This document shows, piece by piece, positions 1-64,000 of a stretch of DNA of 64,000 nucleotides (positions are counted from its first letter, which is position 1; the number at the start of each line of letters is the position of its first letter). The stretch spans positions 1,610,001 to 1,674,000 of the forward strand of contig NC_092566.1 of assembly GCF_037975245.1 (NCBI RefSeq). The letters are read 5' to 3'. This DNA comes from Apostichopus japonicus (taxonomy: Eukaryota; Echinodermata; Holothuroidea; Aspidochirotida; Stichopodidae). The notes beneath the pieces were generated by a model that did not search any database, had not been told where the DNA came from, and worked only from the letters and a program-made list of their open reading frames with translations. The position numbers were made by a program, and so were the translations under genes.

Positions 1-56
1 AGAATACATTAAATTTACTGATCCAAAAATGCAAGTAATTAAATGCCATATTATAC

Positions 57-208
57 CTCATGATTTCCAATTCCAAAATCCCAACAGAATTTTCAACAAT
101 TGCCATGGCAACGTCACCAGATAAGCCTTGCATGCCGCGACCGTTGATGGAGACTACCTCATCCCCGAGTTGTATCTGCTGTTCTTTGCCGCTGCTCCTT
201 TGCCGAAG
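57..208 (-). CDS. PDZ domain exon 2 of the synaptopodin-2-like gene
   Basis: The exon is 152 bp with acceptor AG at 209-210 and donor GT at 55-56 (GAG|GTATAA). It reads open in one frame for 50 codons plus two bases. It encodes the second half of a PDZ domain: a basic linker, then LGDEVVSINGR, GLSGDVAMAIVENS (helix 2) and GILELEI (last strand). The downstream exons are outside the window. Confidence 0.72.
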
Positions 209-3200
209 CTGCAGAAGAGACAAGAAAATAAATAATTATTTGTCTTAAAAACTTTGAAAGTAATCAAGCTTTTAACGTAAAGTGTCTCGGTAGAGAACCT
301 GTGCACGAAGACCAAACTTTATGGTAGTATTTCCGTTACCAAGACAGAACCGAACTCTCAGTCCCAATGCCCTAACATCGGGACCGTGTGAACATGATCG
401 TGGTATTTTAAGATACTTTACCATTCACAATTTCCGGACAGGAGAGTTGTTAAAAATAAACTAGTCAAAGTAACATCATTATATAAAAATATGTTTTTTT
501 TTTTCAGCCGGCTTCTAAAAGTATTTCTAATAAAGAAGAAATCCTGGCGTTACGTTCCTTTGTGGTATTGGCCTTCTCTTTCAAGCACGTCGATGTAAAG
601 TCCGCTATAACTTATTCTCAAATCTTAGTAAAAAATCGTCAGTGGTACTAAAAACCGATGTATTCGATTAACCGACGCCTCACAGATGCGATTAAAAATG
701 ACCGGCCGAATAAAATCAGCATATTTATCAACGTATGTTAGGTTTCATATAGTGTCAAAAATCACCAACGCGTTTTTCGTATGTATAGTGTGACATGCTA
801 ATATGCGCTTGGATAGAACAATTTCATCACGCATTCAGAACAGCAACAGTATTTTAAACATAGCTAGCTAATTGAAGAGACACTTGAAATGCTTTAGTTT
901 CGTAGGTCTAACAACTCTAAAAAGTTTCGAAACAAGATTGACTTGGAATAACCACTGATGTGTAACATAACTATTATGATTATACTAGCATCGAAGCAAA
1001 TGCGAATTGCAATGTATTTATCCTTGCGCTCTTGATTTTTCTGAGGGTCGCCAAGTTTTTTTGGAGGGTTGCCAATTAATTCTGAATTTAAAAAGAAAAA
1101 AAGAGGTTGTGATTGCAAGAGGAGGGTATATGGATAGAGATATGGATAGGGCTTTGGGAGAGGATATATAAGTATTGGAATACGAGGAGATAGTTATTGG
1201 GAGGGAGGAATAGGGATAGGGATGTGTTAATGTGTTAATAAGTGAATACGTATTGACCATGTTGACCCAGTACAGAAAACACAGTTAATATGTATTTTAC
1301 ATTGTGAACCACGTGACATGCCCTAAAAGATTGCTGTTTATGAAAGCAATCGAACACGATCATAAATTCCCCAGCGATATCAATCCTTTAACCAAAGCTA
1401 GGTCATCGTGTTTGACCTATACCTAACGAAAGTGCTGTTTACAATGTGGTAAGCTCAACAGCGCGTCGTTTTTACTATCACCAACATATGTGTGGCTATC
1501 TTTCAATTAGGCAGTTATCTTCATCCGATGGACTTGTCGCCGTAAAATTGTCGATTATTTAAATATCTTCACAGTAGTCTGCTGTTCATCAAACTTTATC
1601 AGACATCATTAAGATGTCAGACCCTACTTAAATATGAACCATATGAAATTGAACATCACCCTACCCTCTATATAACCTGAACCTGATTTTAAGTGCACGG
1701 AAGCCTAAATACCAGTTGTTGTTGGGGGGGGATAGACTTTCTGATATTACAACGCCAATTACTTTAACATACTGAAATATGAAATATATATTTGTCTATA
1801 TACTAAATATTGAAAATGTAGATATATAATACAACGCCCTTGGTTTGGGAGTATTATGCAGTTCCCGGTCAGTTAAACAAATCCATCGATAAGTTTATCA
1901 AGATTTTTTTTTACACCATATATTCATTTACTCCCTAAGCGTTAACAGTTAATATTGTAGGACATTGAACTTAAAAAACAACATAATTATTCAAGTTTGG
2001 CAATTGATATTAATATATTTCATGTCAATTTTGCTGCGAGTTGCAGAATATATAATTTTGAAAATGGCCTAATGACTGCAGTGCAGAGTCCAGCTGTTGC
2101 TTGGTAATGGACCACACACGAAGATTGGCCGAACCTATTAATGGCACTACCATCCAGATGACCCAATCCGAATTTTGGAACTAGTGCAAGCCACATATCA
2201 TGGTTGACTGTTAACTGGTCTCCATTTAACAGTCGACTCGGATAAATTGCTTTTCGAAGATACTATTCGTTAATATACATCAATAATGTATTCATAACTA
2301 GATATTAACAAACACTACCAATTGGTGCACCAAGTTTGTACCAGTTTTACTTGCACCGGTTTATTTCTGCCATGAATCAGTTAAAGAGGTCAAAACACTC
2401 ACCTTATTTATACTTGCCTTTAGTTATACAATTTCCTGTTAATAAATACGTTACGCTTAAAATTGTATCCACATTACTCGAATGGAAACTAATCAGTCGT
2501 ATAGATACTGCAGTATCGGTTTGACACATTTCATTAAACGCTTATCCAACGGTAACTTTCGAGTGGCCCGTTGGTCTAGAGGTATGATTCTCGCTTCGGG
2601 TGCGAGAGGTCCCGGGTTCGATTCCCGGACAGGCCCAATTGCTTTTGCATCATTACAATATGTGATTGTGTATTCACGGGAATTCCCGCTCTTATGTCGC
2701 AGACAACTAAGACTACAGTTGATCAATAAATGTATTTAAATCATAGTATTTCCCCAAACTGTGCTTCGTTAATCTATTTTTATTTTGGGCAAGAGCTTTA
2801 GATTGACTTTCTGATATTACAACACCATTAACTTAAGCATACAGGAATATTATGATATTAGCCTATATATTAAATATTGAAGATGTATAAACTTGATACA
2901 TGAGGGGTGTAGAATAATCGCCGGTTCGTTTCACAACGCTATAGAGTGGCCCGTTGGTCTAGAGGTATGATTCTCGCTTCGGGTGCGAGAGGTCCCGGGT
3001 TCGATTCCCGGACAGGCCCAATTGCTTTTGCAAGAACAGTAAATTGAACAGCTTTAATTTTGTGCTTATTACATCACTTAATTCTAATGACGTGCTGCGA
3101 CTCGTGGTGCAATTGTAGATTACTACAGTCTACGTTCCCGGATGGGGTTGAACCCCCTAGTCTTTTGGGGATGACATGATTAAACCTTAGAGTGCTTCGT

Positions 3201-3454
3201 GTCTCTAATGCTGATACTAAAAACTACCTGCCATATTTGATTTTTTTGCGCAATAAAGAGATAATGTAATTCAGCGGTCCATGGTGACTAAGCTACGACC
3301 CACTTAGTCACGACCCACCAAACCACCCCCACACCAGCCCTAAGAATAAATGCTCAGAATGCTTGAAAGCTCCAAAAAGTGTAGATAAATTCACGACGTT
3401 TGTAATAATCTCACGACCCACCATACTTTGTTATCCCGACCTGTAGTTGAAGCA

Positions 3455-3528
<74 letters not shown>

Positions 3529-6500
3529 TGGTCATTTTGTCCTTTTCTACTCAGTGATATTCGTTCAAGTATTTTTTTCTGATAAAAAAAATGCTATCTT
3601 TTTAGTTATTTCCATGTTATAAATACTGTATATATCATATCCTTTGCATATTTATGACTGCTTTTCACAATGAAATTTTCAACAAACTGAAAGAAGATAA
3701 ATGTCATGTGTGTGTTAATGCATTCCATTTTAATACTTGAATCGTTATCGTGTTCTGCTTGCTTTGATACGGTAGCTGATGTGTAGTGAACTTTGACCTG
3801 CACGTGTTGTGACAGTAATACAGCAACTTACAATATATCTGTTGAGAATTGTGGAATCGGAACATTTCACTTATTTTATTTAGTAATCAATATTGTGAGA
3901 CAGGGAAGAAAACTAAGCGAGAAAGTATCACATTTGCAATAACCCAACCTTAGAAAGTTTGACAATTTTTTAACATCATTAAAATGGATGAAACACTGAT
4001 GGCCTTAAGTTAGTGTAGGAGTATGACTTTCAATTTATCACACAAAGAAATACCTTCATCACAGGTTGCACCAAATAATTCCTATTAAATTCCTTATTTG
4101 TTGTAACTGTTGTTGTGTCTGTGTTCCCAAAACCCATGGTGTCCCTCTTTTAACTTAGATGTGAACCCAATTGGTAACCAATCAGATTGAAATTCGCAGA
4201 ATGTTTTCTTAGATAAATTGCCTCTCGCGGATATCTCGCGACACTGGTAAGAAACTCGTAATTGACATATGACACGGGTTATCGATCGTTTAAGGTACAG
4301 GGTCGTGGTTATTATACAACGCCATTAAAACTCTCCATGAGATATTATTAACGATGCCAGAAAGTAAAGAAAGGAAAGGATTAAGTTTACTAAAGAGAGA
4401 AGATTATAGAGAGATTATGAGATTTATTGAACCGCCTCTTCGTCTCTCTAATGGATTGTCCCCTCCCACGGATGACCTGCTTTTGGGCATTGGTGATATA
4501 ACGTACAGGGTACACATTTTGCTGAAAAGCTTGGATCAGGGCGGATTTTCCTCCCGACTTAACTGTAGAGGAACCGGTGCACTGGTCCAGGTATCGAAAT
4601 GCTGATTTTTCTTAGATCATCAAATGAGCCGCTCGTTTCAAGGCCCCACCGCTGCCTGTTAGATAACTGGGCCGGTAGCAAGTTATGCCCCACGGTCCAC
4701 CCCCTATAGCGTGGATCATTACCCACTTTATACTTGTCAGTTTTTGTTTGGTACTTAAGTTCTTCACGATATTAACAATGTGTTAATAACAGCCACCATC
4801 TTAGAAAACGATTAATGGGATACACGAAATATTCATTGTAGCCCGGGAAAGTCTTAATGATAGAAAAGTATTGCATATAGCACATCATGGTGTCTTTCAC
4901 ACACAAGAGAATATGCTCAATTAAAACACAGCCACAATAAGAACGGACCATTTCCTGGAATTGCCTATGATCAATAACTACTCAACAAAGACCAGTGAAC
5001 CTGTTGACAATTTGCGATTACATTATATATATACACGTCAACCTCACAGGTGACGTGTAGGCTCAGATGCACAATGTATACGTTAGGCTCATAGCTGTTA
5101 GTTGAATCAATTATACTTCCTTATTGGAAAATTGTAACACATCCCTTTTGAACATTCAGCAAGGCCCTTTGGTCTAGATAGACTTTCTGATATTGCAACA
5201 CCATTAACTTAAGCATACAGAAATATTATGACCTAGTATATATATTAAATATTGAAGATGTATACTTAATACATCAGGAGTGTAGAATAATCGCCGGTAA
5301 GTTTCTCAACACATAGAGTGGCCCGTTGGTCTAGAGGTATGATTCTCGCTTCGGGTGCGCAGACAACTCAAACTATAGTTGATCAATAAATCTTTTTAAA
5401 TCATAGCATTTCCCCAAACTGTTCTTCGTTAATCTATTTTTATTTTGGGCAAGAAGTTTAGATAGACTTTCTGATATTGCAACACCATTAACATAAGCAT
5501 ACAGAAATATTATGATATTAGCCTATATATTGAAGATGAATATACTTGATACATCAGGAGTGTAGAATAATCACCAGTACGTTTCACAACGCTATAGAGT
5601 GGCTCGTTGGTCTAGAGGTATGATTCTCGCTTCGGGTGCGAGAGGTCCCGGGTTCGATTCCCGGACAGGCCCAATTGTTTTTGCCTCATTACAATATGTG
5701 CTTGTGTATTCACGGGAATTCCCGCCCTTATGTCGCAGACAACTAAGACTATAGTTGATCAATTAATCTTTTTAAATCATAGCATTTCCCCAAACTGTTC
5801 TTCGTTAATCTATTTTTATTTTGGGCAAGAAGTTTAGATAGACTTTCTGATATTGCAACACCATTAACATAAGCATACAGAAATATTATGATATTAGCCT
5901 ATATATTGAAGATGTATATACTTCAGGAGTGTAGAATACATTCAGGAGTGTAGAATACATTCAGGAGTGTAGAATTCAGGAGTGTAGATACATCAGGAGT
6001 GTGGAATAATCGCCAGTACGTTTCACAACGCCAGAGAGTGGCCCGTTGGTCTAGAGGTATGATTCTCGCTTCGGGTGCGAGAGGTCCCGGGTTCGATTCC
6101 CGGACAGGCCCAATTGCTTTTGCATCATTACAGTATGTGCTTGTGTGTTCACGGGAATTCCCGCCCTTATGTCGCAGACAACTAAGACTATAGTTGATCA
6201 ATAAATGTATTTAAATCATAGCATTTCTCCCAAACTGTTCTTCGACAAGCTATTTTTAGTTTAGGCAAGAACTTTAGATAGACTTTCTAATATTGCAACA
6301 TCATTAACTTAAGCATACAGAAATATTATGATATTAGCCTATATATATTAAATATTGAAGATGTATATACTTCATACATCAAGAGTGTAGAATAATTGCC
6401 GGTACGTTTCACAACGCTATAGAGTGGCCAGTTGGTCTAGAGGTATGATTCTCGCTTCGGGTGCGAGAGGTCCCGGGTTCGATTCCCGGACTGGCCCCAA

Positions 6501-9500
6501 CTTTTGCAGAACTGTATCAGTTCATGCTTGGATTTTTCAGTGGAGCAATTGATTAGAGCACGCATTTGACTATTACCCGAAAGGTTGGCAACTCACTAGG
6601 GAGCCTTCATTCTCATATACTCATTAATATTTTAAAATTATCTTCATGTTATAATTACTATTTCTTTGCTGAGACGATAAAGCACTTGACACCAAACGGA
6701 ATAAGAAATTAACTAACGATCGAAATCATTCTTCTGAATCACATTGATCTACATGAAAATCAAGAAACAAGAAATTATAGAGCCCCATCACCCACCAATA
6801 CCATACCCCCCTCCCACTAAAGAACCCCACAAATATACCATATCCCGCTAAAAGAGCCCCACCACCCACCAATTCCATACCCCTACAAAAGAACCCCATC
6901 TCCCACAAATATACCACATCCTCCACTTAAAGAGCCCCACCACCCACCAGTACCATACCCCAAGATTTATGCTATTACCTCCGTAGTATTCCACACATCT
7001 TCATTTTCTTCCACTGCCTCCGAGTTTCTCTCCGATGATGCGATATCGTCAAATCGCTGAGAAATTTGAATCATGAATGGAAGAGAGTTGACTTTAAGAC
7101 AAAGTTTCTTGGTTTCGGAGCCATTTTGCCAATCACCGTTTTCAAGTGTGATGACGTCATTTCTATGCTCGGGATATTCCGATGTAGTGGGCGGTTTCCA
7201 CGGTTTCGGTACGCGAAATGCACTGTTATATGATGGTATCAAAGGCTTGTTTTCAATAATGAACGGTGGAGAGGGAGTGGGATCACAAAACGGCTGCAAC
7301 ACGGCTGTCTCCTTTCCCGCCTCGTTACCCACTAAATAGACGATCATAACTTTACTATTTGAAAATTCTTGAAGAGAAATAAAGGTTGTGCGATAGTTTT
7401 TTCTTTGCAAAAAGATAGTTTGTATTACCTTTACGTCAGACTGTATAAGTTATACTTAATGCAGAAATATATGTGAGGAGATTGATTGAAGTAAATGCAA
7501 AACATTCGTCATCCGTGTACTGATTTTACACATCATCAGAAGAACCCAAACTGATTATGAAGAGAAAACGTTACGATGCACGGGAGAGATTAATCCATGT
7601 AAATCCGCAGGAATAACGATTTTGACGAAAAATCGGGACCATCCACAATAGAAAAGCTCTCCAAATAACAGCAGTTGATGTGATACAAGGTCAACGAATT
7701 TTGCTGTTGTTGTTGTTTTGTAGTCAATTTGGAGGAAATAAGTTGCCAACTACGATCCTTGGGTCTCTCAGAATAACTTATTTTGAAGTAGTTAAATTCA
7801 AAAACCGCGTTCCATGGATGCCGCACGTCTCCATAGATTAGATTAGTACGCGGTATACACTATACACATTGAAAAAGCTTCATGTAATCATGATTCGCTT
7901 GACAATCTTACTGTAGTTCTCATACTGTTGCAGCAACCCAAGACTAAACCCAAATCAAGTAAACAATTTCATGAGAGATGCATGGATCCCACGATCACGT
8001 ATTGAAACTTTATAGAGCATGATGGACTCCTTTAATGACTTCACAAGTAATCGATTATGCAATTTAAATTTCAAGAAAGACAACCCATTGGGGAAGTATT
8101 CACAAGTAACTGCGATCGTATTCAGAGATTTATAGATCGGTTATAGTCCATTATTGAACTTCGATTAAATTCTTAGTGTTTGTGTGTATCACGCAGATGA
8201 TGGCCCGGTATAGGGTATATGCTATTGTCATTCTCGCTAATTGGGTACTAACGTGAAACATATACAATACATAGGAAATTGAAACTTCATTGTGATATAT
8301 CACGTTCACAAAGAGACTAAGATCGTATGGTGACACGGACGTACTCTATGACACATGCATGGTCAGTCATCTTGCAACGACTTGGTCAAGCTTGTTTTTC
8401 AAGAGGAGTTCTCATTTCTTCATATGTTTGAGTTTGAATATCTATCATTTAGCTCTCGTATGGTTGCTAAGTACGTAAGAATAAAGTTCTCTCACATAGG
8501 GTGATTAGAGTTGGCTCTAGGCATAATCAGAATATTCCAGAGAAGAAAAAACATTGAGATTCCGTCATTTTTGAAGGAAATTTTATTTACAAAATGGAGT
8601 GGGTGTTGAAGTGTGCTATATTGCATCAAATTGCATCTGAGGCCACCTGGAAATGCAAAAAAATACCCCCTCCCCTTAGACCCCTCCCCCAGGCCGGCCA
8701 TCAGTCTTCAGCCCCCCCCCCCCCCCCCGCCACTCAAAAGTACCTTCCTACGCCACTGGTTTGCAATAAATATCAACAGTTCAGTAATTTGATGTTACAG
8801 GGTAGCTTAGAAAGGCCACGACAGAACTTTTTGCTATGGCATGTGGTTGATGAATTGTTCACTCAATGACCGTCACAAGACGTAATATTTGACACCTAAA
8901 TCAGACCAGGATTCAGTATATAGAGGCCTATAGCTAGGCTTTAAAGGTTACGTTAGCCTAGCCTAAGTGTTATTACTTCTTTCGAACATTATAACGAAGT
9001 TCTCGAAGCAATGAACATCTGTTTTGAATCTTTGCATCAGATTACCAATCGATGTACGGGTTTTCAAACACAAAAAGAAGCATATATGATATATTGTTGT
9101 TTTTCAAACCATATAACACTGCTCGTGACCAGTGTCATATAAGATACTTCAGCAATGTTCTGTACGAAGACTGTGAAGCCTTCCTTTCTTCTTTGTATTT
9201 GTTTGTTAGTTTTTTTTTCTTGCAGAAAAGCAATCAAGAATTTAAACTGTTTTAACTTTTCACATGGTGTCATTCAACGGTCAGTGAATCTGTAATCTCA
9301 TTACATACAATGTGAGTACATGCCTTCATGATATTTCCTAGCAGGAGTCAATGTCATTATAACGGCCTAAGCTTAGTTATACCTTTCGGAGGACCCAAAC
9401 GACACATTCCACTCTGTCTTGTTTAATATACTCACTTTGTGTGTTCACCAGAATTAATTAAACCTAGTAACGACCTTGGCCTTAAAATACTTCCACCAAG

Positions 9501-12500
9501 TACCTTGGCTGCCAGCTTAGAAATACCAAAGGGTTCAGGGGTTGTCCTTTGACCGATTGTACCTGACAGGTCAGCTGTTTAATCACTGGAAAATATCTTA
9601 TTGGCGTCCCTTAGTAATAATGGCTAACAAAATAGCACTACGGGGAGTTTACACCTCCATATCGACCGCATTCCGTTCTTTCACAAAATATCATAAAGTA
9701 TATACGCCTACACAAGAGAGAATAAATACTGTGCAACACACACGATGTACGTCAACAGTAGATGAGTTCACATGCTAACGTTATAACGTTGTGAAATGAC
9801 TAGATTGGATTGGTTAATCCATAACGTTGCTAATGCTTCAATCAAGTCAATAGCGACGAGGTTACATATATCTAGGACATACAATGTTTTCTATAGTAGT
9901 TTATTTGTCCTGTGTCATACGTATAACCCTTGACTTTTTGAAGCCAAACCTTGTATATACACTTTCTATGAACTATCAGCGAGTACTATCCAAAGTTCAA
10001 CGCACGGTAAAGTCTCGTCACCAGGTCAACAAACAGCTGGGATCAGCTATAGATCACGTGCTGCTTAATTTGGAACACGATTCAAATCCCATGGTTACTA
10101 CTCCCTAACAGACGAAGAGTTTGTGATGGCTGTATAATAAGATATTAAATGCAAGTGTCACGTGACGTGGTAACCTCAGTATGCTTGAAACGTTCTGTGT
10201 TGGAGAACGTCAGCTACTACAACGACATGAGGAACCTACCCTTCCCTGAATTGCTTTGTATATATATATATGCACCTTCTATGTACTAAGAGCGAGTACT
10301 ATCCAAAGTTCAATGTACGGTTTAGTCTCGTCACCCGGTCAATAAACAGTTGGGATCAATCACAGATCAGGTGCTGCTTTGGATACGATTCAAATACATT
10401 GGTTACTAGTTACTACTCCTTAATATAATAAGAGTCTGTGAAGGCTGTATAATCAGTTATTAAATGTAAAGGTCACGTGACGTGGTAACCTCAGTATGCT
10501 TGAAACGGTCTGTGTTGGAGTACATCAACTTACAACAACGCCATGATGAAAGCACTTGGTAGTATGGAAGCACATGGTAACACGGGAGCACTGGGTTGAT
10601 CTCAAACACATATCAGTGCACGAGTTAGATTAATTAAGGGTGCCCTCTATTTTCTTCTCTTGCACCAAGTGTAATAATCGACTTGAACAAGTCAAGCCAA
10701 GTCAACAACTTTCATCTAGGCTAGGCCTTCTTTCAATAAACAAAGCTATAACGACTAAAGCAATTCCAGACTTTGTTCTCCGTTAAGTGATTGGCAACTT
10801 TACTAGTCGGAAACCTTGCGTCCTATCAGGCATTGTTCTGATATCGGCAAGTTACAACTTTCATGTATGTGTAGGCCCTCTATATTATATCATTATACTA
10901 ACCTATAGAATCAACTTTAGCAAGTCTCGAATTTGTTATTAAATGATGGAAAAATGTGATATTAGGCAATCACGTGTCCTACCAAGCACTGATGTGATAG
11001 CACGTAATACATATCATGAAGGATATGTGTGGCCCTCCATTTCCTTCCTAGATTTTTTTACTAAAGTAATCGACTTTAGCAATTCCAAACTGTTGTGGTA
11101 GCACGCAACAACTATTATGTAGTCTATTCTTCTTTCACTCTACTAACCATAAATCGACTTGAGCAAGTCAAGACTTTGTTTATGGACAACTGTATACTGA
11201 TAAGTATCCATGCGTCCTACCGGGCATCAGAGATATGTTATAGCGCCGTAGCGAATCCCTGACAGATATTGCGTTGGTAACACGCAACATATACGTAGTA
11301 TATTGGTTTTAAATTATACTAACTAGCAATCGACTTGAGCAAGTCAAGACATTGTTTGCCGTTAGCTGGGGAGCAACTATACTAGTAGGAAGCCATGCAT
11401 CCTACCAGGCACTGCTGTGGTAGCACGTAACACATATCATGTAGACTAGGGAATGATAAGTATTACCTCAGAGGATAACTTACCCTCAAACATGACAAGA
11501 ATGCGAAGTGGATCTGTCAGATAAAATCTTTGTTTTGATTTCACATAGTACGTTCACGTCAATAATTTGTCTAACAAACATCAATGCTTGTCAAGATATG
11601 AACTAAAATAAATTCATTTCTCACTCGAGAATAGTAACAAGGTTAGAGAGTGTTTTTAGTCTCTCTCTCTCTCTTCTGTTTCTGGGGGCGCTCTTGATTT
11701 GGCGAAAATATTTAGTGAGCTTAAATTAAAATGAGCTCCAACTAATTAGCCATAGCTTATTTTTATGTCAAGAAATTTCTCACCAGATATTCAAACGACA
11801 CAATTTCAATCATTTTTGTTGTTGGCAACCAAAAATAGTGGGTAAAGTTTTGGCATTTTAGGATTGATCTTCCACGCTGCTCGTATGCACTTGGAGAAAT
11901 TCAAATATCAATCTTCGAATATGGTAGACTTATAGTTACAGGCCTGTATAAACAAATTCAAAATCGGTACATGTGAATCCATATCACAGTATGCATGTCC
12001 ATTGCAATAGCTAGCTTATTGATCTCTCTAAATATACTGTTTCACGAGTACCTTCTTTATACCTCTCTATTTTAAGTATTCGCAAAAAGATGTTCATCCG
12101 ACTTTACCATCAGGGAAGGTATACAGATAACAGATGTTCCTTGTGTTTACGTAGAATATAGACAAACTATGACGTCACAACAAGAGTATGCACGTGGGCT
12201 GTGACGTAATTTCCAGAGGCAACCGTTCTCATAAACTCTTTCTTAACCTTAACGCATGCAGTCCATTTATACTGTGAAGGCAAATGCGTCAAGTTATGAT
12301 TTCTTAATCAATGAACTTTAAAATCTTCAAAAATGTCAGTATTGCGGGTGTAAAAATCAAGTTCACAATCATTTTTAGTTGAGAAATAGTTTTGACATAT
12401 AACGTTCTTTCACAGCATTGGAATTTTTCATATCAATACATCCAGAGCGTATACATTCTCTCGGGTAGTTACTGGATAATTATAGTGTTTAGCATAGCCT

Positions 12501-15500
12501 ATGACAACGTTAATTGACACACCACTTAAGTTTACCTCTCTCTCATATCTCTATGGTTTGACCCTTCACTTGTCTATGCTGCAACGGATCAAAATATGTC
12601 TGCCATTTTTCTTTCTTTCTCGTTATTCTGTTTCTGATCGGGCATAGTCCAAGACTTCTCTGCAGCTTGTTAACCTGACCCTAATAGGCAAACTGAACCT
12701 GATATTCCCTCGTTATTTTCATATATATACTAGCACTAATAAAGACTAATGCCTGAACATTAACCTTTGTTTTCCTTACCAGTCGGTTGTTTTAAGGGAT
12801 CTTATCGGTCACCGTATCTAATTACGTGTACGGTAGTAACGGAATCTACATTCCTTTCCCACGCCGCCTAGCACGTCTGCCTATTTAGGGTTCTACTCAT
12901 ATACTCAGAAAGGCACGTATGAGTATACAGTATAGACACCATAGCCTATATGTATACTCATCCTGATGATAATAATAATACCTGCCAATATGCGTATACT
13001 GAAATGTACCAGCTGTTACCCAACGATCTACGGTAGATGAACACTTAAATAACTACATATGTTCGCCATGATAAGGGGCACAAGTAATTCAGCTGGAAGA
13101 TCATATACCTGTTTGTAATTCCGGGCCTCCCAGTGAGCTAAACTCTATCTGCTGGGAAGCTCAATGAAAGGCTATAGTTACTTCGGGTTCTTCGTTCTCT
13201 GTTTTATGAATAAAAAGTCTGCATTATGGAGAATAATTGCCACATGCTTTGAGAAACACTTCTAACACAGGAATATCGTGATCAGGTGTTCGGATGGTGG
13301 GGAGGACAGAAAGGAGGAGAGGGAGTGAGGGGTGCGCAAGAGAGGGAGGGAGGGGTAGGGAGGAAGGAAGGTAGGAAGATATATAGGATAATAGATTTTG
13401 TTAAGTGCTATTTCAGAAGCTTCTACATACTTTCCAGCATATTCCCAAATATTGAGATGGCCATTCATGACTTGATGCACTAAAATATCAAGTTAAGTGA
13501 CTGCAAAGTTTCCCCTATAGAACTTATACAGTGACGCGAATCAATGATATGACTGGATTCTGGATATCACTGATAATAATTCGACTCGACGCGACCGTAA
13601 AATGAAGTGCCTTGATGTAACTTTGCAGGAGATAAAGTCAAATCAGATTGAATATGAATGCCACTGTCAGTAAATATGATCTGAGCTGGCAGTAAAAGAA
13701 ACCCAGTCATTTCATAATTGGAGACCAGTCGTGCCTTCCTAACATAATGTGGGAGGGAAAGCGAGGAACCCCTTAGGCATGTAATACGTAGTATACCCCA
13801 AACAGCAAGATCCACTGATCCATATACGCTGTCAGAATATCCAGTTTGTCCTGTTCGCAAATAAACTTGGATTGAGGAATGTTGACTTGGTAGATTGATG
13901 GGAAATAATGAACGTCCAAAAGCTTTGAACGGATCTATACAGCTATACGGCACCAACTGTTTCTAACGTGTCTTAATTACCTCAGCGACACGTTTACTCT
14001 TTCTGATCCAAGTAATTACCACATGCTTGACATGTTTGACTATCCTCTGCTCAGACTGGCAAACCTCCAGACACCAGGTTGCCTGGAATGCCCTAATATA
14101 ATGATGACAACGCTAACTAGGACTGCATTTGCCTGCAAATACGCATAATTGTAGTGCGCGTGGAGTACTTTCCGGTTGCTCATGGTGTTATTTTTTGGCG
14201 GAAAACACACCAGGGAGTATAGTCATGTAGATACCTTAGTAAGGGCGCATGTGAGCGCCGTGACAGGCTCAGAATAAGTTGGCCTCGCAGCTAGCATCTG
14301 AAACTGCAAATGTGCAAAGAATATTTAAACGTTATGTTTCAAACGTCCAGTCATGTATGTATCGTTCACTTGGCCAGTAAAGCCAATATTTCAGCGCGCA
14401 AGCGCACTACAATATTTTAACGACTCCTTTTTGGTTGTTGTCAAGTATGTTCAGGTCTCTGTAACGTTTAGTTTTGCAGATTTATATATTTCAGATTCCC
14501 GACAGAGCTACACAAAGGGGAACAGCAAAGAAAAAAAACTGTTCTGAAAATAAGCAACCCCACAAACCTCCCTGTGTCCAACTTTTATAAGTTTCTGGTT
14601 AATCTATAACTGACCATATATTATCATAACTCTTTGTGAATGGGAAAACACGGCTCAATGTTATTAAACTCTCCTACACCCACCCCTCCCCTCCCCAAAT
14701 GAAAACGTTTTACCTCTACAATTGTTCTAAATCTTAAATCCATAGGACGGTGAGAGAAACATCCTGGTTTAAAATTTAGTGTCTGATTAAATCATGTCTG
14801 TGCCCCTACTATTCCTTCCTACTCAAAGTTTCAGACTACAAGCCAACGTTTGAACTACGAACTTTAAAAGCATGAATTGTTTCCTTGTTCGTCAGTCAGC
14901 AAGGGTTGGAGTTTGACGTCATCATGTCGGATCAAGTTATTTTAAGGAACGATCCTAGGAATACCTGACGTATCAAACACCAATCATGTAAATTACACTT
15001 GAGGTGTTGACGTGGCACTATAAACACATAGGAATGCAGTTTAAAACATGTTCCGATCATTATTATAGAATTGTGTTTTTCTTTGATGTCATTGATTGAC
15101 TTTTAATTGCCTTTAGGTATATACTATTCTCACAGTTTAATGCGATCAATGTAAGTAAATATTTCCCTTTTCAGTTGTTGATGAGGTAAATCTACCCCCA
15201 TCTTGTGTAACTAGTTGTGGTAACGTCTTAAAGGCAAACCTTAATGACCTGTTAATGTTCAGACAACATGTACACATCTCGGGCTGTTTGAATGAAACCA
15301 AGCCAAAATTAAGGCAGAATACATCGCTCTCCGCCGCGATTGGAACAGCTTTGCATTCCACAATGGATGTGTTGAGGTAAATCTTTTATAATTCCCATGT
15401 AAGCGATGTAGTGGTATTTGTTATTGCATGTTTACATTTCCGATTCTAATAACTTCAATCAGGAGTATAGCAAGCGATTTCCTGCTCTCTCATATATATA

Positions 15501-17611
15501 CAGTATGCAAGTATAATATCTTAATATTGATATATTTCATATATTGAAATTGTTTTGAGCGATATGCTTTTTTAGCATGTTGGGAGGGCCCACATGACGA
15601 TCAATGGAAAATAAACTGTCGATATGTCAAGTAATATATTTACATATTGATGTTAAGATGGTCATATATTGATGTTGATATATGATATATGTTGATATAT
15701 GTTGATATATTGCTAACTTTGATGCGGATTATGATTGACATTTCTCCAAAAAGTATTTTTGTAATCCGGACTGAAAATGGTTGTCTCAAAATAGTCCAAT
15801 TTAATATATCATTCAATCCTTACAGCGGCTTAGCATGCAATCTTGAAACGAAGTCAGTTATATTTCTCTCCGCCTGAGAACGTGTTTTGACCACTTGTGA
15901 CCTTTTGACATTTAGAGAGCGTAGTTGACGAATTCCCTGGTCTAAATTAAGAAACCGTCGGGGCTGCTGGGTACCACATATTTCCTCTTATAACAGGCAT
16001 ACCGAGTATACTGTGTGTGATTATTCATACCCACTAGCAAGTCAGACTCTATACTTTTAAGACAGATTTTTATTACAAAGTCGTTAGGAGAATAGCTTTC
16101 GATTAAATTAATAACATAACAATTATGAGAGGAAAAAAGTAATAAATCACTCACTGTTTGGGATATGCAAGGAATGTATGGACAATTCGGGGTGTACTGG
16201 ATACGCGAACCCGGGAATATGGGAATCATAACGTACAGACTACATGCACTTAAAACGAGCAATGGTGTTTAAATTCTAATGTTTATATATCAACTATACC
16301 GGCTGTAAAACTTCAAAGTCATAAAACGAAATTTTATTTATTGTAAACGGATAGATATAACAAGTTGATAAACCACTGCGTATATTAATTTCAGCAGTTT
16401 GGTGGTGACAGTTAGACACCCATATTGTATGGTCACTAAAGGAACTAACGGACAATAGATGTATTTTCCTTTGTATTCATATTTCTTTAAATTATTCATG
16501 GCTGTAGGCTAACCTTTAAACCGAAAACCTTCTTTTTTGTGTGTCATGTGTAGGGAAATAAGGGACAGAGCCTCGATTCTAGAAAAGTGATAGTTGAGAG
16601 ACTGTATACCACAATGCCCATGACAAACCCCTCCCCACCCCACCCCACCCCACCCCAACCCCACCCCGCGATGCATATGCTTTCGTAGCTGTTTGATCAT
16701 GATCCAATAACCGACAAAAACAATAATTTGATATATGTTGCATCATATATGTACACATGTTTAAAACGTGTAGGATTAATGATCACGTGGGCGCTCCAAT
16801 TAATTATATTAAAGTGAATGTATGAGAGGTAATGTCCGCTGTGATAACAACATGTCTGTGCAAAATCATATCATCATTAATGCTCAGTTTGCTAACCCTG
16901 GTAACTTACCCCCCTCCCCCCTCTCCTCCACTCCGCTCTCGATTCATTTCTGAAACATTATCGATGAAAATGAGAACTGATAAGAGCTAAACTGAACGTA
17001 TCATAGGAATCGTTACAATAAGTGTTGGCTGTATATAGTGTTCGAATCTCAGACATATTGGTATGTGTGTGGTATAACGTTGCCGTGTGATGCTGTTCGT
17101 GTAAGATATTAATTTGATAACAGATAAGTCCATATGATTAGCTTAATCTCCAATAAACACAGAAGCAACATTCCTTGTTTTAAGAACAAACACTACCACA
17201 AGTAATGTGTGCGTGTGACGTAACTTGTAAACGTCGGACTCGGCTTTGGAGGTCAAATTGCTTCAAACTTATATCGTAATGAATTTATTTACAACCTACG
17301 CGTATTATGGTACGTTTGCTTGGTCACACTGTCAATTAATATCCACGATAAGGTTTAAAACAAGACGAATGTCGTTACCGTGACAACACGAATGACATAC
17401 CCCATAACTGACCTTTGCCAGCATAGCGACCCATTCATTAAGTGAGAGATACATCACAATGCAATATAGGTTACGGTATACCCATACGAGCATTCTTAAG
17501 ACGCTAACGAAGGTGTGTGAGACATCAAAGTAATGCACTGCCTGACAAGATATCGTTACCACGATTTCCGGTCCAAAATGGCGCTTTAACCTTGTGAAAC
17601 TGTGTAACGCA

Positions 17612-17706
<95 letters not shown>

Positions 17707-18443
17707 TTTTTCAGTTTCCTTGCATTTTTGTTTTTTTAGTTAGGTAATCTATTAAGCACCTTAGCACAATATATTTCTTCTTCTTTTTTTCAGGCTAACG
17801 GGTAAAATCTTTTAACCATGACATTAATAAAGATAACAACTGCTCATATTTTTACAGCAATTGCAACTAAGTGAAATTGCCTTGCTCAAATTAGACAAAC
17901 ACAATTTGACAGAAAGGTTTCGATTTCATTGCTTAAAAAATTCCCGATATTGGTGTGCTGTTGCTTACAATGCAGTAGGTTCCCGAAATTTTAGTAGTAT
18001 ACATAGCCTATACATATAGCCTGCAGGTAACATAAGCTTTGTAATTAAATTCCAACATTTTAAGCCAACTTGAATAAACACGGTATATATTTCAACATGT
18101 GTGCGAATGTATTTTTTGTAGGCTACAAAAAACCCACAGCCATTGTTTTGATTACCATTATAAACTACCTTGCTTACGTAGTGTTTCTTATGTTATATGT
18201 TTTGCTAGAAATTGCTTGCATGCAATTTACCGTCCATATATGATATTTTCATGTGACCACCACATGTGATCTTCGGCTCATAAACTCCAAACTAACATTT
18301 GGGCTGAAATAAATCAATGAAAATACTCGACTTACACTAGAGATATAGACAGGTCCAGTGGTACTTCCCTCGACTCGAAAGCCCCATGGAGGTCCTCCTC
18401 TCATCCTCAACCTTATCCTCTCCTCAATAGTTGTTGAAGTCAT
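57..18443 (-). CDS. Synaptopodin-2-like PDZ protein, N-terminal part (two exons; gene continues left of window)
   Basis: The gene model joins coding exon 18443-18336 to exon 208-57. The first exon ends in phase 0 at a GTAAGT donor and the second starts in phase 0 after a TTCTGCAG acceptor. Together they give 86 residues plus two bases, forming a near-complete PDZ domain. It has a PWGF carboxylate-binding loop (residues 19-22), then GDEVVSING, then the helix-2 region and a final strand LELEI. The PWGF loop at the very N terminus followed by GDEVVSING is typical of the synaptopodin-2 family; PDZ-LIM proteins share PWGF but usually differ at the second motif. Family members are actin and Z-disc scaffolds. 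The family name is an inference from a short stretch, while the PDZ call is firm. The intron of about 18 kb carries tRNA genes on the opposite strand. Confidence 0.65.
209..2564. other. Left end of the long PDZ-gene intron
   Basis: No gene is recognised. An AT-rich stretch near 1731-1850 resembles the spacer of the tRNA-Pro units (it contains the same GACTTTCTGATATTA block) but has no tRNA after it, so it looks like an old, diverged unit. The rest shows only short chance open frames. Confidence 0.5.
2565..2636 (+). tRNA. tRNA-Pro (CGG), copy 1
   Basis: A 72-base cloverleaf with a 5-bp anticodon stem CTCGC/GCGAG around the loop TTCGGGT (anticodon CGG). The A box is TGGTCTAGAGG and the B box GGTTCGATTCC. 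Discriminator base C is at 2636, and a TTTT polymerase III terminator follows at 2643. The acceptor stem GGCCCGT/ACAGGCC has a C-A mismatch at pair 5:68. Confidence 0.93.
2948..3019 (+). tRNA. tRNA-Pro (CGG), copy 2
   Basis: Same sequence as the copy at 2565, including the C-A mismatch at pair 5:68. It is preceded by the conserved spacer block that starts near 2807 and followed by CTTTT. Confidence 0.93.
3455..3528 (+). tRNA. tRNA-Asn (GTT)
   Basis: A 74-base cloverleaf without intron. Acceptor stem GTCTCCG/CGGGGAC has one T-G wobble, discriminator G. Anticodon stem TCGGC/ACCGA is closed around a loop with anticodon GTT, and the T arm is GGTGGTTCAAGCCCACC. A TTTT terminator follows at 3535. 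It sits between two blocks of tRNA-Pro units. Confidence 0.93.
3529..5160. other. Intronic gap inside the tRNA block
   Basis: No tRNA and no recognisable protein gene. The plus-strand open frame 4354-4605 (83 codons, ATG start, CAG|GTATCG near its end) has no homology I can recognise and is best treated as chance. This 2.1-kb piece interrupts the series of tRNA-Pro units. Confidence 0.45.
5163..5178 (+). pseudogene. tRNA-Pro 5' stub
   Basis: GGCCCTTTGGTCTAGA matches the first 16 bases of the tRNA-Pro copies with one change and then runs straight into the spacer sequence TAGACTTTCTGAT. The join lies at a shared TAGA, consistent with a microhomology-mediated deletion between a tRNA A box and the next spacer. 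Confidence 0.7.
5320..5360 (+). pseudogene. tRNA-Pro pseudogene, 3' half deleted
   Basis: Identical to tRNA-Pro from the acceptor stem to the 3' anticodon stem (GGGTGCG). It is then joined directly to CAGACAACT, which in intact units lies about 110 bases beyond the tRNA end. The T arm, B box and 3' acceptor strand are missing, so it cannot be a functional tRNA gene. Confidence 0.88.
5601..5672 (+). tRNA. tRNA-Pro (CGG), copy with T4
   Basis: Full 72-base tRNA-Pro with both internal promoter boxes. It differs from copies 1 and 2 by T at position 4 (GGCTCGT), making pair 4:69 a T-G wobble next to the C-A mismatch at 5:68. The downstream terminator is GTTTTT. Confidence 0.88.
5932..6005. repeat. 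Short tandem repeat in tRNA spacer
   Basis: Four to five imperfect copies of a unit of about 18 bases containing CAGGAGTGTAGAATA. Its expansion lengthens the spacer before the next tRNA-Pro. Confidence 0.8.
6040..6111 (+). tRNA. tRNA-Pro (CGG), copy 5
   Basis: Sequence identical to copies 1 and 2 across all 72 bases, with intact A and B boxes and a CTTTT terminator at 6117. The flanking spacer is the conserved unit. Confidence 0.93.
6426..6497 (+). tRNA. tRNA-Pro (CGG), copy with fully paired acceptor stem
   Basis: Acceptor stem GGCCAGT/ACTGGCC pairs perfectly (A5-T68), unlike the other copies. The anticodon arm, A box and B box are unchanged. The downstream flank differs from that of the other units, and a CTTTT terminator is at 6501. 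Confidence 0.93.
6537..6606 (+). pseudogene. Degenerate tRNA-Asn-like relic
   Basis: Resembles the tRNA-Asn at 3455 in the D arm (GCAATtGaTTAG), the 3' anticodon region (CCGAAAGGTTGG) and spacing. It has lost the anticodon loop, the T arm and acceptor pairing. Confidence 0.55.
6979..7367 (-). CDS. Possible coding exon, function unknown
   Basis: A 389-bp stretch with a good acceptor (TTTCTCTTCAAG at 7368) and a plausible donor (GAG|GTAATA). It is open for 129 codons and rich in proline and acidic residues, including VPKPWKPP. Its end phase (0) would fit the PDZ exon at 208-57. Its start needs one base from an upstream exon, whereas the exon at 18443 ends in phase 0, so it cannot simply be inserted between the two. 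It could be an alternative exon or a chance open frame. Not recognised. Confidence 0.3.
7368..9940. other. Intron sequence without recognisable genes
   Basis: Short chance open frames and a C-rich tract near 8710. Nothing supports a gene. Confidence 0.5.
9945..10550. repeat. Diverged tandem duplication, about 313-bp period
   Basis: The block near 9978 (AGCGAGTACTATCCAAAG) recurs near 10291, and GTCACGTGACGTGGTAACC near 10157 recurs near 10472. Between them the two copies align over about 290 bases with small indels. The short open frame 9884-10108 lies in the first copy and is not conserved in the second. Confidence 0.85.
10600..11440. repeat. Degenerate repeat block
   Basis: Three shared motifs recur in varied order: CGACTTGARCAAGTCAAG (near 10679, 11156, 11332), TAGCACGYAAYAYATATCAT-like (near 10990, 11095, 11277, 11415) and ATCCTACCAGGCACTG-like (near 10820, 10975, 11215, 11398). 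This indicates an old array of roughly 150-200-bp units. Confidence 0.7.
11441..17612. other. Intron sequence without recognisable genes
   Basis: Contains simple tracts only, such as purine-rich GGGAGG runs near 13300-13380 and CCACCCC repeats at 16630-16670. The longest open frame (13567-13956, minus) has no recognisable motif, and an open frame of that length is expected by chance in 64 kb of AT-rich DNA. Confidence 0.5.
17613..17705. repeat. (AT)n microsatellite
   Basis: An uninterrupted alternating AT tract of about 46 dinucleotides, self-complementary and likely length-polymorphic. Confidence 0.97.
18336..18443 (-). CDS. First coding exon of the synaptopodin-2-like PDZ protein
   Basis: ATG at 18443 has A at -3 (GGAAAGATGA). 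It opens 36 codons that end exactly at a consensus donor AGT|GTAAGT at 18335. The peptide begins with a short lead followed by IRLRMRGGPPWGFRVEG, the first strand and binding loop of a PDZ domain, and ends PVYISS in the second strand. The next PDZ exon in phase is at 208-57. Confidence 0.72.
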
Positions 18444-21400
18444 CTTTCCTTATCTTCTGTTTCTTTTCCTGCCTCAGTCTTTCAAAATCGTATCCAAAAG
18501 AGGATTATAAAAAAATACCCCCAAAGTAACCAAACATTTGGGTGATATTGGAAAGGAGTAGATGGTGTTTCATCTAGTAATCCATTGACGGGAGGGACAG
18601 TCCCTCCTAATAGCAAAGAACATCCCGTAGGATGTACAGGGCATAAGACTAACAAACAGTCGGACGCAGAATGCCAGGGTTTGGATGGTAACGACGATGA
18701 CGTATGTACGTGCTCCCACTAACACATGCCTCACGTGCTAAGCTTAGCGTGAACACTAGCGGAAGGTATTTGTGAAGTGTTACGGGAGAGAGTCTTAATG
18801 AGCTATGTTTATGCATATTGAGAGAACAAAATCGTTGGCTGGGGGATGCATGGAGATTCCGTGAGATACCAGAGGTTGCAGTTGCGAGGTCCATGCATCA
18901 TCATCGTTGATGGGTAAGGTCTACTAACAACTCTACCAGATTAAACGAATTAGTTATATTTCACGGAGTGCAGCCTGGCATATTTAAAACAGAGTATGAA
19001 TTTTAACCTCTGTCATTATGAAACGTACAGTCAGTGGATATTCTCATCTGTTTAACTAGTTTGACATCTTAATCACCTAAGATGACAAACTTGAAGTAAG
19101 CCGGACCGTGCGAGTCACTGCTTCAACAAGTTTAAGCCCTTTTATACTCAGTTGGCTGCAGTAATCGCTTGTTTGTAGTCTGACTTAAAATCCAAGAGAA
19201 TTGGACATTTTAGACCAGTAAAACTTCGTTCTTCAAATATCTGTGGCTGGTAAACGGCAATTGGTACTTGAGACAAATATTTGCTAATTTGTAGGATAAT
19301 GAGTTTAAAATCAATTTGGTATGTTACAGACGAATGAAAACAATAGCTTCAATATACTGTACGTATATCGTCATCACACAACAATCCCATTTTAGTTTGT
19401 TACAGGCAAAATGTTAGTTTTCATCCTCTGTAACACCATTTGTATCATATCTTTACAGAATAGTTTTGGATGGAAGAGTAGAAATTATAAAACAATGGAT
19501 ACGATTAGTTATAAATGGAACGACATAACTGAAATTCGAACTTTTGCTATTTAGATATCTTTGTAAATAACATTTTATTTTGGGTTTATTACATAATCAA
19601 AAGAAGGTTATTTCAAAGTTGCGTCAGTACATACCAAATTTATAATTTTTGGATGAGTGAGTGGATACTAGTGGCCAGCAATCGTAGATGTTAGCAAAAC
19701 AACAACAAGTTTCGCAATTGACGTCACACAATGTACTTTGATCGTGCCAATGCACTGAGAAACAGCGCCCTCCCATAACCCACACCCCAATACCCAACTG
19801 CACATGAATTGATCCATTCTCTATTTATAGAACATCAATATATGACGCACCCCTGCCCCCTTTCCAACCCAACACTACAAAGCAAAACAAAATCATAAAT
19901 GGAAGATAGAGTATGCCCTTACTATGGTGACGTATATGATAACAAAAGGGTGCATGGAAATGTTATCTCGATTACGGTTAATAGTTGTTCTCTTTTTACC
20001 TCTCAACAGATACCACTTGCGCGAGAAAAGATTAATTGTAAAAAGTTTCATGTTGACGTTAAGTGTGATGATATCCTGTATGGTCTGATAAACCAGCCAG
20101 GAGCCACAGAGCACCTAATTATCTCATAAACATTACATACTTAGCCATTTTATCTGTCTGTAAATTACGCCAAAAGCCGGAAAGGCATAAATCAAGTTTT
20201 ATTTGTTACTGCCAGTTTCTAAATTACTTTCTTTGTTGGAATTTATTGTCACAACCTTTTGTTTGCTTATTTCAATCAGAGATTATGACTCCTTACGTCA
20301 TAAGGTAGATAGGAAATATTGTTCAATTGAATTAAAAATCTCCAAATGAAAGAATGAACACGTTAGCACAAAAATTTGCAAATTTTAACTTTCTACTAGC
20401 TTTTCTGACGTATTCAATACGATTTCTGCAAATTATGCTGCAATATCATTACATTTCTGTTGGAATCAATTAATTTATCTATAATTGAAAAGAATGTCAT
20501 TCTAAAGTTTCTTTAATCCTTTCAAAGCCAAAAAGAATAAAAAAAAATGGCCAAATTATTGTATCTCGAATCAGCAACTTTTTTTTGTTTTAATGAAGAA
20601 TAACTATTTCGAGGTAGGAACATATCACTCTTTTTTTTTCAATTTCCTGACTACATCTTAAATTTCTTTCAAAGAACAACCATCATGGATAAAATATATT
20701 TACCATTCAACAGATATCTTGTCAGTGTTATCCTACGTTGACTGCAGGTTTTATGATTATAACAACTGGAATAAACTGAACAATATCAAGGCATTGTAAT
20801 TGAAATTCTTCTTTGTTTTTCTTACTTTTTTAATTTACTTTAGCCGATTAGAATTCCTTTTTTTTAACATAGCCTATATTTAACTTCATATCCATGTTTT
20901 CATTCCACGAAAATATCACCTGTGTTCAGATTTCCATCGGTTAGTGACGATATCTATATGTATGGGTAACATAACAATCACAAAAAAAGACAACATTTGA
21001 AGGGCCTAGATTTTTCAGAACATACCGTTAAACTGACTTTGTGAGTATAGCTATCAGAATTTTAGTTTCTGGTATAAACATCTAGGGGCCCAATATGTAT
21101 GACTCAGGCACCACATGTGGTCCAATGTGTCGATCGTTTCTCTCCGCAGTTATTACATTAGTAAACTATATACTGGTGGGAACTATACTGCTCTACCATC
21201 CACCGTAAGCACGCAGCATGTTCTCGCCAGTCTGCATGGCCTTATATGGATGTGCGATTTGTTAGCGCTGTTCGACATAGCAGTACACAAACACTCCGGG
21301 GATATGTGCTATCTTCCTGAGATGAGCGCTATAGTTAGATCTCTATATACCATCGGTTGTTTAATTAACAGACAGACGGGAGTTGATCGCCCAGATAAGA

Positions 21401-23852
21401 ATGAACTTCCGTTACGGCGATTGCTAACACGTGATGTGACAGTCAAACATGTAGGATATAACCATAAACATGTATTTCGTCTAGTAATGCCTCCCATAGG
21501 TAAATAAAAAACAAATCGTCAGCTATTATCCGTCCGATTAAAATGTTTATATATTTCATGGAGGACTACGTAAGTGTTCTTTTTTTTTAACAGATTACAT
21601 TTCAGATCCGCCACAACGAGTATACGCGAGTATAGAAGAACACTTTAAACGCTCAGTTGATATAAAGTTTATTGAGTCAAACACGGAGGTAGTGGTCCGA
21701 AATTGTTTGTAATAATATCAAAGTAACACACTTCAGTCGTTACCCAAAATAACCAAACATATATGCATTCGCTTGTCAAAGTTTTTGTTTGGAAGGGGGG
21801 GGGGGACGGGCCAAGAACATCTCCGTGCCTAACACTATTTAAATTTACTTACTTTTATAGTTTTAAGTACTTTAGTAACTACCTTCACCCGTCGACAGTT
21901 TTTGATATTAAGTTGAGTATTCTGTAACATATCAAATCATGATAAAAACTACATCCGTGACGAAGAATTCTGCCATTAGGTTTACGACTCAAGCTTTTGA
22001 ATGGACATGAAGAGCGCCATCTTTATCAATTAGGTAACAATTCAGTTTCGAGTTTCAGTTTGTTTCTGTTCATATCCTCTTAGAGATGTTGGAGACTGGT
22101 AACATAAATATACACAATGAACAGAAACACAATGATGGCATTCTTATAGGACTTTAGGAGAAAAACAGAGAATGAGACCGGGAATAATAGAAAGTGTTTA
22201 AGAAGACAATTTTCATTCATAATTTAAGTGATGTGACTTGAAATGTGGAGAAAGGCATTATCACTACCACTGGTACACATATAAAATAAACGATCAATTA
22301 TGAAAATGTTTTTTTCTTTATTTTAGAGTAAATTTACTTAAATTTCAATAGGCCGCATTACACTTGATCTTCAACTAATTTACCAGGGATCTAGAATAAC
22401 AAACTACATAATTATGATATATTTTTTTAATATGACGGAGCATTGGTGAGCACTCGCGCAAAAAGAAACATCTAACGCCGGTAATCTGACCTAGTTTCGA
22501 ATAAGGTGTAACAGAAGTGTTAGACACAACCATCGATCCCAGAAAAATACACACATAGCTTGCTACCGTCGGTAATTATACACTAGTGTACAGTCAGTAC
22601 ATACAGCTGCGGTCAATACCCACAGCACAGTACACAAACGATACAGCGATGGATATCTCAGGTCCAGCTATAGATAACAATTAAGGTATCAAGTTTCATT
22701 ACTGTCTGCATTTTGTAGCGACACGAACAAACGTCACCTGCAAGCAACAGAAAGTTAACTTTTTCAGATGGCCGCACGCTGTTTGGGGCGAGTCTTCAAT
22801 GCCATTAATATCAGGGCAGTGATATGTTCGAACTGTCACTGACAAGCTATCTTAGGACTTTGGTGTAAAGAGTCAAAGAAATCCGAATAGTTGGCGTACT
22901 TTTTAAACAATATTTCTCCTAATAGTTCATGGTCCTTCGACGCAGGCACCAGTTTTGTGGCTTAGCCAAATATTACTCGATAATTGTGAAAAATTTGTCC
23001 GTTTCCCTAGGAGGAACCAGATTGGGACGTTTTCTATCATTATTTTATCTCACCTTCACCACTGGCGGGCTTTTATGAGGCTTATTGTATTTCCTTACAA
23101 ATATTCTGTCTAGTGTAATTTACAATTTGTTTTTATTTTAATTGCCTAATATGGCTTAATGTTTCCGAGATTTAACCCTTCCTCAACCCTGTCCTGTGAA
23201 ACCTCAAAGAAGTCTATGGACGAGAAGAAAAGCGCACCCTACAAAGACCTACGAAAGTCTTTTGCTGAAACTTTCCGTAAGCTTTCTTCTCATCAGCTAA
23301 TTATTACTAGCGGAATTGGTCAAACTGTGGTACGCTTTCTCTTAACGATAAAATTCTTTATTTGGACCTTGAAAATTTGCTCTTTTGTCAGATTCAGTGA
23401 AAAGGTATATACGGAAAAACAACAACTTATGTTCTCGTATCTCAGTTAAATCTTTTTGCACTTTGTTCTACATAACCTTTTGCTTAGACAGGTCGATGAA
23501 ATATATGACTCTACGGGTCAAAATGTCAGAGAAAATTACCGTCATTCACGACAACGGTACTGGGATGCGAAGTTGTTTTGTACTACCTGCTTCGTGAAAC
23601 TTTGTGTTGCCAATTTACACTACAACTAGTTCTTTTTATAAAAAATTGTAATAATTAATAGTATAGAATTTTTTGCGTTTAGTATTTTTATAAATACTAT
23701 AAATATGTTATAAATAATAATTTAAAATTAATTTATTAATATAATTGTTTAGTATCTTAAAATTTATTTTATCATTTTAAGTTGGCAATGCAATCGATCA
23801 AGGTTCACGGGCGTCTGCAGGCAATACATATTTGCGTTGACGAACTTTGTCC
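18444..23852. other. Intergenic region between divergent genes
   Basis: Upstream of both the PDZ gene (minus) and the pyrophosphatase gene (plus), so both promoters should lie here. Open frames at 19899, 21115 and 23159 (plus) have no recognisable domains. A G run occurs at 21796-21805, and 23636-23780 is extremely AT-rich, just upstream of the pyrophosphatase start. Confidence 0.5.
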
Positions 23853-24057
23853 ATGCACTGCCACATGTTGACTCAACACCTTCTCCGAAGGTTTATACCT
23901 CACATATATCCACAATTGCTGCAGAATTGTCCTGCAAAGTTTGCCACAGAATTATTTACGTCTGGAGGAAAACATCGCACGTACTTTGCTTCAACAATGG
24001 CATATAGAACAGTAGAGAGAGGACCACCGAATTCACTGGACTACCGTGTTTACTTCC
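23853..24057 (+). CDS. PPA1: Pyrophosphatase exon 1: mitochondrial-type leader and N terminus
   Basis: The frame is closed upstream by TGA at 23838. The first ATG (23853) and another at 23865 have weak contexts (T and C at -3). The ATG at 23997 has ACAATGG, a strong context. The leader is rich in arginine, histidine and hydrophobic residues with one acidic residue, and ends RTYFAST just before the second methionine. From that methionine on it matches the cytosolic N terminus ([14 protein letters not shown]). Donor is C|GTACGT. Confidence 0.88.
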
Positions 24058-27000
24058 GTACGTTCTCATTTATAGCAATAACATTAGGGTTGAAGTAGGC
24101 TTATTTACAACTAAGTTTAAGACTTACTTGTACCTAGTAGTATAGCTTAGGTGTTGTAATTGATGCACCCACGTAATTGACACCTCTAAATATTACTATA
24201 TATCACCGTGGCAACCATACTGCATGCAACCTAACCTTTTTGCACCTCAGCAGAGATACGTTTTTCACGTGTATGAATTCTTTTCAGGTAGGCCCCCTAT
24301 GTGCCGATGAAACTTTGGTTCATTTAAAAAAAATTAAAGCTTTTTACACACTCCCACAATTGTGCAAGTATTTTTTGCTTTTTGAAATTTTACCCTCCAA
24401 AAATAACCAAATTTACCCTGAGATGACGCCACTACTCTGTAAGAACGATTCGTCTGCTACATCTGGGCATCCATACACTATACAGTATTGTTTTGTAGCA
24501 ATTTTGTTACATGACATTAATGTAAGATTATGGACAAATGTGTCAATCATGGGGTATTAATGGACTTGACCAGGCAGACCTCTTCGGGTTAGATTCTCCT
24601 CAACTGTACAAGTTGTGGGACCATAAGAATAAATATTTTGGGGTCATTTAATTTCTGAGGTACTACACATTTGAAAATCGCATACATTTTAGTGTTTTGG
24701 GATTTTCCTAAATTACATATATCGTTCATCAAACCTTAAGTTTCTCAATTAAGAGCCCACCATGCTACTTTATTATTTTGCGTGTTGTATTTCTATGTAA
24801 AGACAACATGAGAGTTGGTCTAGTTGGACCTTGAATACAAGCTAAGCACACCTGTCATGTACCTCAGCTGTATCAGGGTTGATAATGAGAGCTTAAAAAA
24901 ATTTTTTTTTGTCTTTTCCAGAGGATGAGTCCGGCAAGATTGTTTCTCCCTTTCACGACATTCCTCTCTTTGCGAATGCGGAGGTGAGAAAATTAAACTT
25001 TAAGTTATCAGACTAAGCTCAATAGTAACCTGGAATTTGTGTTCCTTTCCCTTACTTTTCCGTTGTGTTGTACATGCTTTCGTTGGCTTAGCAATTTGAA
25101 AAACAGGTCTTTTAAACTGAGAGGTTATTTTAATTGATGCTATTTCTGATTGAAAGGAAATTCTGAATAATCTTTTGTAGACTTGGGAAGTTCCAGGTAA
25201 ATATGAAACAAAAAGAGAGGAAGTGACAGTTACGTATACATTACAAAAATGTTGATGTTACAAAAAAGTTAGTTTCATTGTGCACACACGCACACTAGCC
25301 GATTATCCACAATCTTCCCTTTAAGATGATGGAACAAAGGTCAGGAGAGGTAATAATGTGACAACCTTGTAAAAACAGTGATGGTATGTCAAAATGGGTA
25401 ATTTGAACTCGTCTTCATGCTTGATTTGAGGATGCCTCAAGTGAAAAAGTGTTCTTGTGTGTATTTGGAGGTTAAAGGTCATATGAGACAAACATGCGTC
25501 ACAAGGTGGAAACTGAGCGACCTTATCTCAAGATGGGAAACATGCAGGTTAATGTGATTCCTAAATATTAAATTGCAACCTCAATGCAGGTTTGAATTAT
25601 GGTTTCAGACAGCATTGAAGTTACTAGACAGCTCTAACTAACATACCAATGTTAGGGGACCAACTCTGTCTGTCTATACCGTATGTCTGTCTGACTAACT
25701 AATCTATACTCACTTCAATAGCTGTTTACTTACAGATAAAATGGTCTTGTATAATCTTGCACTCATCACATGCTAATTGATATTGCAGATGTATATTTAG
25801 GGAGAACTTTGATAAATGATGTTTACATTGCTGGTCCTTAAGTGTGATTTATCTTGAAATCGTGGAACTGTTGTACACTTATGCAAAGTTCATTGCATAT
25901 AATTGCACCTGTGTCATTCACTCAAATTGAAATGTGCAAACATTTGATGTTGTTGAACTTGGTCTGTGAAGTCGCTTTGAGTTTGACATTGATTAACAAC
26001 AGTACTGTATGATAATCACCACAGTGTTATCTGATTGTACAATACTGTACATGTAGTATTAACTTGTGGTCTTTAGTTGTAGAACCGTTTGTTCTTAAAA
26101 TGGAAGTACATCTCTGCTGTTCTGTATCATTATGTGTGAAGTTGATGCCCGTATTTTATACCCGAGGCATTCAGGCACATGACATTAACTTTACATTCTT
26201 ACAGTAGAATTTGATATCGATCAGTAATAACTCACCTGGTCAGAAGTGAGAAGCAAGGAGGCAATATCTAGATGTCATGTCTCCCGTAAAATCTGAGCCT
26301 CATTCCCCCTTGTCACCCACTACCCCAGTAACCCTCCCCAACACCCCCACCCCCATCCCTTCCCCCAACAAATCACTCACCTCTCCTGTTACCTCTTCAG
26401 TTACAAGTATGTATATTATTAAGTGCTTGTCAAACCAAGTCTTAAAATTATCAATCATTTACTTCGAAGTGTTTGTGAGTTTGTGACTAACCGGAAGGCA
26501 AAGTGCTAAGCTTCACGAGTGCAAATTCTGTCAAAACTCCTCAGCGAGTGTAATAATGTAGTGTAATAATGTTGTGAAATAATGTAGTGTAGTATGTGAA
26601 AATTGAGCGAGATTTATGCCTCTATTGTAAACAAAGTGTCTCTGAATCTATTTTTGTGTAAACTATTTATTTGTCGTTTACATTGCTATACAATGAGCAA
26701 AACTGCTTTTTTCCTTGTGTTTCTTCTTAAGAATGAGAACTGAATCTAACTATGCCTTCTCGACTTTTGGATTAGAGTACAGTGAGAAGTAATTTTAATG
26801 ACCTCATCAAGGAGAAGGACTATTACAATAACTAATACATCACAAATATTCATGAATTTCTTCTTGGTTTTTTGTGTGATGAAGAAAACTGAAGAAGAAA
26901 GCACTTGAAAAATGAGAAAAAAGTAGTAAAATACTTCAGAGAAGGTTGAATAGTGCATACTGTACAGTAGTACTGTTGCATAGTCATACTCTGAGAGAAG

Positions 27001-30000
27001 AACTGTGAGAACAGACTGAAGACATTCATGGTAGAAACTTTCACAATCAAAAACCTCAAATTCAAGTTTTTCCCCTCTTTTTGCAGAAAACTGTTTTCAA
27101 CATGGTGGTTGAGGTGCCCCGATGGACCAATGCCAAAATGGAGGTAAGTAAAAGTTCATGCAAAAGAAGAGGGAGGGAGGAAGGAATGGGAGGGAAGAAG
27201 GAGAGGGGAGGAAATGAACTTAACTGAAAGAAAAGAATAATTTTAACTAAGTTTACTTATATATTTATTAATTTTATCTACTTAAATGTTATCAAAACTG
27301 ACTGAAGTTTAATGAAAGATTCAAATTTTGAAATGGAATCTCTGCTGTGTACAAATTGAGAGGGATCCATAAGGTAACATTGCTGTGTCAGAATTTCTTG
27401 CAGTTTGTAGATTACGGCCACCTCTAACTGTTGGCTCTGAAATCAAACATGCTACCAGCATTTGAATTGGAGATCCCAAACTTCATTCTATGGAGCCTCA
27501 ATACTTTCAAGATTACACTTGACATTGAAGAGGTGTTGGGGTGGAAAGTTGGATAGGGATACATGAGTTTGAAGAGGGCAAAGAATAATAAATACTGGGA
27601 AGAATTATAAAACTTTAAGTTTTTCTTGTTTTCAAATGTTTTCCTCTCCTTGTAGATATCTGTAAAGGGTGAGATGAACCCCATCAAACAAGATGTGAAG
27701 AAAGGGAAACTGAGGTACGTCAAGAACTGTTTCCCGCACCACGGATACATTTGGAACTATGGTGCTCTCCCACAGGTGAGTGATGTGGGTAAATGGGTAA
27801 TTTGAACTCGTCTTCGTTCTTGATTATTTGAGGATGCCTCATTTGAAAAAGTGTTGTTGTGTGTATTGGAGGTCAAAGGTCATATGAGGCCAACATGCTA
27901 TGGATACTTTTAGAACTATGGTGCCTCTGCCACATGAGTGATGCCCAATCTCCAAAGAACTTTAGGAATCATTTTGCTGTCTGTCAATTATTGTTTGGTA
28001 ATTTGTGGAATAGAATACTGTCCAAAGTGTTCTTTTTCATTCCCGGTGAAATCTTTCAAATTTGTACCCTTTTTGTCTGGGAATTTCGTTCATTGCTCAC
28101 TTACCTGTCTTCACACAACTGCTTCACATTCATTCTGTCATATCTAGAGCCAATAGATAACCCTTGTATAGCTGACCCTAACCCAGTAACCAACCACTTT
28201 TTTCTACTAGGGTTCTCTCACGCTACCCTCTCATAGAGTCCACAAGAACCTTTATGAAAAGTGGACTTTTCAGAAATTACAAATTATGGATTACCTCAGA
28301 AAGAAATGTTAAATAGTGCATGGAATTGATTATTTCATCATATCATGTGTTGGTATAAGAAAATAAGGGGGTAAAAACTATTGTTGATATTAAATAACCA
28401 AGTTGTTGTGCATGAAAGTTGCAGAAACATCTCACGTTTGTTTCTGCTATACCACTTTGACAATCCAGAATGGGTCAAAGTTGACCGAACAGTGTGTAAC
28501 CAAGGTCGAGAAGACCAAAACTATTTCAAAGACTTTATAGACAATTTCTCAGTTTTTGTGCAATCATAGCAAATCCTGTCAAAGCAAAAAAAGCAAAAGA
28601 TATTTCAAGGTAAAACATGTGAGAAAAGATCTGTTGAAAAAGTCCAAAAAATTCCCGATTGATTTTGATCACATGCAATTTTTCCAAACTAGTCAGAGTA
28701 GTATCATGATGTGAACTTTGCATTTGTCATGAAAGGGAAAGACCCTTGACTGTCATCATGTAAATAATGTTTGCAAAATTCCCGATTTATAATCAAAATT
28801 GTTTCTTCTATTTACAGACCTGGGAGGACCCAAATCATACAGACAAGGACACTAAATGTAAAGGAGACAACGACCCCTTGGATGTATGTGAAATTGGTTA
28901 CAAGGTATGGGTCCTAATAAATGTTTCATTTTTATTTTTTCAGTTTTGGGTGTAATTGAAGATTGATCTCACAAAGAGACACAGTCAGATGCCATGTTTT
29001 AGTTATCTCCTAGTTTCATTTTGTACTTGTAGATTGACAATTAAAAGATTTAACAGACATACAAATGTGGCTTGAGAAATGTTAGAGCAAATATCAAATT
29101 ATGGTAATGCCCTTTAGTTTATTATCTTACCTGCCCTCCTTCCTAAATTTTCTGGTCCAAAGAAGGAAAAGGGTCATAAAGTCAAAAACAATTGACCACC
29201 TCGGTGAGTTACTGTAAACCCTAGGCTTTGTTCTCTGTAGTGTTCATAGTAGACATCCTTCAATCATAGTCTTCACCCCCTGCAACCCCCCCCCCCTCCC
29301 AAGAAATAAATCAACCCTTCTTAAAGGGCTGCATTCAATATAAACCACATCCAGGATTATATTAGGTTGTTATTCACTTCTGCAGTTGTATTTGATAAAA
29401 AAAAACACCTGGCAAGCATCAACTTATCTTCTTAATATGTTGCATAAATTTACATGCACAGTATGTAGATCACAGCATATGTATATACCTATAAATATAT
29501 ATATATTTGTATGTTTGTAAATAAGTTTAATATTTTGTTACTTCAAACATTTAGGTAGCAGCTAGGGGTGAAGTAATGAAGGTCAAAGTACTTGGAACCC
29601 TTGCCATGATTGATGAAGGTAAGTTTTTTCTTTCTGGAATATTTATATATGTATATATATTTGAAATTGTAATGGAGTTGGGAAATCCAGAACAGTGAAA
29701 AATCTTCCACCTGGATTCGAACCCAGGCCTCCTGCTTTATATGCGGATACACTAACCAACTAGGCCATGGATGCATATATATGTATATATACATGAGGTC
29801 CCATGTAGAAAGCATTGGAAACTGACAGCACAGAGGGTGTCATGCCCATTCAAGTTTGTCAGTAATGTTCTCCGTCCATGGTATAAAATTATCATATAGC
29901 ATTAAAAATGTCCCCCCCCCTCACCCCCCCCCTTCTTAAAACTTGAGGCTATTGTATCTTTAAGTGGCTGATTTTGCACTTTTCAAGATGACTTTGAATT

Positions 30001-33000
30001 CTTGTCGTTAAATCGAAATGAATCACTGAGAAGGTTCTATAGAATGATTGTCCTTGTCATTCTGGCAACAGTTTTGACTGACAATTAATTGTGACGTGTT
30101 AAGGCTAACAGATTCCAGTTACCACCCAGCATTGCAGGTTTATCTTTGGTGTTTACTATCATGCTACATTTGATATGTACACAGTAGTGATACACCAGCC
30201 TCTCAAAACACTTTGATCTAATAAATTATAAATTGCCAGGTTTCAGTCATTTTGAAAGCAACTGCTGTGAATGCTCTGCGCCCCCTTTGGTGGTAGAAGT
30301 TCATTGTGCCAAACGTTATGATTTATGACAGGTTAAGGGTTTACTAGCAGTAGGTGAAAGTGTGTTTATAAGTAACCCAACCAGTATGCCTGTGTGCTTT
30401 ACCTTTATCTGTTGCATATATGTATTGTACAAGTATATACCTTTATTCAATGCTTGAAGCCAACAAATTTTACTCAGTAAAATTATTTTAGTCTTTTTTT
30501 TTTTTTTTGTGCCGGCACATAAGGTCCACAAGGGTCATATTCACTGTACATAATAATAAAGAGGCATCAAATGTGGAATAATATGGTGGCATCAACATGG
30601 AATATACTATAATAAAATCTTTGAATAAGTTTTCACTCCCCCATAACAATCTATTGGACACATCTAATCAAATTTTCATTTGAGGTACCGCTTAAAATCC
30701 TTGTAAAGATGTCTGTTTGTTTATCACATTGTCTGTTTGTATGATGTTTTGTAGTCTGTTTGGTCCAGTAGGGTCTCTAAGTCTGTGTAAAATGAGAGCA
30801 AAAGATGTTTCTTCAATACATTTATAGCACCTGATAGCAGTTGTCATCTCTGTGAACTGTTGACTCTATCATGTAAAATGTTTTTGGGTGAAGTTATATG
30901 ATGGTTGGATAAGTGCAGTTCATGTTTGAATCAGATTGTTAACCAATCTCATTTGGTGCAATAAATATATTATAATTATATATAAATACAAAAGTCCAAC
31001 CCCATTTAGCGCCATTAATTTGGAAAAAAAAAAAAAATTTATGTAAAGGTTTTCAATCAGTGATTTTTGAAAAATGACCTTGGTATAAGCCAGTGGAACT
31101 CATTCGTATAGTCAGGATTTGAACTTGGAGAGGAATAAATTGTAGAAGGTTCCACATAATTCCTTCCTTTTAACAGTCCCATAGGGATACTTCTCAGTAG
31201 AGAATGACGTTTATTTTTCTTTCTTTTTTTTCTTCCCATTTATTAGGAGAAACAGACTGGAAGATTCTGGCCATCAACGTTGACGACCCACTGGCCGAAA
31301 AATTAAACGGTTAGTGACATAGAAGGATCTAGAAATCTTGTCTTGGCAACTACTTTAATCTTTCGTTGTGTCTGAATAGAAATATTAGGCTTCATGACAT
31401 CATATTGAGTTGAACCAGTTTATAGATTAGAGTTGTATGTTAATCTCTTTATGCATTTACCTGTCTGACAAAACCAAAAACTTTGGGTCATTTTTTTTTA
31501 CATTATCTCTTCTTTTCCATTTTTTATTACAGATATTGCAGATATTCAGAGAGAAATGCCTGGTTTTATAGAAGTAAGACTTATTTTTTATCTTTTTATG
31601 CTCTGCTCTCATCAACTCATCCCATTCACAGTGTGTGCATCCATCTCTCTCAAAACAGTCGTGAAAACAATTTGAGGTTTGTTTGAAATGAAACAAGGAA
31701 CGAAGGTGAAAATTGAAAATGAGGGTTGCATCATTGTAGAACTGAAGTTACTCAGAATAATAATAATAATAATAACTGGTCTTATATTGTGCAGACTCCA
31801 ACAAAAGAATCTCTTGTAATTGGCTGTATGTGGTAGAACCTGTCATGTCCGATGTGGTTAAATTGTCGTTTGTCATAGCAAAGCCGTGTGTGCCCTGTAG
31901 CTGTGCATTCACTTCCCTTTCTAGTTTGGGTCGTTGCCAGACTTCTGAACTAGTAAATATGCTTAGAATTCAATCCGTTCCCTAACCTAATCTGCCGAAT
32001 CCATTGGTATTGCAGGTAATATTTTGTTTACAATAAATTAAGATTGGAATGCCTTAAAAGTTCTTGTTTACATTGTATAGTGAAAACAGCTCCCTCCCCT
32101 CATCCCATCACTTCCCTCCCCCCCCCAATCCTACCCCTTGTACCCTTTTATCTCAATAGTATCTCCCCCATACCAGCTCTGATAAGTAAAGTCAACATTT
32201 TTTAGTTCATTAACATGTGTTTGTATCCTTATCTTTCTTCAGTTTGTTCATTACAAGTGTTCTACTATTTTCCTTGACATACTGTTTAGTTGCTATTTTA
32301 TGCCTTCATTTTCCTGACAGCAATGACGGTGCACTACTTACAAATTATCTCTTTTTGTCTTTTATTTCTAGAGTACATTTGAATGGTTTAAAATCTACAA
32401 AGTGCCTGACGGCAAACCTCTAAACACGTTCGCCTTTGATTCAAAACCAAAAGACAAGGTAAGATTTGGAATATTCAGTACATATCTGCCAGTTATCATG
32501 TTAGGCTAGGTACAGCAGTGTGTCCTAACCTCCAATATTTCTCTCTTGAAGAAACACACATCCAGACTAATTTTTTGGGGGGGTTCAATTTTTTTCCTTT
32601 AGGCTTTCGCTCTGGACATCATAGAGCAGACCCACGGACAATGGAGAGAACTCATTACAGGACGAACAGATGCCTGTGGTATATCATTGTAAGTATCAAC
32701 AATTACAAAAACATATACAAGAATATGTTCGCAACTCTCGTTGCCATGGTAATGATAGGCAAGGTATGAAAATTGCAAGAAGTTCATCCCAGGTCTGAAA
32801 ATGTGCATGCATGCAATGAAATTTGTTGGAAATTTTGATGCGGTGTTCTTGTGTGGAACTTTTATTGTATGATTCACTTACTTTTGTAAGTGCAAGAATG
32901 TTGCTCGGGAAGTTTAGTAAAGTATGGTTTCTGCATTTGATGGCTGTGGTCATAAAATTTCAACTTGAATCTGATCACTAGATCACTAAAAGTTAGACGA

Positions 33001-35263
33001 GACAAGTATGTGTTATGTTACGCCCTTCAGTTTTGAGACATAATGAATGGTACAAACTTAAGAAGTTAATTAAGAAGAAATTAATAAACTGATTGCATTA
33101 ATTTGCTCATCTGTGTATATGCACCGTTGACTGCGAACAGAAGTGTTTTGAAATGTATGATGCTTAATTTGATTCAATTATTTGAGACTGTTAATATTAT
33201 CGTTTCTTTCTAGGAAAAATGTATCCGTCAAAGAATCTGTTGGTGATAATAAAATCAGTGCAGATGTTGCTAAGAGCATCGTTGATGACGTAAGTATAAC
33301 ATTGGGCGTGTTTTATCATCCTCACGCAAGGGTGTTTGTTAAAGAAATGCTGGCTGTTATTGTAATTAATTAGTTCTTGCCTATCAGTTGGATTTGCTTC
33401 TCCTTATTAAGTATACACGACCTACTTAAAGTCATAGAAGGCCTGCCACTCTCTATGGGGGAGGGGGGGGGTGGTGGTGGTTCCAAAGTGGTTCTGTAAT
33501 CTGAGACAGTTATTCACTCACTCTTCACCCAAATTTAATTTATTTTCAAGAAGGGAGGGAGGGAGAGGGGGGGAGGGGAATGGGTACAGGCGAGATGGGC
33601 GCAGAAGGTTGAGGTGATGGGAAATTTCAGAAAGATAAGCTGCTTTGAATATCAACATGTGTGCAGTCCAGACATTTTCATTTACTTTTAAAATGGGGGA
33701 GGGGGGGGGGGAGTTTACAGAATCCCCTCAATGTGCCTCCATAATTATACCAGATGAGCAATGAAAGATGAGGGGGTAATAAACTTTCATTAATTTAGAA
33801 TAAAGAGACTTTTAAAGAGAACACTTCTCCTTGATGCAGGATATGGAGATAGCAACCAGTTAATGATTATTCATGAATCTAATCAGAACCAGAAGCCTGT
33901 TATTGTATTTGTACCTTGTTATGAATATTTAATTACTGATATGAATATTTAATTACTGATTATTCATAAATCTAATAGGAACCAGAAGCCTGTTATTGTA
34001 TTTGTACCTTGTTATGAATATTTAATTACTGATATGAATATTTAATTACTGATTATTCATGAATCTCATCAGAACCAGAAGCCTGTTATTGTATTTGAAC
34101 CTTGTTATGAATATTTCATGAATATTTGATTATTCATTAATTTAATCAAAAGTAAAAGCCTGTTCATGCATTTGTACCTTGTTATGAATATTTTAATTGA
34201 CACTCTGAGTGTATTCAGGAATTTTGAATCGTTCATCAAAAAACTTCTTGAAAATCCATCTCAAAATTGTTCCATTTTGTTCATTTGTCTACAGAGCCCA
34301 CAACCAGGTGATGCTAATCCGATCAGTCCAGAAGGTGAGCAGATTTGTTTTATAATGTCATTACTCCATTATTCTGTAGGTGCATATTAAGGGAACCTAT
34401 TCTTGACACTGACAATTTTCCTTTCAGCCTTCAACATGTTGTTTAATTTGTTCCTGTGTAGACATTTACTTATCGATTTCTTATCGGCCAAAATGACCTC
34501 TTTGTAAAAATGTACCTTATAATCAGTTTCATTGATCAAGTTACTATCCCTTTCCACAATTTTGTCATCTTTCTAAGAAGGATATAGATCAAATAATAAA
34601 ATACGTGCCCAACAATAACCCTGTCCCTCGTTAGGCAAATTACGAGATGATCTGTATGTAGTATCTATGCTCCTTTGACTTGTGACTCCCACTTGATGTA
34701 ACCTAGCCATGATCAAATGGTTTAATACAGCCTCAATGTAACAGGCAATGTAAGAGGCTTGAGAGTGGATCAAATTGTTTGGTTTTTGTGCTCAGTCTCT
34801 ATCTTGCGTGGCCTTTTTTTAACAGTATGTTTAACATCTAATCTCCGTTGAGTTGGACAGAATGGTCACAGGTATTAAGGGGTTAGCAACAACAGATGTA
34901 AATACACTCGAGAACATCTGTGAAGTTTACAAATATTTTAGCCTAGGCTAACGAGATTTTCATAGCAGATGTATCTAAATCCTATCCTAACACACTTGTT
35001 GAAGCTGGTTGGAAGTTGGTATTCTCATGAATCTGACTAGCAGCTTGTTGCACCCCTCTGGATGAGATGGTATATTCTACAGCCATTAGACCAAACCATG
35101 ACATGTACTGATACATGGTAACTTGTGTAGTCAGGGAAAGCACAAAGTCTCATTGACTGTGGTTGATCCTTTACTTCTTATGTTCTATTTCTTACCAGTT
35201 TTGTTGTATTTTCTTCTTGTGTCATTCACAGTTGACAAATGGCATTACGTAGCCAGCCAGTAA
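23853..35263 (+). CDS. PPA1: Soluble inorganic pyrophosphatase, complete 13-exon gene
   Basis: Hydrolyses pyrophosphate to two phosphates with Mg2+, pulling biosynthetic reactions forward. Exons are 23853-24057, 24922-24983, 27087-27143, 27656-27775, 28818-28904, 29555-29618, 31247-31309, 31533-31573, 32372-32458, 32603-32688, 33214-33289, 34295-34334 and 35232-35263, totalling 1020 bp (339 residues). All introns are GT-AG and every junction keeps frame. The family I signature DNDPLDV is in exon 5. [45 protein letters not shown] and the C-terminal VDKWHY match animal enzymes. Starting at the second ATG (23997) gives 291 residues, the usual cytosolic length. The upstream 48 residues look like a mitochondrial leader, so one gene may serve the roles of vertebrate PPA1 and PPA2. 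Confidence 0.96.
24922..24983 (+). CDS. PPA1: Pyrophosphatase exon 2
   Basis: Encodes [20 protein letters not shown]. The SPFHDIP block is highly conserved in animal pyrophosphatases. Acceptor TTTTCCAG, donor GAG|GTGAGA. Confidence 0.95.
25392..25498 (+). repeat. Dispersed intronic repeat, copy A
   Basis: About 107 bases in intron 2, closely similar to 27791-27898 in intron 4. Shared blocks include GGGTAATTTGAACTCGTCTT and GAGGATGCCTCA. It contains AGGTTAAAGGTCA (25469-25481), a one-mismatch DR1 motif. Confidence 0.88.
27087..27143 (+). CDS. PPA1: Pyrophosphatase exon 3
   Basis: Encodes [19 protein letters not shown], including the conserved EVPRW active-site-region segment. Donor GAG|GTAAGT. 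Confidence 0.96.
27656..27775 (+). CDS. PPA1: Pyrophosphatase exon 4
   Basis: Forty codons including [15 protein letters not shown] and [12 protein letters not shown], conserved substrate-binding lysine, arginine and tyrosine positions. Donor CAG|GTGAGT. A decayed copy of its 3' end lies at 27899. Confidence 0.97.
27791..27898 (+). repeat. Dispersed intronic repeat, copy B, with perfect DR1 motif
   Basis: Matches copy A at 25392. Contains AGGTCAAAGGTCA at 27870-27882, two direct AGGTCA half-sites spaced by one base, the consensus for RXR/HNF4-type nuclear receptors. Binding is an inference from the motif only. Confidence 0.85.
27899..27943 (+). pseudogene. Dead partial copy of pyrophosphatase exon 4
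   Basis: GGATACTTTTAGAACTATGG aligns with the exon 4 end GGATACATTTGGAACTATGG. In the exon's frame TGG has become TAG, there are small indels, and the donor CAG|GTGAGT has become CATGAGT. It lies about 160 bases after the real exon end. Confidence 0.8.
28818..28904 (+). CDS. PPA1: Pyrophosphatase exon 5 with catalytic signature
   Basis: Encodes [10 protein letters not shown]...[22 protein letters not shown] is the family I signature carrying the metal-binding aspartates, all three present. Donor AAG|GTATGG. Confidence 0.97.
29555..29618 (+). CDS. PPA1: Pyrophosphatase exon 6
   Basis: Encodes [21 protein letters not shown] plus one base. Acceptor CATTTAG, donor G|GTAAGT. Confidence 0.96.
29640..29835 (-). 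mobile_element. tRNA-derived SINE fragment in intron 6
   Basis: On the minus strand 29770-29706 reads as a tRNA-like head: A box TGGCCTAGTTGG, an anticodon arm around ATATAAA, and B box GGTTCGAATCC at 29723-29713. It is flanked on both sides by (ATGTAT)n-type simple repeats. The A-arm/ATAAA/B-box arrangement is common in tRNA-derived SINEs of marine invertebrates. Exact element ends cannot be set from one copy. Confidence 0.65.
31247..31309 (+). CDS. PPA1: Pyrophosphatase exon 7
   Basis: Encodes [26 protein letters not shown] is part of the conserved active-site surround. Long T-rich acceptor; donor G|GTTAGT is slightly weak. Confidence 0.96.
31533..31573 (+). CDS. PPA1: Pyrophosphatase exon 8
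   Basis: Encodes [14 protein letters not shown]. Acceptor TTTTTATTACAG, donor GAA|GTAAGA. Confidence 0.94.
32372..32458 (+). CDS. PPA1: Pyrophosphatase exon 9
   Basis: Encodes [20 protein letters not shown] and on to [17 protein letters not shown] is the conserved block with the substrate-contact tyrosine and lysines. Confidence 0.97.
32603..32688 (+). CDS. PPA1: Pyrophosphatase exon 10
   Basis: Encodes [18 protein letters not shown] and on to CGIS plus two bases. The T-rich acceptor CCTTTAG and donor TT|GTAAGT keep phase. Confidence 0.95.
33214..33289 (+). CDS. PPA1: Pyrophosphatase exon 11
   Basis: Encodes [14 protein letters not shown] through AKSIVDD. Donor GAC|GTAAGT. Confidence 0.94.
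33870..34200. repeat. Tandem repeat in pyrophosphatase intron 11
   Basis: About four units of 90-125 bp, each carrying AACCAGAAGCCTGTTATTG and TGAATATTTAATTACTGAT. The last unit is most diverged. Confidence 0.9.
34295..34334 (+). CDS. PPA1: Pyrophosphatase exon 12
   Basis: Encodes [13 protein letters not shown] plus one base, a variable segment before the C terminus in this family. Acceptor GTCTACAG, donor G|GTGAGC. Confidence 0.9.
35232..35263 (+). CDS. PPA1: Pyrophosphatase exon 13 and stop
   Basis: Encodes [10 protein letters not shown] and TAA at 35261-35263. VDKW near the C terminus matches animal enzymes. Confidence 0.95.
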
Positions 35264-36577
35264 CATTCCTCATCAAGCCAGAGTATCTACCAAAGGACAT
35301 CTCATCCAGTATTGCATCCTCTCACTTCATCACATGATCAATGCACAGATCGCTGGTTGGTCGATTCCGAGGGAATGTTCAATGTAGTAGTTTCTGATTA
35401 AACAGTTATAGACACAGCAATTAAATTGCAAGAGATTAATATCACATAATATGAAGTCCTTTATTTTTACCCTTTTTGAAATGATTTCTTGGGACATTTC
35501 TAGTTATATAAAAACTATGTATCCTATAGGTACTTGTTGGCTGTTACAGAAATAGTATGTTAGTACATAGATTGACTTAAACATCAGCAAATTCCAGGGA
35601 TTACAAAACATCAGATACAACCATGATGTCATTTGCATAAAATGAATAATGAAACTGGAGCTGCTAATTGATTATTTTAAAAGTAGAAGAAATATCTTTG
35701 TTCGTTGTGCTCTATGAAACTTATTTGCCAATTTGTTTTATCGTTTAATAGTAAAATATTGTGATCAAGATATGTATCTCATTAAAGTTGATTGATTTTG
35801 CCACTAATATGTTGAATGTTCAATTATATATTCTAATTTACAAAGACAATGATTGCTACTCTCAAGGCACGTTATCCCACGCTGAGTTTTTTTACTCAAG
35901 TCTAGGTTGACCCCTTCACAATATCTGAGAATGTATGAAAGTATCCAAGGAATTACTTTTGGAAAGTTTCAGCAGTTTTTAGTTACGCAACCAATAGGAT
36001 GAGACATGACCTGAAGCATGTCATGTGACTCATTAAGAACTTGTTGCACATCATGTGACGTGTGTGATATCGTACGACCTTGCCTCTCATTGGTGTGGTT
36101 ATACGTCGTGAATATTCATATCTAGTCATGTGACCATAGTGTTTCTCATTCCTTTGATTTTCCTACCAGAGTTCTTTCCCTGTGTCTTAATTCACTTTTC
36201 AGCTAGCAACAATGGTAGAGCCACCTTGATTTTGCTCTTAGAAATAACCTATGCTAATTTATAAATGGCAGAAAGTATTAATTAGTGAGATAAACCTTTG
36301 TCTCAGGCTAATGCCTCTTTTGTTCTTCTCTTTCTTAATAAGGTAATCTTTCATACTAAAGCAGCACTTTGTGTTGAATTTAGAGGTAACAATGTTGTTA
36401 TTGAATCAAGTAATTAACAAAAGTTGTTTACATTTTAATTTAATGTTTTCTGAGATGGTTACCACCAACGGTGACCAGTGTTTGGTCGTGTCATAATGTA
36501 AAAGTATTGGCTATGAATCACTGGTTAGGAGTCATGAGTGGACATTGTTACATGCAAAATACATTAAAATTAAATAC

Positions 36578-36583
36578 AATAAA
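36578..36583 (+). terminator. Candidate pyrophosphatase poly(A) signal
   Basis: AATAAA is the first canonical signal seen after the stop, about 1.3 kb downstream, followed by a GT-rich stretch. Weaker ATTAAA hexamers occur earlier (near 35420 and 35782) and could be used instead. Confidence 0.4.
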
Positions 36584-36599
36584 GAAAGAAAGTAAAGTT

Positions 36600-39500
36600 G
36601 GGTTAGGGGTTGGTGCATCTATGTAGCTGTATTGCAGGTGGCACCCAGAATTTTTAATTTCAGTTGATAACAATAATTTATTAAATTTAACTTGTATTTA
36701 GGGCTAAGATTTCAAAACCATCAGAGACCACACCGCTCTGGAGAACACCGACCTGTGTAACTTATTACTATTTAGTAGAACGGTTGGTATTGGTTGTGAT
36801 TTAGGTATTAAATCCCCCCCCCCCCCCCCAACTTTCCTGACAAGTAGAATGATATGGACCTGTCCAGAAATCAACAATGACCATGTGTGCTCTCAATATT
36901 GTCTCAACTACATAAGAGAAGGGATTTCCCTGAAAAAAAATATCAAAAAAAAATTTTTCCTCATGGTTCTCCAAACTTCTCTCAAAATCTACTGCACTTC
37001 AGTCAACTGCCCTGTTACTGTGTTGTGTATCTGACTTCATTTAATCCCCCCCCCCCAACATCAATATCTTGTCAACTGTGTGTGATAATAAAAAATAAGT
37101 ATTTGATGCCGACATGAACAGGTTCTGGAGAGTACTTAAGTTATTCATATCGTTTCTGAAGAATTTGATCATTTCTCAAGCTTTTGTAAGAGTCAAGTTT
37201 GCAGAAGGTTGTCTTTCTTTCAGACGTGGTCGTAGCAGACTCCTTTGGTCTAAAGGATGGGTTTGGGGGGGGGGGGGGAGGGCTTTGAAGGGCATATAAG
37301 GACCTATATATTCTGTACTTCTGCTATTTCTCACAATTATCTCTTGCATGCAACTTGTTCCTCTCTCTAGACTGGAAAGGTAAACAGACAAATGCTTTAC
37401 CCAGTTGTTTCTTGTATAGCAGGACTGCATAAGGTCAGCCTGTGGTGTCTGTGCACTAAGTATTCAGCATTTTCATTGCACTTATCTTATCACTTTTTTA
37501 AGAGTAATCTTATCTTGAAACACATCTTTCGTGTCTACTGAAGAATGACCCTATCCAACCATCCACCCGAACCAACCCACCCCCACAGCTGTGCAGCAGT
37601 TGCTTGAGGAATTTATGGTTACATGCCTGGCTAAGATTAGACAAAATCATCATGAAGAACTGTTAGTAATAACCAATAAAAAAAAACCTGTCTTGCAACA
37701 GTCCTATGAAATAATTCATATGTAGGTATGTAATACCAACTTCTCAAAGAATATTCTCATCAAAATGATCTTCAGCAAATTTCTTGCAGTCAGCAGCAAT
37801 ACTTCACATCATGCATGATATAATAATAATAATTTGAATGAATCAGATCATATTTCCATCCACCCTTGGTGTCATCTACTCTTTTGCTTCTCTGTATTAA
37901 TTAGAGAGGATTATTGGGGTGTCCAATTAAAAATAATGAAGTTAACACAATGTAATCTTTCTTTACTAATACCAATAGCAGTAAAATCAGTTGTGTTGTT
38001 GTTTTCAAAAATAGCAAACACTTTTTTGGTTGGAACCACACAACTATACCTAGCAGCACCTTTCTCCTATAAAATAGGTTGATTATTGAAGCACAATGAT
38101 AATTAGCAAAACAAAAAAAGTTTAGATGTTAATTTCTTACAAAACATTGGTAGGACCCATCCCATTGATATTTGATATCAAAATTTGTTAAGTTTATAAT
38201 TCAATTTCCTTAAGTAGTCTTACCCCTAACCCAGCCCCCCCCCCCTCCCCATATAGTTAAAATGAAGTGATTTTGTTTCCAGTGTTCCATTTATATACTT
38301 TCATGATAAACGATGAATCTAAATGGAATAAAATATTCCATTTTTTTTTTGCAATTCTCTGCACTTGAAAAAAAAAAAGGAAGACATTAACAGTCAATTT
38401 ACAATGTTTTTCTATTTAACATAACTGTTCAAAAGTATAAATGCAAGGTTACAAAGAGAAATAGGATAAAATGAAAACTATTATCTTGTAAAACTCAACA
38501 ATTTACCTGCAATATTTATCAGGGAAAGCTCATGAATTTGAGTCAGAAAGTCTGGAAACTAAGTTTGAGTCAGAAAACCTTTAAGATTCATTGAATCCAA
38601 GAACAGTAATTTTCATAGGATATACCAAGTTTTTATCATGCTAAACAATTTTGGGCCCATACCAATAATCTATGAGCACAAACAACTAATACCTTCGATG
38701 AAAGGGTTACCAGAGGTCGGGGTGCAATGTTCTCCAACCAGCATGGAAAAACACGTCCGGCAATTTTAGTGGACGATTTTAAAGCTAAAATCGAGTCTGC
38801 TTTCAATTTTTTTTTTATAGAATCTTTCTGCTACATTTTTAAAAGATCTCTTGTTCTGACTTCCTTGTAAAAATTAAGTGCACATTTGGAACTGACAGTA
38901 TTAGCAGTATGATGTTTATGATTCAATCATACACACGGTTATGAACTGTTCGCACTGTCAGTACGAGTGCTTCAATGCATGATACTGGAGGACAGTATAG
39001 AGTGGTGTTAGCACTGGGAATTTATCCGAACTGGCTAGGAGGCATACATACAAGCATGTGCGTTTACCACGGTGCAAACAGCCATTCCTAGAGAAATGAT
39101 CATATATAAAAGAACTCAAGGATCACCATTATTGCCCCAGAATATTGTGCAGAGTCAAATTAACAACCAAACAAGTTATAATACAAGCAGCAATTTGTTG
39201 TTCAAATCACATTAGCACTCACAGGGGATTAAAACTTGTAAAACATTTTGAAACATGTTAAAGCAAATTTCTACTTGAACTAATATTTGGAGGCAACATG
39301 GAAGACCTTAAGGCCATTATGACTCCAGATAATACCTGTGTGTGTGTGTGTGCATTCTTCACCCCTTCTACGAAACAAAAACATGCCCATTCTTGTTCCT
39401 TTGGGAAGTCATTCATAGGACCTCAGTACTTTGGAACAGACGTTTGAAGGAAACCAGGGCCATGGAGTTTATCAAGACAAATAATCCATCATTTTCACAG

Positions 39501-40890
39501 CCTCAGATCTACGTTGTTCTTTAAGAAGCTGTTACACATTTGGAAAGAACCAGATATTGAATCTCAGAGCTTTTAGACAGAATGGTACCGTTAGTCTCAT
39601 AGACCTTTCATTTACTGGCAATCACATTCCCTCATTTAAGGTTTATAAGAACTGTCCTGAAGTTTACAATTCTCCATTACATATTGCAATACTTCTGAAA
39701 TTTAGCTGCTCTTCATTTTCAGTATGGCCCTTCATTCCAGTGTGGCCCTTCATTTCCAGTACGGCCCTTTATTTCCAGTACGGCCCTTCATTTCCACTAT
39801 GGGCCCTTCATTTCCACTATGGGCCCTGTATTTCTAGTACGGCCCTTCATTGCCAGTATGGCCCTTCATTGCCAGTATGGCCCTTCATTGCCAGTATGGC
39901 CCTTCAACTGATGTTTCGGACGTTACACCTTTCTTCCGTAACACGTAAATCCTTCCATTTTCTGGTTAAAATCTTACCGCAGGCTATGTAAGTCTACTAA
40001 AGTCTACCAATCTCTACTTATGGTCCTTTCTATCCCAGAATTTGTAGACCAAAGACTTTTTGGTTTCCAATTTAATTCTTTGTAGATGTCTTTTACTGTC
40101 TGACTACAGTTAGTGATTATAATTAACATCTTTACAACATTCAATCCTTCCGTAGCATATAGCATGTTTTAAGAGAAAGACTTATCAAATCAACCTATTT
40201 CGGATCCTCGCAATAAACTGGTTACCCTAAAAAATAATAACTGAAGAAATTGAATTTCCAAGGGATGTCATCAAAGTTGGTTTTTTGGTCCACATTATCA
40301 TATAACATTTGTGATTATTTTTGCTGTGTTTGGATCCTATTGCAGTCCAACTGGCATAAAACTTATCCTGAGCCTTCCCTATCACTCATTTTAAAATAAA
40401 ATTACATTGCCATGAATCAATCTTTATATTCTCATAGTTGGCCTTTTTTTATCTGATGAATTTGATCATTCTAGCAAAGTCAAGTACTGTTTTAAGCTTT
40501 CTCATTTAAGCTTTCTCATTCAGTCCCAATACTGTCAGATTACTGTAAACTCAACCACCAACCAAAAACAAACAAATTATGTAAATTCCTTCCCACGGAG
40601 AAAATTCAAAATTCACTCCTTTGAAACAAAAACAAGGTTTTTGCCATAATATCATTTCTAGTGTTTACTACGAAATGCTCATCTACCGATAGAACTCCAC
40701 ACAAAATGTTTTTTCCTCTGTTGACAAACCACCAAGGAAAGAGTCCAGAAGAATGTGTGAAGTGTACTCAACAAGTACTCATAGTATCAAGTAAGATAAG
40801 ACAATGTATAACGTTTATGCAAATTAGTGGATATTCTGTATTATTCAGAGCCATAAATGTTTGCTCCTAAACAGAAGCGTAAAGTTCTTC
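36600..40890. other. Intergenic region between convergent genes
   Basis: No recognisable gene. Contains C or G homopolymer runs (near 36820, 37265, 38240), a CA/GT tract near 39340 and the minisatellite at 39718. Confidence 0.5.
39718..39906. repeat. 18-19-bp minisatellite
   Basis: About ten imperfect copies of CCAGTATGGCCCTTCATTG. It explains the open frame 39557-39991, whose repetitive aromatic and proline peptide is not a recognisable protein. Confidence 0.9.
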
Positions 40891-40896
40891 TTTATT
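40891..40896 (-). terminator. Candidate STK31-like poly(A) signal
   Basis: TTTATT on the plus strand is AATAAA on the minus strand, about 460 bases after the STK31-like stop codon at 41354. Confidence 0.4.
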
Positions 40897-41353
40897 TCAG
40901 CACCTTTGTATTCCGTGATAACAGCTTTCCGAAACAAACGTTTTGCAAACACATGATTGAATCGGGCAAAGATGAACGAGAGAAAAAATATCCAAGAAGC
41001 TCGATTGTGTGAAAAAATGAATGCAGCAGCACGTAGGATGGTAGTAACTTGGCATCTTCTAACACCCCGGGCATTTGAAGCGGGTGAAGTTGGGTGGGTA
41101 TACCCCCAGTAAACTAAGGCACTAACAGAAAGACACCATTTGGAAATAAGTGCCTCCCTCACTCTCTCTTTCTCGCTCTTAACTCTCTAAATCTTCTTCG
41201 TCTTCATAATGTTTCCGACTGACTCACATAATGTTTCCGACTGACTAACAGGAATGTATCTGTCCATGTAGTTAAAAGCAATACAAACATCTCCTTAGCT
41301 GAATACACCCAACGAAACATAATCCAACCTCACAGATGACATCAAGATTCCCT

Positions 41354-41454
41354 CTAATCGTCTAAGAGAGGCGGTGGTGAGTTTATCCTATCCACTGCAT
41401 CTTCTGTGTCATCCTCTGGCTGGACGTCACCGTTTGTCAGTGTCGCAGGAGGAC
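41354..41454 (-). CDS. STK31: STK31-like exon 21 (C terminus)
   Basis: Encodes 32 residues ending INSPPPLLDD and TAG at 41356-41354. It continues the acidic, disordered tail. Acceptor GATTTTCAG. Confidence 0.85.
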
Positions 41455-44400
41455 CTGAAAATCAAATCGACACAGCAGTGATCAGTATTCTCGGTACGTA
41501 TTTCTCCACTCGGACATAGATCTAGAACAAACATACTCTATAATTCTTCGGACATAGATGTAGAACAGACTTACTCTATAATACATCGGACATAGATCTA
41601 GGACGAACATACTAGATACCTCGGACATAGATCTAGAGCGAACATACTCTATAATACCTCGGACATAGATCTAGAACCAACATACTCTATAATACTGCGG
41701 ACATAGATCTAGAACCAACATTCTCTATAATACTGCGGATATAGATCTAGGGCGAACATACTCTATAATACCTCGGACATAGATCTAGAACCAACATACT
41801 CTATAATACCTCGGACATAGATCTAGAACCAACATACTCTATAATACCTCGGACATAGATCTAGAACCAACATACTCTTATAATACCTCGGACATAGATC
41901 TAGAACCAAGAAGAAGAACTGGTGAAACAAATCACGGTACCTTTACCTGCACAGACTCAATTATCTTGTACTGTATCATATTAACATATTCATATTACCA
42001 TAACAATGTACACACAGATTGCACTCATATTTCAACAATTTTGCAAGATATCAACAGACCGAACAATGTCATAAACTTGATCCTGCAGCCAAAACTGCCT
42101 ATATAAATTAATTGCTTGTAGTTGTCACATCGAGCATTCGCAATTCATTTTCTTTTCAGGGCCAGAGAGATACGTTAGTTGAGGTGGTTGTTGGGAGGAG
42201 GGGAGGGATAAATCTGTAAGTTATCTACCCCTTGAATACAAGGTTAACGATTGCAGAGGGGGCTTACTTTTATCAACACTGCTACCGTCAGCATCGTGGT
42301 CTTCTTCATCTTTCATTCTTCCATCCTCCGTCTCTTGCTGACTCTCTAACACTTTCTCCTCCTCCTCTTGTTCTACTAGATTTGCTGCCTCTTCCATCTG
42401 AGGAGCATCTTCTTCATCACACTCTAAGGTTTTGTCCTCCTCCTCTGTTTCTTCTTTCTGGTCACCATCCTCCTCCACTGCCACAGACTCTTGACCACCC
42501 CCTTCTGAGTGGTCAGGCATCTTCTTCTCTACATTTGTCGCATCTTCGCTTTCCTCTTCCTTAACGTCTTCCTCCGTTGTTTGTGGCTCTTCTGTTGGGT
42601 TATCTTCCACTCTATCCTCAGATGATGTCTGAGATAGTTCACGATCGGACGTCTGCGAAGGTTCGGGATCGGACGTCTGCGATGGTTCACGATCGGATGT
42701 CTGCGATGGTTCGGGATCGGACGTCTGCGTTGGTTCGGGATCGGACGTCTGCGATAGTTCGGGATCGGACGTTTGCGATAGTTCACGATCGGACGTCTGC
42801 GATATTTCAGGATCGGACGTCTGCGATGGTTCGGACGTCTGCGACGGTTCAGGATCGGATGGCTGTTCCTCTTCCGTTCCTTGTGTTGACACTAGCCGAT
42901 CGAGATAACCAAAGTCCAGGATGTGTTTCACTGTGGGCCTATTACTCGGGTTCACGTGGAGCATTGGCACGACAAAGTTAACCAGTTCTCGAGGAATGGG
43001 CAGTCCATCCAGATCGGGGGTACCATTTTGTTTGGTTTTGAATGGCGATGTGGGATAATGAGCCTGCATTAGAAAAGAAATGACATGAATTTGAAACAAT
43101 AGCAATGTAAAAATCATCCAACTATTGAGAAGAGAATATTTTAGTTTGTAGCAAAGCTTCCACAATTCTAAGAATGGCCTACTACTTATGCCACTGGATT
43201 TCAGTATCGTTACTCTTCATGTTAACATTGTTAACATGTTAAACAAAAAGCAACATGGTATTGTCTCCTTGTGGCACTATGATGTCACCGATTGACCATA
43301 TGGCCGATCGCTGATATGAATTTGAAACGCGATATCAATGAAGAAAGAAAACCAAGAGATTATTTTCCCTAAATATTTTGGAGCAATTAGTTAGTCACAA
43401 CTGTTTCTATAATATCATCTAAAGATGATGAGTGGGTTTGGTTGTGCTTCATGCAGTCTCTGAACAAAAGCTCTCTTTGGAATCTAACAGTGGTGAATGA
43501 AAATCAGATATTTAAAACTGAATCTAACAGTAGTGAATGAAAATCAGATATTTAAAACTGTATCTAACAGTAATGAAAGAAAATCAGATATTTAAAACTG
43601 AATCTAACAGTAGTGAATGAAAATCAGATATTTAAAACTGAATCTAACAGAAGTGTAAGAAAATCAGATATTTAAAACTGAGTATAACAGTAGTGAATGA
43701 AAATCAGATATTTAAAACTGAATCTAACAGAAGTGAATGAAAATCAGATATTTAAAATTGAATCTAGCAGTAGTGTAAGAAAATCAGATATTTAAAACTG
43801 AATCTAGCAGTAGTGTAAGAAAATCAGATATTTAAAACTGAGTATAACAGAAGTGAATGAAAATCAGATATTTAAAACTGAATCTAGCAGTAGTGAAAGA
43901 AAATCAGATATTTAAAACTGAATCTAACAGTAATGAAAGAAAATCAGATATTTAAAACTGAATCTAACAGTAGTGAATGAAAATCAGATATTTAAAACTG
44001 AATCTAACAGAAGTGAATGAAAATCAGATATTTAAAACTGAATCTAGCAGTAGTGTAAGAAAATCAGATATTTAAAACTGAATCTAACAGTAGTGAAAGA
44101 AAATCAGATATTTAAAACTGAATCTAGCAGTAGTGTAAGAAAATCAGATATTTAAAACTGAATCTAACAGTAGTGAAAGAAAATCAGATATTTAAAACTG
44201 AATCTAACAGAAGTGAATGAAAATCAGATATTTAAAACTGAATCTAGCAGTAGTGTAAGAAAATCAGATATTTAAAACTGAATCTAGCAGTAGTGTAAGA
44301 AAATCAGATATTTAAAACTGAATCTAACAGTAGTGAAAGAAAATCAGATATTTAAAACTGAATCTAACAGTAGTGAAAGAAAATCAGATATTTAAAACTG

Positions 44401-47400
44401 AATCTAGCAGTGGTGAATGAAAATCAGATATTTAAAACTGAATCTAGCAGTAGTGTAAGAAAATCAGATATTTAAAACTGAATCTAACAGTAGTGAAAGA
44501 AAATCAGATATTTAAAACTGAATCTAACAGAAGTGAATGAAAATCAGATATTTAAAACTGAATCTAGCAGTAGTGTAAGAAAATCAGATATTTAAAACTG
44601 AATCTAGCAGTAGTGTAAGAAAATCAGATATTTAAAACTGAATCTAGCAGTGGTGAATGAAAATCAGATATTTAAAACTCACCCAGAGCACTAGAATCCC
44701 AAAAGAGAAGATATCTGCAGCGATGGTTGCAGAAGCTCCATGAGCTATCTCAGGTGCTTGGAAACAAAGTCCGTTACTGCTCATATATGCCTTTTTGCCT
44801 TTATCTGCCTGAAATGCAAAGAAATGTAAATGTTTTTTGCTTTGAGCATTCTCCACGAGCTACTTGAATAGGAAAGAAAGATTTGATAGTCTTCGAATCT
44901 TGATGACTCACAAACTAGCTTAGCTTGAAGCGATGCAGTCGATCTATTTGCCAAGGCAATTTGTTGTGTGAGGTGAAACACGATATTACACGGCAGATTT
45001 ATGTGAACTATGATAGTATCAAACAGTGGATGGATGGGGGATTTTATCCAGTTGACTGAAATGACAAATGAAATATAATCAACAACTTTAAGTAATTTAC
45101 AACAAATTTATGACATTTGTAATTATATTTGGATGTAAATGTTTATATTTCGCCCAAAGTTCCACTATAAGGTGGTTTACTCACTGAAAGTGCAAAATAT
45201 CAATTGTCCATTGGACGACGATTCCTTTCAACTTAATGTGACAATGTCAGTCCCTATTCCTTAGTATTATAGCAAACTTTCTGATATATTTATAGCTATG
45301 CTGCTACAGTAGCAAACTATGTGCCTAAATGCCAAGAAAATTGTACTAACCCCCTATTTGTATGCATCGGTGGGGTGTTAGGGTAGAGTTTTGTATTTGT
45401 ATGCATCGGTGGGGTGCTAGGGTAGAGGTTTTTATTTGTATGCATCGGTGAGGTGCTACGGTACAGGTCTGTATTTGTATGCAGTGGTGATGTGTTAGGG
45501 TAGAGGTCTGTGTTTGTATGCATCGGTGAGGTGTAAGGGTAGAGGTTTGTATTTGTATGCATCGGTGAGGTGCTACGGTACAGGTCTGTATTTGTATGCA
45601 GTGGTGATGTGTTAGGGTAGAGGTCTGTGTTTGTATGCATCGGTGAGGTGTTAGGGTAGAGGTTTGTATTTGTATGCATCGGTGGGGTGTTAGGGTAGAG
45701 GTTTGTATTTGTATGCATCGGTGGGGTGCTAGGGTAGAGGTTTGTATTTGTATGCATCGGTGGGGTGCTAGGGTAAAGGTCTGCTTTTGTATGCATCGGT
45801 GAGGTGTTAGGGTAGAGGTTTGTATTTGTATGCATCGGTGGGGTGCTAGGGTAGAGGTTTGTATTTGTATGCATCGGTGGGGTGCTAGGGTAGAGGTTTT
45901 TATTTGTATGCATCGGTGAGGTGCTACGGTACAGGTCTGTATTTGTATGCAGTGGTGATGTGTTAGGGTAGAGGTCTGTGTTTGTATGCATCGGTGAGGT
46001 GTAAGGGTAGAGGTTTGTATTTGTATGCATCGGTGAGGTGCTACGGTACAGGTCTGTATTTGTATGCAGTGGTGATGTGTTAGGGTAGAGGATTGTGTTT
46101 GTATGCATCGGTGACGTGTTAGGGTAGAGGTCTGTATTTGTATGCATCGGTGGGGTGCTAGGGTAGAGGTTTGTATTTGTATGCATCGGTGGGGTGTTTG
46201 GGTAAAGGTCTGCTTTTGTATGCATCGGTGAGGTGTTAGGGTAGAGGTCTGTATTTGTATGCATCGGTGAGGTGTTACGGTAGAGGTCTGTATTTGTATG
46301 CATCAGTGGGGTGTTTGGGTAAAGGTCTGCTTTTGTATGCATCGGTGAGGTGCTACGGTAGAGGTTTGCATTTGTATGCATCGGTGAGGTGTTACGGTAG
46401 AGGTTTGTATTTGTATGCATCGGTGAGGTGCTACGGTAGAAGTCTGTATTTGTATGTATCAGTGAGGTGCTACGGTAGAGGTTTGTAGAGTTTCCTTCAT
46501 AGCATGTCTCATCCAACTTTTGATCTAACTCACCTGAGGTTTGCTCAGATCATATTCTGCTAGGTACACTTCTTCTGTAGATTTGAATAGGACATTGTTT
46601 GGATGGACGGCTCCGTGAATGAACTGAATGTTGTGAAGATCTTGTAACGCTAGAAGGATGTTCTTGAGATGTGTCAAGGTTTGGGACTGAGAAGGGGGCG
46701 GGTCGGACATCACTACGTCTTTGAAGCTACCCAGCTGGTGGTACCAGACTTGTAAGTGGTACTGGTTGGAGTCGTTGTCGGGAATTATGCCGTACACCGG
46801 TAGAAGGAGCGGGGACGAAATGGACTGGTACGTTTGCACCCTCTCTAGGAATGCTTTCTGGGATGAAATATCTGGTAAATGATGACTCTAGAAGAAACAA
46901 ACCCAGAAAGGAAATGAAGGATTTAATCAGGTTTCATTAAGCATTGTACAGTATTATTATTATTTTTTTTGTACAGGGTTGTAACATGCATTTATTGCTG
47001 ACCAAAGCCATGTTGAATTCACACATAATTGGATAACCGTCACTCTGAACAAAGAGTTATTAACTGTTTCATCATCCAATCTAGAAAATCTTTGTCCCCA
47101 CAATTTTAAAATGTGTCCAACAAACTTTCAAATAACGTTCACTCACATTACTGAAAATATTACTGAAAACAAGAATTTATGTCTGCTCGAGTCATGGCTG
47201 GTGCAATGTTGAGGAACTAGAATAAGAGCGTTAACTAACAGTTCGTCGTTATTTTGTTCAACGTCGTGTACGGCGACTCCAGATTGTAGCAGTTTCAAAA
47301 CATGACAATGAATGTGATTATTATGGGGGCACCCATGACAACTTGATTGAAGGGGATTGAAAATTGTCATCATTGGAAAACAAATATTTTTGAGGGCATT

Positions 47401-50400
47401 ACGGCAAGAGATAGGAGCAATATGTCATCATTTAATTCCCGATACATAAGCCACTGATTTCTGCCACACCATTTACATGGACCTCAAAACTGCAGGCAAG
47501 CCATCTCTATTAAGGAGCATCAGCAAACTTGTTGCTACTTTCAGCCCAGCCAAGGGACACGACTCTTAACAATGACTGTTATTACCACATATGCCCCCCC
47601 GCCTTCTTTAAAGCTTGAAATAGTATGTATATTCTTGATCCAATGATTCAAATTAAGCGGTTGTCCACATCACTTACTTCATAAAACAAAGCAATTCAAG
47701 ATTCATAAATAGGTTGGGTCTTACTTTGATAACAGCGACACCTTTAGAAGAGATTGATGCCAGCTTTGTAGTGGTCTTTTGGCAAGATGGGAACGGTGTT
47801 AAGTTGAAGTGCATTAGATCCCTCCCATCCTTCACAAGACCGTCAGTTTCCTGAAAAATAAAAATAAAAATTCTTGTAATATTTTATCTACCTTTCTTAC
47901 TCAATTTAAATCACTGCAAGACTCCCTGCAAGACAATTTACTCACTGCAAGACAATTTACTCACTGCAAGACAATTTATTCACAACAAGACTTCAAGAAA
48001 CCTATACTTTGGCTCACGTGGAACCTAATTCAGGATGGTTCAGGCTAGAGGTAGTGGACCACAGAAAAACATTGGTTGGAGGAAAGGGCAGGGGGAGAAC
48101 ACCCTAATCTCACTGTACATGTACCTACATTGAGCAATCAATGTGCATGTTAGGTCGGTAGGGTACTCAATAATAAAGCTCGCATACATAATTAGTGCGA
48201 GTGAATGGGATGATATCTGTAAAGCAGCCCATATTACAATCTATCGTGAGATGGCCATCTATTGACAACCACTGATTTAAGCTATAGCAGTAACTCATAC
48301 CAAGCCATTTTTCTTTTCTGTTCTACTGACAGTCACGTTTTAATTCACTATCTCACTGCTCCGGGATCTGTCAGAGATTCCAGATGGGAATGAATTTGTG
48401 TCTAAATTTTGAATAAAATTTGTTTAAGCACATTGCTCATTAGAAAATAGAAGGGTTCTGTATTCAAAAACTGAAAGCAGAGTTATGGAGAGCCAGGTCG
48501 AGCCTCAGAGACAATTTCTGTCACAGGACCCATTTCTGTCACTGGCCCCATTTCTGTGAACGGGCTCCATTTGTTCCACTCTTCATAACGTTTTAAAGGT
48601 CTACCATAATAGGCATCAGAAATCATTAAAATAACTTCAACTCCCATCAAAATCCATTTAAGAATGACCATTTGCAAGTCTTTTCTTAATTCTATTTCTA
48701 TTTATGAGTAAACATTAATTAGTTACTTACACACATTGAAGATGTACAGGGACTGACTGCCCAATTTTCTGTTATGTTATCCCTTTGTTTCAAGGACACT
48801 TGCAAAATGCTTCAAAGGGGGATATTACTATACGCTTGAGCGAAAGGTGATAGTTTAAAATGTCAAGAACTCTACTTACAATGTACTTCTGGAGGCCGAG
48901 AGTGGCATGTGTCATGGACAATTCTGGAAAGTGTTTTTTGGTAAGTTGAGCTAAATGTAACTAAGTAAGACAAAATATAAGTAAAACAATAAAAAAAATT
49001 GAAAAAGTGGTATATACATTTACAAATGTGCTATTCAACTTTTCATTTTTATTTTTCTTTCAGCTACCACAGAAACCTATTCCCTAAGAACATTTCTATC
49101 ACACCACAGGCAGAGATACGTTACTTTTTAAACTTTTATCAAATGTAAATATAAGACACAAAATTCACAGGAACTTTTCAGCATACGTTCGTGATCATTT
49201 TCGTAAGTCATACAGATAACAGAACTACCTACTCATTAAGTTCACGCAAAATTGTTTCATGGAAACAAATTTTGCTTCTAAAGGGGTAACCAAGTAAAAG
49301 TATTTTTTTCCTTAAAATTTATAGAAAGAAGATAACAAGAGAAGCATGCAATCAATTAGGTATAACTCATTTAACAAATTTCTTCTAGAGACAGCAGCCA
49401 TTCATGTGATTCTCATAACAAAAAGGAAGTCCAAGGAAATGAAATTCTCATGCTCTTTCTGCCCTAAAACAATTAAAATGTTATGACATTAAAATTAGAT
49501 TGAATTATACTACCAAAGGATACAACAAGTGCTGTAACTAATTTTGACCTTGAGTGACTTAATTTCAAATGTGAAGTGACTCAAACAAATTTTGTCGACT
49601 TTTTCCTCGAAGAGATAATACAGAGGACAAATGTCTCTCTGACTGGAGTAGGCTCAGAAAACTCACTGGCATTGACACGACTTGACCTTCCTTGCTTACC
49701 TTTAAAAATGAAGTGGCTTTTATTAAACACCTGTGTGCATCTCATTAGTCCATTACTAAGTGGTTCATTAAGTCCACACTTACCAGTAATTCATCTTCTC
49801 TTGTATAGTGTTTTAACAACTGTTCCTGATAGCTGGCGATGTCTCCTTTCAGCTCATCCACTGTTTTATCGCCCAAAAGGTCAGGATCCTGAAGAGCAAA
49901 GAATCAAATATTTTTCATCTTTCCAGTCGCCGGTATCGTAACACAGCTGATGCATCTTGGCTAATGCATAATCTGTACGTAGTCTAGATAAACTTTGCAT
50001 CATAATTACAACTGATGCCTGCACACTTATGTGACCTACTAGCTCCACCAAACACCGGTGGGTATGCAGGCATATATGTATGTTGAGTAAGTGGCTATGA
50101 CTTGGGCACACACAACAATTTGATCTCCCTTTGATTGAGGACACTTGTCAAAAATCTGTCGGCAGTCAAGACAACATTTAAGACCAGATGTTGAACAGAT
50201 GTGAATAATATCGTGATGATGTTGCTTACCTCTTCCCCGTCTCTGAGATCCACCAATAAATGTCTAAGTTTTGACCTAGCCACCTTGATCTTCTTCTGTA
50301 ATGTCTGCAGCTCATCGACATTGGGCGTGGCGTCCAGCCACTCCTCCAGCTCCTTCATCCTCTCCTTGTACCTCTTGCAGTGGGTAGACAGCTGATCCAA

Positions 50401-53400
50401 GAGGGCCGCCTCTTCGTTGATGTCACGGAAGACCATCTGTACCGTCTTGGTGAGTACTTCGTTCTCTAACTGCAGTTCGGCTTGTCGTTGTTTGAGAATC
50501 TCTGGATTCAGTGGAATGTGCGGCTCGTAACCCTGTAAGTGGGAGAGATAACATTGGATGTTCAGATTCAAACTCAAGAAGTACTTTATTTCTATATTAT
50601 GTATCCATCTCAGAGGTGAGAAACAAAACGTGGAGAATCCTCATTCCAAATTCCCCCCCCCCCCTTCTCTTCCTATGTAAAGCTGAAAAATGTTTATCTA
50701 AAGAGGTATATCAGATTAGAGACAGACATGTTCATTGGTGACATGAGATATCTCTCAAATTGTGACAACCACCTCTATCACAATATAAGTTGTTTGTGAA
50801 TGACACAACATCAATACTTTTGTGTTGCTTTGGCATGATTTTCTTGGTGCGAGTCGGTGAGATCGGCTGTGATGATACAAGCTACGAGACATCTCTAACT
50901 CCGCAAAGTTGAACCGAATGTGATCATACATTAACAAAGAATACCAAACATACCTGACAAGATACAACCAGTTCGGTTTCCATGGCAACCAGAAGTTGCT
51001 GAATGCTGGCATCCAAGTTTTTAGCTTCAAATTCACTGCAACTCGAGAAACTGAATGCCTGTGAGAAAAAAGACGGACGGAATGCTTATCGGTCAAAGTG
51101 TTTCTTAAGAGGATGCTCAACGACACATCAAACCAAAAACAGTCTCACAGCACATGTGGATCGATGATGTCATATTTAGACTTGCTAAAGTCTTCAGCCT
51201 TTGTATGTTAAGGAACATTAAACCTGAATTTTCTCAACTTTGAAAATTGTTCTTCTCAGCCATTTGGGGAGGGGGGAATTGTCCATACGGTTATCTACAT
51301 AACATAGTCCGATGATGTTGGAGCATGTGTCTCATTTAAATCAACTTCCTGAGGAACACTGACCTGGGTCATATCTGAGAGGATATGCTCCCAGCTGGAC
51401 AAAGCTTCGTCTGTCTCCTTCCAATAACTTCTCAGTTTCTTCATTTTCAGATCCTGTCATGTAAAAAAGGAAAGAGTTTGTTCAAATAAAAAGAATTGGC
51501 CAAGGATGAATTCATTATTGACCGCCGGTAAATGTAGAAGCTAACTAAACCATCAAATTTTTCAATTAGTTCCAACCCGCACTCGGGAGTTGACAATATT
51601 TTCTCCATATCAATGAAACAAATTTTTGGTATTGAGTTGACTTAACAAGTGGAGAATTTAAATTTGTATAAACAGAAATAGACTGAAAAAAGTTAACTTT
51701 TTTTTTAATTCATATTTTTGTACTCATTTTGTGTTTTCAATAAGTTTTGTATTTCTTGTACCCTTTCTACAATTTTGTGACTTATTGTGCATTTGAGCCA
51801 TCTTAGATTTTTGATAATTGGATGATTAAATAAATATACAATATACAATACATAATAAACAAATTAAATATGCATCCATCACTTCAAACTTATTTACTGA
51901 AGTTCACTTTTACATACAAACTAACAATTCAACTACCGGTACATTTGAGAAAACCCTTTCTGCAAGATGGAAGTCAGTTTGACCTCAACTTGCTACTTAC
52001 TCAGAACTTAAATCAGAGAATACCAACTTACCAACCAGGCTTTGTACTGATCATAGGTTTCTTCTGGTGAGCCCTCTACAGCACAATGCGGCTTTAACAG
52101 TGAAGGGTAACCTGCGTTGATGGTGCCTAACATATCCTACGAGGCGGGTGGGGGGGTGAGGGAATAAAAGAAAACAACTTTGTTTATATTAAAAATAAAT
52201 ATCATAATCATTTTCATGCAAGGAGTAATACAAAACACAACTTTACATAATTATATATATATTATCAATTTGAAGTGGTTTGAACTAAGAATTAGATCCG
52301 ATCAGCTTTTGTTTGCGAAATCACTGCCCTAGCAACCTCTGTCTTTACTCTCCAATGACCTTTGACATTATATGTTATGATAACCTCAATATTTTATCAT
52401 CTTTCTCATTCCTTATTTCTTCTTTTCCCATTGTCTTTCCTGCTTACACCAGAGGAATTATGATCCACAAGATTTATCATAACCTTTCTTCAGGCATTTC
52501 TTCAGCCATTTTCTCTCAGTTTTGCTCTGTTCTAATTTCTTTGTAAACTTTGATATATTTGTTGTTTCTCACTCTTATGTATGTTTACCTCGATATTTAC
52601 TGACAAAAAAATTCATTGATTGATTGGAATTCCATAGATCTGCTTGTTTCTGAAATCATTGATTGATAGATAAATTTTGAAAATAACCTGATATTGAGAC
52701 TGAAAGTTTGGCGAAAAGAATCAAAACAATGATTGCAATCACTCACATTAAGGTACAATCCTTCAAGATGTTTTCAACAAGTGAAGGTTAATACACAATA
52801 TCATAACAACATTTCAGTTCTTTACACTTCGTTGCACAATAACTTTGCACAATGGTATTCATCACATGTTATAAGCAACATGGAAAATTTGTGAAATTTC
52901 AATAGTTTAATTCTCAATTTTAAATGAAACTAAACTATTCAGGCTCATGCGCTATGTTGTTTTGAGATTAGTGAGTCCAACAGCATCCAAAAAGTGATCA
53001 TAAACCTAACAAGAAACATGTGCTTGAAAATATGAAAATATTATTTCCATTTGACCATTATTCATGTCATTAACAAAATACAAATCCATTTCTGATAATA
53101 CTCACTCATTTCTAGGGTTGGAAAGAAACAAGTCGTGTTAGTTCATGTCTTAGAGATGTGAACATGTAAAACTCAATGTGATCCACAATAATTTCATGAA
53201 CAAATCAAATAACCAGGCATACAGTGGTTGTACTTTTTAACTGTTTCTTGCCTTCCATTCCTTTATTGGTGTGTTCTACTTTGTTAAGCTTGAAGGCTTC
53301 CTAGAAAACTTCCTTTCACAATTATGTTGTACTAATTTACGATCCAAGTATATTTAATATTATTGTGAAAATGAAATAAATCAAATAAAACTATTTGCAT

Positions 53401-56400
53401 GGCTACCTGCAAAGCTGCCAATCTTTCTCCGACGGGCAACTCATCCGAGACTATCAGGAAATCGGTCATCGCCTGATATGATTCATGCCGAGCACTATTT
53501 CTCTTTTCCACCAACTGGGCTAGCTCCTCCTGAAATTTAGAATTTACAGGAATATTATTATTATCCCTTCCAAGAAATAATGCTTTATCTTGGTTGGCCT
53601 GGCTGGACTATGAATGTATATAAAGGAATATATAGCAAAGACTGCACCTCTGCATGTAGCAAAACTATATGCATACATATATATTAGAGACTATATGTTT
53701 ACTTATATATTACAGACTTTATGTTTGCATATATAGCAAACACTATATGTCTGCATATATAGCAAAGACTATATGTTATATAGCAAAGACTATGTTTACA
53801 CATATAGTAAACACTATATGTCTGCATATATAGCAAACACTATATGTCTGCATATATAGCAGACTATATGTTTGCATATATAGCAAAGACGATATGTTTA
53901 CATACATAACAAAGACTTTATGTTTGCATATATAGCAAAGACGATATTTATACATATATAGTAAAGACTATATGTTTGCATATATAGCAAACACTATATG
54001 TCTGCATATATAGCACGGACTATATGTTTGCATATATAGTAAACACTATATGTTTACATATATTGTAAACACAACATGTTTGCATATATAGCAAAGACCA
54101 TATGTTTACATATACAGTAAATTTTAATAATAAGAAACAGTTACTGGAAAAGGAGACAAGTAACCTTCTAAGAGAGATAAAAGAGTTTTCAGAACCAGTG
54201 AGGAATGTACTTTTTCTTCAGTTATCAAGAAGGATTGACATGAGCTTTTCCTTAACCAGAATCATTAAAATATTATTATCCTCAGAGCTGTGTCACTGTC
54301 TGCATATTGGAAGTACCTCTGACCTCACCTTGTTGGAACAAGATCTTATCATGTCTTGCCATTGGTTTAGGACCTCCAACTTTTCTTCCACCGAATTGGA
54401 TTTTGGGGTTGCATCGCGAAAGGTTTTCTTTTCCCCGTTGAGAGTGATCTCCCCTCCGTGGATGATATCGATGGCATTCTCTAAGGGAGCCTTCTGGTTA
54501 TCATCTGCTGGATACAGACTCCTGTAAGTTAAAATACCAAAGTATTCATTGATTAATCTATTAATACCGTAGTATTCATTGATTAATCTATTATATCCAA
54601 TGTAGTAACGATTGTTGACTGATTCAGTACACAGGGTTTGATCGGACAAACTCCTGTAATATAAAATACCAAAGTATTCATTGATTAATCTATTACGCAA
54701 AGTGTGACTAACACTTAGTATTCATTGATTAAACTATTATGTCCAATGCAGTAATGATTTTGTTGACTAATGTTGTACACAGGGTTTAATCTGGCTGAAT
54801 TACACTATAGATTCCAGTGTCCCTGTGAGCTGTAGAGCTGAATACCGCACTGCGCACGGTAGAGCTGATCCGTCCAGAATTATCAGTGTGTGTAAAAGTA
54901 AGTTGGCCTGCGGTTTTGATCCTAGCAGGATCTTCTTCAAAGTCTAAATGACAAGTAACAGTAACAGAAGGGACAAAAACACGCACAGAATACAGACAGG
55001 TTAATGAGCATGGTGAACACAAAGAGATAGATGTAAGGGGATTAGTAGACAAGGGATGGAGAGAAGAAAGAAAGAAACCAACAGGGGAAGAGGAGAGGTA
55101 GGAGATAAGCAGTGGAGGGACAGAATTATCAGTGACAAATGCAAGCACGACCCACCCTCAGCGCATATGATCGGTGACAAAAACTAAATGTGAAAAAGGA
55201 AGCGGTGAGCTAAACACACAGTACACAGGATTTGATTGGGCAGGATTCCGACTTAAATAACAGGGTGTTCCCACAAAGCTGTACAGCTGAATGATACGCT
55301 GTGCCTAGTACTGAGCCTACCTCCCTACTGTTTTGGGCACAGTTGTAGTGTACACTTATTTATTTACCTAGCTTTCTTGACTCTTCGTAAACTACCCAAG
55401 ACGGTCGCTACTTTGTAATCGATTGCAAAATCCACCTTCTCTTTATAACTGTTCACTTCTATTTCTTTGGTTGACTGTGAGAATGAAAAAAAGAAAGGGA
55501 AAGAAAAGGTCAAAAATTGAGTACAATTATTCACATAAAAACTATAAAGACAATCTTGCTACCTTAAGTTACTTGAATTAAATCTGACAAAATCAATTCA
55601 TAATTGGAATACTCTGCTCTACCAAAATGCATTTATCAAGTCTATCCATATTTCATGAAAATTTATATTTCCTATGAAATGTAGACAGCTCTTGATCCAA
55701 TTTTCAATGAACTGAAGATTTGGTTTATATGTATTCCATAAATTGACTGCCTAAACTCTCCGACCCGCCCACACCCCCCCCCCCACCCCCACATTCCTTG
55801 CCTCCATTCACTGTCCACTGACATGCATACACTACTTGTACTGTAGTCGTCCCTGCCTAACAGATTTGTGGTGAATCTGTGATACCATTCCAATCAAGTT
55901 GCCTGTACTTCAACTTGCCCCCATCGATTTGTAAATGTACTCCTAGTACTCAGAGCAATCTAGAAGTCTAAGTACAAGATGTGAACAAGTACTCGCACTG
56001 AAGACCTTGTACTCTTAGTATTAGCACTCATGACTGATAGGGGGGCAGTTGCTACTTTGAATTCAATGGTAGATGAAACCAAACACAACCTACCACGCTC
56101 TATCCAATAGTTCAAATTTAAAGACACACGTCACGGTCATATGAACAGCAGTTTTCTGCCGCCATTTTGCTGTTACTATTTAATAAACAAAAGAGAAGAG
56201 AAGAGATCTTTACCCCAAGTACTTGCATATCCATCTTCATTTCATGAACCTTCTGAATCAAGTTTGCTTTCTCGTTCTGTAACTGCGCCACGAGGGCCGC
56301 AGTACTGTCGTTCGACCCTGATGGGGATGGTGCGTTCCAGTTCCTCTGGGGAAGCTGACTGGGCCTGCCAGTTGAATAATGGCCACCCCCACCCACATCC

Positions 56401-59400
56401 TGCTGAAGCTGCTGAACCTGCTGAACTGGAGACATAACCGGACTAGGCCGTTTGTCTGCAAAGTTGTTCTGAATGATTTCGTTGACGTTCTGTCCATCCA
56501 GGAAGACCACAACCGAATACTCTTGTGGTCTCTGTTGTTGGTTTGATATTCTCACCGTAACTTTGTCAGCTTCAGGTAACTTTGAGAGATACTCAAAGGC
56601 CTAAGGGAAAACAGAATCCAAAGTTAAGAATTAAGAAGTCAGGGCTTCATTAAGCTTTGTAACATTCGGGGCGCATCTCTAAATCAAAATTTCATCACAA
56701 GAACATTTGATGTACTCCGATGTTGAAAATCATGTAAAAGAAGCAAAACAAGTTCAGAAACGAAGAGTGACCGACCACCTTCAAGTTGTTACTAGTTATA
56801 GAAAGTAAAATTTGAAACCAGCCCTAAAGATACCACTTTCTGATTGGAAGACATTCTTTATGAGTGGAGTATTTATCTACTCTACTGCACCAGTGGTAAT
56901 AGCCAGTAATTTAGCCATCCAGTGTATTTGGATGTTCAACTTGTTTTGAAAATAACTTTGGAATGACTAAGTAGGTGAAATGATCATCAATCGACATTAG
57001 TTGACGAGCCGAAGTACTGAAAATTTATCAACAAGATTACTGCCTGTCTGTTGTGGCCAGAGAAATCACATTTTTATTATTAATGGGTGCAAAATATGTT
57101 TTGGACCCCTTTGCTCCACAGAGAAACCACCTCCTCCAGGGAGTGACAAAAATGTTCTTTTAGATTAACTTGGAAACTAATGTTCAATCATCTACAAAGT
57201 TTATATCAACTTTACAACTCCTTGAGGTTTGGATAAAGCTTGTAAAGTTTGATATAATGGCCAAAATTCCTCCAAAAAAAATTGACACGGCAGTGCTCTT
57301 GCTCGCTTCACGTTCGCTTTCATACTGAGGGTTAAAACCCAAATAAAACATATCTTCAGATCAGCATTTGAGAACTGAATGAAAATATCACCAGAATCTT
57401 GGTTTTATTAAGTTCCACTTTTTACAAGGCTTAAAATAAAATTTACCTATGAAACTATCTGTTTAAACCCCCAAAACACACAAACATGTTACAAAGTGAT
57501 ATATTAATATTGAACCTTTTTAAGTTCTGATTAACGCTCCCACCACCAAGTTGGGACAATCATTTCATCTTTCCATCGGATAAAGCTTTCGAAATGTCGG
57601 TAAAAGTACTCCAAAGTTTCACATGAAAGGAACTTTATGGGTGGTAACTACTGATTACAATATTGTCGCCTATTGGCTGCTCTTCCTAAGCTTTGCAATA
57701 TCGAACGAACCCTTTCTCCGTTTTTCATTTGCACATTGAGAAAGAATAAGAAAAAAAAATGTCAAAACCAACCTTCTGAGCATTTTCTGATGATTTGTTT
57801 GGAAATGCGGATTCCAGTCCGTAGAGTGACATCTGGATGGCGAAGAAAGGAACGCTAGCTAATGCCGGGGGGAGCTCCACCACGGCGTCCACGGTCTCTT
57901 CATTGCCGTAATCAACGAACCCAACGGTCACCTGCAGGGTGTGAAATATCAGCGAGAGGTCTTGACCAATCATCTCAATATCATTGTAACCATCAGATAG
58001 GGGAAGGGGGCGGGAGAGGGCAATAAAATGAATTGTTTTACACTGTCAACCCAAACAACTGTAAAAAGAATTGGGACTGAAGGCTGTGAGAGGTTGGTCG
58101 GATTATGAAATGTTGTGAGCAGAAGGGGAGGTGATGAGTGACATGGTGGATTGATATGGTGGGGTGGGGGTGGGGGACTTTGACACTCTCTCACTTGGGG
58201 GAACACTTGGTACACTTATTTTACCAGCCTGGATGGTATCAACATACAATTAGCTTTTGGAGTAGCTGATTATTTACTTGACAGACAGAAATATGAGAAG
58301 GACCCTCCTGACAAAGATAATGACAACCTCCTCCCCCCCCCCCTTCCCATTTAATGAAAGACAATAACACTAATTTTGTGCATAACTTCCAAATCAGATC
58401 AGAGGTTCACATTACTTTTCGACAACAAGCATTGATCAATCCCCGCCCCCCCTCTTCCCCTTTCCCTCACTGCTCATAAAATCACTTTAAAGATAAGACT
58501 TTATACAGATACAATATGGAATAGTTTTTAATGTGTTCCATATATATTAAATATTTATTTGACAACCAAAAGTCCCGTTCCCATAAATATACTCACACAC
58601 CCTAGAGTGCTTATTCTTTCCCCTCATTCAATATTTTTGTCTTCTTCCATTGGTGCAGGATTTGACAAATGTTTGAATACTGCCAGGGACTTAATTACTG
58701 ATATGTAAATTACCTTGCCTGTGGTTGGATCGGTTCCTTTAACTGTACACCTGTACCATCCATTATCTACACTGAATATAGCACCATAGACCTGTCGACA
58801 GAAAATAATAAAACAGTTATTAGTGTCAGGCTTATTTTCAGGCTCCTAGTGTATCTAGGAGTGTGCAATGACGATAAGTTAACTGTTACAAATCATATAT
58901 CGAAAATGTTAGCTAAAGTGTATTATATTGTTTCGACATTAGCATTCACTGTCCCATACTTTTCCAGTGATACAATAGAAAGGGTGTTCGCGGCGTCTGT
59001 CTTGCCGATCCTAGTACATGCGGTTTCAGTTTGGTATCATTTTGTACACATTAAAGATAAGAGAAGAATAAGAAGTTTCCTTAAATTTTGTTCAAAAATT
59101 TTCAGGCTTAATTATAAGAATCTTGTATATAGAGTCAATGAATCTGCTAGGGATGAATTTATAAGACTTGTCAAAAATATTCAAACTACTAACGAACATC
59201 CTCTACATTCCAGGCTCAACTCTCTGTGCAATAAAACAAATTATAATTTGAGAAATCCAAATATCACGCCATGTTTTAGAATTATACTCTTTAAGAACTT
59301 GTTTATTTACAGAGCAGCCCTTTTTGTACAAAACGGCTCCTTAGATCCTTTATTGTAGCTTTTTGATAATGTTTTAGAATTTCTACTCTTTAAGAACTTG

Positions 59401-62400
59401 TTTTATTTACAGAGCAGCCCCTTTTCGTAAACTGGTAAAGACAGCTTCTTAGATCCTTTGTAGCTTTTTGATAATTTTGATAACTTTTGTAACGCTTTTT
59501 ATCGTTCATTATTATCTTAATCTCATAAACTTTTGTCTTGACCTGTATTTTTGATGTTCTGTATATTTTTATATTTTTATCTTATTTATAAAATTCTCTG
59601 TAAATTTATACTGGAATAAAGAAATGAAAATGAATGTAATGCTTCCTAAATAAACAACAAACAGAAGTCATTTCACACACACATACAAACACCGTCACAC
59701 ACACATGCACACATACAAGCAATTCCCTAGAACATAGCTAGAGTTTGATATTTTTCTTACGAGTACTTCATTATTTGAACTTGACCGAGTCATCAAGGTT
59801 ATGACCTAAATCGTTACTGGATTTTAGTACCGATTAGGAAAAATGATCAAAATGCTAAAAGGTTGCTCAAAGAATCCTTTACAGCTTTGTTGTCATCTCA
59901 AGAAATTTTCTCCCAATCAGACGAGATCAGAGTTTTCTCGGATCAAGAGATTGATCACTATATATAACACGGTTTAGATAGACATTATTTTGTATATCAA
60001 GAGAATTTAATGAGCGATATCATCAAAGTCCTTACGTGATTTGGTTGAATCTCCGTAGCTGGGGTAGGCCCATAAGCACAATGCTCAAACAGCTGGTTGA
60101 TCATAGTCTGGTAGGCTGTGGCCGTTTCTGCATTACAAATCTGAGCAAAGAATGTTGTCGAATCCACCACGTGGGTCACTGCGATAGTTTCCTGTAGTGT
60201 GCAAGGGAGGGCCAAAGAAAAATAAAGGAAATTAGTTTTGTTTTATTTGTCATAAAGATGAGAAATTTAAGTCAAAGAAATATAACCTTCCATCCTTCAT
60301 AATTCTAGTAAGTAATGAAGCCAGTTGTGTAATGGGAATGAAGTCATCAACACCGCCCCTCCCCCACCACCCTAGGGTGTAGATGCAGACTACAAAAGGT
60401 AATATGTGGAACTGTAAGTGGTTTCAAAGATAAAAAGAGCAGCAGGCCTCTAAATTCAGGCTTTTAATGGCTAAAAGTCTGTGGGTGTTTCCAGTTGAGA
60501 GAAAAGACACTGCCAGAAAACATTAAGAACATAAACAACTGGTGAGAAGGTTAATAATCCTCAGTCAATGAGCTGGCTTTATTTCCATAACTAACATGAA
60601 ATCCAGAAGTACTGGTAACTTTCAACAAAATAATATTGGGCTGCTCTCACCAGCCTTTAACAGCCAGCAACTAATGTGATGTAGTTTAATATTATGCCTG
60701 TGAGAGAATTGATTTTAGCCAGTAGAGTGTTTTTAAAGCACATGCATCTTATTAGCAGGTCGCTGAAAATGTGAACTACTAGGCCTGATCACTGAATGGG
60801 TTGTTGGCTCACTCTCCCAGTTAGGCAAATGGAAGTGGGATTTAACATAACATGCAGTCAGTTGTCTTAATCAGAAGATAATGGCAGTAGGAGGGAGTTG
60901 CTCAGGCATTTTGTAAGCAGGTTGCTGAAATTGTGAACTACTAGGCCTGATCACTGAATGGGATGTTGGCTCACTCTCCCATTTAGGCAGTTTGACAGCA
61001 AACGGAAGTGGGGATTTACCATAACGTGCAGTTGGTTGATAGAAGAAGATAACCGCAGAAGGGCGGCAGAGTTGCTCCCTTGTACCATCAGAAGTTAGTT
61101 ATGCCCCTTAAATTATTCAGAGAGCATCAGTATCAATCTTTGACGACTACTTCCGAGCAACATTGCCTAACAGTGTCTTCTATAGTCTCAAAACAATTAG
61201 TTTTAGTTTGGCTTAAATTGGGTATTTATGATCAAATTTCTTACGGGATCCAAACCAATAAAAGTTAACTAAATTGAAAAGAATTATGAAATTGCCAGTA
61301 AAGTTGAGGGTAGCAACATCATGCCTAAAAGAAAGCAAAAATACCACCAAAGATAATAAAAGGACTTCTTGAAAATTTGTAAGATTTATGAAGATTAATG
61401 TAACAACTATTTCAGCATATGAATAATTGAGATAGTGTTACCTCTTTCCACATCCTTGACTCTTCTCTATCATAACCAGCATCACCCCAAGGTCTGTTAC
61501 CGTATCCAATCTGCGGTGACCTTCTTTGTACTGAAACTGAAAACGATAACATTCTCAAATTTGTTTTTGATTAATATCTTCACCTTGTCTGATAGAAAAG
61601 AGATGTCTGGGATGATCAACCTATCCTAATCGCTAGGAAATTGTTCACTTTGAGACACATTAATAAACATTGCCAAAGGAGTTCTCATTTTTCTCATGTG
61701 GCTATTTTGAGATCAGTGTGTTTCCAGTTTGGGTCAGATATACGTCCAACTGGTGCACTAACTGAGCCCAGTTTGATGTCCAGTTTGAGTCCATCTGGTA
61801 CTGAGTGTGAGTCCAATGCATGTCCAGTGTGAGTCAGTGTCAGTCCAATTGGTGTCCAATGGTGTGAATCCAATAGGTGCACTATCTAACTTTAGTTGTG
61901 TCCAGCATGAGTCCAGTGTGAGTCTGGTTGGTGTTCAGCATTAGTCTGGTTGGTGTTCAGCATGAGCCCAGTGTAAGTCTGGTTTGTGTCCAGCGTGAGT
62001 CCGATTGGTATCCAATGTGAGTCTGGTTAGTGTCTAGCATGAGTCCAGTATGAGTCTGGTTGGTGTCCAGCATGAGTCTAGTTGATGTCTGGTGTCTATA
62101 GTTCTTCCATAAAGGCATCTCTCCTACTTTACTCTGAAAAGTAGTACTGCTTAATTCATCTCAACAGTCAACAGTTAAACATGAACACGATACCCTTGTA
62201 ATCAAAAATATAAATAACATACATAGGTAAGAAAAGGAGAGTTAAAATAATTGTCTCCCTACACACCTATATCACGTCAATGCCACTGCTACCCACCTGC
62301 CATCCCCTCCCACCCACGGGCAAAGTTCCAATTTCATTCGTCAATCTATATAATCAGTCAATAAATAGAAGTACAATAGAAATATCTCCATATCAATCCA

Positions 62401-63158
62401 TAAAAGTATTTTTATTAAAGTCACAAACCTGGAAAGTTTCTTGCTTCGGGTGGACGCATTACACCTCCTTCCATTTTGTTACTGTAAATAAATTAGGAAG
62501 GTTTCAAAGTCAGTTTTTGTTTTTGAGTTGCTTCGACTAAGCAAAACATACTTCGACTAAGCAAAATACATACATACATACAAAACATGTTTCATTTATA
62601 TGTCAACATTTTGCTTCAAGCAAGTCGTGTACTTCAGGACAAATATGTTATTAGAGTGTCTCTGAAATGCAGTGTAAGAAACATAACAAATGTCCAAGGA
62701 AAACTGAACTATCATCAACATTTCAAAATAGATATCACGATTTAATACTCCCCAACTCTTCCAAATGTTGTTATTTAAACAAATATAGAATTTTTGGACA
62801 AATATTGTAAGCTTTCGGCACTCTTTTCAGTCAACTGACTGCTAATTAGACATTTCAAGAAATTTTGACAGATTGCTAGATTATCCTGAAAATTTACGAC
62901 TATTTTTTCTTATAAACGTGTTCAAGAAGCTTGGAGAATTTAGTTTAGTTTTACTACTGTACATATTGCAGGAAATGAAGGAACTGGTATGATATCTTGT
63001 GTAACTTTGATCTGTGCTATTTTTTTTTGGGTAAGAATGAAGTCACTTACGGTTTTCTTCCAGCTGGCTTCACTGATAGGGCCTTTCCCCTGTACATATG
63101 GCCATTGAGTTCAATAATGGCAGTCTCAGCATTATCTTCATTGAAAAATCTTACAAAG
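41354..63158 (-). CDS. STK31: STK31/TDRD8-like RRM-Tudor-coiled-coil-pseudokinase protein, 21 exons, 5' end missing
   Basis: Exons (high to low): 63158-63051, 62481-62429, 61530-61442, 60191-60036, 58791-58714, 57931-57773, 56600-56214, 55474-55368, 54521-54329, 53529-53407, 52136-52032, 51453-51364, 51058-50954, 50532-50230, 49888-49784, 48960-48880, 47850-47725, 46887-46534, 44808-44683, 43063-42268, 41454-41354. All junctions are GT-AG and in phase, giving about 1247 residues. Visible residues 1-36 are the second half of an RRM, about 85-205 an extended Tudor domain with FVDYGN, 320-720 mostly helical or coiled coil, 748-1007 kinase-like, 1018-1096 S/T-Q repeats, then an acidic tail. Tudor plus coiled coil plus C-terminal kinase fold is diagnostic of STK31, a germ-cell protein linked to the piRNA machinery in mammals. 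The RRM and the long tail are not part of the mammalian layout as I know it. Active-site changes predict a pseudokinase. Confidence 0.9.
41500..41910. repeat. 38-bp minisatellite in STK31-like intron 20
   Basis: About ten tandem copies of a 38-bp unit containing CGGACATAGATCTAGAACCA and ACATACTCTATAAT. Most units carry an AGATCT hexamer. Confidence 0.95.
42268..43063 (-). CDS. STK31: STK31-like exon 20: kinase C-lobe end, SQ repeats, acidic tail
   Basis: A 796-bp exon. It begins with the end of the kinase fold (NPSNRPTVKHIL, with the subdomain XI arginine). It continues into ten tandem 8-residue units and then about 120 residues dominated by glutamate and aspartate. Acceptor CTAATGCAG, donor A|GTAAGC. 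Confidence 0.9.
42622..42858 (-). repeat. Coding 24-bp minisatellite: ten S/T-Q units
   Basis: Units follow SDPEPSQT with variants (SDRELSQT, SDPEISQT, one TQ unit, one 6-residue unit). The period is a multiple of three, so copy-number change keeps the frame. Confidence 0.95.
43481..44680. repeat. 40-bp minisatellite, 30 copies, STK31-like intron 19
   Basis: Exactly 1200 bases without a length change: AATCTAACAGTAGTGAATGA followed by AAATCAGATATTTAAAACTG. Variation is limited to a few positions (A/G at 7, T/A at 11, GAATGA/GTAAGA/GAAAGA at 15-20). The array ends two bases from exon 19. Confidence 0.98.
44683..44808 (-). CDS. STK31: STK31-like exon 19: activation-segment end and C-lobe
   Basis: Encodes ADKGKKAYMSSNGLCFQAPE, then DIFSFGILVLW. 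APE and the D-x-x-S-F-G motif of the C-lobe are intact. Donor TGG|GTGAGT, of which the last four bases belong to the adjacent minisatellite. Confidence 0.92.
45350..46490. repeat. 39-bp minisatellite, about 29 copies, STK31-like intron 18
   Basis: Unit contains TTTGTATGCATCGGTG and TAGGGTAGAGG. Period 39 is divisible by three, so one minus-strand frame stays open across the whole array (repeating LYPNTSPMHTNT). A block of several units near 45447 recurs near 45915, exactly 468 bp (12 units) away. Confidence 0.97.
46534..46887 (-). CDS. STK31: STK31-like exon 18: kinase catalytic and DFG region
   Basis: A 118-codon exon. The catalytic loop reads HGAVHPNNVLF where active kinases have HRDLKPxN, so the aspartate is alanine. 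The Mg-binding loop reads AEYDLSK where DFGLSR is expected. Donor CAG|GTGAGT; reading on gives a stop two codons later. Confidence 0.94.
47725..47850 (-). CDS. STK31: STK31-like exon 17: kinase-like N-lobe
   Basis: Forty-two codons ending KGVAVIK, which matches the VAIK strand with its lysine retained. No glycine-rich loop is evident upstream. Confidence 0.85.
47935..47990. repeat. Short tandem repeat, 19 bp
   Basis: Three copies of CTCACTGCAAGACAATTTA in intron 16. Confidence 0.9.
48880..48960 (-). CDS. STK31: STK31-like exon 16
   Basis: Encodes LHLAQLTKKHFPELS and on to GLQKYI in phase 0 at both ends. The acceptor CTTACTTAG at 48961 is chosen over a nearer CCAG at 48924, because only it keeps the frame. 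Confidence 0.8.
49784..49888 (-). CDS. STK31: STK31-like exon 15
   Basis: Thirty-five codons, helical and charged (TVDELKGDIASYQEQLLKHY). Donor CTG|GTAAGT. Confidence 0.88.
50230..50532 (-). CDS. STK31: STK31-like exon 14: coiled coil
   Basis: One hundred and one codons with heptad-like leucines and charges (EILKQRQAELQLENEVL, KERMKELEEWL, LQTLQKKIKVARSKLRHLL). Likely dimerisation or assembly segment. Donor GAG|GTAAGC. Confidence 0.92.
50954..51058 (-). CDS. STK31: STK31-like exon 13
   Basis: Thirty-five codons (AKNLDASIQQLLVAMETELV), amphipathic helix. Acceptor TTTTCTCACAG, donor CAG|GTATGT. Confidence 0.88.
51364..51453 (-). CDS. STK31: STK31-like exon 12
   Basis: Thirty codons (LKMKKLRSYWKETDEALSSW), helical. 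Donor CAG|GTCAGT. Confidence 0.86.
52032..52136 (-). CDS. STK31: STK31-like exon 11
   Basis: Thirty-five codons including GYPSLLKPHCAVEGSPEETY. Acceptor is pyrimidine-poor (GCCTCGTAG); donor TTG|GTAAGT is strong. Confidence 0.86.
53407..53529 (-). CDS. STK31: STK31-like exon 10
   Basis: Forty-one codons, starting EELAQLVEKRNSARHESYQA. Donor CAG|GTAGCC. Confidence 0.86.
53660..54115. repeat. About 26-bp minisatellite in STK31-like intron 9
   Basis: Many imperfect copies of CATATATAGCAAACACTATA followed by TGTCTG or TGTTTG, with scattered length changes. Confidence 0.92.
54329..54521 (-). CDS. STK31: STK31-like exon 9
   Basis: Sixty-four codons plus one base, including NAIDIIHGGEITLNGEKKTF and VEEKLEVLNQWQDMIRSC. 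Acceptor ACTTACAG; a duplicated acceptor lies 132 bases upstream and in frame. Confidence 0.9.
54522..54745. repeat. Repeats with duplicated acceptor upstream of exon 9
   Basis: AAGTATTCATTGATTAATCT recurs several times. The copy at 54651-54700 also includes CTCCTGTAA, which on the minus strand is an acceptor plus the first exon bases. Confidence 0.88.
55368..55474 (-). CDS. STK31: STK31-like exon 8
   Basis: Thirty-five codons plus two bases (KEIEVNSYKEKVDFAIDY), helical. Acceptor ATTCTCACAG, donor AG|GTAAAT. Confidence 0.86.
56214..56600 (-). CDS. STK31: STK31-like exon 7: end of Tudor fold, Q-rich linker, coiled coil
   Basis: One hundred and twenty-nine codons. It starts with the last SN-like strands (KVTVRISN, YSVVVFLDGQNVNEII), continues as a glutamine, proline and glycine-rich linker, and ends in a helix LVAQLQNEKANLIQKVHEMK. 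Donor GGG|GTAAAG. Confidence 0.93.
57773..57931 (-). CDS. STK31: STK31-like exon 6: Tudor core
   Basis: Begins VTVGFVDYGNEETV, the signature Tudor strand with aromatic-cage residues and the arginine-contacting asparagine. Continues LPPALASVPFFAIQMSLYG, the extended-Tudor linker. Confidence 0.96.
58714..58791 (-). CDS. STK31: STK31-like exon 5: Tudor first strands
   Basis: Encodes VYGAIFSVDNGWYRCTVKG and on to TGK. W-Y-R-C/A is the canonical first cage strand of a Tudor domain. Phase 0 at both ends. Confidence 0.95.
58845..59640 (+). mobile_element. 5'-truncated LINE (non-LTR retrotransposon), reverse transcriptase C terminus
   Basis: Open frame 58849-59358 begins YLGVCNDDKLTVTNHI, like the end of CR1/L2-type reverse transcriptases (YLGV..DDKL...HI). 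It continues with the downstream thumb-like helix region and conserved YNLRN. The 3' tail is AT-rich and ends in GAAATGAAAATGAATG. The element is inserted antisense in STK31-like intron 4. Only the 3' end remains, as is usual for LINE copies. Confidence 0.8.
59278..59478 (+). repeat. Tandem duplication of about 100 bp inside the LINE 3' end
   Basis: CTTTAAGAACTTGTTTATTT, GAGCAGCCC and TAGCTTTTTGATAAT occur in the same order in two neighbouring copies. The first holds the end of the open frame. Confidence 0.85.
60036..60191 (-). CDS. STK31: STK31-like exon 4: extended Tudor N-terminal strands
   Basis: Fifty-two codons: VTHVVDSTTFFAQICNAETA and on to YGPTPATEIQPNH. The V-x-H-V-x-(S/D)-x-x-x-F-x-A/Q pattern precedes Tudor cores in the Tudor-SN type fold. 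Donor CAC|GTAAGG. Confidence 0.93.
60745..61045. repeat. Tandem duplication, about 157-bp period
   Basis: TGTGAACTACTAGGCCTGAT and the following TGGCTCACTCTCCCA occur near 60770 and again near 60927 in intron 3. Confidence 0.9.
61442..61530 (-). CDS. STK31: STK31-like exon 3: RG-containing linker
   Basis: Encodes QRRSPQIGYGNRPWGDAGYD and on to RMWKE, a flexible linker between RRM and Tudor. Acceptor TTCAGTTTCAG, donor GAG|GTAACA. Confidence 0.82.
61720..62100. repeat. Degenerate GTCCAGTGTGAGT minisatellite
   Basis: Many imperfect copies of TGTCCAGCATGAGTCCAGTG with GTGAGTCTGGTTGGTGT, period about 30, in intron 2. It accounts for the short open frames here on both strands. Confidence 0.88.
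62429..62481 (-). CDS. STK31: STK31-like exon 2: linker
   Basis: Encodes NKMEGGVMRPPEARNFP with split codons at both ends that fit exons 1 and 3. Acceptor TTATTTACAG, donor CAG|GTTTGT. Short, so supported mainly by phase and position. Confidence 0.72.
63051..63158 (-). CDS. STK31: STK31-like first visible exon: second half of an RRM
   Basis: Encodes FVRFFNEDNAETAIIELNGH then MYRGKALSVKPAGRK. FVRFF is the RNP1-type strand, A-x-x-A-I-x-x-L-N-G the second helix, and G-x-x-L-x-V-x-P the last strand of an RNA-recognition motif. The first half must be in an upstream exon, which I could not find before 64000. Donor CC|GTAAGT. Confidence 0.82.
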
Positions 63159-64000
63159 CTTCAATGAAATAGAAAAAGCCAAAATGAGATAACAGTCAAG
63201 TAGTGGCAGATGTGCAAACATAAAATTATACTTTCATTCTAGTATCCCAATACTGTTAGTTCAATTTCTTTCCATGGGTCATGTAACATGTTCTCTCCGT
63301 ACATTTTTAACGAGCTTCCAAATTGACAAGATTTATAAACCTATGTCAGAAACTGAAATTTACAAATGGACTACAATGCACAAGAAATCTCAGTTTGCCA
63401 GTAGCCATGGTGACTGTTGAAACTGTTGTAGTTGTGTGATCTACAGTCAAGATACTGTGGCTTATGACCATTTAGTCAAGGTGACCGTCCAAATTCTGTC
63501 CAGGCCCACAAAAGTTTGTTCACCTCTTCTGGGATGGTAATGCCATGGAGATCAAACAAAAAGCATCATTTGTAACATTAGGTACAATGCTAACTTAGGA
63601 AAAATAATCAGACCAAACAAAAAACTTCCAATGATGACTAAATGAAAGGAATAATTTAGTGTGAAATTTTGTGAACTCAAGTTTTGAAGGCTCTTAATTC
63701 TGTCTTTTACTATGTAAACGATTATGGTTTCTGTGTATTAAGTAAATCTTTGCACAGTTTGTATAGTGTTATGCAAAGTCAATTTGCTTTTTTTCGGTAT
63801 ACCGTGTTTACAATTCTAAGTATGTGGCTGGTCTGGATTCCTTTATTGTCAAGCTACGCCATGCTGAATACCAAGGTGTGGTTACGGTCGGCTGAACTCC
63901 CTAAATAACAAACAGTTCCACGTGGCTCAAGTGCTCTTTCCCGTGACGCAGCCTCTCAGATCTTCGCTGCTGCTGTTTCAGTGATTCCTTCTTGCCATAA
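63159..64000. other. Right edge, upstream of the first visible STK31-like exon
   Basis: On the minus strand the last 100 bases (64000 to about 63905) are open and read KKESLKQQQRRSERLRHG and on to a stop. This could be a coding exon or the end of a neighbouring gene running in from the right. No clear splice sites, so not called. Confidence 0.3.

Follow-up and report, generated by a model that had tools for sequence, protein, structure and literature searches.

A sea cucumber STK31 orthologue predicted to begin with a complete RRM ahead of its Tudor domain and pseudokinase

Our study of a locus of Apostichopus japonicus points to an STK31 (TDRD8) orthologue, the sole one detected in the genome, in which a complete N-terminal RRM precedes the Tudor domain, the coiled coil and the pseudokinase. 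We put the probability that these parts belong to one gene at roughly 0.7. The gene was rebuilt from the DNA as 23 exons on the minus strand, encoding 1,300 amino acids; 21 of these exons lie in the window, the whole stretch of 64,000 nucleotides that was analysed, and two lie beyond its edge (Table 1).

Results

Gene model and domains

The initial annotation had joined 21 exons in phase, and this chain could be retraced from 63158-63051 to 41454-41354 with all AG/GT borders present, the phase kept and the frame free of stops up to the TAG at 41354; exons 63158-63051 and 62481-62429 were reproduced exactly. What it had called an RRM half, the first of these, is the second half of a complete RRM, the first half of which lies beyond the window edge. 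An AATAAA is found past exon 23, at 40896. Chance chaining of exons is ruled out for the model as a whole by the three Pfam domains, the STK31 alignment and the agreement of exon borders described below.

Table 1. Exons of the rebuilt gene. Positions are those of the window except for exons 1 and 2.
Feature	Position	Strand	Content
Exon 1	C6:1676033-1676098 (window-extended 66033-66098; L009:2033-2098)	-	Begins with ATG; first half of RRM
Exon 2	C6:1674740-1674825 (window-extended 64740-64825; L009:740-825)	-	First half of RRM
Exon 3	63051..63158	-	Second half of RRM, end of RNP1 to last strand; RRM_1 match
Exon 4	62429..62481	-	Linker; Met90 and Met95, possible internal starts
Exon 5	61442..61536	-	Linker; tandem acceptors 61536 / 61530; Met133 just before Tudor
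Exon 6	60036..60191	-	Start of extended Tudor domain; human STK31 alignment opens about one codon earlier, at residue 135
Exon 7	58714..58791	-	Tudor core; 5' border agrees with that of mouse Stk31 exon 5
Exon 8	57773..57931	-	Tudor core (FVDYGN); 3' border within one residue of mouse exon 6 border
Exon 9	56214..56600	-	Last part of extended Tudor; Q/P-rich linker
Exons 10-13	55474-55368, 54521-54329, 53529-53407, 52136-52032	-	Helical / coiled-coil region (49784..55474)
Exons 14-17	51453-51364, 51058-50954, 50532-50230, 49888-49784	-	Helical / coiled-coil region (49784..55474)
Exons 18-21	48960-48880, 47850-47725, 46887-46534, 44808-44683	-	Most of predicted pseudokinase; two borders match mouse 691, 880 within one residue
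Exon 22	42268..43063	-	End of predicted pseudokinase, 10 [S/T]QTS units (24-bp repeat 42627-42859), acidic tail
Exon 23	41354..41454	-	Last codons and stop TAG

A Pfam search with the full protein returned RRM_1, TUDOR and Pkinase over the cut-off and in that order, in line with the initial description of an STK31-like protein that has an N-terminal RRM ahead of a Tudor domain, a kinase fold and a long C-terminal tail. A complete RRM is certainly encoded at the locus: the RRM_1 match (residues 11-78, E 6.3e-16) covers profile positions 1-69 of 70, with RNP2 as VFVGSL at 11-16 and RNP1 as SKFCFVRF at 48-55, and includes the aromatics F12, F50 and F52 at what we take to be the RNA-contacting positions. 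It is followed, still near the N terminus, by a single extended Tudor domain in one stretch (residues 137-252, E 2.9e-20), whose F194, Y201, F219, Y222 and N224, presumably the cage residues, align with the aromatics and the asparagine of the solved Tudor-SN and TDRD1 domains. Tudor-SN/SND1 and TDRD1 share these aromatic positions and the DYGN motif with the present protein in their own extended Tudor domains but belong to different families with other accompanying domains, and no sequence named TDRD10 or STK31 is among the 16 PDB sequences that match the Tudor part. The coiled coils that had been proposed received moderate support, with heptad periodicity at p<=0.02 in 19 of 259 protein windows, nine of which start between residues 665 and 745 while the rest are scattered.

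The Pkinase match (residues 835-1053, E 3.4e-17) opens at profile position 23, beyond the Gly-rich loop, and K842 lines up with the LIMK2 lysine in VMVMK. HRD is here HGA, with A935 in place of the aspartate, and DFG is EYD at 953-955, with E953 at the aspartate position. An active protein kinase was rejected on the two aspartates and the loop, and from its residues the fold is predicted to be a pseudokinase. Against this reading, PMC10953240 describes STK31 as a serine-threonine kinase, a function for which it holds the kinase domain to be essential.

Behind the kinase fold, the ten S/T-Q units noted at the outset were counted again as ten, nine SQTS and one TQTS, with an acidic tail after them. 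Taken as protein, they could form a cluster of checkpoint-kinase (ATM/ATR) targets that regulates the protein, and the 238-residue tail from residue 1063 does hold 11 SQ/TQ, a number that 3 of 2000 shuffled tails reach. At the DNA level, however, the array is a tandem repeat with a 24-bp unit, 10.0 copies and 83% matches, which explains the SQ/TQ count by repeat growth, and further minisatellites are located in introns 20-22. It is thus better read as a coding minisatellite, and a checkpoint-kinase cluster is very improbable.

Relationship to STK31

The comparison with human STK31 on which the orthology rests used a provisional human sequence, set down independently of a database record, both for the alignment and for the mapping of exon borders. 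Residues 135-1042 align with this provisional sequence at 192 bits (E 6e-51) and the coiled-coil region alone at E 3e-12, while the best of 50 shuffles per segment gave 21.9-30.4 bits. Mapped through this alignment, the four mouse exon borders given in PMC3929691 (84, 161, 691 and 880) all fall within one residue of borders in our model (188/189, 267/268, 773/774 and 960/961; 4/4). In human (Q9BXU1), mouse and zebrafish STK31 as described, the Tudor domain, the coiled-coil region and the pseudokinase stand in the same order as here and the HRD aspartate is likewise lost; the spacing from Tudor to kinase is 583 residues here and 592 in human STK31 by the ranges of PMC2754085. These likenesses identify the gene as an STK31 orthologue. 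It differs from known STK31 in its RRM and linker (136 residues), which occupy the place of about 31 unrelated residues, in the 247 residues after the kinase match (about 47 in known STK31) and in the EYD at the DFG motif. The Tudor-plus-kinase layout that the initial annotation had given for STK31 agrees with PMC12147562 (Table 1), PMC2754085 (human), PMC3929691 (mouse) and PMC5485951 (zebrafish).

A genome search with a query lacking the RRM yielded 21 matches, best candidates only, of which 18 were this locus and three a multi-Tudor frame on C9; neither a second STK31 nor a retrocopy, which would reveal the splicing, was among them. Nor did a TDRD10-like gene elsewhere in the genome appear among these matches, and a further search with 14 matches (best candidates only), four of which were this gene, showed neither such a gene nor a second STK31. 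Collections of prokaryote and viral contigs contained no relatives, which is what one would expect of an animal gene. The mitochondrion is of the echinoderm type.

Joining of the RRM to the Tudor domain

Splicing of the RRM exons to the Tudor exons is predicted from the sequence and is likely, although by the scoring used, the in-frame linker that exons 4 and 5 form does no better than chance, and chance is not rejected for it. Of 110 overlapping control stretches from both strands of window positions 1-41000, 25 gave an equally good in-frame linker and 80 gave some in-frame chain. The real gap has three in-frame linkers, with exon 4 common to all, and a rival second linker exon, 61588-61521, scores 22.7 against 22.1 and 22.0 for exon 5. 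The splice sites on the RRM side are weaker than those elsewhere, and intron 2 has the worst (among all GT/AG, its donor ranks in the top 17.8% and its acceptor in the top 24.7%), yet the protein across this intron still reads as RNP1. Codon usage was discarded as support for the RRM-side exons: the value for exons 1-5 is weak, since 8 of the 211 windows taken from introns score as high, and for each of exons 3, 4 and 5 some other frame gives a higher score.

It is conceivable that the locus instead holds two adjacent genes or yields two products, namely an 87-residue RRM protein from exons 1-3 and an RRM-less STK31 that starts at Met90/95 or Met133. Reading through the exon 3 donor meets a stop at once, making the short RRM-only product possible; intron 3 contains ATTAAA at 62746, and intron 4 contains AATAAA at 62416. 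There are Met codons ahead of the Tudor domain, of which Met133 could initiate the RRM-less form, the alignment with the provisional human sequence opens only at residue 135, and descriptions of vertebrate STK31 include no RRM. The exon 3 donor is, however, GTAAGT, in the top 6.2% by the matrix used, and exons 4 and 5 link exon 3 in frame to the Tudor domain, exon 4 being open in the needed frame only and exon 5 in two of three. Upstream, moreover, the neighbouring reading frame is divergent and about 2.5 kb distant, so that the RRM exons sit where the 5' end of STK31 could be. Taken together, we consider two genes or two products unlikely and favour a single gene with the RRM at its start. 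The first exon of the divergent neighbour is reminiscent of CAMLG/GET2; this name was dropped, Pfam giving nothing over the cut-off for the neighbour's three candidate exons.

Discussion

The RRM is what appears to set the echinoderm gene apart from human, mouse and zebrafish STK31 as these are described. No STK31 with an RRM was found in the open-access literature searched; the layout may already be present in public STK31 gene models from echinoderms.

The mechanism we consider likeliest is that of an adaptor in germline RNP granules. In it, the RRM would hold single-stranded RNA, the extended Tudor domain would bind PIWI or other granule proteins by their dimethyl-arginine tails, the coiled coil would render the protein dimeric and the dead kinase fold would serve as a protein-docking surface. 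The RRM would then provide, in the same chain, the RNA contact that vertebrate STK31 must obtain via partners. We infer the joint transcript, germ-cell expression, RNA binding and PIWI binding of this protein, and give the full mechanism slightly less than an even chance; any piRNA role in this animal would be putative. Piwi-domain matches occur at three places in the genome, and an interaction of mouse STK31 with MIWI has been reported (PMC3929691, PMC10953240). Mouse Stk31 mutants are fertile and Stk31 is dispensable for fertility according to PMC3929691, and therefore any role may be minor.

Two origins of the RRM, both compatible with a single gene, can be weighed. RRMs are common mobile domains. 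The echinoderm gene may have gained its RRM when exons were captured via the phase-0 intron 5, unrelated to TDRD10: the alignment with the provisional human sequence opens about one codon before the phase-0 border of exons 5 and 6, and the best matches of the RRM among solved structures (best 60 of 181) are PABP and other general RRM proteins. Weighed on one species, this origin is somewhat less likely than not. The RRM may instead be ancestral in STK31 and have been lost or split off in vertebrates, with TDRD10 keeping the other half. TDRD10 indeed has the RRM and Tudor layout that had been ascribed to it: Table 1 of PMC12147562 lists an RRM and a single T3 Tudor, an unknown function and no fly counterpart. 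The same domains are found here, predicted to share a transcript, but TDRD10 as listed has no kinase fold while a predicted pseudokinase is present here, a comparison by description only. (In PMC5485951, TDRD10 denotes SMNDC1, which is a different protein.) Also in favour of an ancestral RRM, no RRM turned up around five further Tudor sites in the genome (C1, C15, C4, C3 and C20) in 12 stretches of 10 kb, searched with a home-made RRM profile that was partly built from this gene and that RRMs split by introns could escape; the Tudor sites on C5, C21 and C9 lay outside this search. As a positive control, the profile found all three RRM exons of the gene, two of them only at E 0.009 and 0.31. 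Against it, STK31 is placed as an independent orthogroup in PMC12147562, and zebrafish Stk31 is likewise listed without an RRM in PMC5485951. An ancestral RRM is doubtful. Its most specific form is decidedly unlikely: an ancestral animal STK31 that was a scaffold of RRM, Tudor, coiled coil and pseudokinase, kept in echinoderms and reduced by complementary loss in vertebrates to TDRD10 (RRM, Tudor) and STK31 (Tudor, coiled coil, pseudokinase).

STK31 is a germ-cell protein whose kinase is dead, and its echinoderm version appears to begin with a complete RNA-binding domain, which is not reported for the versions of mammals and zebrafish. If the RRM is an echinoderm gain, a germline Tudor protein would have acquired its own RNA contact through exon capture. 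If the four-part ancestor existed, the joint loss of TDRD10 and STK31, and neither loss alone, would expose the ancestral function; and if the two share one ancestor with RRM, Tudor and pseudokinase, redundancy between them would directly explain, in a way open to testing, why the mouse mutants lack a phenotype.

Results

The STK31-like gene, on the minus strand of the window (C6:1610001-1674000 of a 671.6 Mb, 35-contig assembly), is modelled with 23 exons, which join across 22 GT-AG introns into 3,903 bases (1,300 codons plus stop). Within the window, the rebuilt model recovers the same 21 exons that the initial annotation had joined in phase; the RRM half that it had placed at 63158-63051 is present, and is completed by two further exons beyond the window edge, which supply the start codon (context GTAAGATGGC). 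Some 2.5 kb upstream is the ATG of a divergent reading frame, consistent with a neighbouring gene. The divergent frames occupy L009:4513-8400 (past the right window edge; L009:x is 64000+x) on the plus strand, head to head with the STK31-like gene; the first starts MDAVSRRQEARRRRLQQDPEERLRRI and is reminiscent of CAMLG/GET2, a membrane-like frame lies at L009:7039-7497, and a Pfam search of three candidate exons gave no family over cut-off.

Pfam applied with family cut-offs to the full spliced 1,300-aa protein placed the RRM, Tudor and kinase folds in the order first proposed (see table). Four more families stayed under cut-off, among them Cornifin, which matched the repeat array. Judged by its profile score the RRM is certainly coding, with RNP2 (VFVGSL) and RNP1 (SKFCFVRF, crossing the exon 2/3 border). 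The Tudor domain, best aligned to CG7008 (Tudor-SN; E 7.3e-12) and TDRD1, keeps the aromatic and DYGN positions. The kinase fold can be aligned to LIMK2 and RSK and should be a pseudokinase, because HGA replaces HRD and EYD replaces DFG. PMC2754085 places human STK31 (Tudor 28-147, kinase-like 739-972 of 1,019 residues) among the kinase-like non-kinases as well, whereas PMC10953240 terms STK31 a serine-threonine kinase. The tail is as acidic as had been claimed, with a net charge of -68 over the 247 residues beyond the kinase match, and its ten S/T-Q units were counted as ten [S/T]QTS units, the product of a single coding minisatellite. This minisatellite is likely to vary in copy number, and we read the array as a product of repeat growth rather than as a designed phosphorylation cluster.

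Domains (protein residues) and minisatellites (window positions) of the STK31-like gene
Feature	Location	E value	Remark
RRM_1	11-78	6.3e-16	Pfam, over cut-off
TUDOR	137-252	2.9e-20	Pfam, over cut-off
Pkinase	835-1053	3.4e-17	Pfam, over cut-off
PK_Tyr_Ser-Thr	kinase stretch, as Pkinase		Pfam, over cut-off
Minisatellite, 38 bp, 10.6 copies	41509-41909		intron 22
Minisatellite, 24 bp, 10 copies	42627-42859		coding
Minisatellite, 40 bp, 30.0 copies	43480-44679		intron 21
Minisatellite, 39 bp, 29.1 copies	45355-46487		intron 20
Minisatellite, 26 bp, 18.3 copies	53657-54121		intron 11

The proposed STK31-like identity is upheld by alignment and by exon borders. Residues 135-1042 match a provisional human STK31 sequence (1,019 letters, the length stated in PMC2754085), with 23% of positions identical and a score of 192 bits (E 6e-51), and the Tudor, coiled-coil and kinase segments alone reach 4e-11, 3e-12 and 8e-24, the top scores of 50 shuffles per segment being 21.9, 21.9 and 30.4 bits, respectively. 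In mouse Stk31, residues 84-161 derive from exons 5-6 and residues 691-880 from exons 17-21 (PMC3929691); mapped through the provisional human sequence, these four borders fall at most one residue from 188/189, 267/268, 773/774 and 960/961 here, each match having a chance of about 5% by a rough count (22 borders over 1,300 residues). A second STK31 was not detected among the best-scoring genome matches, 18 of the 21 being the locus itself and three a long multi-Tudor frame on contig C9. The latter (C9:6664070-6670942, stretches L001-L008) encodes a Tudor-repeat protein with 11 Tudor matches within one 2,482-codon open frame.

Contig C35 (16,099 bp), on which cox1 begins at the first base, looks like the mitochondrion. 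Its cox1 is open under codes 5, 9 and 13, with five stops under code 2, and code 9 (echinoderm) yields the conserved residues. The tRNA order is R...K...S...H-S...F...E-T...P-Q-N-L-A-W-C-V-M-D-Y-G-L...I; the large rRNA comes last, and the protein genes were identified by eye. This is the arrangement of echinoids and holothuroids. Since code 9 fits cox1 and the gene order matches, the animal itself is most likely of this echinoderm (echinoid/holothuroid) type. More cox1-like stretches form two clusters, separated by about 15 kb, at C29:14745-31219 and are perhaps a mitochondrial concatemer or a nuclear copy.

Discussion

Residues 1-134 fall outside the alignment to human STK31, which starts about one codon ahead of the exon 5/6 border, where the intron is phase-0. 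The RRM would be an extra compared with zebrafish Stk31, for which a table in PMC5485951 gives 977 aa and a single Tudor and a single kinase-like domain, and with mouse Stk31, described as Tudor plus kinase in PMC3929691. We put at roughly 0.7 the probability, from the predicted gene structure, that the RRM is spliced to the Tudor domain in one transcript. In favour of this, the exon 3 donor is GTAAGT, exon 4 is open solely in the required frame, the frame is kept only with exons 4 and 5 together, and the gap between RRM exon 3 and Tudor exon 6, with 47 candidate exons, yields just three in-frame linkers, all containing exon 4. Doubts that the two sets of exons share a transcript arise from the same linkers, the top-ranked of which swaps out exon 5, itself open in two frames, and from a control on 110 overlapping stretches of the same length (window 1-41000), where 80 gave an in-frame linker and 25 an equally good one. 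Splice sites are also weaker on the RRM side, intron 2 being the worst, codon usage is weak, with exons 3-5 scoring better in other frames, unspliced exon 3 runs into a stop, and Met133 is a possible start of an RRM-less form. Exon 5 has two acceptors in tandem with a spacing of six bases (window 61530-61536), which would add or drop two residues.

Judged from its parts and residues, the STK31-like protein may be a germ-granule adaptor, presumably dimeric, that would bind RNA and read methyl-arginine, with the dead kinase as a docking site. Piwi-domain matches occur at three places in the genome. Expectations for this mechanism are kept modest by the mouse data, in which STK31 is reported to interact with MIWI and the mutants are fertile (PMC3929691).

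TDRD10, the vertebrate RRM and Tudor protein, is given as a single T3 Tudor plus RRM of unknown function in Table 1 of PMC12147562, where STK31 is a single T3 plus PK; its text makes STK31 an independent orthogroup. We found no TDRD10-like gene among the best-scoring genome candidates, nor, with a home-made RRM profile that may overlook intron-split RRMs, an RRM in twelve 10-kb stretches around five other Tudor sites. We hypothesize an evolutionary link between STK31 and TDRD10, and the STK31-like gene is of moderate interest, chiefly as a pointer to that relation.
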